DNA of 64,000 bases from positions 19,448,040-19,512,039 of the forward strand of contig NC_133225.1 in assembly GCF_040436345.1 (NCBI RefSeq), read 5' to 3'. The position numbers were made by a program, and so were the translations under genes. Positions 1 to 64,000 of this stretch are shown one piece after another; the first letter of the stretch is position 1; the number at the start of each line of letters is the position of its first letter. The notes under the pieces are model-generated. The model was not told the DNA's origin and did no database searches. It saw only the letters and a list, made by a program, of their open reading frames with translations. The DNA is from Pagrus major. Taxonomy: Eukaryota; Chordata; Actinopteri; Spariformes; Sparidae.

Positions 1-1082
1 GAACTCAGAGTGAATAGAGCCATTTATATAATTGACAACCAACAGTGAGGTGATACTGAAAAGGGCACTGAACCTCTAATTCTCTTGGAGTTATTGCTCA
101 GTGGATACAAGACTGCCTGACACATGCAGAATATTAAGTATTACAATTTAATCTTACAGCAGTCCTTTCAAAGCAGTGACATGAGAAATATATTGCATGT
201 GTTTTTGGTTGATAGCCTATAACCACTAATTTAATCTATTTTTAATGAAATAGTCAATCTAACTTCTTTTCCTGTGCGCCAATTAATTGTATTTTGAATT
301 CAGAGCCTCTTATTTCTACAACAGTGTGATGAAGTTATGCGTTTAGGCAGAATTGCAGATGGACTTCTAATAAGCATGGAAGAGGAGGATATCGAGCTAA
401 TGCCTATTAAAGTCGAGCTGAAATGGAAAATTGCTTTTTGATCATTTTACATTACATCCACGGTCGACATGTTGTGCACCGATTTAACAATATATGACAG
501 ACAATTACAAATATCAGTTTATTTGTATTTTTGTGAATCAACGTCCAGTCATGTCTTCTCTCTTTTAAAAAAATGTCACGTGTGCTTACGTAAGCTTGAA
601 CCAACTAATTCAACCAGTAATATCATGTCATCGACCATCAATCAGTCTTCAACTATAAGTGGTCCTGTGCTGAATAACATTAGGTGTGGGATGAGCTTGT
701 GGCATCACGTCACGGCACTTTGGATTGAGGGGAAAAAAAGAGTTTTAAACCTTTGTGTAGGGCAAAGTCACCAAACCTTTTCAGCAGTCGGTGATCATAT
801 CATACACCTGCTGTTTTTATATCATAGTAAATATTGAAAGTGAAGTTATGGCCAAGGTGGCTGCTGCGTGGCAAGACTTACCTATAAGGACTTTGGTCAG
901 AAGGCAGTTTATACCTACTAGCAAATAGAAAGAGGAGACTTGGATATTTGCTGACCTCAGTCAGCTGGCAGGGACACTGAACACAGTGACACTTCCTGTT
1001 CCTTCCATCATGTATTAAACTGTGTGTCTGTCAGTGAACGTTAAAAGTAACAAGATGATGTTTTCTCCATGTTATTGTTCAG
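1..1082 (+). other. Upstream intron sequence of plekhm1, no exon seen
   Basis: This stretch precedes the first plekhm1 exon that I can place. I looked for coding signal between acceptor and donor motifs on the + strand and saw none resembling the preceding parts of PLEKHM1. An open frame at 469-837 has no family resemblance and no splice context. The region is most simply intron. Confidence 0.5.
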
Positions 1083-4000
1083 GTTCTGAGGGTGCGGCTC
1101 TTTCACATGAAAAATCTCTTCAAGACCTGTCGCTTTGCTAAAGAGTAAGACGTCTGCTCATGCACGTTTTCTTTAAGTTCCATAATCATTTCAAAATCTT
1201 CAAGCACAAAAGTACAACATAGGCAGTGTGTCTCTCTGTGTGTGCGTGTCTCTCTGTGTGTGCGTGTGTCTCTGTGTGTGCGTGTCGCTCAGGGTGCTGG
1301 ACCAGTTCGACAGCCTGCCAGGTCACCTGACCGAGGACCTTCACCTCTTCTCCCTCAATGACCTCTCTGCTGTGCGCAACGGTGATCTGGCTCCCCGAAT
1401 GAAAGAGCTGCTTAAACTTGGTACCATGCACGTAGATGGCTGTGTGGTAAGATAACCATCCGCTTTTAAATGTGGAGTTTATCCAGTTATAGCAGTGAGA
1501 GAACACACAATTTAAATACACAGTGAGCAATCATACAGTATTAAGAATTGCTTCATTGTCAGGAAATAACCAGAAATTCCCATCTTAATCACATGCCTGT
1601 TTTTTTTCTTTCTCTTTGCCATGAACTTCCCCAGCTGTGCCAGGCGAAGGGCTTCGTGTGCGAGTTCTGCGGCAACGACAAAGATATCATCTTCCCCTTC
1701 CAGCTGAACAAGTGCCAGCGCTGCGAAGGTGAGCCCTCTCTGCCGGTGGCAGGCCTGGGCGGCTTGAGAGCCCCCTCCCCCCGCCCCTCCTTTCCACTTA
1801 CCTGGAGAGACTGGAAAATCTCCAATCCTCGTAGGCTGGCAAAGGCCCTCTCCAAAGACAGGAGAGAGGGGGAGGGAGGGGAGGAGGACTTAGAGAAAAA
1901 TGTGAACCAGGAGGTGAAGGGTGGAGAGGAAAAAGGGGACACAGCAGAGGAGAGACAGGGAAGAGGGACAGAGTTGGAGAGGGAGGAGGAGACAAAGTGT
2001 GATAAAGAAGATGGAGAAAGGAAGGTACATAGCAAAAAGGCGGGAAGGAGTAAGGAATGGGGAAGGGAAAAAGTCAACTTATTGAAGGTTCTTCACATAG
2101 ACAGACTAAAGAAGAGCATCGCTAAAGGAGACAGAAGTGACAGTGAATCATGCAGCAGCATGGAAAGTTTAGATGAAGTCGGACAAGAGAGGAAAGGACG
2201 TTGGAAGGTATCAGGCTTAGCGAGTCTTGCCAAAGGATTCTCAAGAAATATTGAGGATGAAGGGAAAAAAGAAGTGACAGAGGAAGAGGAAAGATTTTTG
2301 GACAAAGTGGACAAAATGGGAACTAAGGAGGAAGGAAAATCCAGGAAGGAGGACGAGCAGAATGATGACATTTCAGAAAAAGGACAAACAGCTGAAACAG
2401 AAAAACCTGGTGCAGTCGAGAAATTTACACTTACGAAACTGTTAAAACCTCATCGGATGTCGGGCGTTTTCTCCAGAGGGAGGAGCAGGGCAGAGTGGGA
2501 TAGAAGTGGGGAGAGTGATGACAAAAGAGAGGTAGATACCGAGGAGGAAGAGCCAGCCTTCATTACCCGGACTACCTGGAGAGGTCGGAAAACTCGCAAA
2601 GCCATGAGGGTAACCAAAGGCAGGAAGAACAGGGAGGGGACAGAAACGGAAAGCAAGACAGAGAGTGGAGGAGAGAGTGCAGAGGTAGATGATTGCAGTG
2701 AGGAGGGTGGAGGGCAAGAGTGAAAGCAGTATACAGTATTTCAAACGGCTAAGGCTCAAATCAGCCAAGTTAAAGTTCACAAAAATGCTGAAAGTTTCAT
2801 ATTTAATGGATCGGCTGGATAAAACAGTATCTTGTATTTGTCCAGATTGAATTATCTGATGACTTCTGGATTAGTTATCATCAAGAAAAGTCAACACTTG
2901 TTTCACACGTTTTCCTCAGAGTCTGTAAATTTCAAATACTTTTTCTGTAGGGCTGCACAATCTCAACTACACTGACAGTGCTGAATATTTTGGCAGATTA
3001 GACAGTATTTTTTTACGATAACTAGTAAATAAGTGTTTAAGTAACGTTAATAGGTTTGTCTGTACAATTAATGTGATGCTCGAGCTGGTTAGCTTAGCTT
3101 AGCTTAGCCTAAAGACTGGAAACGGGGGAAAAACTACAGCCTGGTTCTGTCCAGAGATAACAAACAAGATCACTAATTAGCAGGTAATATCTTGTGTGAT
3201 TAGTGTGTACAAAGAACCTAATTATAGAACATCAGGCTGTTGTTTAACGCGGAGCTGTGCGCTGTACTATTTCTTGCAATGACGTCCTTGTGGTTGTAGC
3301 CTCACATTCAGCAGAGAGATATGAGAGTGAACAACTCTGCATATTTCCCTAAATTTTGGAAATGTTCCTTTTAAGTAAGAGAAATATAGAGAGGTAGGAC
3401 TGCACGAGTTGAGTTTGTTTGATTCTGACTTCCTGATGTATCACTTTTTCGCACATTTCAACCCTCTGCTGGTTTGAAACATTTTCCACACACTGTTCTC
3501 ATGTAGCTCCTTGCACTTTGGTGGTGTTGGTATTTCTTGTATTTCTTCTTTATTTCTGATTGTTGCACTTTGGTGGTGTTGGTATTTCTTGTATTTCTTC
3601 TTTATTTCTGACCGTTGCACAGCCGGTGGAGGGTAGATATTTGTCACCTGTTGGGTGGTGGATGCCTTTGGCTTCGTGTCTGTTGGTGTTGTGGTGTGAA
3701 GCTTGAGAACGGAAACTGAAGCTGTCACCAGTGGTTTAGTTTCCTGTCTTTGGTTCTCAGCTCTGTGCGGCTTTTGACTCGACCACAGGGATGATAAATG
3801 ATTCCAGCGTGGTGTATCGCTCATAAACGTTTACATTTCAGTTTGCTTTGGACGACTGTAAGCATAGTCTGTTAAACCTGTTTGCCTTGAACCAGTGGAG
3901 GAGCCCATTTGTATTCCCCCCTCACACTACTGTAGCTGATTCCTCCCCTCTTCCTCCATCTGAGAGGAAACGTTGCCTGTTGTCACGCTGCCTCATCTGC

Positions 4001-4765
4001 GATTGTTTTTAAGCCATTTTTGTTTTTAAATAGATTTTTTTATTGAAGGAAGACTGATATGTGTCAGAATGAATGTGTAATTTATGCTTTTAGTTGCTTT
4101 CACATCTGCCTGCTATTTATTTAAGCTTCATCTTCATGTGAACATGTAATAAACACCATTTTTGAATTTGAGTTTCCTGTCATTTCATCTACATTTCATT
4201 ACATTTAAAAAAATACTAAGAATTTCAGACATAGACTGCACTCGTAACTATCTGTTAGAGCAGATAAGTTGAGACACAGAAGAGTTTTAAAACACTCCCT
4301 GGGGAGAATGGGATGAGTCTGAACAGGTTTAGGGTGGGTGTTTCTCAGGATATCAGCTTTCTCTCATACCTGCTCTCCTTCTGCCTTGCTGCCTTCAACT
4401 TCTCAGCCTTTTATACTTCCCCTCTCACCCTGCCTCCCTCAGGTCTGATTGTGATTGGCTGAAACATCACATGTCATTGTCGGTAAACTGGTTAAACTGG
4501 TTAATCTCTGTGAACACTGCGGCAGTGTTTGGTTTAGCAGATGAGAGCTGTAAATGCTGTTATCTTCCTCTGTGTGTTGTAAATGTGTGTGTTGTCACAT
4601 CACTGACTCTTGTTTTTTTTCCTCTTTTCAGAGTGCCACGCGTGTTACCATCGCAACTGCTTCCGGGCAGGTAAAGACTGCCCTCGATGTCAGCGGCTGG
4701 CGGAGCGGAGAGAAAGGATGACCCGCAAAAACATGGAGGAACAGGAAGACGAGGGCGGTGGGTGA
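1083..4765 (+). CDS. plekhm1: plekhm1, 3' end (last four exons): late endosome/lysosome fusion adaptor
   Basis: PLEKHM1 tethers Rab7-positive late endosomes and autophagosomes to lysosomes through the HOPS complex. Only its C-terminal cysteine-rich domain (DUF4206/RZF, shared with Rubicon, DEF8 and PLEKHM3) is in the window. Exons with GT-AG borders and continuous frame: 1083-1144 (reads [15 protein letters not shown]), 1293-1446 ([15 protein letters not shown]), 1635-1728 ([18 protein letters not shown]) and 4632-4765 ([10 protein letters not shown] then CPRC, ending EDEGGG and a TGA at 4763). Paired cysteines and a histidine form the expected zinc ligands. The acceptor of the 154-base exon lies directly after a TG-rich microsatellite. 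The third exon has a good donor but also reads on into the intron (see 1729-2723). The family is certain from the cysteine pattern; PLEKHM1 rather than Rubicon rests on the remembered run LYHMK..LLKTC and HLTEDLHL. The 5' part lies outside the window. Confidence 0.82.
1228..1288. repeat. TCTCTGTGTGTGCG-type microsatellite abutting a splice acceptor
   Basis: Short tandem units of CTCTGTGTGTGCGTGT repeat about four times and end within a few bases of the AG acceptor at 1291-1292 of plekhm1. The array supplies most of the polypyrimidine context of that acceptor. Confidence 0.85.
1729..2723 (+). CDS. Possible alternative terminal coding segment of plekhm1 (retained intron)
   Basis: The frame of the exon at 1635-1728 does not stop at its GTGAGC donor but continues for about 330 codons to a TGA at 2721-2723. 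The product is very charged (Glu, Lys, Arg, Ser). It is not a simple repeat: it contains separate basic and hydrophobic patches such as [48 protein letters not shown] and [13 protein letters not shown], and an acidic serine stretch [10 protein letters not shown]. An AATAAA at 4148-4153, before the next exon, could end such a transcript. The resulting protein would lose the second half of the zinc domain and gain a long disordered tail. Against it, the DNA is purine-rich on the + strand, which removes stops by composition alone, and the complementary strand is also partly open. I recognise no family. Confidence 0.4.
3085..3190 (+). repeat. Common teleost interspersed repeat (GCTTAGCTTAGC... type)
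   Basis: The run GTTAGCTTAGCTTAGC, followed by AAAGACTGGAAAC and CTGGTTCTGTCC, matches a short non-autonomous repeat that I recall as very common in percomorph genomes. A second copy lies in the opposite orientation near 62.0 kb. The exact ends are not resolved. Confidence 0.6.
3511..3614. repeat. Two-copy 52-bp tandem repeat
   Basis: A 52-base unit starting TTGCACTTTGGTGGTGTTGG is present twice in a row (3511-3562 and 3563-3614) with almost no change, and a third partial unit starts at 3615. It lies in the last plekhm1 intron. The near identity points to a recent duplication. Confidence 0.85.
4148..4153 (+). promoter_or_regulatory. Intronic poly(A) signal AATAAA
   Basis: An AATAAA lies inside the last plekhm1 intron, 1.4 kb after the stop of the read-through frame, with a T/G-rich stretch about 15-30 bases on. 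It is positioned to end a transcript that keeps the intron. The hexamer occurs often by chance, so it is only supportive. Confidence 0.4.
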
Positions 4766-5283
4766 CCTGTGGTTGGTAACAGAAGAACCTCAGAGATTAA
4801 AGAAGATGAGCACAATGCGACCATGATTGTAGTGACTTGACCACCTCTCTTTCCGTTCCAGTCCTCTCAGACCTGGGTGACAATACTCGCTGCAAACAGA
4901 TGTTTTGATCTCATTACATTGCCAGATGTGCAGGTTTTACTACGTCAGGGCATCAGGTGTGTTGGTGCCTTCAACAGGAACATGTCTCATGTTGATTTTC
5001 AGATGCATTTAGTGTAAGCTAAGCCCCTTTCACACATGCACTTTACTCTGTGAGTACCGGCAGTTTTTTGTGTCCGTGTCATATTTGAATTGGAAATTTT
5101 TGGGGTTGATTTTTACTTTTACAGAGAAGTAGCTCAGGATCCACAGTTTACTATTCAGAATTTCTTTAAGGAAACACAGCAACTTGACTTTGGTTAATTC
5201 TCAATATTTAATTCCTAAAATTATTAAATTAGATTTCCTTGCTCATAAGTAATAATGTAGGATTTGAATTTTTTTATACATTG

Positions 5284-5297
5284 GCGCCACCTAGTGG
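5284..5297 (-). promoter_or_regulatory. CTCF-like core motif 1
   Basis: Read on the - strand this is CCACTAGGTGGCGC, which fits the vertebrate CTCF core (CCASYAGRKGGCRS). It lies just downstream of plekhm1. Binding is an inference from the motif only. Confidence 0.45.
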
Positions 5298-5442
5298 TAG
5301 TATCAAAAAGTCATCAAGGCAGACACCAATCCCTGTTGCTCCAATTTTATTTTATTTTGTGTCATTATTTTCCACCTTTTTGAGCACTGAACAACACTGA
5401 AAATCAACACTGAATTGTTCTGTATGAGAGAGTGTGAATGAC

Positions 5443-5469
5443 AATATCCTCCGCCTTACGGAGGATATT
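5443..5469. repeat. Perfect 11-bp hairpin
   Basis: AATATCCTCCG, a five-base loop CCTTA, then CGGAGGATATT. The stem is perfect. It lies in or just beyond the plekhm1 3' UTR. It is too short for a microRNA precursor and has no T tract for a polymerase III terminator. Confidence 0.6.
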
Positions 5470-6112
5470 TGACCGCAGTCATGTTGCAGTTACATTAAAC
5501 GTCTTGGCACTTAGTTCCTCTTTTGTAAAACGTATATATTTAAGATTGAAGTAGATCAGAAAAGTACGTTTTTGCTCAGACTATTGTACCCAGGTGTGAT
5601 ATTTCTCCTTCCTACAATTGCAGCTTTTGGCAACTGCTTCAACTCTGGTGATTTTCTTGGCTACTGGCTTAGCTGAAGTTTGTTTTTATGACCTAAAATG
5701 GCAGGATCTATTTTTGAAAAGAATCAAATAGCCAGTAAAATCTTAGTTTTCTTTTTATGATTTGACTGGTTTTTCAGTGCCGATACTGTATTTGAGCAAC
5801 TCTGTCCTTTATGTTGAGGTGTTTTATTTTAATTTGAAGATTTTTAACTAATCATTTAGTTTCCCTGCTCCTTACTGTCTTGTTTTAAGCTATTTTAGCT
5901 GCGCTTATGTGCCTCTGGGACCAATGAACTTAGACTGGAGGAGCAAGTAGAGTTACATTGGAAAATTAAATTTATAGAGAGACTGGACTTCAAAAAGAGG
6001 TTTCAGTGTCAGTGCTGCAAATATTTTAAACAAAACTGCAAATGCACCATTTCTGTGCTGCTTTGAGTGAGTGTGGGCGTGTGTGTGTATGTGTGCGTGG
6101 TTACTAGAAAAA

Positions 6113-6114
6113 GC

Positions 6115-6173
<59 letters not shown>

Positions 6174-6174
6174 T
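6113..6174. repeat. (GT)n microsatellite
   Basis: A nearly pure GT dinucleotide tract with one TATG interruption. Apparent open frames on both strands here are products of the repeat. Confidence 0.95.
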
Positions 6175-6549
6175 CGCACATGTCTACCTGCTGTACATGC
6201 AGCCATGCACAGGTGGTTTGCACCAGCCTAATCAGCACTTGCCTGTTTTCTAATGTTGTACGTTTTGGAACAATAGAGAGAGAAAGAGTTGAAGTTAAAT
6301 GCACTGATCTCGTCTGTTGTTGTTGGAGGGGCGAGTTGGGACGTCACTTTTTGGGGATTTTTCTAATGTTTGTTTTTAAGAACATGAAATTTCACCTTGT
6401 AATGTTTCTTTGATGAAGCTCCTGTCACCTGGGTTGCAGCAGATTGTGGGTCCACATTTAGAGAGCCTCAGTTAAGTAGATAATAAGTAATACTCTTTAA
6501 AGTGTGGCAGAAATCATTATCAAAGTAAGACTTTTGGAAGAGCGCATAC

Positions 6550-6935
6550 CTCCGCCAAGGCCCAACAGTTCCCTTTAATTCAATCAAGCCTAAAAAACAA
6601 ATTAAAATCTGCTGGATTCAGATTTTAATTTGGATCAGCCACCTGAATACGCCGGATCTTTTTTTTCGTTAAGATGCATTGTTCCCCGAGAAATTAACGA
6701 CAATTTTGAAAAATGCCCTACACTATCTCACCATGTTCAAGAAAGTGAGGAAAAATTCCTGGATGCGTCCCTTTATCTGGATTCGCACCAGAAGTTAATG
6801 GGATCTGTTCTGGGCTCAGACCCATCCTCCATTCAAGTTTTGTGGAAATCTGTTCAATAGTTTTTGTGTAATCCTGCTGACAAACCAACCAAACAACAAA
6901 CGGACACGAGCGTAAACATAATCTCCTTGGCGGAG
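6550..6935. repeat. MITE-like element with CTCCGCCAAGG ends
   Basis: The left end TCCGCCAAGG (6551-6560) is an exact inverted match of the right end CCTTGGCGGA (6925-6934), so the unit is about 385 bp with terminal inverted repeats. The interior (AAAACTATTGAACAGATTTC-like when read on the - strand, 'GGATCTGTTCTGGGCTCAGA' on the + strand) belongs to a repeat that I recall from very many animal genomes. It encodes nothing convincing. Confidence 0.7.
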
Positions 6936-8265
6936 TTGAGAATTAAATATCAGTTAGTTAATTATTGATAGATTGATTGATAACAGATATTTTCTTGCTT
7001 TCTTGCACTTTTAATCATCTGGTGCCCCCTCAGATTTATCCTTGGACCTCTTAGGTTTGGCACCATTGATCTTGTATACAGTTAAGAGATACTTTTCATC
7101 TGTTATGGCTTATTTGAATGTTTTGAGAATGCCTCATTGCCCATGAAATACTTAATCACAAATGTCTAAAAAGTGACTCTTTAGTGAATTGTATTGACAA
7201 TAAAGTGTATAAGTGGAAACAAATGAATATATGAAATTAATGCAATAGTTAATGATAATAAGGAAGTTGTGGGCAAACTAATAGGCAACCCTCTGTATTA
7301 ATCACACGTTGGATTTAATTCTTGGGTTCTGGTACCAACCTATTAATGGATAAGTGCATACAATCCTCAACAGGCTTTGCTTTATGTGTACAATCCCCAT
7401 GAGATGGTCACACTGTCAGGAGACAATACTTTAAGCAATAAATGTGACATTCATGTCCATAAACCGTTAGAGAGACAAACTGCACCCATGTGTTTTGAAC
7501 GAAACACTGAAGTCTTCATCTCCTGAACGAAGTGACCGCTGAAACGCCTCCTCAACTCAGCAGACTGTTTGTCCTTGGACTGCCTTTAACACGGAGGCGT
7601 GCGGTGGTTTGAAGTGCACTACAGATTAAAATGTTAATTATTGTTATAATTGTGATCATTATGATTATTTGTGTTCATTTGCCTTTGTTCTGTGATTATG
7701 TTGATAATAAAAGACTGGCCAGACTGTTGATGAGGGTTCTTGTTTTTGTGTGCTGATAGAAAAGTTGAGTCAGTAAGACTTTTTAATAATACATAATGCT
7801 GAACTGAAGCAGGGCTGTATTTAACAATTATTTTATTATCTACTAATCTGACTTTCATGTTCTGGATTATTAATTTGGTCTTTATAACTGCGAATCAAAA
7901 TTTCTTTGAGCCAAATGTGACTTTTTCTACCCACAGTCGGATCCTCAAATAGATTTATTTTATTGTAAAACACAAAATGAGCAAACTCTCCCGAATGAGA
8001 ACCTTGAATCAGAGGATTCATGGCATCTCTGCTCAACGTAAACAATGAATTGATTAACAGAAAAGCTGCATGTTAGTTGACAGATGAGTTGAACTGGTTA
8101 ATCATTGCATCTCTAAAATGAAACTCAGTGAAAAAGACTTTAATTGTAATGAGTTGTTTGGTACAGATACAAACTGACGAGTTCACCCCAGTTTTCACAA
8201 TATTTGTAGAAAAAAACAGCTATACAGTAAATATTCAGTAACTCACACTGTACAGTCAACCGAAG

Positions 8266-8279
8266 GCGCCATCTAGTGG
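8266..8279 (-). promoter_or_regulatory. CTCF-like core motif 2
   Basis: On the - strand this reads CCACTAGATGGCGC, a close fit to the CTCF core, in the same orientation as the site at 5284. It lies about 400 bp beyond the 3' end of channel gene A, at the border of the tandem array. Function is inferred from the motif and position. Confidence 0.5.
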
Positions 8280-8680
8280 ATGTAATGCAACATAATCAGT
8301 TTTTCAGTAGAGCTGTGTGGGCTGGAGAACCCTGAGAATGTTTCTTGGGATCAATATTAAAAAAACAAACAAACATTCACTGTTTTTACAATAAAATGAG
8401 ACGATGATTTTCAGTGTGCAGTGTACATGTTATGAGAGGCAAAAGTTTCTGTCTTGTACGCTGTCCTTATTTTTTGTTTTATGCTTTTAAAAAAGAAAAA
8501 AATCAGAGGTCAAATCTCAGCCTTAACGCACAAAATACAGTTAGTCTATGACTGCCAGTCTGACTTTATTACAGGTTTCAGGTTGTGGCTCTTTTTGTTT
8601 ATGTTCACAGGCCTTCATTTTCTCTATTGCATGTTTTTGAGGTTGACTTACACGCAATAACACGTGTATTGCCAGAAAAA

Positions 8681-11600
8681 TCATGCTCCATGCAAGTCGT
8701 TCCAGGCCCAGATACAGATGATGGTGATGAAGCTGACACTGATGAAGACAATGTACAAGCTGAACAGCAGACGGTCGATGACTATCCCGACCATTAGCCA
8801 GTCCTGCGAGGATTTGGTCCCCTGGGAGTGTTTGTCCACCTGGAGGCGGATGGCCATGAGGTCTCTGCTCAGCTTCCTCAGTTCAACCAGGGTGAGCTCC
8901 GGAGGGGCTGAAGGGGGTTTCTCTGGGGTCGTGTTATCAGAGATGTTCTGAACTGAGATGCTGGCGATGTTGGAATTCATGGCCGGTTCTGTTAAACAAA
9001 GAAAAGCACAGGTTTGATTTTTATAAAATATCCTTTTATGTATTCCAAGAAGGAAATACACACTCGTATAGGATAAAACCTTTCTGTGATGATGATCTCT
9101 GGAACATTTATTGTCACAATAATTTATAAAAAATATAAAACACTCAACTCAACTGATAGTTAACTGCAAACCAGCAAAAGTACAGCCCAACAGGGAGCGC
9201 CACAACCTTTTCAAGCACAGAATCTCATGATACAGTTTATATATCATGAAAAATCAAAGAAGCACAACACAGATTATATTCACACCGAAGCAAACAAACA
9301 AGCAAATTAGAGTCCACTGCGCAGGACATGTTTCAGTTTCCAGGGGTGGAGGTAACTAATTACAGCTACTCAAATTACTATAATTAAGTCTTTTCTTGGG
9401 TACTTGTGCTTGTGAGTATTTTTTCTACTCTGTAATACTCCTAGTTAAGTATGCATTACTCCATGTAATCTACTTAAGTACTTTTAAAATCCTAATTGAG
9501 TGCTGAGTACAATTTGAATTAATATCCAAACCTGGAGTTATCATACACTTGTGTCCTGACAAAGGCGCTGTTGCTTACAAGTGTTGCTACACTTTAAAAG
9601 GGGTGAAAAAGGAAATTCAAATGTAGGTTGCTCTACAGAAAACACTTTTTACAGGCCTGATATTTTCTACATACAATATTTTGCAGCTAATACATGAGAA
9701 ACTTCATGGGGAGATTTGTTCTTAATTAATTGGTCAAGTTCTCATGTGATTTATAGTTAAATCAGTAGTTATAATTATATATACCTGGAGGAGATGAGTT
9801 GAGGTGGACTGTGACTCTGTTGCTCGGTTTCTTTGGAGTGAGACAAACTAAAAAAGCCAGGTATCGCAGCACGAGGACACTGAGCCAGTGAGGCACTGCA
9901 CCGTACTGGTTGGAGCTGAACTGGATGTTAGTGATGAACACCGTCTCCAACAGGCTGGTCACCATCAGCGCGAGGGTGAGGGAGAAGAACACATCTGCAG
10001 GAAACAGCAACAGCAAAAACGAGGAGGATATTTCAGTAAGTATTGTGTGTTTTACTGTTTTCAGTCATACCTTTTTTTTTGTGATCCTGTTTTGGAAAAT
10101 GATGTTTACGTTAGAAACCTGAGAAACCTGTTCATTCATCTGCTTGTATACATAAGTATGACAGCTTCCAGGAATCTGGCCATCTGCCTGGAGGCAGGTC
10201 TTTTAGTGAGACCTAGAGCATAACCAGAGTCCTAATTTTCAAGCAAACACATTCAGTGAAGCGTCCGCCCAGTGGCACGCGAGCATTTATGTTGTAGCTC
10301 TGCTGGTGAAGATCCAGATTTACTCTCTTGCCTCGCGTGCAGAGGTTTTTCAGTTTCAGTGTACACACTGAGTAATATCAGTCATGTGTTAAAGGGAAAT
10401 TCTATGTCTCAGTTATGCAAATATTGGTAGTGCACTATATGTATTTAAATATATTTCTTTACATTTTGGTAAATGAGCACCACTAAAAGTATGCCGAATG
10501 ACCCATTAGCAGTTCATTTTTGCAACGTACCCATAGATGCACACACAACTGTGAATGGATTAGTTTCATGTGGAAGAAAACTTAAAAACATGATAATTCA
10601 GAGGCAAAATACACTTTAATTGGAACTCATTTCAAATGAAGAAAAAGTCCCTTATCCAGAAACACTTTCCTCCCTTACTCTTAGAGTTTTATAACATGTT
10701 CCTTCAACCCTGTCTAATTTAAAAGAAGTAACACTATCACAGGTGTCGCTCACTCATGAGAGGCGTCTGCTCCCCGGTGACAGGCAGCAGGTCGTTCATG
10801 ATGAGCAGGAAGACAGTGTAGCCCAGGATGAGGGTCATCTTGAAGGAGGACCGGTCCACACTGTGGGGAGGCAGCAGGAAGCTGAAGAGGTCCAGTGTGA
10901 CGAGGAAGCAGCTGGGGATCAGCAGGTTCACCACGTAGAGGGTTGGCCTCCGTCTCAGAATGATCTAAGGGAGACACAGAAGTACAACACCTCAAGATTT
11001 AATTGTGTTTACTTTACTTTCTGATATTATAACAATTACAACAAAGTGATCATAGAGTAATGAGGATGATTAATAGGTGCTTACATGGTATTTGATCTCA
11101 GAGTAGCTTCCCACCTCTAACGTCAGGGTGGATTGACCTAGAGTGATGTCTGCCAGCTCCCACTCCCCGTTGCTCTGCAGCACTGCTCTGGACTCCTCCA
11201 GGATCTGTTCAGCTGTGGAGCCCTGAATCATCCTGATGTCCGAAGCTTGAAGAACAGTTTTGTTTTTGAGTTATTAGAAGCCCAAAGTGAAGTTTTGTGT
11301 TAACAACCATCAACATCCAATGTACGTTCCTTATTGCAAGTCATGTAAACACACTGAATTCTGATGAAATGATCATTTCAACACTTCCTGGTTGATCTGC
11401 AGCTGAAAAGATGATGGAAAGTGAAGATCTGGAGTGACATCAGACAGTTGTTCAAGGCAAAACAGCCAACATATTAGATAGCCCATTAGCTAACGTTAGC
11501 ATTCAACCACATTCTTGCTAACATTACCGTTTAATTACATCCAGTGCTTTTTACTTCCAGGTTTAAATAAATGTGTCCAAGATTTGTGTTATTATATTTT

Positions 11601-14038
11601 AGAATTAATATCTTAATGTATTTCCTTTTGTATCATGTGTATCAAATGTTATAATGCTGCTCTTTGTCCTCTGAGGAAGGTAAGCTAACTATCATCCCTG
11701 CAGCACTGTGATATACTGAGTGAGCAGCTGTTAGCTGATAGCTGTGTTCTGTCAAGCCTGTGTTAACCTGTGTGTGTAATGTCATTTAAGTGTGTCACAT
11801 ACATGTTTCTTTACCAGCACTTATAGTACGCCTCAAGTTAGGGATTAAGAATTGGGAAAAAAAAGCACAGTGTAAATCCCCAGGCAACATTTGACAACTC
11901 CAATCACTGTTTGCATTAGACTTTTTCTAGCATACACAGCTACATTTAATCCTGTGGTGATTTTTTTGAGTCACACAGAGTGTTTATATATTTCATCAGG
12001 CATACCAAAGTGTAGATATGCTCCAAAGGTCAGAGAGCAGTTCTGGACATCGAAGGGGAAAGTGTAGATCACTAACTGGCAGGAGCTGACCACTCTGACC
12101 GGCTTGTCATCAAATACCTGACCTGTGTTGTATAAGTAGACGTAGGGAGTTCCCGGAGATTTGTCCTCGTCCATGCTGGAAAAGAGGAGAATAAAAGCAA
12201 ACATTAATTATATGTACGTATGTTAATAATTCTTTAAAATTCTAATGGGAGAGGGGAAAGCAAAGACAAGAATTTGAACAAACTGTTCGCTCTTTTTGTC
12301 GTTTTCCAAAATGTTCTATATATTTTTTATTTTTAAGTCCAACTAAATGCCCTACTTTTTGCATTAAATTGATTTAAAAAGTGCATAAAAAGCAAAAAAT
12401 GCATGTAGATATACTTTTCTTCTGTCAAACTAAGATTGCTTTCCAAGTGCTGACAACATTTCAGGTTTTTGCTTTACTCGTTTCACCAGTTTGGATGATA
12501 ATCTGGAGAACTACTGAACTTCCTTTTAACATACAATTCGGAGATGATGACGTCGGGGGTCCAAAGCATCTCCCGAGGGACGGACACCCTTGTAGTTCCA
12601 CATTCCTTTTCGTCCCAGCTCAGTCCGTCTATCTCCCACTCCTACATTAAACAGAACAATAATGTGAAGTACAGCTTAGAAGATGCATCTATTTCAGCTT
12701 TGTCACTACAAAACTTCACAAAGACAAATGTGACGTTTCACCCAAAAAAGACAAAGACTTTTGAATTGCTCTTTTTGTCACTGCACTGAAAACTTACCAG
12801 AACTTGCCACAAGACTGTCGTGAGGGTTTGGGATTTTTCATCCTATAAGTGAGACAGAGCTAGTAATGAACATTAAGTATGGATGTCTTTTAAAAGCTTG
12901 AATTAAAAGGTTTATGTGAACTCACCACTCCTAAAATCCCCACCACAGTGATGCTGATGGTAATGTTCAATGGATCTGAAAAGCTTTTCACAGGACGCAC
13001 CAGTTTGTCAGGCAATAAAGTCTTATCAAGTGCATGAAACAAGGATTTAGGAGTTGGGCTGGTGCAGTTCAATGCAGCAACAAAACCTGAGTTTATAAAG
13101 AGAAAGTAGAAAACAAGATTTACGAGGTTGTTCATGTACATAGAAGTATACATCCCCAGTTCTTTCATTGGTATGAGCACAGAAGCAATACAGATCTTTA
13201 TTTGTCTGCTGTGCACATTAGGGAACCAAATACAGCTGTTGGTACTACAATTATCTCGTCTCACAATAACTCAGTATAAGGATACGGTAGCAATCACTGC
13301 CACCACATCAGCTCCTCTCAACCTTCTTGTATGATGAGATAATTAACACATGGCACAGAGATAGTGGGCTAAAATGAAATGACCACAACTGTGGCTGTTC
13401 TCTGTTAAAAGACATGTTTATGAGATTTAGTCACTAAACTGCCTCTTTCCAGTGATACATCTGTAAACTCAGATTCCATTCAAGTCACACACAAAAGCTT
13501 TTAATTAAAGCTTAAGGCTTTATCAATTGTTAATTTCCACAACCTGGCAACCCAATTTGTTTTCTTATTAATGGCCCCTATCTGTTCTAAAAACGCATCA
13601 GTGTTTTGCTGCATTTCTCTGTCCCTCATCTCCTGCCAGTAATAAAAACATATTGTTAAATGCCCCCCAAAACAAAATATAATATTATGTATATATAATA
13701 ATGAATAATAAAAAAGCCATTAGTTACAACTTGCTAGCTTTTCATTGAAAAATTAAAGTGAGAAATAATGAATGAATACAAGAAACATGGACTGAAACTG
13801 TGTTTCTTAATGTGCCATGTAGCTGTTATAAAACTCATTTAGTCAAATGTGTATTATCTAATTTAAGGAGACTTTATCATTACTTTTGTATTGTGAACAG
13901 TTCCCACTGTGGAGGCGCAGCAGTAACTGAACTGTAACAGGTCATCGTCCTTGCTGATTGTGTAGAAAGTCAAAATGTCTTACCGTGAAGCAGCATGAAA
14001 CAGATGAAGATGAGCCCCGTGGGCTTTACCTCCCCCAT
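8681..14038 (-). CDS. 5-HT3-receptor-like Cys-loop channel, gene A (475 aa, complete)
   Basis: A pentameric ligand-gated cation channel subunit for the plasma membrane. Nine exons, high to low: 13984-14038, 12926-13086, 12798-12842, 12535-12641, 12006-12175, 11085-11245, 10754-10964, 9785-9994, 8681-8988; summed length 1428 bases keeps frame from ATG to TGA. A signal peptide ([12 protein letters not shown]) is followed by the extracellular domain with the Cys-loop [15 protein letters not shown], then M1, M2 ([18 protein letters not shown]), M3 ([14 protein letters not shown]), a short cytoplasmic loop and M4 ([16 protein letters not shown]). The -1' residue of M2 is Asp where 5-HT3A has Glu, so cation selectivity is expected. 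Loop B reads GAYLHF, with Tyr in place of the serotonin-binding Trp. It is closest to genes C and D. I call the family with high certainty; the ligand is not known. Confidence 0.85.
9335..9570. repeat. hAT-like MITE (GGGGTGGAGGTAACTAATTAC type)
   Basis: The run GGGTGGAGGTAACTAATTAC, followed by alternating ACTCAAATTACT and TTAAGTACTT motifs, matches a common teleost non-autonomous hAT-type repeat that I remember. It sits in the last intron of channel gene A. The ends and target-site duplication are not resolved. Confidence 0.55.
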
Positions 14039-15042
14039 TTTAAGTCTAAGTTAAGCTTTTATCTTGAAAAGTACAAAACAAAAGTAGTCCGCAGTTATCT
14101 CCATCAGACTGAGACGTTGTGACAGAGAAACATGACTTGATCAATAAACAGGTGAGGTGTGAAACCACCTCCAGAGGACAATATTGACGCTAGAATATAT
14201 CACCCGGTAGCGTGACTTAAAGCTTTCAGGTATTCCCAGTTATTTGAAAATTACCACACTGATGTTTGCATAAAGCGTGCTTGAATCGTACAACAGGTTT
14301 TTTAATCATCTCCTGCCAAAGCAAACAGTTTGCACATGGCCTGTAGCTGTCAGTTTGCCTCCCAGAGGACTGTAGATACTGGGTAGGTGGCTATCCTCAT
14401 TCGTTATTCAATAGTTTTAGTATCCTTATATTTGCTAAGCACTTACACAAAGTACAACTGATGCTGATGGGACTGTCATCTGTTGATTTAGTCATAAACA
14501 AAAGTACTGTCAATCAGGACTGCTGACAGTCTTGTGCCCAGGACAGGATGAGGCCTCTGGACTGGTGTCATATACCAGGAAAGGGGCGAATGCAACATTG
14601 GTTGATTTCCATAGTGATTCACACAAAGATGTGTGCTTATATAAGAAAACAGAGTTTGTGACGTATGAAAAATAAAATAAGGATTTCGTCCACCAACTCA
14701 CTTGCTGTCAGGACAGAATGCCACATGTCAATATTCTGATACATGGCTTTATTTTGAAATTATCATGTTCATTTATTTACATTAAACTTTTCAGGTTCAC
14801 TTCCCCCAACCACAAAACCCTCTGGTAACACAGGAAAATAGTTAACACCTGTCCCTTCATCAAATGGCTTTACTTTGCAAAATCAAACACAGAAACAAAC
14901 TTTAAACAAATACAGAAACAATAATTGATAAATGATGACTTTTATTTTGCCTACTGGTTTTCCAACTGGCTTTTTTAACTTGTTATTCAGACGTCTTATG
15001 AATTGAATCCCAGCCAAGGTTCAAATCCAAACACATGTCCAC
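14039..15042. other. Spacer between channel genes A and B
   Basis: About 1 kb holding the promoter and 5' UTR of gene A (on the - strand) and the 3' flank of gene B. I see no coding exon and no strong repeat. The intergenic distance is short, typical of a tandem array. Confidence 0.6.
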
Positions 15043-18000
15043 TCAGGTCTGGCTGATCCAGATGCACCACATGGAGATGATGACCAGGGCGTAACAGGAG
15101 ATGAGCAGCAGATAGATGCGGAACAGCAGGAAGTCGAGGACATATCCCACGTGGCACCACTGGTCCTGCAGCTCGCTTGCCTTCTGCAGCGAGGTGAGGT
15201 GGGCTCGAAGGTCACCCAGATACTGACAGATCTGTTGCAGTTCAGGCATAGCAACTGTACCTGGTAGGAGAATAGCGAGATGAGGGATCACAGTTTACAC
15301 GCAGTGACTGCCGGCTGCGACCGTTTCAACCAACTGAAAATACAGTTTTTGATATTTACTGAGTCTGTTTGATTACCTCCGTTGCTGGCTGGGGTCTGAG
15401 CAGGTGCTTGGCTGGCTGGTGGGATGATCCCCGGCCCTGAACCTCCATTTGAGCTGTCAGTTTTATCTTTTCGTGGTACAGACAGGGGCTGGATGTCCTC
15501 CGGCCATCGGTAGCAGATGAGGTTGGCTATGTGTTTGAGGACAACCACCCTCACCCAGTTTGGAACCTCTTTATATTTCATTGTGTTGTGGTGGAGGACG
15601 TTGGTAATGATGACCGTCTCCAGTAGACTGATGACCATGAGGGCCAGACACACAGAGAAATAGATACCTAGGTTGAGGGATAGATTGAGAGATTAAAGGG
15701 ATAGACTTGATGTTAATCCCTCTTCAGTAGCAGCCAAAATAAATCTACAGGGAGTTGGCAGAGTTGGATTTGATTTCTGACCTATGATGGGCGTGCCGTT
15801 TGCTGTGCTTGGCAGGAGGTCGTTCATAATGAGCAGGAAGACGGTGTAGCCCAGGATGAGGGTCATCTTGAAGGAGGCGCGGTCGACGCTGTGGGGCGGC
15901 AGGTAGAAAGACAGGATGTCGATGAGCATGAGGAAGGAGCTCGGGATCAGCAGGTTGACAACGTAGAGCACCGGTCTCCGCTTTATGACCACCTAGTGGA
16001 CAAGAATCAGTGTGAAGAGACTCACCATCTTTACTGTACACATCAACAACTTTTAGGTAAAGAATAAAAAATGATGGTAGGTTACTTTTCATAACTGACA
16101 GATGTTAAAGTTACAACCTAACTCTACTATCTAAGGAGGGAAATTACCTGACAAAGATGGCAAAACGTGCACCTAAAGTATTTTTATTCTTGAGAATACA
16201 TCTGTATTTATAAATTCTTAATTCTGTGTTAACTGATTGTCTTCGTTCTTTAGGGTTAGGGTCTGTTTTTGGTCTCTACCAACACCTGAGAAAAATATCT
16301 GGCTCTCCGCTAAATGCTCCACTATCTAGTTGCTGACTGTGTCTGTCTGCTGTTTGGTGCTAGACAGGAAGAAAGTGTGTTGGGATGTTAGATTATTATT
16401 ATTTTTTTAAGATTAAGGTTCTAATTCTCTGTATGTTCATCAGTATGAATGACCCCTTTTTGCGCCTGTTATATTTGCAGATGTTACAGTAGTAAACACA
16501 GTGGTTTTCCTCACCCAGAAAGTGATGATATCCCACTCGTCTATCCCAAACTGGAGGATGGAGGTCTCCCCCAGTATGTCCACCAGCTCCCACTCTCCAC
16601 TGGCCTCCAGGTAACGCTTTGAGTTTTCAGACATTTCCTTAAATGTCAGTGCTGGACTGACCCTCACATCCCTTACTGTGTAGAGAAGAAAACACAATGA
16701 GAGAGAGAAAACTAGTGTACGAGTACAATCAAAGCTAACCTAAATAAATAAGCCAGCTAAATGTAATAACTAATTTATATTTTTATATTCCTTTTCCTTT
16801 TGTATTTACTTATATTTCCTGCAAAAGTTCCCCAAAGTGCACCAGGCTGCAGCTGCATTTTCTGACCCACTATTTAGCTTTAATGTCTCTTTGTCCAAGT
16901 GTAGCTAATGACTGGATGAGCTTATCATTGTGTGATGCCTTTTCTCACTGGTGTGCATGTAGGAGCCAAATGTAAATGTGCAATTCTGCACGTCAAAGGG
17001 AAAACTGAAGATCTTTAGGTTGCAGGCTGAGACGAGCCGCAGCATCCTGTCCCAGCGGATATGACCTGTGTGGTTCACGTAGACGTAAGGACACGCTTGG
17101 GAAACATCATCGTCCACACTGAGAGCGTTGGAGGTGGAAAGATGAGGATGAAGTAAAAGAAATAAACAAAAACACAGGGAAAGAAAAACACATTCAGACA
17201 TTGTCACGTTTTTTTGTTAAGTTAACGAAATTGGCGTGAGCATAAACCAGTGACACTGACACTGATACTTGATGTGAGAGGGTGGTAAGTGCACCCATCT
17301 GTCTCAGAGCTCTAACTACTCTGTAATGAACCATTTAGTTTGTGCACACTAGACCCTCGGGGACTTGTTACAGCTGGAGAACTTACAACTCATACACGAT
17401 GATGTCTGGAGACCAGAGCTTCTTCACAGGGAGAGAAATCCTGGTGACGCCATCACACTCATCAGGATCCCAAATCAGGAACTCATGGTGCCAGTACTGC
17501 AATGAATCAATGAGGAATAACGCACTCCTAAACTGCTGCTGCTGTGGTTACAGGCAAATGATGAATTTGGATCAGACTGCATCACATTTATTGACTTCTC
17601 GTGCTACTTACCAGTCGAAGCCACAGGAAAGTAGTGAGTATCTGAGTTTTCTCATTCTGAAATACATCAAACAACAAATAAACCTCATGTGAAGCTGATT
17701 GACATCAAACATCTGCTGACATGACATTTTGACACTGAACTTCTTTAACATGGATTTAGAAAACGTTCTTCTTATATTGCTAATCGATTAACTCACCACT
17801 CCCAGGACTGCATACAGGGTGAAGGAGATGTTGGCTATGGTGGGATTGCTGAGGTTCTCTGCTGGTCTGAAGGGCTGTAAGTCAAACACAGCCTGCATGG
17901 ACTCGTAGGTTGGACCGCTGTGGCCGTCTTTACAGGTCAGTATACTATAGCAGAGAGACACTGACAGGAGAAAGTTTATAAAAGCACTTCTGAAATGCAC

Positions 18001-18809
18001 TTTTTAACTTTCCCATTTCCAATTTTGAGAAATTAATGTTTTATTCTATATGTAAAGCAACAGTAAACTATATAAAACAAAACACTGTGCATTTATTGAA
18101 AATGACTCAAATGCAACAAAGCTATGGTACCATATCTGCTACAAAGTTACTAAATGGCATATTATTGCAGACTTTATCTGAGATTTGAATTTTGAATTAT
18201 TTGGATGTGAAGCAGAAAATGAGCTTTGAATAATCTTTATATCATAAACTGGAGGCTAAACACCAGATTCACTGTGTAATGTCAGGATACTGACATTGAG
18301 AAGAACAGGGCAGATGAGGTTTGACAGTAGTTAGGTAGCGGTAACATCCTGTGATTGCTCTTCAAACATAATGTGGCATAACGACTCAAATTAGGTGAAA
18401 GATTCCTTTATTTTGAAATCAACACTACTCATGATTTATCACAAATGAGAAGCATACCCGATAGATATAAGACAGATGAATGTTTTCAGGATTTTTCTCC
18501 ATTTATATGTTCTCATATGGAATGATACGTGTCAATTGAAATTTGAGAAAAGCAGAACAATTATATCAATATGATCACACTGTTAGGATCATTTAAACCT
18601 GAAACACACAGGGGTAACTAACTTAATAATACTATAATTAACAACAGAACTGCTGTTATTATATTATTGATTACATGAGGAGGAAGAGGAAGTTTTCAGT
18701 AGCAGAGGTAAACATGCTTCAAACAATAAAGTAGTGAATAAAAAGAATCATTACCTGACAATAAGAGTAAACCTGAGAGGATGCTGATTCTCTGCTGAGA
18801 CGGACTCAT
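15043..18809 (-). CDS. 5-HT3-receptor-like Cys-loop channel, gene B (474 aa, complete, most divergent)
   Basis: Nine exons, high to low: 18755-18809, 17797-17960, 17612-17656, 17387-17496, 16949-17118, 16515-16675, 15782-15992, 15377-15667, 15043-15260; total 1425 bases in frame. ATG at 18809 opens a signal peptide ([10 protein letters not shown]). Cys-loop [16 protein letters not shown]1 follows [11 protein letters not shown]2 has [19 protein letters not shown]3 [14 protein letters not shown]4 [19 protein letters not shown]. Loop D keeps WLR as in 5-HT3A. Loop B is GSYMHT, with Tyr instead of Trp. The M3-M4 loop is longer than in A, C and D, through a larger eighth exon with a Pro/Ala/Gln-rich stretch, and M4 resembles true 5-HT3 subunits more (ending [10 protein letters not shown]). 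It may be an older, distinct lineage or the partner subunit of A, C and D; that is inference. Confidence 0.85.
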
Positions 18810-20681
18810 GCTGGATGTTTCTGAAGGACCGACTGTTCTCCACCACCACCGATCAAATCATGTGTAAAGCAAAGATAGCTGCTACCAGCAGAGGAAAGCC
18901 ACACACTTGTTTTTGCCACTTAGCAGGACGCTGAAATGACTAAACCTCAATTCTCTGGAGACTTACACTCACCTTAACCACTTCCACTTCAAGCCTAAAT
19001 CCAACCCCATAACATGATCCTCAGTAAACGCTAAAAAAGAAGACAAGTCGATAAAATTTGGTTAACTTGTAGACCCAGATCTTAAATGCGACCTCATAAT
19101 GTGAACGTGTGTTTTGTCTCTGCGAACGAAGACAAAACTGGCCTAATTACAAATGAGTAAACAGTCTGTTCATTAATTTGCCCCATTAACCAATAAAATT
19201 GTGATTATATTTTACTCAAGCAAAACAAAAACCTGAAGTAAAAAAAGGAGGTTTTCAGCTTTAATATTATCAAGATGTTTCTATCCTTTTGAGGACATTT
19301 AGTTCTCATGAATAGAAATGCAAAACACAAAATTATCATATCTGCAGATGGATCATAAACACACACAGGACGACATACAACTTGTTGTTCCACACCTCCA
19401 GTAACCACTCACCCATTTTATTTTTCAACACCTCCACCTGTGGGAGTTACACATCTGTTCCATACTCCAGTGCTGTGTGCTGTTCTTGTTTTTTTGCAGT
19501 AATGTAGATGTTGTACTGACTGTTGTAGTGAAGAGGGAGCTGAGCCTGAAGGTGAAGCTCTCATTTTACCAGTTTATCAGTCCCAAACACTTTTGTAGTA
19601 GGGCAGCCTCTATGTTTCACCACTGGAAGGTCAACCTAGAGGACATGTCATCACGTTCTCTCAGCCTGGTCTCACCAAATGGCGTACGAACAACATGGCA
19701 ATGGCTTAAGTCATTTATCACATTGCATCTTTTCTTTTTTCGTTGCACAGTCCACATTCAGCTACGTTACATAGATTAACAAACTCAAAAACTTGATGCA
19801 TAGACATGGCTCGCAAAATGTGCTTTAAATTGACATGCTTTGTTAGTTTTCTCCACCGGAAGAGAACCTTGCACATTGAGCCACCATCGAGGGAACTTCA
19901 TCATGTTTTTTATCTAACACAGGAGCATCCAAGAGGGCACTACTGTAGCATTTTTTGCAAATTGAGGTGACTGCAGTTATTAATAAGGAGACCTTGGGAA
20001 TATATTTCCTACCATTTCTGGGTTGACAAGAACAGGTGTTTCTAAACAAGACCTCCCGACATCTCCTGCAGTATTTGTGGCGCAAAAACCACTTGGTCAG
20101 GGTTAGGAAAAGATCATGTTTTCATCACAGATGCTCTTGGGAATTGCTCTCCTTAAAAATATCCTGTGTTATCAAGCTTACAAATGCTGAAACGCCAGCT
20201 CAAGCTGAGATCACTGGCTTGGAGTTAAGATGCTTTTGGGAAATGAGGAAAAAAGGCAAACAGAAGAACTTGTACGACACATGGACGACACTGTAGTGTT
20301 TTCTAGTGTAGATGAGATTATCAGAAGAATCTTCTCTGTATCTTTATTTCATTCTCTCTTCGTCACAAACAATCATACACTGAACAATGTAGTGAAACTT
20401 GTTCTCTGCATTGAACCTATCCCAGAGGAGCAGAACAGTGTCTACTGTAAGTCTTCATGCTTGTTGAAGTTTGCAAATATTTGCTGCTGAACTGGCTGCA
20501 AGAGAAGAGTCAGCAGGAATTTCTCCCTGATATTGGTTTCAGATACTCAGTACTTCACTGTAAGATCATTTAAAATAAAATAAAATTTGAAACATTAAAA
20601 CATTAAAAGAAATTTAGATCTAACATATTACTTTCAAATATAAAGTTAAGTAATTTGACAAAGCTTGTTAACAGATAATAA
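18810..20681. other. Spacer between channel genes B and C
   Basis: No gene is recognised. It holds the 5' flank of gene B, one fragment of a widespread repeat near 20070-20140, and 3' flank of gene C. Small open frames on both strands show no family resemblance. Confidence 0.55.
20070..20140. repeat. Repeat fragment (GGTTAGGAAAAGATCATGTTTT type)
   Basis: CAAAAACCACTTGGTCAGGG followed by TTAGGAAAAGATCATG matches a second copy at about 52680-52740 (TTGGTTAGGGTCAGGAAAAG). I recall this as a common teleost non-autonomous element. The boundaries are unclear. Confidence 0.55.
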
Positions 20682-23600
20682 TTAGTATGATTTCAGCCAG
20701 AAAAAGGTTATAGTAATGAAGCTGACGACTATGAAGAGGATGTAGAGGAGGAACAGCAGGCGGTCTATGATCAAACCAACCTGGATCCACTCCTCTGCGC
20801 TCTGGCTTCCACTCAGCTGCTGCTGCACCTGAAGGTTGAGAGCCTTGAGGTCTCTGCCCAGGCTCCTCAGCTCCTGCAGGGCCATGTCCTCATCCAGTGG
20901 CCCCTTCTGCTCTGGAGCCTCGTTGTTCTCCTCCACCAGAGAGGAGACATTTATTTCTGTTGCAGAGGACATGAGGGAGGAGGTGATGCCAGCTCTGGCA
21001 CTTGAGCAAAGATCTTCCTGCAGCTCATAACGCACATGTCTGCATGAATAGTCTAGCTTGTGTTAAACCACATTGCAGGTCAGACATCTCACCTTGAGCA
21101 GCAGGATTTTGGATGACTGTGTCCTCCTGCTCTCCGGGCTTTGGAGGAAGCCGGACCAGGCGGCCCAGGATGTGGAGCACAAACACTCGGATCCAGCGGG
21201 GGACTGGAGGGTAGTGAGCGGAGCCAAACAGCAGGTTGGTGATGAGGATAGTCTCCAGTAGACTGGACACCATCAGAGCCAGGCACAGACACAGGAAGAT
21301 ATCTGGGACAATAATAATACATGTTGCTTCACACACAAATACAAGTCAAAGTGGCAAAGACACGTTTCTGCTTCAGCATTCATCCATCTCAAAATAGTTC
21401 AAGCTTTTGAAGAAAAAAAAAGAAGCGCATTCAAGTGTGTAACTTTTGCAGGTCAAGCCAGCATTTTTCTGTAGCTGATGGATTTGTAATTGCACCTTTT
21501 TCTCCCAGTCCTGCCCTTCTGTCAGTTTCATCTCGTGTTTATATTACTCTCTAAACTTTTTTTCCATGAATACTCAATTCAATACTATTACAGGTGGGCC
21601 AAAAGACGTCATTAAGATAAATAAAAACAATATAAAAGTTTTATTTGCAGTTGTGTCATGAAGTTTGAAATAACAATGAAATATTTATTATTAAATACTT
21701 ACATTTAAAAGAGTAATCATAACTGATAAAACAAGGGAGGTAAATTACATTTAAATCTTCATTTATCTGACCTATTTTTATCTGCCGTTGTATTGAAGTC
21801 ACCTATGTAACAAAGTATTTTTGGGGACTAAGATTTAGTTTTTTACTTTAGAGTTACAGGTTAGAGTTTAGGTTATTCCCCTGTTAAACTGAATAAATCA
21901 CCTACTGTGTACAAGTAACCTCAAAGTACTGGGTTAACTCACACTGGCAGAATGTAACTTACTTATGAGAGGTATTTTGTCTCCAGTGACAGGCAGCAGG
22001 TCGTTCATGATGAGCAGGAAGACTGTGTAGCCGAGGATGAGGGTCATCTTGAAAAAGGAGCGGTCGCCGGTGCTGGGAGGCAGCAGGAAGCTGAAGAGGT
22101 CCACTGTGATGAGGAGGCAGCTGGGGATCAGCAGGTTCACCACATACAGGGTGGCCCGACGCTTCACTGAGACCTGCAGCAGAGTCGACGGCAGCTGGTA
22201 AACCTTACTTTTCATTTCTCTGGTGCTGGTGATGTGCCGTTAATTTATACAGTTTTCTACCCTAAAATCATGTTTCTCCATTTAACACTGCCTGTTAAAA
22301 AGAATGTACGTAAATATGTAAGTATTAAGTATGTTATGACTCTAAGAATGTTTGTTTTGTTGATTTCATTAAAGAATTTCTCAAAGCTACAGCACAATTA
22401 AAGACATGTAGCATTTTAAAGACTGTACTGTCAATTTTCAGGAAAAAAACATTTGGAGTGTTGAATGCCAATGGTATAATGGTTTTACAGACATTGTTCA
22501 CATTTCAATTTATTGAACCTTTATTTAACCAAGAAAATCTCATTGAGATTAAAAATCTCTTTTTCAAGAGAGTCCTGGCCAAGAGAGGCTGCAGCACAGA
22601 CATAAAGCAAACATATATCAGTTAAAATAATAACAAACTGCCAAGTCATAAAACATTAATCAACATTCAAAACATCTACAGCCAGGTGACATTTCTCTCA
22701 AGTCGTTTAAAATCACTTTTCGGTGAGACGAGCTCCCGGAGGTTCAGACAATTGTGTAACTGATACCAAGCTGAGGGAGCAGCATACTTAAATGTCCTTT
22801 TACCAAGTTCAGTATGGACTTTAGGGACAGTAAGTAGAAGTAAATCCTGAGAGCGAAGGCCCTTACTCCCTGTACTTTTTTGAAAGATGTAGTACTGTAG
22901 GTAGAAAGCAAATAGTTCATATTTTGCACGTTAACTGATTTGTATTTTCATTGTTCTCTTTAATCTCGCTCCTAAAATTCTTTATGTCCAAATTATTGAG
23001 TAGAAAAATACTAAACATAGACGAAACTCTTGTTTTTGGATCACTTTTCAAAAGACTTTATTAATCCTGTCCCTCTGCCTGCCATCTTTCCTGTTGTGTG
23101 ATGCGTTGTGTGAATAAATAAAACAGTACAAGGTTTTTTTTTTTGTCTAAATTATTTCCTTACAAAAAAGCGAACAAATTGGTAAGCATCTCCATCCGAG
23201 GCTGGGCTGTGTAATGTCTCAGATGCGAGTCCAACTAGGTCCCACTCCCCCATTGTTGCCATCACTTTTTTAGAGACATGTAAGATGTCCTCTACAGTTA
23301 ATGTATGGCCAATCTCCAGATCAGACACTGAAAGGAAAGCATAATGTAATCAAAGCTTTGGTGAGATTTAATAAACAAAATACCAATCTGCAACATTCAA
23401 TTTACAGAATGTGTGTTAAAAAAGATGCAACAAACATTTCAGTCCGTTTATCTCAAGTACTGTCGAAGTGCAATTAACAATAAAAAATTAAGATTCAGAT
23501 CAGTTTCTACTTACTACGATATAAGTAGGAGTTAAAGGTGAAACTGCAGTTCTGGATGTCGAATGGAAACGTGTAGATGTCGAGCCTGCAGGAGCTGAAA

Positions 23601-25657
23601 ACTTTGACAGGCTGTCCATCAAGCACGAAGCCATCATGATACACGTAAGTGTACGGGACAAATGGAGCCGAGTTCTGCTCCATACTGCAGGATGAGAAAA
23701 GACATAAAACCCAATAAATATAATTGGTAATAGCCTTTCTGTGTGTATGAATGGCTACATCTGTAAATCGTAAACATTTATAAAATCTGAATAATGATCG
23801 TAAGATTTAGAAGAGATATTTTTGCAAAAACAGATTATAATAATATAGAATTATCAGTTTTTGCTCATGTTTATGTCAATTTGTTAACCTGTTATTGAAT
23901 CTGTGTTTTATCTGGGGAACAGCTGAGACTGCGCTGCTCTACAGAGAAGATGGTACTTACAATTCATTGATCACCACATCTGGTGACCAGAGCAGTTTTC
24001 TTGGAATTGTAATCCATTCAGAACCGCACTGTTCTGGGTCCCATTCGACAAACTCATTTCTCCATGTCTGTAAAAATGTGAACATTTCATTTCATGATTA
24101 TCCTGATTCTCGATATTGTCCCAGTAGTCATCAAAATATTCCTAAAATGGCACAAAACAAACTGGGATCACTTTAACATTACATTTTGTTAGGAAACAAA
24201 TATTTTTGATTGTATCACAGATTGGACAAATTATTTCGTGAAAAACCGTCAAAGACTTTTAAATAAGTATTCACACGTTTTTTTCTGCACAAATAAAGGA
24301 TAAATAAATAGCTTTAACATCTCCCTGTCATGTTTTAGTTTGGAATCCGTAATACTTACTTAACTTTCAGGAAAGTCAGAGAGGAAATCAGCTACTCAGC
24401 CTTTTCAAGTCAATTATGGGAGGATATTCAAGATTATCCTGATAATGAAAATTCACCAGGTTCATCTAATTGTGAGTGTTTTTTTTCCATTAGGATCAGT
24501 GAGAAAACCTTTTATTGTTACATACAGAGTTTTCAGGTGATGTCTGGTGGGCGTATTAGCTCTTTAGCTCAGATGGTCCCAGTTTAACAGAGTTGTACTG
24601 TGATGTTGTCTGTTACACCTTTTTTTGTTAGATTACATCATGCAGTATCTGGTTTTCTATTGCTGGTATACACTAGGATTAACCCAGAAGATATGATCCA
24701 ATTTGACAACTTCTGTCTTTTTCATAATTTTTAAGGCTGGAGAGAGATCAACAATTTTACAATTGCAAGACAACAGTGAAGTTGATTGTAAAGCAAGTAC
24801 TCACTAAAGCTTGCCAGATATACGTCTTCAGGATTTGGGCCTTTTCATCCTGGAAAAAGAACCAACATTTTCACCATTTAGAAACTAAAAAAGATGAACT
24901 GCTACTGTGTTTGTACACAGACAGAAAGCTGTTAAAAGACATAAAATGAACCAGTTATTTATGGGTCTGCACTTTGAAGCAGTGTTGCCTAACAGTGACT
25001 ATGTTTTAGGTTAATGTCGTGTCACTTACCACTCCCAAAATGCCATACAGGGTGAAGTCGATGCTGATGCGGGTGGGGGTCGACACGTTCATGACAGGTC
25101 GAATGGAGCTCAGGTTGAAGACCGGTTTCAGAGCTTCCAACAAGGATGGCCGGTCAGGTTTAGAGCAGTTCAGCTTGAAGGAGCTGCACGGAGCTACGGA
25201 GGGAAGATGAAATGTGCCATCATGATTGTAATAGTAGACTCACATTGACTGCATCAGCAGCAAGAATTTCCCAACCCCCAATCTGTATAGTTACTTAAGT
25301 AACCCGTGCAAAGTACAGTAGGCGTTCTTAAACGACAGAAGAGAAGCAAAAGATTGAAGTGTGAGTCAGCACGGTTTGAAGACATTGCAATGTTTTTCAG
25401 TTTTTCTTTTTTTATTATCACTTATTGTTGGTGGAGATTTCCTTTTTTTGCCAATCATCAAACCACTCAGAAGTGCCCCAAATCTTTCTGTGTCGATCCT
25501 GTTTTTACATGACATAATATAACAATTCAATATACAGAATATAGGCTGTATTTAACTAGTCATAAATACACATGTATAGAAGTATGTACTCACCATGCAT
25601 GAGGACAGAAATGAAGATGAATAGAAGCTTAGAGGGCTTGACTTTCAACAGGCGGCA
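20682..25657 (-). CDS. 5-HT3-receptor-like Cys-loop channel, gene C (first exon not found)
   Basis: Exons, high to low: 25594-25657 (signal region [12 protein letters not shown]), 25030-25193, 24805-24849, 23961-24067, 23515-23684, 23164-23327, 21963-22173, 21093-21302, about 20682-21013. Exon sizes match genes A and D. Cys-loop [16 protein letters not shown]2 region [19 protein letters not shown]3 [15 protein letters not shown]4 [16 protein letters not shown]. Loop B is NSYLYR (Tyr for Trp). The first listed exon starts right after TTTTTAG at the same place as exon 2 of gene D, so a small upstream coding exon with the ATG is expected; I could not find it, and a MITE-like repeat begins about 10 bases upstream. 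The last intron is only about 79 bases and its acceptor (GCAGGAAG) is weak, so the start of the last exon is uncertain. A LINE 3' end sits in the intron at 22174-23163. Confidence 0.78.
22500..22930 (-). mobile_element. Non-LTR retrotransposon (LINE) 3' end
   Basis: Read on the - strand, 22930 to about 22680 encodes a LINE ORF2 C-terminus, with [16 protein letters not shown] and NLRELVSP in the pattern G..AF.YAAP..WN.L seen in L2/Rex-type elements. It continues into a 3' tail (TTTCAAGAGAGTCCTGGCC on the + strand) that I recall as abundant in teleosts. It is truncated at the 5' side and lies in an intron of channel gene C. Confidence 0.65.
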
Positions 25658-27356
25658 CTAAAAACCAGTGGTGGGAGAAGTATTCAGATCCTTAGCTTGA
25701 GCAAATGTATCAGTACCACACTATGAATATACTCCACTACAACTAAAAGTCCTGCATGAATGCAGTATTACAAGTAAGTATTATCAGCAAAATGTATTTT
25801 GAGTACCAAAAGTAAAAGTACTCATTCTGTAGATAAAATGTCCTGTGTTTTATTAATATATGTCATGTTTTTGGATTAATGTTACTGCTGCTTCATATGT
25901 TTGTAGTCACCAAGGAAACCATGAGTTTTCCAGCTAGTCCAAGGTGTGTTGAGTTAACGCAGCTGAAGACGGAAACGTAATCCTTCAGTATAGCAGAAAA
26001 ATGTAAAATTATAACAAGAACCAAATGTAGATACATGGTTTTCAGTGGACAGGACGGGTAGGAAAAATTGCAGTATTCAGAGTAACTAGCAGCGAAAGCT
26101 GTAAAAAGCACATTGTTTGCCTCTGAGATGTAGTTAAATAGAAGTATAAAGTTATACTCTTAGATAAATACCTTGAATTTGTAATTACCGGCCTTTGTTA
26201 ATGTACAGTTTGAATGGTGTGTTGGTGGTTAGACCTGTCCAGTAAATATATTTTAGGTGGCAAATATACAGACTTGCTGCACTTTAAGAGATAATATGTA
26301 ATATATGTACTTTCTCGCATATGCAGTAGTACTTCCCAAGATCTGTAAACACACTTTAATGTGTGAAATTGGTGGAGTAACCCTTTAAATGCGATCTACC
26401 AGCAGAAGAAGATGCTGTCTAGGTAAAAAAAATGTCCCTCCTGCTTACACCTTGATGAGTTCTGCACAATCAGACAGCTAAATACAAGATATCTACTCTA
26501 AATCGAATCACATGGAGTATTATTCTTCATCATAAAAAAACACACTTCTACATAAAATCAGCTTATGTTATTGCAAGTGGCCACATACCATATATCTGTT
26601 TTCAAGGCCACTTAGTTCCATTCAGGAAGATTCGGATTCATTCACTCATATTTCAGACAACAATGTGCTTCCAGCTTCGTGGCAAAGAGCCCTGACCTCG
26701 ACCCCACTAAAAACCTTGAGGTGAATTTGAAAGCTGACCAGAACGAGGCCTTATCGCCCAATATCATTGTCTGACCTCAATAATCTCTGCAGCCAAGGTA
26801 TAAAATCATTACAGTGGATGTCTGCATACAGTAAAGTGTGCCCTTTTCAGTTTACCAAATGATTATTTTTGTTTGTGTGACTCCACAAATGTTTGTTGTT
26901 GATCTTTAAGTACTCATTTCAATCCTTGTCTAAAAAGATCTGATTACAGCTGCTATTTATTGTGCATGATTAAGTTGTTCTGATCCTGTTGCCTGTGGAC
27001 GGGACATGATTTTTATGTTTGAAATGAATATCAATCGAAAACTGAATGAATTTTTTCAAGTGATTTTATTTTGTATACATGGTTTTCTCCATTTTCTGAC
27101 AGGCACAATATAACACAAAAGGCTTAAAACTACATCTTGTCAAAGTAGAAGAGCTAATTTAATGTCCAGTAGCAATAACATGAGTGTTTGTTATAGTTAA
27201 CAATAATAATACAGTAACTTTAGAGTATTCATGAATGTCTTGGCTCCAAAAAAAAATCGTCTAAACACACAGCAATATTCTCATGTACTGATCAAACAAC
27301 AAACATTTGAGTCACTAGCTACACAAATGGAGCTCTTTATAACAGACAGCAGTTGT
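25658..27356. other. Spacer between channel genes C and D, with repeats
   Basis: No exon found, including the expected first exon of gene C. It begins with a hAT-like repeat (25667 on). Around 26330-26395 is AAACACACTTTAATGTGTG followed by GGTGGAGTAACCC, which I also recall as repetitive in teleosts. The rest is AT-rich and unremarkable. Confidence 0.5.
25667..25900. repeat. hAT-like MITE (CAGTGGTGGGAGAAGTATTC type)
   Basis: CAGTGGTGGGAGAAGTATTC, then ATACTCCACTACAACTAAAA and AAAAGTACTCATTCTGTAG, is the known layout of a very common teleost non-autonomous hAT repeat. The left end is clear; the right end is not. Confidence 0.65.
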
Positions 27357-30300
27357 CTACTGACTGTATGAGTTGGACCAGATTATCATGATGGTAATGA
27401 AGCTGACTGAGATGAAGAGGATGTAGACGCCGAACAGCAGGCGGTCAATGATGAAACCCACCTGCATCCACTCCTCCGAGCTGTTGTTGTCCCCCAGCTG
27501 CTGCTCCACCTTGAGGCGGATGGCCTGGAGGTCCCTGCCCAGACTCTTCAGCTCTTGAATGGCCATGCTGTCCGCCACTGGCCCCTTCCCCTCTGGAAGC
27601 CCATCAACAGCCATTTGCTGTGCCACCACAGTGCTGAGTTTCGTGTCTGGTTCATGAGGAAAAAAGTTTGAAATGTTTCAAAATCAATTCAGAAAATACT
27701 GTCATTCCATCATTATGAACCAACTGATCAGCTCCTCTTGATCAGTCATTTGTAATCTTACATTCCTAACATATAAACTGTGTACCTGAACCCTTTGGTT
27801 CTTTAGTCTTCCGAGGCATGCAAACAACACAGGCCAGAATCTGCAGAACAAACACTTGGACCCAGCGAGGGATGGGAGAGAGGTTAACAGAGCAGCTCAA
27901 CAGATTGGTGACGAGGATAGTCTCCAGTAGACTGGCCACCATCAGAGCCAGGCAGAGAGAGAAGAACACATCTGTCAAAGAGAAAGTAAGAAGTTAGGCC
28001 GGGACATAAAAGAACAAAAAAGTTTGCACTGTCAGAAAGTGTTTTAGGTTTTACTGTATAATCAACAGGTGGACAGCTGCTTATGATGGTCAAAAACTGA
28101 AAACGCATCTGTAGTCTAAACATAACTTAGGACATGAAAATCATGACTGCATCCAATTTTAACACATTCTACAAGACCAAAATCTGCTAATTTCCCAAAA
28201 CTCTCCTCACACATCCGCTTGTGCACTTGTGGGATGCTTATAAGTAAAATGTAGAGCGATGCCACCATAAAAAAACCACAAGATAAAACTTTCCTTGAGA
28301 CTGAATAACACTGACTTATGAGAGGTATGGTGTTTCCAGTGATAGGCAGCAGGTCGTTCATGATGAGCAGGAAGACCGTGTAGCCCAGGATGAGGGTCAT
28401 CTTGAAGGAGGACCGGTCCACAGACTGAGGGGGCAGCAGGAAGCTGAAGAGGTCCACTGTGATGAGGAAGCAGCTGGGGATCAGCAGGTTCACCACATAC
28501 AGGGTGGCCCGACGCCTCACTCTGATCTGTGAGGGGAAAATTCAAAAAACACTTTGCCAGGTAACTTCTCTGTGTGCACCTGATACTGAAAGGTTTTGTT
28601 TCTCATTCATCTGAAAGGATGCCAGAAGGTGTAACTTTAGATCATCTAACAAGACATGAACATACTGATCAGCATGCATCATATATAGGAACACAGTTAT
28701 ATATTACAAGCCAAATGACGATCACACAAACATCCAATATTATTTTCAAGTTAGGACAAAATACTCCCACACGCTGTCCTCTTCAGTTGCAAACCGGAAG
28801 AAAAAAACATGATTTAGGAAAAATAAATCAAAACAGAGATAACTGAACCCTTCACTCTCAAATCTGAGCCTGAAATGCAATTTACAGTTCATTAACCCCA
28901 ATTTAAGGATGTTACAATCGACCTACATGAAATGCGAGCTCATCGATATGTGCACCAGTAGAAGAACCTTGGGTGAATTTGTGGGAGGTGATGTCCAGCA
29001 GCTCCCACTCCCCCATGGTGGTTATCACCTCCTTGGAGAACTTTGTGATGTTTTCTGCAGACTTCCCCAGGGAAATTTCTATGTCCGTCGCTGGGGAGAG
29101 AAGAACAGAGCATTGTTATAAAGTTGAGAGCGATCAAAGCACAGATCCATGTTACATTGTGCATCAACAATAAAACATTGTTGACTGGCACACAAAGGTC
29201 TTTAAAGAAATTGGACATTTGGTGTGTGAGCTCCTTACAATAGTGGAGGTAGGAGTTGAAAGTCAAAGTGCAGTTCTGTATGTCGAAGGGGAAGGTGTAG
29301 ATGTCGAGGTTACAGGAGCTGACAACTCTGACTGGTTTAGCGTCGTGTATCTGCCCGTTGCTATGCAGGTACACATACGGGACATTGGGGGCTGTGTTTT
29401 CATCCATACTGCAAGACAGGGAGCAAGTAGAGGAGTTATGAGTGTCATGTCTTCAAAATAAGGGCATGGCAACTTTAATGTATCCAATTCATCCACATGT
29501 TGCATATTTATGGTCCTTTTAATAAAGTGAATAGGTAATAAAGCCATCATAAGTCCTTATTAGATGTTAATGAACATCAATAAGACTATATCAGCATTAA
29601 TAATCACATCATAAACATGGTTATAGTTAGATTATAGGCATTTATAAGTACCTTGACAATTATTATTATTATTATTATTACTACCAGTTAACTATGGTTT
29701 ATGCAGCTGATTGTCTTTGTAATGCTATTATAAGCAAAACATTCACACAAGTGTTTATAAAATTCCTGCGTTACCCAAAATTTGGATGCAGTTGTATAAA
29801 AATGCAGTACAGGAGTATCAGACATCGTCAGGGATAACTTGCTTTTGTTGTTTTCATGGGATTTGACAGTGAGACAAATATAGCATATTAGCTTTATCCC
29901 TCAACACAGATATATTGTAAGAGCATGTTAAGATGACTCTATTGTACAGTACAGTTCATACAGCAGATGGTTTAATATGGTCAAGTATGATGGAACTCAC
30001 AATTCATTGATTACAATGTCTGGCACCCAAAATTTGTCTCTGGGAAGAGAAATCTTACTGGTGCCACACTGGACTGGGTCCCAGCTGATAAACTCGTTCA
30101 CCCAATACTGAAACAACAACAACAAAGTGGTGTAAGTGCACAGAAGATGACATGCCATGCCATCAATTATGCCCAATTTGGAAATTATGATGGATGATTG
30201 CAGTACTTACATAATTTACCCAAAGGAAAGTGAGCAAGAGTTGAGCCTTTTCATCCTATGAGACAAGAAACATTTTTTTTTTGCACAAATCCTTAACGGA

Positions 30301-31247
30301 GACTCAGTGGAGCGCCACAACAAAAAAATGTGGTTTAATCAATGTCTTTAATTCAGCTTATATTTAATTGAATGATAGATGGTGTTTCTTCTCTGGTGAC
30401 AATATTAAATATATGATGCTAAATTATACATTTATAAAGCTAATCCTGGTAAAGAAATTATTTTTTTTGTTTTGTAATTTACCAAAAAATACTGTACATA
30501 TGAAAAGTTTTAGAAGTGCCCCGTACTCGTGCAGAATAATCTACTGAGAGCTGAACATACCACTCCAAGTATCCCATACAAGGTGAAGAAGGTGCTGATG
30601 TTGGTGCGGGTTGTTATGTTCATGACGGGTCGTATGGCGCTCAGATTGAATGAGGGAGTCAGAGCCTTCAGCAAGGCTGGTTGGTTCGGCTCGGTGCAGT
30701 TCACATGGATGGCACTGCACAGAGCTGACAAGAGGATTCAAACATTAGAAATCCATCCGAGAACATGCTCGCACAGCAGACCTGCCACTAAAAAAGTGGA
30801 TTATCTCTCATGTCAACTTTAATGTACAATACACATTTAAATCTTCTGGTATCTTGCTTACAATACTGCACATACATTATATATTGTATATGCAGTTTAA
30901 ATTCTTATGCACTTTTCAGGTTTGTTACCTTGTTGGTTATGTTTTTTTAGAAAACCTTTAGATGCAAGACCTCCTGCTTGGTTTTCAATATTGTGCTTAC
31001 CTGGTAGAAGAATGAGAAACATGACCAGAGTGGGCTGGACTGATGGAGGGAGACTCTAGAATAAAACAACAATTGTTTCAATATAAGCATCTTCAAAAAA
31101 AATTAAGAAGTGTCATAAGTTAAAGAGAGGATTGAACATTATTTATTTATTCATTCTAACTATATATAGCCTCAAAAATAACTTGGTAAAATGTAAAATA
31201 TGTAGGAGAAGATACTTTACCTTCACTGTAGTGTCCTTGGATGTCAT
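27357..31247 (-). CDS. 5-HT3-receptor-like Cys-loop channel, gene D (472 aa, complete)
   Basis: Ten exons, high to low: 31221-31247, 31001-31055, 30561-30724, 30211-30255, 30001-30107, 29239-29408, 28927-29090, 28316-28526, 27786-27971, 27357-27646; total 1419 bases in frame. Unlike A and B, the signal peptide is split over two exons (MTSKDTTVK, then VMFLILLPG). Residue landmarks: Cys-loop C165-C179 ([15 protein letters not shown]), loop B Tyr186 (NSYLHY), M1 about 252-272, M2 from Asp281-Arg282 to about 302 ([18 protein letters not shown]), M3 about 316-336, pre-M4 Trp436 and M4 about 444-466 ([16 protein letters not shown]). The M3-M4 loop is short. Loop E has DAKP where 5-HT3A has NYKP, and loop C lacks the tyrosines. 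Family certain; agonist unknown. Confidence 0.87.
29659..29681. repeat. (ATT)n microsatellite
   Basis: About seven ATT units in an intron of channel gene D. Confidence 0.9.
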
Positions 31248-33659
31248 GATGTCAAGACTTCTCTCTACAAATGTCAGATGAAGTTACTCCAGAATCTGTA
31301 AAGGACAAAGAATAATTATCACACTGCATTATGGGAACATTTACTTTAAGTTGACACCTGTATGAATAGATAAGGCATCCAAACCATTGACACACAGCTA
31401 AAGCATAACCTCCACTCACCTTGCAATCCAACTCTTGCAAGACTAAATTCAGCTTTAGCGGCCGAGATATACATAGTGCCGCTGTAAACCGAGCGTGATG
31501 TGAACAAACCCCTGGCAAATGATGTGGGAAATGGAAAATCCCTCAAGGCGGCTACTTTCCCTGTCAGTGGTTTCATACAAAACAAAGACAAACCTCAGTT
31601 AAGGTGTTGAACCGCAGTGTGTGACCTGCAGATGGTGAAGATTGACCACAGCTGCATCGGGGTCACGCCTGCTGGACGTACGCAAATAAACGGTGGATGG
31701 CTTGTGAGAAACAGGTGTCCTCTGGTGTCACACTGAGCCTCCTGTCTGCCAACCTTTTTACATTTTACCAGAATTAAACAAGTTGCATAACTCTGCTCCA
31801 ATATACAGTGCGTTAACCCCAAAACCACCTGCAAACAACCTTTGTTTATGTTACATAACTGCTGCTACAAGTTGCCAAACTCTGGTATCTGGTAAAGAAC
31901 TTAGTGTTGATTGAAAATGTACAAAAACAGACAATTTCAGCCTCCCATATTGAAATTGTAAGTATAAGGAAGGACACTGCTGACTTTGTTGAAACGCTGA
32001 GGTTTTTAAGCATTCATTGCAGTGGTGGTCCTGTCGGCCACAAGCAGGGAAGCGTAACAGTCGTGGTCTTTTTTTTAAACATCTGTTAAAGAAGCGACCC
32101 GAGTGGCTCCCCTCCTGATACTGCTGGTTGTGCTGACTGTGCAGTTGTTGTAAGTGTATTAAGTGGTTTTCAAAAAGAAATTCAGAAAATGAGAAAAGTA
32201 ATTTTTACAATATTGATAAGGTAATAATAGCTACATACTCCATAACTGAATAAACAAGCTGTTCTCAGAGGAAAATAAGGTCCCCAGAACACTGTTCGAA
32301 GCTAGAAAGGTGGCAGGGTCCGCCAAATATAAACACAATAAAACAGTATGAAACTGTGTTGTCCTTTAAGTTCAGTTTGTTTATTCAGTCCTGGAAACGA
32401 AGAGAGTTCGTTTATTTAGTTTGTTTAAACATGAAAATCAAATCAGTGAAGATTTTTCTCTTATGATTAAAATTTCTTCCCAAAAACTACATCATGCACC
32501 TTTAAAATCTAAGTACTCTGCTGTTTACAGATCACCTGAGTGCAGTGGTGATTTTAGAGTCTGTTGGAGTGAAAGGCAGAAATTCCCAGGGGGCCTCTCC
32601 TACCATCTTTCATCACCATTATGTTATAAATAATCACCAACGAAGAAAATTGATTTTTGAGTCTCATTCCCAATGCTTGGGGATGGTAGGACGGGTCCGT
32701 CACCATCCCAAAGCATAGATTTCTGACGAGTTGGGAGTGAGACTAAAAAAAAAAAAAATTCTTACAAATAAGTCCTTTAAAATCTAAATGAATGACAAAA
32801 TGCTCATTTATAATGAGGCCAGTGATCATCAACACATAAAGCGTTAGTTTTGAGGCAGCAGTGGTCGACAGAATGGCGCCTTTTTGGGAGGTTTAAGAGG
32901 GTTTATAGCTGTCATTGCAAAATGTGCAAACATGAATGGCCCCTTTTCCCAAATTTCTTTGAGGAGCCCGAAATTTTTGCCTGGTTTGCCTCTCCTGACG
33001 GTGTGCCTCCGCCTTAGTGACTGCATAATACTGCTCTGTTGTGTTCAGATTATGTTGTACTTGATTTGCTCATAGATATTGTGCTCTGGTAAGATGTCCT
33101 GCCAATAGAGGGTGCTGTTGGTGAAGGTAATACTGTTGTGGACAAGAGGGGAAGAAGAGCAGCATGTGTGTGATAGGAAATAGAGATGGAGTTCCCTTGC
33201 TGAAAAGCATTTGTGTTGGTTACAAAGCCTCACATAACATTTTTATATTTAACAGGCCTTTATTCTCTCATTTAAATGATAAATGAATCACAGCAATTTA
33301 TTTGAAAACAGAAAATACCAAGACTATGAAAAAACAAAGACGTTAGTTTATTGCTTGTTTAAGCTTTATTTAGATATCATATAGAAGTCTTGTTTAAACA
33401 TTTGAGCAGACAAATTCATGTTTAACTGAGTGCCAACAAGAATAATTATGAAAGCTTATAAGCATCTGATTACTTCATATTATAGAGGAAGCTAATGCAA
33501 TAAAAACAGAGTGACAGGAAGGAAAGTCAACAATTTGCTAATATTAGTTTAGGCATACATTTTAATTGAAACCCTTGATAAAAATAAATAACCCTCAAGA
33601 ATAGAAACAAGACTGTCTGAGACAAACATTAATTGTCTTTAAAGCATTAAAAGGCTGAC
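31248..33659. other. Spacer between the channel array and the RTP array
   Basis: About 2.4 kb without a recognised gene. It holds the promoter side of channel gene D, a foldback at 32661-32744 and, from about 33020, sequence that is duplicated again at 35570-36165 (3' flank of RTP copy 1). Open frames at 31252-31591 (-) have no family resemblance. Confidence 0.55.
32661..32744. repeat. Imperfect foldback (inverted repeat)
   Basis: GTCTCATTCCCAA then TGCTTGGGGATGGT (32661-32687) is mirrored by ACCATCCCAAAGCA (32702-32715) and TTGGGAGTGAGAC (32731-32743), with a 15-base bulge in the right arm and a 14-base loop. It is followed by a 14-base A run. This could be a small foldback transposon or a hairpin RNA; neither can be decided from sequence alone. 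Confidence 0.6.
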
Positions 33660-35201
33660 TTAAAAGTAAGAGTAGCCTAAGTCTTTTTTCTGATCACACA
33701 TGCCTTCAATACAGGCCTGACAATGAAGAGGCTCATGGCGTCTGCTGATCGGAAGACTTTCAGGAAGCCTCTCTGCTCTGTACAGGTTTTCATTGTAGCA
33801 CTGAATTCTTATCTCCTTCATCAGATTCTCCACAAGGATTTTGATGTTCTTGTCGGAGATGTCCGGGGTCTCCATTGAACCATCTTTACAATCGATGCAT
33901 TTCTGACCGAAGCGCTTCACCTTGACAGTACCCTGTCCAGGTCCCAGGTGCATGTGGAAGACCACCTTCACGACGTTGGAATTCCACTCTCTTCTTCCAC
34001 AACAGCTGCATCTAAACCTTGAAAATCACAGTGAACACAAGTTAAAGACAGTCTGAAGTGGCTTTTCAACAAAATGACGACCACCCAAACTTACAATGGA
34101 AACTAAAGTTTAAGCTCTCAAGGTACTTCTTGGAAGCAGCCATGCTCCAGGAGAAGATTTCGGTTTAAAAGTCAGTTGGCCAAGTTATTGACTAAATAAT
34201 GTTGTAAGATTGAAGCCAGTGAAAAAGGTGAATGGGAGCAGAAAGAGCCATTTAATGTCCTCTCCTTTCTGCCTACATAATGAAACCGGAATCCTTTCTC
34301 TGCCATTCAAGTGTTGCAAGTCAAACACCTACGGTGCAACTGAAATTGATGGGGAAATTCTGCACTATCACAACAACAGAGGCTCGCCTTTGTTTGTTCA
34401 TCCTCCCCAACATTACATTACATCACCATCAGTCAATAGCGGACCCTGTCTGGCTCTCACGTCCAGAGAAGGATACTGTCTTCCGGGAGGAAGTTCACTG
34501 AAGTCTCGGTTGTTTATGAGTCTCGGTCAGTGACTTTTCCTCATTAAATTTGGTGGGTTTTTTTCTATAGAAGTTGCCAGAGACAGTAACTACAACAACA
34601 CAATAGCAGAAGGCTACAAAGACATTGTGAGTGAAGGTTTTTGCTCTAAAATGTGTCACATAATCACCTACAGGCAACAGTGGGAAGAGTCGATAGGACA
34701 GACAGGATGACAGCCACTTTTCCATGTATAAATGCGGTATTTCTTTACCTCATAAGATGCTAAAGACACGACCTGCTACCACATTTCTCTTTTATTTGAT
34801 GAGTGAAGGATCTGTTTAGACGTTGGACGCCATCAGACCAACACACCCCTGTCCCGCTGTTCCCTACATCACCACAATGTGACCGTGCAAACAAATTTTT
34901 GTCCACACAACTTGAAGTCCAAAATCAGACACATACACACAAACCTTGAGAAACCTAATACATCCACTAGACTACAATTTATATTAACCTATCATACACA
35001 ATATTGTAAATACACACCAACAACAGTAGTTCAGCACACTGACCTTGCACTTGTCTTCCCAATGTACTTCTTCCAGCCCAGATTTGGGCTGCGAGGGCCA
35101 ATTTTTTCATCAAACTGCAGACGCCAGGAGTCTCCTTGTTGAAGATTCTCTGCTTGAGTCTTGAAGATACTATGCCACAAATAATCCGTCAGTCCCGCCA
35201 T
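33660..35201 (-). CDS. RTP-like protein, copy 1 (171 aa, 3CxxC zinc finger)
   Basis: Receptor-transporting proteins bind immature receptors and help traffic them; mammalian RTP4 is interferon-induced and antiviral. Two exons: 35044-35201 (ATG at 35201; DSWRLQFDEKI, GWKKYIGK) and 33660-34017, joined at AG|G with donor GTCAGT. Exon 2 starts FRCSCCGRREW and carries the pairs CxxC, KRFGQKCIDC and HCQACIEGMC that define the 3CxxC zinc domain. The frame is exact over 516 bases. No C-terminal membrane helix is visible, unlike several mammalian RTPs. It is the most divergent of the intact copies here (KVKRFGQKC against KVRRFRQDC). An interferon-response-like site lies 130 bp upstream. Confidence 0.8.
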
Positions 35202-35330
35202 CCTGTCAATGTCAGTGGTGCTGGTGGCTGACAGCTGATCGGTACAGTAGCCTATGCAGTCAACTAGATAGAAGGATTTATCACCCTTCGCTTGAGAGAG
35301 TTTGATTGTGATCCTACCAGTAAATTTGAG

Positions 35331-35342
35331 GAAAACGAAACT
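35331..35342 (-). promoter_or_regulatory. ISRE upstream of RTP copy 1
   Basis: GAAAACGAAACT fits the interferon-stimulated response element GAAANNGAAACT exactly. It begins 130 bp upstream of the ATG, and related sites stand at the same distance in copies 3 and 4. Confidence 0.6.
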
Positions 35343-35570
35343 GGAGAACTGGTTTCTTGAAAATCCACGCCTAGTTTTAGAGACTTACGCAATGCCTAAT
35401 TGCCTGTCCACCCTATTTATAAACAGAAATAAAGAAAGGGAGCAGCTATGTATGAAGGCTATGCAGAAATAAAGAACGGCTATGTGTGTGTATGCAAAGC
35501 AATGTAGCTGCTTTGTGTGTATTTGCATAGTGAGGGTCAATTATGCAAATACACACATACCTGATGGTGT

Positions 35571-36165
35571 GCCTCTGCCTTAGTGACTGCATAATAATAC
35601 TCTGTTGTGTTCAGATTATGTTGTACTTGATTTGCTCATAGATACTGTGCTCTGGTAAGATGTCCTGCCAATAAAGGGTGATGTTGGTGAAGGTAATACT
35701 GATGTGGACAAGAGGGGAAGAAGAGCAGCATGTGTGTGATAGGAAATACAGATGGAGTTTCCTTGCTGAAAAGCATTTGTGTTGGTTACAAAGCCTCACA
35801 TAACATTTTGAATAATTATGAATGCTCATAAGCATTTGATTACTTTATATTATAGAGGAAGCTAATGCAATAAAACAGGAAAGAAAGTCAACAATTTGCT
35901 AATATTAGTTTAGGCATACATTTTAATTGAAACCCTTGATAAAAATAAATAACCCTCAAGAATAGAAACAAGACCGTCTGAGACAAACATTAATTGTCTT
36001 TAAAGCAAAAAAATGCTGACTTAAAAGTAAGAGTAAGTCTTTTTACAGATCACAGATGCTTTCAATACAGGCCTGACAACAAGAAGGCTCATGGCGTCTG
36101 CTGATTGGAAGAGTTTCAGGAAGCCTCTCCGCTCTGTACAGGTTTTCACTGCAACACTAAACACT
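35571..36165 (-). pseudogene. Decayed RTP copy: duplicate of the 3' end of copy 1
   Basis: Sequence at 35571-35825 repeats 33006-33250, and 35810-36165 repeats about 33430-33800, both with few differences. The second part includes the end of coding exon 2 of copy 1 (ACAGGCCTGACAA...GGCTCATGGCGTCTGCTGAT). The match stops abruptly near 36160, where the DNA switches to the 3' flank type of copies 3 and 4 (ACTTGAACAGATAAATTCAA). This is the scar of an unequal crossover. No exon 1 or intact frame is left. Confidence 0.7.
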
Positions 36166-36290
36166 TGAACAGATAAATTCAAATTGGAACGCAAATTGAC
36201 TTCCAGCGAGAACAAATACGAAAGCTTATATGCCCTTCAATACAACAGATAAATAAGAGGAAGCCATGAAACAGGAGGGCAAGTTCAGAA

Positions 36291-36639
36291 AAAAATAGGG
36301 GTTGTAGCTTCATCTTTTTCGCAGATACCGAACTTGCAGGCCTCACAATGGGCCGGCTCATGTGAACTTCTGACATCCAGTTTTTTAGGACGCTTCAACC
36401 TTCTGCCCAGTTTTTCACGCTAGCATTTTATTCTTATCTTCTTCACCAGGTTCTCCATGAGGATGTCGATGTTCTCGGGAGTGATCTTGGGCTTCTCCAT
36501 TGGCGCTGAGGTGCACTTCTTGCAGTCCTGACGGAAGCGTCTCACCTTGACCACGCCCTGTCTGTGTGTGAGGCGCATGTGGAAGACCACCATCACCCGG
36601 TTGGAAGGCCAGCTTCTCCCACACTTGGTGCATTTGAAC
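36291..36639 (-). pseudogene. RTP copy 2, pseudogene (exon 2 only)
   Basis: The exon starts at the same AG|GTTCAAATG acceptor (36639) as copies 3 and 4 and reads FKCTKCGRSWPSNRV, then VKVRRFRQDCKKC. At 36420-36422 a TAG stands where copies 3 and 4 have a Tyr codon (KCYHED). The frame afterwards still reads HEPAHCEACKFGIC and ends at about 36291, so the loss is recent. There is no RTP exon 1 upstream: homology with the introns of copies 3 and 4 stops near 37113. A shortened protein ending after the first zinc pairs is conceivable, but a pseudogene is more likely. Confidence 0.75.
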
Positions 36640-37112
36640 CTGGAAAATGGCAGAAGACCCAAGTTAAAGACAAAATGACAACCAAACAAACGTACACTGG
36701 AAAGTTTCACATTTCTTCAGACTTGCCAACCTCAACACCTCAAAAACAGAGGGAGGATTTCAAAACCAAAACCAGTTCTAACTAAATTGCAATTGCATTT
36801 TTATGTCAACTAATTAGAATTTTTCTTTGAATTCGCAGAAAACAACACAGGATAATTCACCCTCTGGCTTAAATCTGTGGCATAAAGTTATATTTATCAC
36901 TTTTCATTCATTTATTTTTTGCCCCTGCCTTCCGGGGTGTGTGCACGCCACTGCCCTGTTTTGTCAGCCTCTTGATGTGGACTGACGCGGCAGATTTTAC
37001 AGTCCCTTTCCTGTTAAACGTCACAAGAAACAGGAATTCTGTTCTCCAGACAATCTGAAATTTGTTGAAATATTCTTTCTCCTCTCCATTTCTCTGTCCA
37101 TCTCTCACTTAC

Positions 37113-38196
37113 TGAAAAATAAATCTACATGAGCCTCGGACCAGCTGTGTCCCAGCTGTTGTCTGAGTAGCAGCAGACCGCGACAAAAACATGCCCCGTA
37201 AACCCAAATCTCTTGTTTATGACAGATAAGACACACAAATACACACATCGTAACGTGTATATGATAATCCATCATATTGATTTAGCAAAGGCTTCGTTGA
37301 AAACAAATGGACAAGACCGGGAGGAGGGTTAGCAAAACAGTTGAGTAGTGACCGAGCAAGAGGTTGTAAATAAATCCGGACAGGATGATTGAAACCCCAA
37401 CGCGAAGCGGAGGGTTTCATTTACTTTTCACTTGCTGCTTCATTTAGCTGCCATGAGCAAATAAATAGGCTGATTTGGTGTAAACATGATAGCAATGTTA
37501 GCTTGTTGTTAGCTTACAATGCTAACATAGAGGCTAATGTCTCCGTTAGTGTTGACAGTACCGCAGAGACAGAAATTGTCTGGACGCCGTCTAATAACAC
37601 AGAAAAAAACTAATGGCAGCTTTCACAGTCATAAGCCAGCATCGGCATGAAAGTTATCTGTGTCACAACATCCACAATAAAGACGAAAAATTACCTGTTC
37701 AACAGAGACTCCGCTGTATCAGCATCGGGTCCATATCTTCACGGACCTTTGGCCACCGTTCAAATGATGACCCAATGTTTACTCGGGTTTGAGCCCTCTT
37801 TGTTTCACATCTCCGCTTTGTGTCTTTTCAGTGACAGACTTTCTTTCTTTGACTCTTTGTCGGTGGGGCAAGCAGAGGCAGCTGAACTGCTCAGGGCAAA
37901 ACAAACCTCTTGTCCGCTTGTAGTTTCAAATACGGAAGTGGGTCGGGACCAGACGTGAGCAGGAGCAGGAGAGTGAGCGAGGGGATTGGATGGGAAAATT
38001 GATCCAATAGGAGCCATCCGGACCGGGTGGCTCCTATTGGTCAATTTCTTTGCAGTTTTGCAGGCGCTAGAGAGAATGGATTTATTTGGTTCCTTTTGCT
38101 CTTCACATTGTGTAGGTCATACTATTGGGCCATGACCAACATCTAAATAATGTTAATAATAATGATAAATCTTTCAAATCGTAGACCATAGCTTTA
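37113..38196 (-). other. Non-homologous block replacing exon 1 and promoter of RTP copy 2
   Basis: Left of 37113 the DNA follows the introns of RTP copies 3 and 4 (CTCTGTCCATCTCTCACTTA), and right of about 38196 it follows their 5' flank (TTCCAGGTTTGTTTTTGTGC). The 1.1 kb between matches neither. It has promoter-like features: CpGs, GATTGG and CCAAT boxes around 37985-38045, and on the - strand a candidate non-coding first exon, about 37960 down to 37697, ending in the donor CAG|GTAATTTTT. It could drive transcription into RTP copy 2, or be the remains of another gene's 5' end. Confidence 0.5.
38004..38040. promoter_or_regulatory. Near-perfect palindrome carrying divergent CCAAT boxes
   Basis: CCAATAGGAGCCATCCGG, one base, then CCGGGTGGCTCCTATTGG: two 18-base arms with a single mismatch and a CCAAT box at each outer end. 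Another ATTGG lies just left (37985). NF-Y sites in this divergent layout are typical of bidirectional promoters. A repeat origin is also possible. Confidence 0.5.
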
Positions 38197-38730
38197 AGTT
38201 CCAGGTTTGTTTTTGTGCTGTTAATGTGATGGGGAATGTGAAGCTTGTTTTGCTAGTGCAGATGTTAAGATTATATGAAACAGTAGTTATCAGACTGACA
38301 AATTGCCTAATAGATTATTTATACACATAAATGAAGAGAAGGGGAAGTCAATGCAATGAAGAGTATTTTACTGTTTACAGATCTACTACCTCAGTTACAC
38401 CTTATACATAGTCTGTAAATTCATTGACAGGCCTTAATTCTCTCATGTAGTACCATGTTTACATGTTAAATGATAAAAGAATCAGAACAATTCATGTGAG
38501 TATAGAAAATACTCACACTGCACATCATATTCAGTTTACAGCCTGTGTAAGCTTTATCTATGGCATTTATTTGTAACATTTGTTTAATGCACTTGAACGG
38601 ACAAATTCAAATTTGAACGCAAATTGACTTCCAGCAAGAACAAATGCGAAAGCTTATATGCAGTTCAATACAATAGATAAATGAGAGGAAGCCATGAAAC
38701 AGGAGGGAAAGTTCATATTATTTTTCAAAA

Positions 38731-40719
38731 TCAATAATAAGAGGCTGAAGGATTGTTTGTAGCTTCATCTCTTTGGCAGATGCCGAACATGCAGGCCTCA
38801 CAATGGTCTGGCTCATGTGGACCTCTGACATCCACGTTTACAGAACTCCACGACCCACTGTGCAGATCTTCGTGGTAGCATTTTATTCTTATCTTCTTCA
38901 CCAGGTTCTCCATGAGGATGTTGATGTCATCGTGATCGATCTCGGGCTTCTCCATTGGCGCTGAGGTGCACCTCTTGCAGTTCTGACGGAAGCGTCTCAC
39001 CTTGACCACGCCTTGTCCGCATTCCAGGCGCATGTGGAAGACCACCATCACCCGGTTGGAAGGCCAGCTTCTCCCACACTTGGTGCATTTGAACCTGGAA
39101 AATGGCAGAAGACCCAAGTTAAAGACAAAATGACAACCTAACAAATGTACACTGAAAAGTCTCACATTTCTTCAGACTTGCCAACGTCGACGCCTCAAAA
39201 ACAGAGGGAGGATTTCGAAACCAAAACTAGTTTCTGGAGGCCTACCCCCCAAAAACTAAATTGCAATTGCATTTTTAGGTAACTAATTAGAATTTTTCTT
39301 TGAATTTGCAGAAAACAACACAGGATAATTCACCCTGGCTTAAATCTGTGGCATAAAGTTATATTTATCACTTTTCATTCATTAATTTTTTGCCCCTGCC
39401 TTCCGGGGTGTGTGCACGCCACTGCCCTGTTTTGTCGGCCTCTTGATGTGGACTGACGCGGCAGATTTTACAGTCCCTTTCCTTTAAAACTTCACATGAG
39501 AAACAGGAATTCTGTTCTCCAGACAATCTGAAATTTGTTGAAATTTTGTTGTTCCTCTCCATTTCTCTGTCCATCTCTTACTGAGGAGGACGAGACGCAA
39601 CAGTACCACAGACTGCACGCTGTACAGTGCCAGGTTGTGAGTCTCCCGAGAAAATAAGGAGCGTGGCAAGTATGCATTTCATTGAAGAAGCGATGCTCTG
39701 ACAGAAGAAGTTAAACAATTGGGTACAAACACAAATCACTGACTTCATTATGTTGTGAAAAGGTAAATGGGAGGATAAAGAGCCTCCTTCCTTATTATTA
39801 GTGATGGTTGGATGAAGCCTATAAAGCTTTGAGGCTTCCTGTTTGTGCTCAAAACATAGAGGCCTAAAAAACTCAGCACAGTGACATCTGCTGGTTTGCA
39901 ACTTGTATAGCAGCCTGTCAAGATCGAGGGTAAAGCACATTAACACCTCATTGATTTGAACTTTTAGTCTCATACGCTTTCAATAAAAGTCCAAGAAGTT
40001 TGTGTGTTAATAAATATGTAATAATTTTGTAGAATGATAAATGAATTGTTCATAAAGCATCACTTTCATGACATTATCACTTGATATTGGGAGGAAATGT
40101 TCTCATTTACCTACGATAATGTCTTTCTTGTGCACATCACCATATTTCTCATTTATTCCCCTTCCCCCTATTCTTCTAGTTTAGCTGCAAAACTTTCATT
40201 TGACACAAGCTCTATCACCATGTACTGAAACACTGTGCTTCACAGGAGTAAAACTAGCCTCGGAGCTGTTATCTGTCCATCTCTACTTCTTAAATAAGCC
40301 AGAATCTAAAACCTACAGTCCTTTGCGTCATTAATTGAGGTTAATCCTTAACCATAGTTAAGCAAGTCTTTACCCTAAATTTTAATGGTTTAGCTGTTGT
40401 TGACCAGTTTATGCCCCAAAATTGCCACATAGTAGTCCAAGAACACATATATACAGACAAACCTCGAGAAACCTAAAGCAACCACTTTAATATATATTTT
40501 ATAAAGCTAATATATGCAATACTTTATATAAACTCCAAGTACAGTGATAACAGCAGTCCAACCCACTGACCATCCAACTGTCTTCTTGATGTACTCCTTC
40601 CAGCCCGGGTTAGGGGACTTAGGCACAATAGTATCATCAAACTCCAGACGCCACGAGTCTCTTTGTTCAAGATTTGTAGCCCAATCCATGAAGATACTTG
40701 TCCAGTCTGTTAGTGCCAT
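38731..40719 (-). CDS. RTP-like protein, copy 3 (170 aa)
   Basis: Two exons: 40571-40719 (ATG at 40719; MALTDWTSIFMDWA, SWRLEFDDTI, GWKEYIKK) and 38731-39094, joined TG|G with donor GTCAGT and acceptor TTTCCAG. Exon 2 reads FKCTKCGRSWPSNRV, VKVRRFRQNCKRC and HCEACMFGIC, giving the 3CxxC zinc ligands in order. Total 513 bases in frame. It is very close to copy 4 in exons, intron and flanks, so the duplication is recent. The intron holds blocks shared with copies 2 and 4 (TGCCCCTGCCTTCCGGGGTG at about 39391). An ISRE-like site lies 131 bp upstream of the ATG. The function is taken from the family: chaperoning of membrane receptors or antiviral defence; which one is not visible. Confidence 0.82.
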
Positions 40720-40849
40720 CCTGTCAGTGTCAGTGGTGCTAGTGGCTGCAGAAAAGATAAACTGAAAGCTGATCTGTATATCAGTGTATAAACAGCTTGT
40801 GAGTATGTCTTATCAGCATCAGGTTGTTGAGGCCAATTGAGAGTTTGGA

Positions 40850-40861
40850 GAAAATGAAATG
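40850..40861 (-). promoter_or_regulatory. ISRE-like site upstream of RTP copy 3
   Basis: GAAAATGAAATG keeps the GAAANNGAAA core and lies 131 bp upstream of the ATG, the same position as the exact ISRE of copy 1. The last two bases depart from consensus. Confidence 0.45.
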
Positions 40862-41393
40862 TGTTTTCCTTAAGTTCCAGGTTTGTTTTTGTGCTGTTAA
40901 TGTGATGGAGAATGTGAAGCTTGTTTTGCTAGTGCAGATGTTAAGATTATATGAAACAGTAGTTATCAGACTGACAAATGGCCTAATAGATTATTTATTC
41001 ACATAAATGAAGAGAAGGGGAAGTCAATGCAATGAAGAGTATTTTAATGTTTACAGATCTATTACCTCAGTTACACCTTTATACATTTTGTAAGCCTCAA
41101 AATTCATTGACAGGCCTTAATTCTCTCATTTAGTGCCGTGTTTACATGTTAAATAATAAAAGAATCAGAGCAATTCATATGAAAATAGAAAATACTCACA
41201 CTGCACATCATATTTAGTTTACAGCCTGTGTAAGCTTTATCGATGACATTTATTTGTAATGTTTGTTTAATGCACTTGAACCGACAAATTCGAATTCGAA
41301 CACAAATTTCAGCAAGAACAAATGCGAAAGCTTATATGCACTTAGATAAATGAGAGGAAGCCATGAAACAGGAGAGAAAGTGCATATCATTTT

Positions 41394-43448
41394 TCAAAAG
41401 AAAAACTTAAAAGTTGCAGGATTGTTTGTAGCTTCATCTCTTTGGCAGATGCCGAGCTTGCAGGCCTCACAATGGGACGGCTCATGTGGACTTTTGACAT
41501 CCAGGTTTACAGGACGCCTCGACCCACTGTCCAGATCTTCGTGGTAGCATTTTATTCTTATCTTCTTCACCAGGTTCTCCATGAGGATGTCGATGTTCTC
41601 GGGAGTGATCTCGGGTTTCTCCATTGGCGCTGCGGTGCACTTCTTGCAGTCCTGACGGAAGCGCCTCACTTTGACCACGCCCTGTCCGCATATGAGGTGC
41701 ATGTGGAAGACCACCATCACCCGGTTGGAAGGCCAGCTTCTCCCACACTTGGTGCATTTGAACCTGGAAAATGGCAGAAGACCCAAGTTAAAGACAAAAT
41801 GACAACCAAACAAACATACACTGGAAAGTCTCACATTTCTTCAGACTTGCCAACCTCGACACCTCAAAAACAGAGGGAGGATTTCAAAAAAAGGATTTCA
41901 AAACCAAAACCGGTTTCTAGAGGCCTACCCCCGAAAAACTAAATTGCAATTGCATTTTAATGTCAACTAATTTGAATTTTTCTTTGAATTTGCAGAAAAT
42001 AAAACAGGATAATTCACCCTCTGGCTTAAACTTGTGTAAATCTGTGGCATAAAGTTATATTTATCACTTTTCTTTCATTCATTTTTTGCCCCTGCCTTCC
42101 GGGGTGTGTGCACGCCACTGCCCTGTTTTGTCGGCCTCAAACTTCACATGACAAACAGGAATTCTGTCCTCCAGGCCATCTGAAATTTGTTGAAACATTC
42201 TTTCTTCTTTCCATTTCTCTGTCCATCTCTCACTTACTGAGGAGGACGAGAGGCAACAGAACCGCAGACTGAACGCTGTACAGTGCCAGGTTGTGAGTCT
42301 CCTGAGAAAATAAGGAGTGTGGCAAGTATGCATTTCTTTGAAGACGTTAAACAGTAAAAAACACAAATTATTGACTTCATTATGTTGCAAAAAGGTAAAT
42401 GGGAGGATAAAGAGTCTCCTTCCTTAATATTAGTGATGGTTGGATGAAGCCTATAAAGTAGTGGTGGGCGGATCGATTCAAATCGATACCAATGTTGGTA
42501 TTGATATTGATCGATACCTGTGTAATGAGATCGATACTTTAGTTTCAGTTTCCCTCCTGTATGCACTGCTGCGGTTTCATCAAAGAGGCGACCTGGCTGA
42601 CTGTCTGTGTAAGTGCTGCTCCTGTCTCAGCGTGGAGCAGGCACACTTTGCTCCTCCTCCTGTTTTGATGTTGTACCATCACGTGACTCAGCATCACCAG
42701 GCAAACAAGCAAGCAAACAGGCTCAGCCAGCCAGGCCGGCCCAGCCAGCAGCACACACACAAGTAACACAGAGACGGACCAGAAGAATGGCAGAGAGGAA
42801 GAGGTGCGCTGTGTGGATATATGTTCAGGCTGAAAATGAAACAACGGCGAGCTGTATAATTTGTAAAAAGGCTGTAAGATACAGTGGTAACACAACAAAT
42901 TTATACAAGCTTATGAAAAATCATAAGAATGAAAACAAACAAAAAAAGAATTTGTTTTAAATGTTTTACAACATTTGTTGTGGAGTGATCATTTTGTACA
43001 CTTTGTTTACTTAAGAAAAATTTGCAAGTGAAAATGAAGGGAGAAATTTTATTAAATGTTTGTATTGTAGTTTCTTTCTTCTTAATTTGTTCGAGTGATA
43101 ATTTTGTGCACCGATCGGTATCGGTATTAATCATTTATTAATCCTTAACCATAACCTGACCCTAATCCTAACCAAAAAACAAGTCTTTACCCTAAATTTT
43201 AATGGTTTAGCTGTTGTTGACCTGTTTATGCCCCCAAATCATCACATAGTAGTCCAAGAACATACATATACAGACATAACAGCAGTCCAGCCCACTGACC
43301 TTGCACCTGTGTTCCTGATGTACTCCTTCCAGCCCGGGTTAGGGGACTTAGGCACAATAGTATCATCAAACTCCAGACGCCAGGAGTCTCCTTGTGTAAA
43401 CTCTGTCGCTTTATCCATGAAGATACTTGTCCAGTCTGTTTGTGCCAT
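41394..43448 (-). CDS. RTP-like protein, copy 4 (172 aa)
   Basis: Two exons: 43300-43448 (ATG at 43448; MAQTDWTSIFMDKA, SWRLEFDDTI, GWKEYIRN) and 41394-41763, joined AG|G; total 519 bases in frame. Exon 2 carries FKCTKCGRSWPSNRV, VKVRRFRQDCKKC and HCEACKLGIC. A longer frame upstream of the chosen ATG would add 21 residues; I prefer the inner ATG because it aligns with the start of copy 3. The protein ends in phenylalanines (KFFF) without a clear membrane helix. The intron has taken up a hAT transposon remnant (42459-43134) that is absent from the matching intron of copy 3. The ISRE-like site upstream is the weakest of the three. Confidence 0.82.
42459..43134 (+). mobile_element. Gutted hAT (ZBED-type) DNA transposon
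   Basis: The left end GTGGTGGGCGGATCGATTCA and repeated ATCGATAC motifs, with ACCGATCGGTATCGGTATTA at the right, are typical of teleost hAT elements. Inside, 42787-42960 encodes 57 residues like a BED finger (CAVWIYVQAE, CIICKKAVRY, NTTNLYKLMKNH), in which the first zinc-binding His of NL..HL..KH is Leu. The catalytic transposase body is missing. The site is dated by comparison: the sister intron of RTP copy 3 is continuous at this point (CCTATAAAG then CTTTGAGGC), so insertion followed the copy 3/4 duplication or was removed from copy 3. Confidence 0.65.
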
Positions 43449-43578
43449 CCTGTCAGTGTCAGTGGTGCTGGTGGCTGCAGAAGAGATAAACCTCTGACAG
43501 CTGATCTGCACAGTATATAAACAGCTTCTGAAGATGACTCATCAGCATCAGGTTGTTGAAGCCAGCTGAGAGTTTCTG

Positions 43579-43591
43579 GATAAATGAAACT
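43579..43591 (-). promoter_or_regulatory. Degenerate ISRE-like site upstream of RTP copy 4
   Basis: GATAAATGAAACT keeps the right half of the ISRE (GAAACT) and has one change in the left half. It lies 131 bp upstream of the ATG of copy 4, aligned with the sites of copies 1 and 3. Confidence 0.35.
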
Positions 43592-43943
43592 TAAGTGTTT
43601 TCCTTAAGTTTCAGGTTTGTTTTTGTGCTGTTAATGTGACGGGAAATGTGAAGCTTGTTTTGCTAGTGCAGATGTTAAGATTATATGAAACAGTAGTTAT
43701 CAGACTGACAAATGGCCTAATAGATTATTTATACACATAAATGAAGAGAAGGGGAAGTCAATGCAATGAAAATATACTTATATATAACTATATACAATAC
43801 TTTGTTTGTGTTTGGGTAGTGTGCCTTATGATTATCACTGACTAAAAGTTAACTTTTCATATAGTAACATAGTGAGTTAACTGAAAATAAGATGTGCCTC
43901 ATAAGAGAAATGAAACTGAAATGGTTTCCTGTTGTACGCAGCA

Positions 43944-43957
43944 CTGCCACCTGCTGG
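43944..43957 (-). promoter_or_regulatory. CTCF-like core motif 3
   Basis: On the - strand CCAGCAGGTGGCAG, a close match to the CTCF core, in the same orientation as the sites at 5284 and 8266. It lies about 500 bp beyond the promoter of the last RTP gene. Confidence 0.45.
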
Positions 43958-44040
43958 TGATATGCTGCATTATTTTTCTCTGTCTTTCATGCAATTAAAA
44001 CAGACTAGAGAGAGTTCATCAGGGTGGATTGTGCATTAAT

Positions 44041-45240
44041 CATGCTTATATGAAGCCAGAATCATGGCCGCCCTCCACATTTGCACATTTACCTGAGTCA
44101 CATTTAGCTTTCTGTGAAGGAATATAATAAACACATAAACCTTTAATCTCTTCCATGAGAGTTATGCACACAAACACTTGTTGTCAGAAGCAGTAATTAA
44201 AAACATTATGGTCCAATAATCATTCTCTTAAAGGAACTCTGTGGAACTGGAAGCCGGCCGTTAGTTTATGTGAAAGGACTCCATTTCTAAACTACCAGGG
44301 ATAGATGTAGCAATAGCATCATTATGTGGTGCTTGTGTCTACAGTACATGGTTGTCTCGACTGAGACACTTGTGAGGAGAAGCTGAATATAGTGTTATTA
44401 AAAAGCTTTAATTGTCTATTCTGTGTAGTGTAGAGTCAGGGCAGAGTGAAACAATGGGCTCACATACAGAGGTCAGATTCAAGCAGGTTTATTATTGTTC
44501 AGGAATCTGAAACCAAAAGAAGACGGGGAAAAGAAACGGGAGTGTTTGAGTGGACTAATAAAGTATGTACGTCAGTAAGTGCTGATTATCTGGTTTTCTC
44601 GATAACTAACCTGTTATCACAACTAAACGAGCTTTGTTATCTCAAAATAATGCAATCATTAACTTGTGATGACCAGGTAATAAAATATACAACTACAGCT
44701 GTTCTCTGCTTCCGTACAATACAAATCCCAAAACATTTAGTCGCTAGGTTTCACATTTATGTTCATGAGAAGGCTGCACTTGAGCTTCACTGCCAACAGA
44801 AATAAATCTAAAAGCTTACATGGGCTTGATGATTACAGAGATAAAATAGGGGAGGGAATGACATGAAAATAATGCATGGCTCCACCTCAACTTAGAATCC
44901 AATTGAATCTATGTTTTGTCCGAAAAAACAAACAAACAAACAACCGAATCAAACAAGAGATTAAAAACTGTTTATTGTAATTGGTTGTGCAACAAATCAT
45001 TCTGAGGATGCCAGTATCGTGGCCGCCCTTGCTGTTATCGCTGCATATTAACCTGAGTCACATTCTGCCATCAGTGAAGGAACTAAATGAGTCGAGTAAA
45101 TGCTGTTTAAAATTAAGTAACACATTTACATCTTCAATCTCTGTCAGGAGAATTATGCATGTAGACACTTGTTGGCAAAAGCAATACAAAAAACATTACG
45201 GTCTAATGGCTCATTTAACCTCTTCTGCAGGTATAATGTT
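44041..45240. repeat. Non-coding direct duplication, with a trace of RTP 3' flank
   Basis: About 190 bases at 44041-44235 recur at 44994-45220 with moderate divergence: shared blocks are TGGCCGCCCT, ACCTGAGTCACATT, GAGAATTATGCA-like and ACACTTGTTG. Between them, 44775-44870 resembles the 3' flank of the RTP copies (GCACTTGA, AAAGCTTA, GATAAA, GGAGGGAA in the same order), so this may be a further decayed RTP unit. No open frame of the RTP family remains. Confidence 0.45.
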
Positions 45241-45498
45241 AGAACAGAGAGTAAATCAATCACTGTTATTTGTAATACTTCTCCAAGGGCCTGTAGGTGA
45301 TGATTTTCAATACTGAATGTAATGTATCACACTGTTAGGCCATTAGCACGGTATTATCAGACATGCAAACGATTTCCCCTTCCCTCATGTTAGCCTGCAG
45401 GCATGCAAGCAGGCATTTAAAATGAGAACCTGGTGTTTACCCTTCTGGCTTTGTGACACAAGCACAATTGATCTGGAATTCAAAATGTGTAGCTTTAA

Positions 45499-46116
45499 TT
45501 ACTCCAATAAATCTTCTTGTAGATTTGAAACAGAATTGCTGGATTTGTGTTGTGTGACTAGCTGGTGTAGTCCATCAAATATATGATGCAGAGAAAATAC
45601 TTTGGGAAGAAAGGCTTTGATTGGGGCACTGTGTAATGTGGAAAATGCCTTGCCCTTTCTTTTTACATGTGTGTGGTTTAAAACCAACCCTATCTTGGAC
45701 AAATCGACCAAAGATTGGAGATTTGCATGGTACAAATGTGTCAAGAGAGTGCAATCCCCACTGCTATCAAGCTAGAGATTGATCTTTGAAGCCAGAATTG
45801 GTCTGAATTTGCCTCTAAAAAGCATTTTATGGTCTTTTTCTCACGTAAGTGAAGCTAAACGAGATATGCTCTGATGTGGCTGCAGTTGAAGAGGCCTTGA
45901 AAGCAGGAGCTCAGAAATCATGCTGAAACCTGCAGTGAATTGGATCCACTGTGTCACGTCTTTACCACCCCAGGACCGATACCAGTCCACATGGGAGTAA
46001 GGGATGGGATACGGTGGTGATAGTGACATTTTAGCAGACAGTGATATCAAAGTCTTTACTTGTCTGAGGAAGGAAGGAGATAAGAAGAAATACAGATTGA
46101 GTAGGAGGAGATACAA
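45499..46116 (-). pseudogene. Decayed reading frame of unknown origin
   Basis: On the - strand one frame runs for about 200 codons from about 46116 to a final stop at 45499, interrupted by only two stops. Its residue composition looks protein-like throughout: pieces include PYPIPYSHVDWYRSWGGKD, VTQWIQFTAG, HANLQSLVDLSKIG and FLPKVFSLHHIFDGLHQL. I recognise no family. It could be a broken host gene, a gene with short unrecognised introns, or an old mobile-element frame. It lies about 0.9 kb upstream of dynlt2b on the opposite strand. Confidence 0.35.
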
Positions 46117-46205
46117 GTGATTTGGCTGAGGCAGAAGGCTTAGGCAACGTCTCTGTGGTTTGAAGAGTTTATAGGCTATCAGAGAAACATGTAGCAGAAA
46201 TCAAA

Positions 46206-46262
46206 GCGCCCTTTAGCAAGGCATCTAACCCCCAACTGCTGCAATGGAGCCGCTCAGTGGCC
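46206..46262. repeat. Short fish repeat fragment (GCAAGGCA...AACCCCCAACTGC)
   Basis: TTTAGCAAGGCATCTAACCC followed by CCAACTGCTGC is a tail motif that I recall from teleost SINE-like repeats. The fragment is too short to assign or bound. Confidence 0.4.
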
Positions 46263-46896
46263 AACTGATCAGACCGTGGTTGTGCAAGACAGCGTCAGGT
46301 GTGAGTATGTGTGGAGAGGGATCTTTTTTTTTCTCAGTCAGAGAAAAAAATGATCACTCTGCACACAATCATGAGTTGTTTTGTCAGAGTATGACAAGGC
46401 CTACTGACTTTTTCTGGAGCGCTCAACCACAACTCTCGGAAGTATTCCTCAGCCGATGGAGTTACTCAGTTTTCAAAAAGATGGTTCAGTTGTCCTCACT
46501 TGATTGTATGGGCCTATTGACTAAAAAATGATGACAGTGCAATTCTGGCATATTTCAAAATAAAACAGTTGAGTAACCACTACTGAAGCACCACAACAAG
46601 GAGTTTTAAAAAAATGGAAAGTGAAATTGAAACAGACCCAAAATTCTTAACTCATGGTCCATTACGTGCATTTTCTGGAGCTTTCAACAGAGCCTCTTCC
46701 TGTTTTTCAGAAAGACGGGGGAATAACACATGACGCGTATTAAGGAAAAAAAAGGCTTTCCAAGACTGTTAAATAGCTAAACTTTTTTTTAAAGAAGAAA
46801 AAAAGAAAAGGAAAAGAAATACCTCACGAATACTGCTAAAAATACTCAATTTAACCTTAACCCGTAAAAACGTATTTACCGTCCTCTTATTTTGAA

Positions 46897-46904
46897 ACCG
46901 GAAG
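46897..46904 (+). promoter_or_regulatory. ETS/GABPA site in the dynlt2b promoter
   Basis: ACCGGAAG is the standard ETS-family core site of housekeeping promoters. It lies 114 bp upstream of the dynlt2b ATG and 13 bp before the X-box. Confidence 0.55.
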
Positions 46905-46916
46905 CTGGGAAAAGGC

Positions 46917-46930
46917 GTCGCTATGGTAAC
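46917..46930 (+). promoter_or_regulatory. RFX X-box in the dynlt2b promoter
   Basis: GTCGCTATGGTAAC fits the RFX X-box (GTNRCC..RGYAAC type) with one mild departure (T for the last C of the left half). It lies 88 bp upstream of the ATG, the usual place in ciliary genes controlled by RFX factors, and the gene encodes a ciliary dynein subunit. Confidence 0.65.
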
Positions 46931-47017
46931 GGATACAACTCTGCAAAGATTAGCTTGTTAGCAACCTCTCCCTTCTTTATGTCCTCTCTATTATTGTTAT
47001 TATATAATTGATACGCG

Positions 47018-49659
47018 ATGACGGACACGGACACATACCTCATACGACCTAATCACCAGCACAAGTGAGTGAGTCAGAGTAGTTAAATATCATTTATAAC
47101 AGGGGGGAGTTAGCTTTTAGCCAGCGAGCTTATTGCTAACGAAATATGTTCAGCCAGTATTTAAGTCAGGCAGTATTTAGCCAAGTGTCTTCTAGCGTGG
47201 CTAAACTTGCAGTAAATTAACCATAAAGACTGGCGTTAGTCTAAATAGTCTCTAACGTTTACAAATTAACGTTAGCTACAGTATTTGGGGTCAATACTGT
47301 AAGTTAGCTAGCTACTGTACTTGTGTCAGTTCACTAGCTAGTTAGCTGTAAGGTCAACCTCTCCACTTGCTACCTAGCGTTAGTTCAAGGAGTATACAAA
47401 ACCGCTACGTTTAAAATATAAAACACATGTAATGTGGACCATTAATAAAAATGTACACAACCGTAATTTACTTAAAGATTTCTATATGCTATGTAAAGTC
47501 TGTAAGCCACACTGAAATAGGCTGACGAACTGCTGCCACTGTGACCTGTGGAAGTCAATTTCCTGACTTGTTGCTCTCTATCGATCTATCTTCCAGGTTT
47601 AAGCCAGCCATTGTGAAGGAGTGTATACGTGAAATTGTGAGGGAGAGACTGTCAGGGATGCGGTACGATCCAGAAGAAGTCCCAGAGCTGTCCCGTTCAC
47701 TGGCAGACAGCATTAAGGATAAAGTGAAGAGTGAGTAATGCTTTCTCCCTCTCTCGTCTCATCACCCAGAAAGACAGATCATCCAAGTATTGCTGTAAAG
47801 AATCGTTCAAGATAACTACTTAGATAGATAGATAGATAGGTAGCTGTAATGTATTTCTGTCATGTCATTATCTGGTCCGTCCCACCTGCGATTAGAAGAC
47901 ACAATCAATACAAAATGTATGTCAACTTCCGGTGTTGTATCAAGCTCTGTTTCCTCGTCGAGATGTGTTTCCCCTGGTCCCGCCCCCGCCCGAAATGGCC
48001 CGAAGGGCGAAGGAAGCGCGCGTTCACAAACTGTTGTGCTCGTACCACAGAGGCACTGTGGAGAGAGCTAAGGTCCAAAACTGACTTTTTTTTAGCGAGT
48101 TTTATCTGAAGATGTTGTATTGTAGAAGTGAAATCCAAATTTCATGACTGTCTAGTTATATTTTTAAACTGGGACAACAGCACATATGTTTGTGTTTTTA
48201 TGTCTTTATTAACACAACCAACTACTGTTATTTCTATCAATACAAAATATTATATTTGTGAGAGACTTTTCATTTTGCATATATTGGACTTTTGGAAGAA
48301 AGTGTGCTCATTCATTTATAGGCTAAATATAAATCGCTATTTTATCATATTTGTCTTAAATCCAGTTCCATTATACCAGGTAAAGCACATCCTGACAGCT
48401 TGGAATATTACTGTCAGATACTGAAAGAGACAAACCCAACACATAAACAAATGAAAATGAAAAAGAAAAGAAATGTTTGCCTTTTATTTAAATTATATAA
48501 ACTGGAATTCTCAGTGCAAATATTTGGATTTATTGATTTAATGTTCCTAATACCAGTGGAATGGCTGTAGGATAGTAGCCTTCAACAAAATAAAATGTAA
48601 ACAAAACTTGATTGTGAAATTGATTGTGACTGTGCTATAAGTTGAACATAAATGTGCCCTCTTGGGTTTAACTAGATTACTTTGAAAATGTTGCATAGAA
48701 GGTTTTGTGCATTCATTATCCTCCTGATTGTAGAAGCAACATACAAAAGATGTTCTGCCAGAAGAATAAAGCAGAATGAAAATAAAAAGGTTTTTGTCAT
48801 CGCGAATATAACAAGTTAAATAAGTCCTTCTAGTAAAATGCCTTACTTATGTACATGCTACACAGAAATGAAGCATATTAGTACCCGTCCCCGTATTGTC
48901 CCTACACAATGCTTTCACATGCTCCTGATATACACCATTACAGCTCTGTTCTTTTCTTCAACAGCTTCAGGATTCGACAGATATAAGCTTGTCGTGCAGG
49001 TGGTTATCGGAGAACAGCGAGGACAAGGAGTCAAGTGAGTGAACATTGGGTTCTGGTAAACAAAAATAGCTGTCAGAATTTGCAAAGTGGGGTACTCTGT
49101 TGTCTGTGGAAAGCAGGTTAGAACTTTTACTCGTTGTATACAAAAGTATTAAGAAGATAATTTAGAAAACAATTCCACTGAGCTGACAGCATTAGTAAAC
49201 TAATATTGTTTAATTTGTAGTCTCCTTTCTTACTGCAGGATTACAGTTTCAAAATAGCATTATTCAAGCAGCATTTCAGTTGTAGTTTCATCTACGACTG
49301 ATAACATCTCCGCTCTTCTCGTCTGATTTACATCATCAATGTTAATACATAAATACCTTGTATACTTTAAAACGTGGTGATGTTAATTCTGGATTAAATG
49401 AATCCATGTTGTGACACTCTCTGCTCTGTCTTCTCTTGTGTTTTAACAGGATGACCTCAAGGTGTTTATGGGATGCTGACACAGACAACTATGCAGAAGA
49501 TGTTTTCATGAACGTAAGTGCCTTTGCTCTGGTTATTCAGATGTGGGGGTGAAAAAAAAATCCTGAAAGACTGTTTTTTGTTTTACAATAAATTGTGTTT
49601 TACCTCTGCAGGACAGCTTGTTCTGTGCGGTGGCTGTTTTTGGAAGCTATTACTACTGA
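47018..49659 (+). CDS. dynlt2b: dynlt2b (tctex1d2), dynein-2 light chain of cilia (120 aa)
   Basis: TCTEX1D2/DYNLT2B is a Tctex-type light chain of cytoplasmic dynein-2, the retrograde motor of intraflagellar transport. Five exons: 47018-47064, 47597-47730, 48965-49034, 49450-49513 and 49612-49659, all GT-AG, 363 bases in frame. The protein starts MTDTDTYLIRPNHQHKF, continues VKECIREIV and VPELSRSLADSIKDKVK, then the Tctex1 core GFDRYKLVVQVVIGEQRGQG, SRCLWDADTDNYAEDVFMN and DSLFCAVAVFGSYYY. Nearly every core segment matches the human protein as I remember it; the N-terminus is about 20 residues shorter than the human one. The promoter has an X-box and an ETS site. A poly(A) signal follows at 50122. 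Confidence 0.93.
47821..47843. repeat. (GATA)n microsatellite
   Basis: About five TAGA units in intron 2 of dynlt2b. Confidence 0.9.
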
Positions 49660-50121
49660 AGACCAAAGGATGGATGAAAGAGTACACCTTCAGATGATGG
49701 ATGTGAAGTGAATGTCCAAATGATACTGCTCACCATCAGCATTTCGGGCCCAGGATGCGTTAATCTGAAGTAACTGTGTATGTAATTTCTGCATCCTGAG
49801 ATCAACACAGATGACATCCAGTGTAGAAATACCTCAAAACAGATTTCATATGTCACCAAACAAGATGTCAGAATGAAGTGGGAACCCTCAGTGTATCCAG
49901 TACTTTGTAGTATTTTCAGCTACAAAAACACAGTAAAAGCAGCTTAATGTAAGGCAGTACAATACATATGTGTATTACACTTTGGGTGCTTGACTTAGCA
50001 CAGCAGCTACAGTAGAGGTCAGTGTTTGTCTGTGATTGTCAACATTATGACAGGGATAATTACTGTAAGCCAACTACAGTGAATGAACTAGAAAGAATTT
50101 ACTAAAATTCTGTCTGTCTGA

Positions 50122-50127
50122 AATAAA
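50122..50127 (+). promoter_or_regulatory. Poly(A) signal of dynlt2b
   Basis: AATAAA lies 463 bases after the stop codon and is followed by a T-rich stretch, giving a 3' UTR of about 480 bases. Confidence 0.55.
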
Positions 50128-52659
50128 CTTGTAAGAAATACCAATTGTCTTTTAAGGATTTTATTCTTTATAAAGACGGTTCAACAATCATAAGCAGAAA
50201 GAAGAACAAGATGAGACAGTTGAGAAACCTTTTTGACAGGGGGAAAGGAGTGCCCTGTGTCCTTCTCAGTCTCTCATTGTGCAGACAGTACAAACATTCA
50301 AGGATGTGGGAAGAACATAGTGAAGACAATGTAAAACATAATAATGATATAAGCGTTAAATCATTTCTCATACAAGAGTCTAGTAATATAATTTTCCATT
50401 ACACTAACAACACAAATCACTCAACTCAGAGTTACACTTGTTTATATAAAGTAAAGTTTCAAAGCTAATTTGACATTGATACAAAAAAAAGAAAGATACA
50501 AAGAAAAAAAATTGCTAACACATTTGTTACCACAAAGAATTTCTTGGTTTAAGTTAAATTTGTGATTTTGGGTTATATTTGTATGGTCACTCAGCAACAA
50601 GCAACATGAGGTGCCAATTGAAGTGAGCCAGACAGGATTTTGTTTTGTTTTTTTAACAATCATGGTGTGTATTAATCAAATGAGTAGATGTGCCAATTCT
50701 ATATAGAATCAAGACCCAAATCTGCTCCTCTTTGCATTTTTCACAAGCTTTCAGGTCATTGTCTTGCTTCACTCTTAGAACCATTTCAGAAATATAGACA
50801 CATCTGCCCTGCATGGAGCAGTGTAAATGAGTTACTAGTGAACCTGAGCTCAACCATGCCAAATATTTTCCCTCAGGAGTTGGTGAACCAAACCAGGAGT
50901 AAAATGCACTAGTCTATTCACATAAACACTTGATAAGATGACAGTATCGGCTTTTAAACTATCATCAGTCAAGTGTCAAGGTATCTTCATTATCTCAGAG
51001 AGGCAATTTGTTGTGCAGCCAGCAGTAATCACATAACAGTCAGACAAACAGGTAACAAGAGTACAACAATAGTCACACTGACAGCAGGGACAAATGAGTA
51101 CTTGAGTCTATCAGTTGTGCATCTTGGCAGATTACATCGGCAGTCACATGGAAGGACCTTGAACTTCTTGAACCGGCGCTGGCTAGAATCTGCCAGGATT
51201 GATTGGACCTTCTTCAAAGTCCGCTACTTGTACAGATATGTGAGGTTGTTCAAGGTTGTACCTGTAATTTGGCTGCGCACTTTCACAATACCCGCTAATA
51301 TAAACTAACAACTGGCTTCCAGCACAACACAGAAGTCCCACAGAGCCCCTTTAAAACTTCTGGTTGTACGAGTTGGCTGCCATGTTCACATTCTGCACCA
51401 GCTTATCAAAAATCTGTCTACTATATGTCTACACTAAAAACTATTGAAAAAGCAGTGGTAGGTCACAACCGATGAGGGTCAGTGAATTGAGCTGGTTGCA
51501 TGTCACAAACCCTCAGTTGCCCTCATCCTGGAGCTCTACTGGAAAAGGCTGGCTAAAGGGTACATAGAAATGTGGCTAACTGTGTTGCTGCACTGTAGTG
51601 TAGGTGCTCACTCTGGTGGTGGTAATGAAGGAGAAAGCAGCATCCTTTCAAGACTCCCAAAAATCTGTCTCGGGAACTTCCTTTTTTTCCCCTTGGCTGA
51701 CTGCTCAACAGGGCCTCTCGACCTTCTCCTATCAGTCTATGTCTTTGTGTCTTTCCCCTCAGGGCAATCTGTCGTCTCTCAGGCTTTCAGTCAGAGATTG
51801 ATTTGGCAACTGTTAGTAACTGATAGCTCATTAGCTGATGCAAGCACAACTTTGGACTCCACTAACACAATTTTCTGTTCCCTCATGGTCATGCCCTTGG
51901 TCAGGACTGGCCCACAATTAGGTCTGTCATTGGCAGCATTACAAATCTAGATGATACTCAGTTAGCAACTATTCAGCAGGAAGGGTTTGGGCAACACAGC
52001 AAAAATGTGAAGAAAAACACACAAAAATAAACACCCAAATTAGAAAAACACAACTCATAACCAGACAAAGAGAATAAGGTCAAAACCCAACAAACACAAA
52101 AGTCAAATTTCCATCCAAATATAGCACAAAGAATGAATGCAGGAACACGTCCACTACTATCATCCAAAAATCAGGAGTGGTGCACTTCAGTTAACTCTCC
52201 ACTCCAGTGCCATTAAACCATGCCAGAAAAAAAAAATAAAAAAAAATTAAGAGATCATCATTTAGATCTCAAGTGGTGGACAATCATGTAGAAAATATAG
52301 AAATATGGCAATTATGTTTGTTTCATGTCTTAATTTGAGGGACATTAAAGTCTGCATCAGTTCAAACAGTCACAAACATTTGTGTTGTTTGCTGTAACAC
52401 CCACAGCTGATGATGGATTCATTGAGACAGCGGGAGCATGACCTGCTGTCTGATGTGTTAGTATGTCTTGTCAGATTGAATAGCCTGTACCCCTTTGACA
52501 GGAGTAGTGTCTGGAAGTCTTTGTCAAAAATGACTTCAACTGCAGTGACAAGTCAACAAACAAACAGCGATCATAACAATTAGACATGATAGGAAGGTTT
52601 TAACCCAATTACCAGAATAAGTGTCGGCAATGTACGTTTCTGCGAAACAGATACTCTGA

Positions 52660-52800
52660 CACTTTACATTTCTTTGGTCTGGTTAGGTTTAGGCACAAAC
52701 ACGCTTGGTTAGGGTCAGGAAAAGATCATGTTTTGGCTTTAAAAACCTAGTTTTGTCGCTTCAAACATGTCTGGTCCATGTTTTGCAGAAACGTAAAATG
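52660..52800. repeat. Repeat copy (GGTTAGGTTTAGGCACAAAC type)
   Basis: GGTTAGGTTTAGGCACAAAC, then TTGGTTAGGGTCAGGAAAAG and ATCATGTTTTG, shares its core with 20070-20140. The two ends carry GTACGTTTCTGCGAAACA and TTTTGCAGAAACGTAAAATG, which are partly inverted copies of each other, so this may be a MITE of about 170 bp. Confidence 0.55.
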
Positions 52801-54527
52801 TCTGTTACATTCCGCTTTTGCTCATTTCACTTCAGATTTATGACTCTTGAAAGGCTGACTATAAACCTCACTATAATTTCTCCACACATTCATATTAACT
52901 TCAGTATTTACAAAAAAAGCCAGTTTTCTGTTGAACAAAGTTTCCAACAGTCCAACAGTGAGACGTTTGCCAACTCCTCCTCCCTGTAATTTCATTGCAG
53001 ATATTCTTGAATTTTTGTAATTACTCTCGGGTCTCTTTCATTCATTTCAGCTGGAAAAGTAGATGCTTTTCAGACTATATATAAAGACTAATGAGACAGA
53101 AGTGAGCAATTAAAGTGATCAAGATTAGCTCAATCAATTAGTCAAATGACTCACTCTAATTACATTTACATTTCAAGCACAGCTGAGTTGTGTGTGATCT
53201 TCTAGAAGCTCAAATGCATCACAACTACACTCTGACCATGTTAGTCCCTTCTCAAAGTCTATCAGAATTTGCATACATTTGTAGTAATGATCAGTGATAG
53301 CATATTGCTAGATTATTCTCAATGAATATGTAGCATAATATATTTAGATTTAATTTAATTTAATCTCTTAGTGAAGAGCAGTTGATAGCACAGAAATTTG
53401 TACCATTCCCATTTCTTTCCACGTGTACAGCACTTGGTACACTATGCAGTTTTGGGGAAGAAGAGAAAGTTAGAAGAGGAAAGTCTTCACTGATGGATTT
53501 TCATGACCGTATTAACTGAACAAAAATCATAAGAGACTTTAAATTTAGATTAAATATTTATTGCAATATGCACATCAGATGAAAAATGCCCCATCGTGAT
53601 GTCCATTATGCTTTAGGAGGGAGGGTGAAGCCGTGAGTAGTATAGGGAACCCCCCTGATGGAGCCTAGACGCTGGTGGTGGTGGTGATGGAATAGAGATG
53701 ATGGCTGAAGATCTGGATGTGATGAGGTGGACTTGGGCACTGGGGTAGAGGAGGGTCGCAACGATTTTGCACTGAAATGACAACTGACAACAGCATGGAG
53801 GAGAACAGAGTTAAAGTTTGACTGCAACGACATGATTGATTGATTTAATGGAGGCAGAATCTGGTTGGTTTAACTGAAAGAGTAAACGTTCAGTCAGCTT
53901 ATTGAGAAGTGAGGAGAGAGAGAGAGTACGATGGAGAGAGAGTTGTGAAGGAATGAACGATAAGATCGTCTTCCTGACTGAACTAACAACACGTTTTGAA
54001 TATTGTGCAAACTATTCTGTGTGTGATATACATATAGTATCATGCAGAAGGCAACAGTATCTGCATTATGCATCATTTAGTGTTTTGGTCATTTTTTTTG
54101 CTGTGTGAATATAAATCAAAGTCAAATGTGGATAAGCGAGGGAGAGGAGGCGTACTGTAGAGCTGTGTTGTATTGCAAAAGTTCGCTAAGCATCTCAAGA
54201 ATGTGATTGTGAAACTGATTTTATTCCATTCAGAGGTTACACTTTCAAAGGTTTTTCTAACCTCACATAGCTTCTCTTCTCTGTCAGCAGCCTATAATAA
54301 ACTTGTGCCTCAATTCTTTCTCAATCTGTTTGCAGTCTGATGCACAGCAGCTCTTTACAATTTAAGCAGTTGTTTTGATGTTGTTTTTCCATTTGAATCC
54401 AGGATGACAGATGTTGTTTGCCACTCAGGGAGCAGTGATCGTGGCGACTTCTGCACACCCTCTATTAGACTCTGCTCTCTCCTCTCTACTGCATGTTGTT
54501 TTGAAGGCAATGCTGTGGTGTTTGAGA

Positions 54528-54560
54528 AAAAAAAAAAATATATATATATATAAAATATAT
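54528..54560. repeat. Poly(A)/(TA)n tract
   Basis: A run of about 12 A followed by TA repeats and AAATATATATT. Confidence 0.9.
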
Positions 54561-57069
54561 ATTGGAGAATGTTTTCACTGGCATGGCTTGATTTGGTTCA
54601 GTGGCTTAAATAGATTAGATGCCACAGTGGATTTTGTTTTGTTGGCTGAATTTAAAGTAAGTGCTTTTACAAAATTACTTCCTTTGTAAAGGATTTAGAC
54701 TAGCTCCACTACACACCTGATGAACAGTAAGTGGAATTCTTCAATATTTTTCCTATTGTCAACAAATCTGTGATAGAGATGCATGGAGTCACTGTTAAAT
54801 CATCTGCTGAATAATTGAAAGCGGCCGTTTCAACCTTTATGCTCTATGGCATGAGAAAAGGTTCAGACTGTTCTGCCACAAAGATAAGAAGACCTTGAGG
54901 TATCTTAATTGCTTGTGATATGCTTGAGGAAAACTGTCTGTCTGGTTTTGTTGACAAGACAGCTAAGAATAGGGCCTTGTTCTCATAAAAGCTGGAAGGG
55001 ATTGTCAAGATGTCATCATAGTGTATTTTTCCACATTGGCAGGATTCAACACATGGTCAGTACAAGAGGGATATATCTCCTTTTGTGCGCCATTTGACTC
55101 AATCATAAAAAGAAGAAAATTATATGATTTGATTATTGTCAAAACGTGAAACTGTATAGAGAACTGTATAAAGAGGCTTTGGACGACACATCTCCACTGT
55201 ACAAAACATGAAGCCAAAATATCCTGAATACGCAACCCAATGGCCAGAACAAATGTAAGCTAGGTACGTTTCTGCAAAACCACAGATAAGCAAAAAAAAC
55301 CTGAACGTTTCTTTATCAGCTAATAATCATTAGTGACAGGCCATGTTTGCAATTGATGCTACCTAATCTAATGCTAATCTAATCTGTTTCCAGGGATTTA
55401 GATTACAAGGAATATATCTAATGCATTGTATCCATGTCTTGTTTCCCCAACAGTCCCACTGCACTGCTGATACAGCCACATTGTGGGATCCAACAGCTCT
55501 AAGAATCAGAAGCAGGAAGAATAAAGGTCCAAAGAGGTCAAAACACCCACAACATAGAGGAGTGGTGAACATCACAAAATGGGTTGGTAATAAGCTTCTT
55601 CATGTAATGACTCACTGAAATCCCTACTCTGAAATTGACCTTTACACTCATTAAAAACACATGTTCAGCAATAGATTGACAGACTCTCACCTCAGTACCT
55701 GTCCTTCAGAATACAATCCAGAACTGCTCTGGTGGGAGATGTTTCAGAGATGCAAGAAGTGGAAGATTCCCTTTACAATTAAAATCTGTGTGTAAATGTG
55801 AAGCTGGGTGAGGGATTTCTCACCTCATTCCGCCATGACTACATTATTTAAATGGATGAACTGCTTAAAATATGAAAAGACAGGGTCACGTCCATGTTTA
55901 ATTTAATGTATTTTCTCACTTTAAAACCATCCACCTATGTAGTGTCACATTACTCTCACAGGACCCTCTTGGATGCCTTCACAGCCACCTTTTTTAATTG
56001 GACTCCCACTGAGATTGAACATCAGAGTGTTATCAAAGATGGCTATTCCTTTTATCAACACTTAAAGGATCTTTCATCTGGCTATGTGGCAGTGCAGTAA
56101 ATGTTCACTTAGTTGAACAATCTGCTAAAGACATCACCTCTTTTTCTACCACCACTCATTCCCTCCTCAAGGTCATTGTGTCTTATACGCCGTAATAAAA
56201 GAGTCATTAAGATAAGTGGGGGGGGGTTTAATTCATGAACATGGATCTGTGGCTCGGTGTCACAGTCTTCTTTCACAGCCGCCACTCGGTTAAAGGATTT
56301 GCATATTACAGAGTCTTCATCAAAGGAGAATGCAGCGGAAGAAAAATGTCACCTGCTTTGGTCTTATCTCTTGTAGGATTTTGACCTTGAGAAATGATGC
56401 ACCAGACCGCTCAATATTTGTAAAATGTTTGCAAACGTGATGCTTTTGGTGAGCTGGTATGTTAATATGGATTTAAGTGAGTAAATGAAACTGAAGCTGT
56501 ACAAGTGGAGGTAACAAAAAGATTTGAAAAGTGAGTGTGACACCTTTCCCTGAAAATGGAAATCTGAAAATGCTGATCTCATGGCTTCTTTTCAAACTCT
56601 GTTATGTATCTTCAAATCTACCGTTTAAAAGGGCAACATGTAATTAGTATAAGTATAAGTATGTATGCTGCCCCCCTTTTAATTACTCAGAACAGTGCAA
56701 TGATAATCAAACTCCCTCTCAGTAGGTATATTTATAAATCAGCCAGTGCAGTGGTTAGCATCATTTCCAGACTGGCTATTAAAAACTGGTGGTTAGTATA
56801 ATTAAAAGGTGAAAAATCTAATTGGTTGAAGTGTGAATATTCTCCTTGTCGTCCTCATAAAGCACTCCTCTCTCCTAACAATTAAAAAGTAAAACCTGAC
56901 AGCATTTTCAGGACTGTTGAATTTTTATAAATGGATGTTTTGCATTGAAGCCCTGATAACAACACAGATAAAAACACATGAAGATGACTGGAATGAAATT
57001 ACGATACAGGTAGACACCCACATTCGTATTGCTGATAGTCTATTACAAGAGATTTAAAGTGAATTGATT

Positions 57070-57245
57070 AAAACATCTACATTCACACTGATCAATATCT
57101 ACTGACTGGAAACATCACAAACTGGCATGGTTCCCACTCGGCCCTGGACAGGAAGGCGCTACAGCGGGTGATTAAGACTGGCCAGAACATCACTGGTACC
57201 TCATACAGAGCATCAGCGACATCAATGTCTCAATACTTTTAAGTA
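57070..57245 (+). mobile_element. LINE ORF2 C-terminal fragment
   Basis: The + strand encodes LTGNITNWHGSHSALDRKAL followed by QRVIKTGQNITGT, the end of the reverse-transcriptase ORF of L2-like teleost LINEs (pattern W.G..TA.DRKALQRV...A..I.G). The family's next block (IQSISDIN) continues in another frame, so the copy is frameshifted. It is a short, old fragment. Confidence 0.6.
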
Positions 57246-58941
57246 AGAGGGGAGAAAATCAAAAAGGCTATGAGCTGGGTGGGAGGGGTCCGTAAGTCCC
57301 AACCTCCAGGCCCTTTTTTGTAATCCTGCTTATTGTCTAATGCAATAGCAATATCATTAAAGAATTTGGATGCTGCCATCCTAGTACTATGCCTCAATTT
57401 AAAAACCTGAAAAACGCAGGAAGTCCAGTACCAGATTTTACCCGTGGACAAGCACCACTGCACACACACTATACGGATATCGTGCTTTAATTAAAGTACA
57501 TACCACAAAGTAATTGTGTTTACGTCCTGGTATTAACTTTGTCAAGGAGAATATACTGTTGTGCAGCCATTCATGGCCGAACTAAAATGTGTTTATATCC
57601 ATCCTTTGTCTCAGATAATGGGAATCGTGAGGCAGAAGATTTGCTTTGTTTGTGTGCAACTGAGAAGAATATTATTGAGAATACAGATACATACAAATGT
57701 GGACAGACCTTATATGTTCTGTTTGTATCTTTTAACATTTTACTTCACCGTTATTTTATTTCCCAGCTGCAGCCTGTCTTAATGTTCTCAGAAAGCTGGT
57801 GAATCAGTGCTGTGAGACTGAGTGCCAATTTGTTTTGTTTGGGCTGACTGGTGCTGAAGTGGCTTTTTCTTTACCACCATGTTTAACTCTCCGACTTACA
57901 ATTGCCCCTAAGAAACACCCAGTGACAAGATATAATTAAAGTCATCATCCAACTCATCAGCTGCTTATCTATTTTGGCACAACGCTTCCAAAATACGGAA
58001 AATATATAAGCACAGGAACGAACACATGCACATAAGCACACGGTCAACACATTTTCACTTGAAAATGAAAAGAAATGAGAAAAGGAATGAAATGCCTGAT
58101 CATTTGATGATATTTTTGCATTTTTCATGTATTACAACGACAAAACCATTAAAACAAGTTATACAGACAAGAACAGTATTTTCCATTAGTGCGTGAAATG
58201 AAAAGCTTGCTGTCAAATCTAGTGTGATCTGCAACAGAAGTCCTGCACAGCCATAACTGATCACGTCATCATGAGATGGCAACTTCTTTAATTTATATTT
58301 AAAAGGCAAATTCATTGTGACATACACATTTCAATACAGTGAAATTCACACCGACAGGAGAACTGACCATGAAATTGTCTTTTCTTTTGCATCAGTTTAG
58401 CATCTTATTATCTAAAAGACAGTGTTGTTCTGGGTTTCTGAGACTGATATCTTGACGTCATTTTATTTTGTTTTCTGAAGATTGTTACAGTTGCGAAAAA
58501 ATGTGAGGGCCCACAATGCAAGACACACAAAGGCGGGCAGATTGAAAACAAAAAGCGAGCTTTAACAACGAAGCTGTTGTCCGAAATCCAAAAGAACACA
58601 AACCATGAGCTCAGAGAACACAGGTAGGAATCCAAAATCATAAGAAGCAACATAGAGACACCAGCAACAAAATAGACGAACTGACCAACACAAAAGGAAA
58701 GCCAAGGACTTAAATACACAGGAAGCACAGGGGGAATAGCTAAATATTTTTTCAGGTGGCCTAAAATGCTTGCTACTTAACTAATGAGTCACCAAATGAT
58801 TTTAATTTTCTATCTGCGAATCCCACCTCCATTCATTTTGCGTACAATGCGAGTGCAAGTTGAATGAAATTTCAAGTGTTTTCATTTAAATACCGTCCTC
58901 AGGGACATAAGCAATTGTTGATTCGTGCAACAAAAGGATAC

Positions 58942-59240
58942 TCAGGAACAACCTTGAGCTGGTCTTTGCCGGACGGAGACGTCCAGAAAACATTCATTCC
59001 ATAAATTGCCAATTGACTTAACTTCCTCTCTGAGCACAATGTGAGGAGGAAATTTCATCTCAGAGCGCAATTGGTTCTTTGTATCTGTGGATGAACCTGT
59101 GGAGGACACAGGGGACGCCGCATGTTTGCCTTCACCTTCGAGTTCATTGAGATATTTTCCAGTTTCTGTAGCAACATCTTCCGATGACTCAGTGCCCAGA
59201 GATAGAGCCACATATTTCTTGTGTTTGGAGTGCTTTGGTG
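58942..59240 (-). CDS. Candidate terminal exon of an unidentified gene
   Basis: On the - strand TCTCCTACAG is followed at 59240 by an open frame of 99 codons to a TGA at 58942. It starts PKHSKHKKYVALSLGTESSE and has acidic and serine-rich stretches (YLNELEGEGKHAASPV, SSTGSSTDTKNQ) and then FPPHIVLREEVKSIGNLWNE. Codon use looks protein-like, the acceptor is good, and length minus two bases is an exact multiple of three. It would suit a cytoplasmic tail of a gene whose other exons lie at higher coordinates or outside the window; I found none. No family is recognised. It may equally be a chance frame. Confidence 0.35.
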
Positions 59241-61637
59241 CTGTAGGAGAGTGGATGATGTGATGATGAGAGAAAACCCTTAAAAATCTTTAACCTGAAA
59301 ACAGCTGTGGGTGATAATGTGTCAGCTTGCATTGCATGGATTGATTTAGTTGTTGGGTGATGTTTTTAGTTGTGATCAGAAACTCTAGAGCTTGCTCAGT
59401 TGGTCGGTAAGCCCACAAGATTTTGCCTTGCCTCACCCTTTAGCAACTTGCCGGTCCAACATAGAGGACCCGCTCCCTCTATAAAAGGCTCATTCTAAGG
59501 TAACAAAAACACAATGCTTCTTATCTTCAGGTGATAAGACAGATAGAAACATATCAGTCAATATCAAATTTCTTCCAACCTAAATCCTACACACTGAAAC
59601 TTTAATATAAGACACAATCACCTAGAAATGAGTACTTCAGTGAGGTATGAGACACTTGTTTTTAGACTATTTTCACTTGTTCAACCAGCAGATTTTTTTT
59701 AACTCATCGCTAGCAAGATTCAGGTAACTAGTGGATCATCCAGCTCACCTGGAGGATTTTCTGCTAGATCGCTTCTACACCAACTCACACACATGGTCTC
59801 TTGCTGGAGCAATAAGGAGCTCGTCTCTCTGACTTTGATGTACCAGTTCTGTTTGATAAAAAAATGTAATAGTTTATATATTTATGGAAGGGACTCTGCT
59901 ATGGTTTGCTGTGTTGTGTGTTTTCAGGGCTCTTCTCACTTCTCTATTTTGTGCCTCCTCCTCCTCAAAGTGGGTAGTATCGAGGGGTGTCTCAATTCCT
60001 AAAATGCCTCTCGAGGAGAGAGGAGACGAGGAGGCGAGGAGGCTTTTTGGAGGGGCTATAAGTGAGGATGCACAGGTGTATCTCTTGCAGATATTTTTTC
60101 ATAAGCTCTATAACTCATTTTAAATGATCAAATGCGTTTGTCCGGCACCTGGTACCGCACTGTTCTAACCACGTTCCTTTATGACATTTCACCTCAATAT
60201 TATTTGTCACATTGCGTTGTGAGTTGCCGTGTTGTCGTGAAAACTGTTCTGAGATCACAAAATACAGCAGCAGACTATAACAAAACAAAGGACAGATGAT
60301 GCAGCTGTGCCGCACATCACATTTAATTGACGTCGCTTCCAAAAACGTCTCCATGGCAGAGGTGTCTCATTTCTTTTTTGAGTGCCTCTTGCCTCGACTC
60401 GTCTCTCCTCGTGTCTCTTCCTCGACTCCTCCACTCGCATCTTATGTGGGAAGGATTGGGAAGGGCAAGTCATCAAGGAATCGGAGGCAGCTGGAAAACC
60501 TGTTATTCGGTTGGCTCCCTCTTCCCCTGGCACCATGTCATATTACTTTGAAGTTGTTTTGATTCTCCGTATAAATTAGTTGGCATTATCTTAGTTAACT
60601 TGGCAGTATTTTTTCTGCCTGATTCAATTGTTAGAAATAATAATTTTTTGTTAAATTTTTTTCCCCTTAAAATGAATCTTTGTTGAATAAAACACCTTTT
60701 ATTTAGTTAATCCCTTGCGTGTGCTTCCCTTATTCCTTATGGTCTCAGAGCTGTTCATTGAGCGTAATGATGAACGCCAAATGTTGGTGTCATTGTCTGG
60801 TGGACAAAGACGTCTTTCAAAAAACACAGTGAAAAAACAGAAATATACAACAGAAATATTGTCCACCTTGTTTTCATCTGAGACCTCAGCAGGTTCGATT
60901 CAGCAATTTCAGGTTAATATTCCTCCAATGTCACAGCGTAAAATCACCGCAGAGTTAAGCTTTTTTTGGTCCTCTTCCAGATGGGTCCAAGTGGAGGTTG
61001 TGTGTCTGCATTCACAATTTATTGACGGATGTGTCTGTGCATTGATGAGGCCTTATTTTCCAATCCCCGCCCCCACCCTGGGGAGAGCTGGCTATGCGAT
61101 GATCACTGGCTGTTATTTACAAGAGGAGTATTTCAGTGGTACCCGTTATCGCTCACAGATTTTTAGTGATGCCTAATCTATCTTGCCAACTGGTCCAAGG
61201 GTTTCAAGCATCTGCCACTATTCAAGTCATTTGTGGCCCCCGGGTTTAATTTCACAGTTTAAGGCATTTTCTGGAGAATGTTATTGTCGAATATACTGAT
61301 GTATTTTATTTACATGATGTATTGATAATATTTTTACTTTACAAAGGCTTATTTCTTACTCCCTTTACTTGTTGTACAGAGTCTCATTCTCTTATTCATT
61401 CTCATTTTTTTCAAATTGGAGCACCTCATCATGCATTATTGCTTACAAGGTGAATTATTTTGATACTTGTTTTGTTTTCTCCGCTCCACGTGACATTTGC
61501 GCCCTAAATAAGCGTTTGAATAAAGGCAAATGAAGCAAACATTCACCATTTTGCTGTTTTACCAAGGGTTATGTGCCTAACTGACTATTTCTTTTCTCTG
61601 AGTGAACAGGCAACCAGCACAGACTCCAGGAATATTA

Positions 61638-61750
61638 CATGGTAAATGAACTGTAATTATACTGCACTCTTCTAGTCTTAGTGAACATTCAAAGTGCTTT
61701 ACAAACACATTCATACATTGGTGGCAGAGGCTACAATGCAAGATGTCTCA
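61638..61750 (+). repeat. Common fish repeat (GGTAAATGAACTGTAATTATAC type)
   Basis: TGGTAAATGAACTGTAATTA, then CTTCTAGTCTTAGTGAACA, AAAGTGCTTTACAAACAC and GGTGGCAGAGGCTACAATGC, matches in order a repeat that I recall as very common in fish. Confidence 0.7.
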
Positions 61751-62029
61751 CTCCTTAGCAACGTCTGTTATCAGCTAAGAAATAACGATGCGTCTCATTC
61801 AGTATTTTGTGAGGTATATGATTTGCTGCTTTCTACTGTCTACCTGCTTTTTTCGCAGTTCGTGATGATGAACGTGACACACAAGGGGAAAAAAAAGGAA
61901 GGCTTACTTTTCTCATGGCAATTGAAAAAGTCAGATGCCTATTTTTAGTGGCTTTACCCATGTTTAAAGACCCTGTACATACATGCTAATTTTGGTGTTA
62001 AAGTGGTAGCCATTAGTGAGCTACGTGGG

Positions 62030-62135
62030 TGGATTTTTTTTGTATACGGTTGGACAAAGCCACACCAGCCAGTCCCCCGTTTCTAACCTCAGTGCTAAGC
62101 TAAGCTAAGTCGCTGTTTGCTGTAGCCTTATATTT
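62030..62135 (-). repeat. Second copy of the GCTTAGCTTAGC-type repeat
   Basis: In reverse orientation this reads GACTTAGCTTAGCTTAGC, then AGAAACGGGGGACTGGCTGG and GGCTTTGTCC, paralleling the copy near 3.1 kb with substantial divergence. Confidence 0.55.
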
Positions 62136-62819
62136 AACTGACACAAATGAGAGTAAAGCCATTTAAATTAGAGCCCCTCGTTTTTTTTCTAGGACCTGCA
62201 TTTGCATTTGTACACTATTAAGTGCTTCTTCAATGAGAAGAAATCAATTGAAAGTGTATAACTACGCTTACAGACAGTAGAGCAAGACTTTGCCGATTAG
62301 ACCCCGGAGATGTTCATCTTCATTAAGCACAGGCCCATGAAGTTAGGACATAGGTGGAATCCCCTGGAGTCTGGATGCTGCTGCTGGTGGAGTAGCACCA
62401 GCAAATAGAAGAGGAAACCTTTTATTTGATTCACCTGGCTCATCCTGAGGGACAAGGTGGATGAGGAGGTGGTGCGTAGCTCACCTGCAAGTCTACAGGT
62501 AAGAAAGACAGAAGTGAGGTGATATTTGAAGAACATTATCAGCTCTTCATGTAACACTAATCAAGCGTATTCTGCGGGTTGAATAAGAGAAAAGATTAAC
62601 TTTGATTGGCAGTGTGGCTGATTAAAGTTGATGTCACAGAAGAAGCCCTCACTTCGCCAAAAGGTGTAATTTGAAGCCCTGGCGAGCTTTTGAGGCAATC
62701 ACTCCACACATTCAAATCCAATTAAATCATTTTGTCACATTGCCTCATTGGGTCTTACAATCTGTACAGCTACATCCTCAGTCCTTATACACTCAATTCG
62801 AGTGAGGAAAAACGTGCCA

Positions 62820-63760
62820 TATTGGGAAAAAAATGAAAAAAACCCTCTTAACAGGGGGAAAAAAAGACGGACAAAACCTCAGGAAGAGCCACTCTCCCAG
62901 GATGGACAGACATGCAGTAGATGTCGCATGTACAAAACAGAACAACAAAATCACAATTTACAAATTGCATTGGCAGAATATCTGATACAAATTATTTAAT
63001 ATATATAAAGTGCGTGAATCCAGGTGGACGACTGAGCAGGCCGAGCCATCACCAAGTGGTGCACGAGCGACACGACCTCCTCTCCACCAATTTTACAGAA
63101 GTACAGATATAAGGAGATAGTAAGAATGATCCAGGGTATGACGATCCTGATCTGTTAATATGCGAGGCAGCGGGAGCCAGGAGAAAGAGATGTTCCCAAG
63201 GGCCCATGGTCCATCAGAAGGAAGCCTGAATGAAAAGAGAGGAGGAGGAGGAGGAGGAGAAAGCTATAGAGAGAGGACAGTGAGAGAGCGACATGGCTTG
63301 CAGTTTGACAGGACAGAAAACAAAGTACAAAAGTTAGAGAAATGCATTGTTAATCAGAATAAACATAATGGCAGGACAATGTGAATTCTAATACTATAGG
63401 TAGGAGACTCATTGAGACTGAGACCGACCCACTAAAGAAGCTAGCAATCGAAGTCAAGGACTAATCAAAGGTTAAAGTACGTTTTGAGTTTAGATTGTCT
63501 GATGTCAGCTGGGAGATTATTCCAGAGGAAGAGGGCACGAGAGGAAAAAGCCCCGCAGTCAGCTGACTTCTTCTTAACCCTGGGAACCATCAGTAGCCCT
63601 GAACTCTGAGAGTGTAATGCCTGAGGTGGAATATATGGTTTAATGAGATAGGACAGGCAGTGTACAGTTTTGTATGTCATCAGCAGCACCTTAAATTTTG
63701 ATCTGACATGAATTGGGAGCCAGTGCAGTGAGGCTAAGATTGGTGTAATATGATCAAATG
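62820..63760 (-). mobile_element. LINE 3' end with ORF2 C-terminus
   Basis: On the - strand, about 63755 to 63465 encodes TPILASLHWLP, then FKVLLMTYKTVHCLSYL, GLLMVPRVKKKSADCGAFSS and ALFLWNNLPADIR, ending KLKTYFNL: the C-terminus of an L2/CR1-like reverse-transcriptase ORF. Below 63465 is its 3' tail (CCAGGATGGACAGACATGCA on the + strand), which I recall as abundant in teleosts. Compared with the family, the end is shortened before LKTYLF. The copy is 5'-truncated or runs further right with decay. Confidence 0.7.
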
Positions 63761-64000
63761 TATTGATGCATTGTCATCATTCATATACCCGGGGGCAAGG
63801 AGGTAACACATGTGCCTCCAAGATGGATGCACATGTCCTACATGTACCATCATTTCTTTTGGTGAGCTGACATGTGCAATAATTCCCTGAATTAAATATT
63901 TACAAGAAGAAGAAACGTGCGGCGCAATAAGTGGAAATGTGTCTGCTTTAAGGATGAATTGTGTTTGTGAGCTAGATAAACCCACAGTGTACAACTGAAA

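Follow-up and report, generated by a model that had tools for sequence, protein, structure and literature searches.

Four tandem genes, A to D, in the window (the whole analysed stretch of 64,000 nucleotides of Pagrus major DNA) encode 5-HT3-type subunits with open frames, and in all of them tyrosine stands at the place of the loop B tryptophan. Trp183 in loop B of 5-HT3A is a key serotonin-contact residue. The array genes are probably helper subunits of htr3a heteromers and would represent the vertebrate 5-HT3C/D/E branch in this fish.

Four 5-HT3-type subunit genes with open frames

The spliced models of the array genes were the following.

8681..14038, (-) strand: gene A, 5-HT3-type subunit, 475 aa, 9 coding exons, no internal stop; coding exons 13984-14038, 12926-13086, 12798-12842, 12535-12641, 12006-12175, 11085-11245, 10754-10964, 9785-9994, 8681-8988
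15043..18809, (-) strand: gene B, 5-HT3-type subunit, 474 aa, 9 coding exons, no internal stop; coding exons 18755-18809, 17797-17960, 17612-17656, 17387-17496, 16949-17118, 16515-16675, 15782-15992, 15377-15667, 15043-15260
20682..25657, (-) strand: gene C, 5-HT3-type subunit, 481 aa from the signal-peptide exon on, no internal stop; exons 25594-25657, 25030-25193, 24805-24849, 23961-24067, 23515-23684, 23164-23327, 21963-22173, 21093-21302, 20682-20992
27357..31247, (-) strand: gene D, 5-HT3-type subunit, 472 aa, 10 coding exons, no internal stop; coding exons 31221-31247, 31001-31055, 30561-30724, 30211-30255, 30001-30107, 29239-29408, 28927-29090, 28316-28526, 27786-27971, 27357-27646

All four models follow the exon plan of htr3 genes and have GT-AG introns, with exon sizes of 45, 107-110, 170, 161-164 and 211 bases, those of the htr3a gene of the same genome being 45, 110, 170, 161 and 211. 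Each gene had the Cys-loop receptor features, that is, the ligand-binding domain PF02931 with a C-x13-C loop (E-values 1.3e-36 in A, 9.1e-38 in B, 7e-36 in C and 2.5e-36 in D) and the membrane domain PF02932 (4.1e-23, 1.2e-29, 1e-23 and 1.7e-20, respectively). The full-length PDB search was carried out with gene D only of the four; the top match was 5-HT3A (E 6e-101) and the best non-5-HT3 chain among the best 60 of 303 matches reached 2.4e-44. In the case of gene B, the open frame around exon 5 was matched to 5-HT3A in PDB.

The first-pass annotation had described A, B and D as intact full-length frames, which the spliced models without internal stops confirm, and had not counted gene C among them, which has to be corrected. 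The frame of C is unbroken and stop-free, its 8 modelled introns are all GT-AG with one weak acceptor (exon 9), and only the start-codon exon was not located. The search for this exon gave three loose candidates only; the best match to gene D exon 1 scored 21, and 30 shuffles averaged 20.6 with a maximum of 26. Since the frame is open and the start exon alone is missing, gene C as a broken copy was rejected.

Serotonin site, pore and cysteine pair

The Cys-loop and loop B are encoded by exon 5 in each gene.

12006..12175, (-) strand: exon 5 of gene A, coding for the Cys-loop and a loop B with Tyr for Trp183 (alignment)
16949..17118, (-) strand: exon 5 of gene B, coding for the Cys-loop and a loop B with Tyr for Trp183 (alignment)
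23515..23684, (-) strand: exon 5 of gene C, coding for the Cys-loop and a loop B with Tyr for Trp183 (alignment)
29239..29408, (-) strand: exon 5 of gene D, coding for the Cys-loop and a loop B with Tyr for Trp183 (alignment and PDB alignment)

At position 7 past the second Cys of the Cys-loop, reached without gaps, the array genes have Tyr in four cases out of four (motifs GAYLHF in A, GSYMHT in B, NSYLYR in C and NSYLHY in D), and the htr3a and htr3b genes of the same genome have Trp, so the absence of the tryptophan claimed earlier was upheld by the ungapped alignment. The same is true of the reported changes in loop E, where Tyr153 is replaced in every gene (by D in A and in B, G in C and A in D), and in loop C of gene D, where His-Ile is found at the place of the two expected tyrosines. 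Over the whole alignment, Trp183, Tyr153 and Phe226 were lost in all four genes, while Trp90, Glu129, Tyr141, Tyr143 and Thr179 were kept in all four; Arg92 remains in B alone, Tyr234 is shared by A and C and Glu236 by A and D, and Gly or Asn occupies the Thr181 place. Thus, of the residues expected in a serotonin-binding 5-HT3A-type subunit, Trp183, Tyr153 and Phe226 were present in 0/4, Tyr234 in 2/4 and Arg92 in 1/4. The htr3a gene of this genome has Trp90, Arg92, Asn128, Glu129, Tyr141, Tyr143, Tyr153, Trp183, Phe226, Tyr234 and Glu236.

The earlier statement that the Cys-loop, the loop D Trp and the pore are kept agrees with our findings, as the Cys-loop, Trp90 and a cation-type pore were found in the array genes; the M2 residues at -1', 9' and 20' are D, L and D in each. 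The three portal arginines are gone in all four, the portal places reading HTQ in A, LSD in B, QSE in C and QNE in D, and RRK in htr3a. Identity among A-D was 40-54% over the extracellular domains versus 72-90% in M1-M2. The pore exon is unusually alike in A, C and D.

A cysteine pair, made up of an N-terminal Cys and the Cys of a W-x-P-x-x-C motif, was present in all four array genes (A reads WDEKEC) and was not found as a pair in 5-HT3A and 5-HT3B. It occurs in all 13 genes of the genome that have no loop B Trp. The two cysteines are predicted to form a disulfide. The criterion is our own and was taken from provisional human 5-HT3C and 5-HT3E sequences, which carry the same pair. The short first exon of the htr3a model is doubtful (it falls inside htr3b), and the N-terminus for this check came from a separate raw reading, as did the N-terminal Cys of the gene C20_1.

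Relatives in the genome and chromosome neighbourhood

Thirteen of the 15 modelled 5-HT3-type genes in the genome are Trp-less at loop B, namely the four array genes and nine others; the Trp is kept in htr3a and htr3b. The nine others, which have A, V, N, D or M at this place, are found at the following positions.

C20:20623371-20677043: array of Trp-less 5-HT3-type genes
C20:25584632-25588089: Trp-less 5-HT3-type gene
C23:26723423-26725258: Trp-less 5-HT3-type gene

Trees were built with column 183 excluded and with provisional human B, C and E rows (no human D row). C5, C8 and C20_0, which gave no complete 5-HT3-type model, were left out together with the nicotinic-like C10 stretches, and C20_1 and C20_2 were trimmed after M3. 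The array genes, the provisional human C/E and the other Trp-less genes were split together from 5-HT3A/B (98/98), and A-D with the provisional human C/E also stood apart from 5-HT3A/B when the other Trp-less fish genes were omitted (98/100). A group of A-D and the provisional human C/E excluding the other Trp-less genes obtained only 72/85, or 60/82 when the long C23 row was dropped, and the array genes as one group had just 48/28. The other Trp-less fish genes made a separate branch (100/99), and htr3b paired with the provisional human B (100/99). Over the ligand-binding domain, A-D were 39-42% identical to htr3a of the same genome and 37-41% to the provisional human 5-HT3C; the latter was ahead over M1-M2 and M3, and htr3a over M4. 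Plain identity therefore gives 5-HT3C no preference.

The best reading of these comparisons, in which the human rows are provisional, is that A-D belong with the 5-HT3C/D/E branch, apart from 5-HT3A and 5-HT3B. The teleost-expanded branch proposed in the first-pass annotation is not supported in the sense of a branch with its own loss of the tryptophan, since the loss is also seen in the provisional human C/E and in the nine other genes. The loss is placed most simply at the root of a wider branch including these nine genes and human 5-HT3C/E, which have Phe.

Two further features of the window flank the array.

1545..2723, (+) strand: open frame with a partial Rubicon homology domain (PF13901, E 1.5e-7)
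33660..43538, (-) strand: four receptor-transporting-protein-like (3CxxC zinc ribbon) copies (PF13695)

The first part of the Rubicon domain lies upstream (PF13901, E 2.4e-25), and we take the open frame to be rubcn. Four of the five frames tried at the RTP cluster gave PF13695 matches (E 3.1e-19 to 1.2e-26) and the fifth, likely a first exon, gave none; four of the five RTP-like matches in the genome fall within 33660..43538. Between 44 and 64 kb, the analysis of the window consisted of the ORF list, tandem repeats and tRNAs. The array sits between the rubcn-like gene and the RTP cluster, and human RUBCN, RTP1/2/4 and HTR3C/D/E are presumably all on 3q27-q29. A human dishevelled family gene presumably stands beside HTR3C/E; synteny by way of dishevelled was rejected, since none of its 12 exon matches in the genome is on C11, the chromosome of the array.

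Probable helper subunits, alternatives and known systems

The loop B Trp is missing in A-D most likely because these are the fish counterparts of the human helpers 5-HT3C, D and E. The suggestion that the array subunits need a serotonin-binding partner gains support from the binding-competent htr3a in the genome and from their closest relatives, human 5-HT3C/D/E, which are reported to be functional only together with 5-HT3A (PMC11339754, PMC8376721). A-D would then form no serotonin-gated homomers and would co-assemble with htr3a, serotonin would bind at the htr3a-htr3a interfaces, and the array subunits would supply pore, portal and assembly properties. According to one paper, the portal arginine triplet accounts for the conductance of <1 pS of 5-HT3A versus 16-30 pS of 5-HT3AB (PMC8584345). 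Since A-D have no portal arginines and keep the -1' acid, the 9' Leu and the 20' Asp, the heteromers are predicted to be cation-selective, with a higher single-channel conductance than htr3a alone; their serotonin affinity is predicted to follow htr3a. Human 5-HT3D W160 was aligned with W184 of 5-HT3A in one paper (PMC12172986), thus the absence of the Trp may not hold for the entire 5-HT3C/D/E branch. At -1' the provisional human C/E sequences have Asn, therefore the fish pores are not identical in every respect.

Alternatively, in line with the different agonist suggested in the first-pass annotation, A-D could form channels of their own, either as homomers or as heteromers of array subunits only, that respond to a ligand such as an amine other than serotonin, a metabolite or a chemical from the environment, with the loop B Tyr staying within a rebuilt aromatic pocket. 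The cation-type pore of all four with an acidic -1' residue absent from the provisional human C/E, the retention of Glu129, Trp90, Tyr141 and Tyr143 in all four, the extracellular identity of just 40-54% and the nine further Trp-less genes would agree with this. However, the loop C and loop E contacts vary by gene with no common new pattern, the low extracellular identity equally fits relaxed constraint, and the nearest known relatives are reported to be inactive alone (PMC11339754); we consider such channels unlikely. It seems quite unlikely that the whole Trp-less fish branch (4 + 9 genes, with the additional cysteine pair, pores of the cation type and rapidly changing extracellular domains) consists of self-standing or array-only channels for non-serotonin ligands, in which gene conversion would homogenise the pore exon and the ligand domain would be left to diverge in the style of chemoreceptor families. 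Copies that are losing function, retained by chance with a drifting binding site, would account for the unlocated start exon of gene C and for binding residues that differ from copy to copy, but the four long frames are stop-free with GT-AG introns and the pore segment is strongly conserved. Whole-gene dN/dS was 0.31-0.48 in all six pairs, and 0.16-0.31 over the ligand-binding domain in four of the five pairs run (the fifth was undefined), that is, below 1 in every computable pair, these values being rough because dS is near saturation. Decay, which had been denied earlier on, is indeed very unlikely.

The possibility that A-D are zinc- or metal-gated like ZAC, the loop B Tyr holding the ion by a cation-pi contact, draws on human ZAC, which binds Zn chiefly via loop B Tyr176 and Phe67, and on medaka olZAC, which is Zn-activated and not closer to the ZAC of mammals than to 5-HT3 subunits (both from PMC13036004). 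In the PDB alignment, however, ZAC Tyr176 falls on 5-HT3A Thr181, two residues ahead of Trp183, a place taken by Gly/Asn in all four array genes, and ZAC Arg88 falls on Arg92, which is Arg only in B (1/4); the ZAC query, a provisional sequence, matched PDB ZAC near letter for letter. A ZAC-like zinc site was rejected on account of this two-residue offset of the Tyr. Gene D matched 5-HT3A at 6e-101 with no ZAC chain among the best 60 of 303 PDB matches, and ZACN is described as mammal-only (PMC10513076), so that zinc gating appears extremely improbable. The idea that olZAC has its orthologue among the C20 or C23 genes was rejected as well, since 5-HT3A was the top PDB match of C20_5 and of C23, the two genes tried, and no ZAC chain was among the best 60 matches of each.

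Reading A-D as helper subunits places the array in a known but poorly understood branch instead of among strange fish channels, and concrete predictions follow from the conservation of the pore chemistry, the absence of portal arginines and the paired cysteines. No paper on this cluster was among the literature matches listed (fish/teleost htr3, C-E binding residues, ZAC, RTP linkage). The closest survey among them, PMC9977066, includes fish in its trees of 5HT3C and 5HT3D and names fishes in its E pattern; it studied the binding residues of 5-HT3A and found W184 highly conserved. Since the C, D and E subunits are little studied and rodents do not express them (PMC8584345), a fish in which several members are intact could be used as a genetic model.

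Like the human HTR3C/D/E cluster, the array is tandem, and it presumably resembles that cluster in its linkage to RTP and RUBCN, although the four fish copies do not pair one to one with the human genes on the tree. The provisional human C/E sequences also have no loop B Trp, have lost Tyr153, and have a 5-HT3-type pore and the N-terminal Cys with W-x-P-x-x-C; they differ by Phe instead of Tyr in loop B, Asn instead of Asp at M2 -1' and a two-residue gap in the M2-M3 loop. The other Trp-less genes on C20 and C23 are 5-HT3-type with the same cysteine pair, but FC replaces C after W-x-x-x-x (e.g. WDPDQFC). With 5-HT3A the array genes share the fold family, exon plan, Cys-loop, Trp90, Glu129, M2 9' Leu and 20' Asp, and differ from it in Trp183, Tyr153, Phe226 and the three portal arginines. 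ZACN/olZAC (PDB 8WGE) are Cys-loop channels too, and human ZAC has a functional loop B Tyr; this Tyr176, however, is at the Thr181 place and not at Trp183, and gene D is far nearer to 5-HT3A. Finally, 5-HT3B is likewise an accessory subunit without portal arginines, and the provisional human B has no loop B Trp either (Ile), whereas the htr3b gene of this fish, unlike A-D, has the loop B Trp and no cysteine pair.

Gene models and loop B residues

The whole genome assembly (785.9 Mb, 25 contigs), in which the window is C11:19448040-19512039, was searched. Four genes of the 5-HT3 kind, A to D, were modelled on the minus strand at 8681-31247 using a spliced aligner with a working human 5-HT3A sequence as query, and the exon edges were checked afterwards. 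The genes share a common exon plan, in which exons 3-7 (numbered as in A) measure 45, 107-110, 170, 161-164 and 211 bases, all with GT-AG introns. The predicted proteins of 475 (A), 474 (B), 481 (C) and 472 (D) residues each contain PF02931 and PF02932. In the case of gene C the start-codon exon was searched for and not found. Among solved structures 5-HT3A was the top match of D (6e-101), the best non-5-HT3 chain reaching 2.4e-44.

Alignment with the htr3a of the same genome confirmed the claim of the first-pass annotation that the loop B Trp (Trp183, 5-HT3A numbering) is lost in all four genes: Tyr stands there each time, always seven residues past the Cys that closes the Cys-loop. Trp90, Glu129, Tyr141, Tyr143 and Thr179 are conserved throughout A-D, and Tyr153, Phe226 and Thr181 are likewise changed in every gene, the last differing also in the fish's own htr3a and htr3b. 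Other positions vary, Arg92 being kept in B only, Asn128 in C and D, His185 in A, B and D, Tyr234 in A and C, and Glu236 in A and D. Trp195 is absent from A-D and from the own htr3a. The pore residues at minus-1-prime, 9-prime and 20-prime are kept in all four, being an acid (Asp), Leu and Asp; the three portal arginines are missing from every one.

To the left of the array lie exons of a Rubicon-homology gene, to the right four receptor-transporting protein (RTP)-like copies (four of the five RTP-like matches in the genome), and past the window end a rhodopsin-type receptor. The third RTP-like copy (36330-36647, minus strand; C11:19484369-19484686) has one in-frame TAG inside its zinc-ribbon match; the other three have none there. 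Human 3q27-q29 carries HTR3C/D/E, RTP1/2/4 and RUBCN, with dishevelled genes near HTR3C/E. The Rubicon-homology and RTP-like neighbours would fit conserved linkage; the dishevelled genes, here on C2, C7, C10 and C21 with the array on C11, count against it.

Placement among the 5-HT3-type genes

The family search, which scores the best candidates only, led to at least 15 5-HT3-type genes; 13 of the 15 modelled are Trp-less. The adjacent htr3a and htr3b on C13 both keep the loop B Trp. In the nine further Trp-less genes its place is taken by A, V, A, V, V, A, N, D and M; the M2 segments of the C20 genes C20_2 to C20_7 are very similar to one another.

C20:20623371-20677043, array of seven Trp-less 5-HT3-type genes
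C20:25584632-25588089, one further Trp-less gene
C23:26723423-26725258, one Trp-less gene
C13:25071795-25078140, own htr3b, loop B Trp kept

Trees were built excluding column 183, the human rows besides A being working versions of B, C and E only. The branch of A-D, human C/E and the nine was separated from 5-HT3A/B with supports of 98/98; the equivalent split was 97/96 when the human B, C and E rows were removed, and 98/100 (A-D with C/E) when the nine were. A-D with C/E to the exclusion of the nine received 72/85 (60/82 without the long C23 row), and A-D as one group 48/28. A, C and D grouped at 99/99, and in the tree without the nine B fell outside these and C/E (63/50). The outgroup and C23 drew a long-branch warning from the program. 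Raw identity was of no help in deciding between htr3a and human 5-HT3C.

Identity of A-D to own htr3a and to human 5-HT3C (working version)
Ligand-binding domain: 39-42%; 37-41%
M1-M2: 52-66%; 56-70%
M3: 44-60%; 60-64%
M4: 42-45%; 33-42%

The distribution of Trp needs a minimum of two changes, which we place probably at the base of the Trp-less branch and in human 5-HT3B. Since the own htr3b has Trp and human 5-HT3B has Ile, mammalian B may have lost the residue independently. The view that the residue went missing in a teleost-expanded branch of its own found no support, the most economical place for the loss being the base of a branch including human C/E. Against our reading of A-D counts the alignment, in PMC12172986, of human 5-HT3D W160 with W184 of the A subunit.

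Cysteine pair and pore exon

All of A-D have a Cys 21-22 residues ahead of the R-P-[VA] motif opening strand 1, and a further Cys, at Trp+5, in the segment that links loops D and A (WDEKEC in A; WDPDEC, WDPEQC and WDPVQC in the others). Both occur in all of the nine, with the second one place later (the N-terminal Cys of C20_1 is from a raw reading, the other eight from alignment), so the pair is present in 13 of 13 modelled Trp-less genes. The human 5-HT3C and E rows have both with the spacing of A-D, whereas the own htr3a has neither, and the own htr3b and the human 5-HT3B row lack the second, though each has other N-terminal cysteines. In nicotinic receptors the two positions are neighbours at the domain apex, and we therefore propose that the Trp-less branch is marked by a putative second disulfide.

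The pore exon (exon 7) was compared separately.

10754-10964, minus strand, exon 7 of A
15782-15992, minus strand, exon 7 of B
21963-22173, minus strand, exon 7 of C
28316-28526, minus strand, exon 7 of D

At fourfold sites exon 7 differs less than the other exons together in A-C (7/33 vs 51/80, p 5.9e-5), A-D (7/34 vs 45/80, p 4.8e-4) and C-D (5/36 vs 37/93, p 0.006), and weakly in A-B (12/29 vs 40/60, p 0.038); no excess likeness was found in B-C (p 0.23) or B-D (p 0.82). The intron flanks, 100 bases each side, are only 50-58% alike. Either gene conversion or synonymous constraint would account for the likeness.

Proposed role of the array

In PMC11339754 and PMC8376721, human 5-HT3C, D and E are described as forming no functional homomers and as assembling with 5-HT3A, and PMC8584345 assigns the serotonin site to A+A- interfaces. 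By analogy with these human subunits we judge it probable that A-D act as helper subunits in htr3a heteromers, in keeping with the earlier suggestion of partner-needing subunits. They would join htr3a, would not complete the serotonin site, and would alter channel conductance, the last being predicted because of the effect of the arginine triplet described in PMC8584345.

That A-D are instead gated by a separate ligand is improbable; in favour of it are their cation-type pore and variable extracellular domains (40-54% identity among A-D vs 72-90% in M1-M2). A zinc site like that of ZAC is unlikely and was rejected, for ZAC Tyr176 aligns with Thr181 and not with Trp183, where the loop B Tyr stands. 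Decay is also unlikely, as was claimed before: the frames have no internal stops and dN/dS is below 1 in every computable pair, the values being rough because of saturation. The array is a known kind of subunit, in a fish, of which the cysteine pair and the similar pore exon merit attention.
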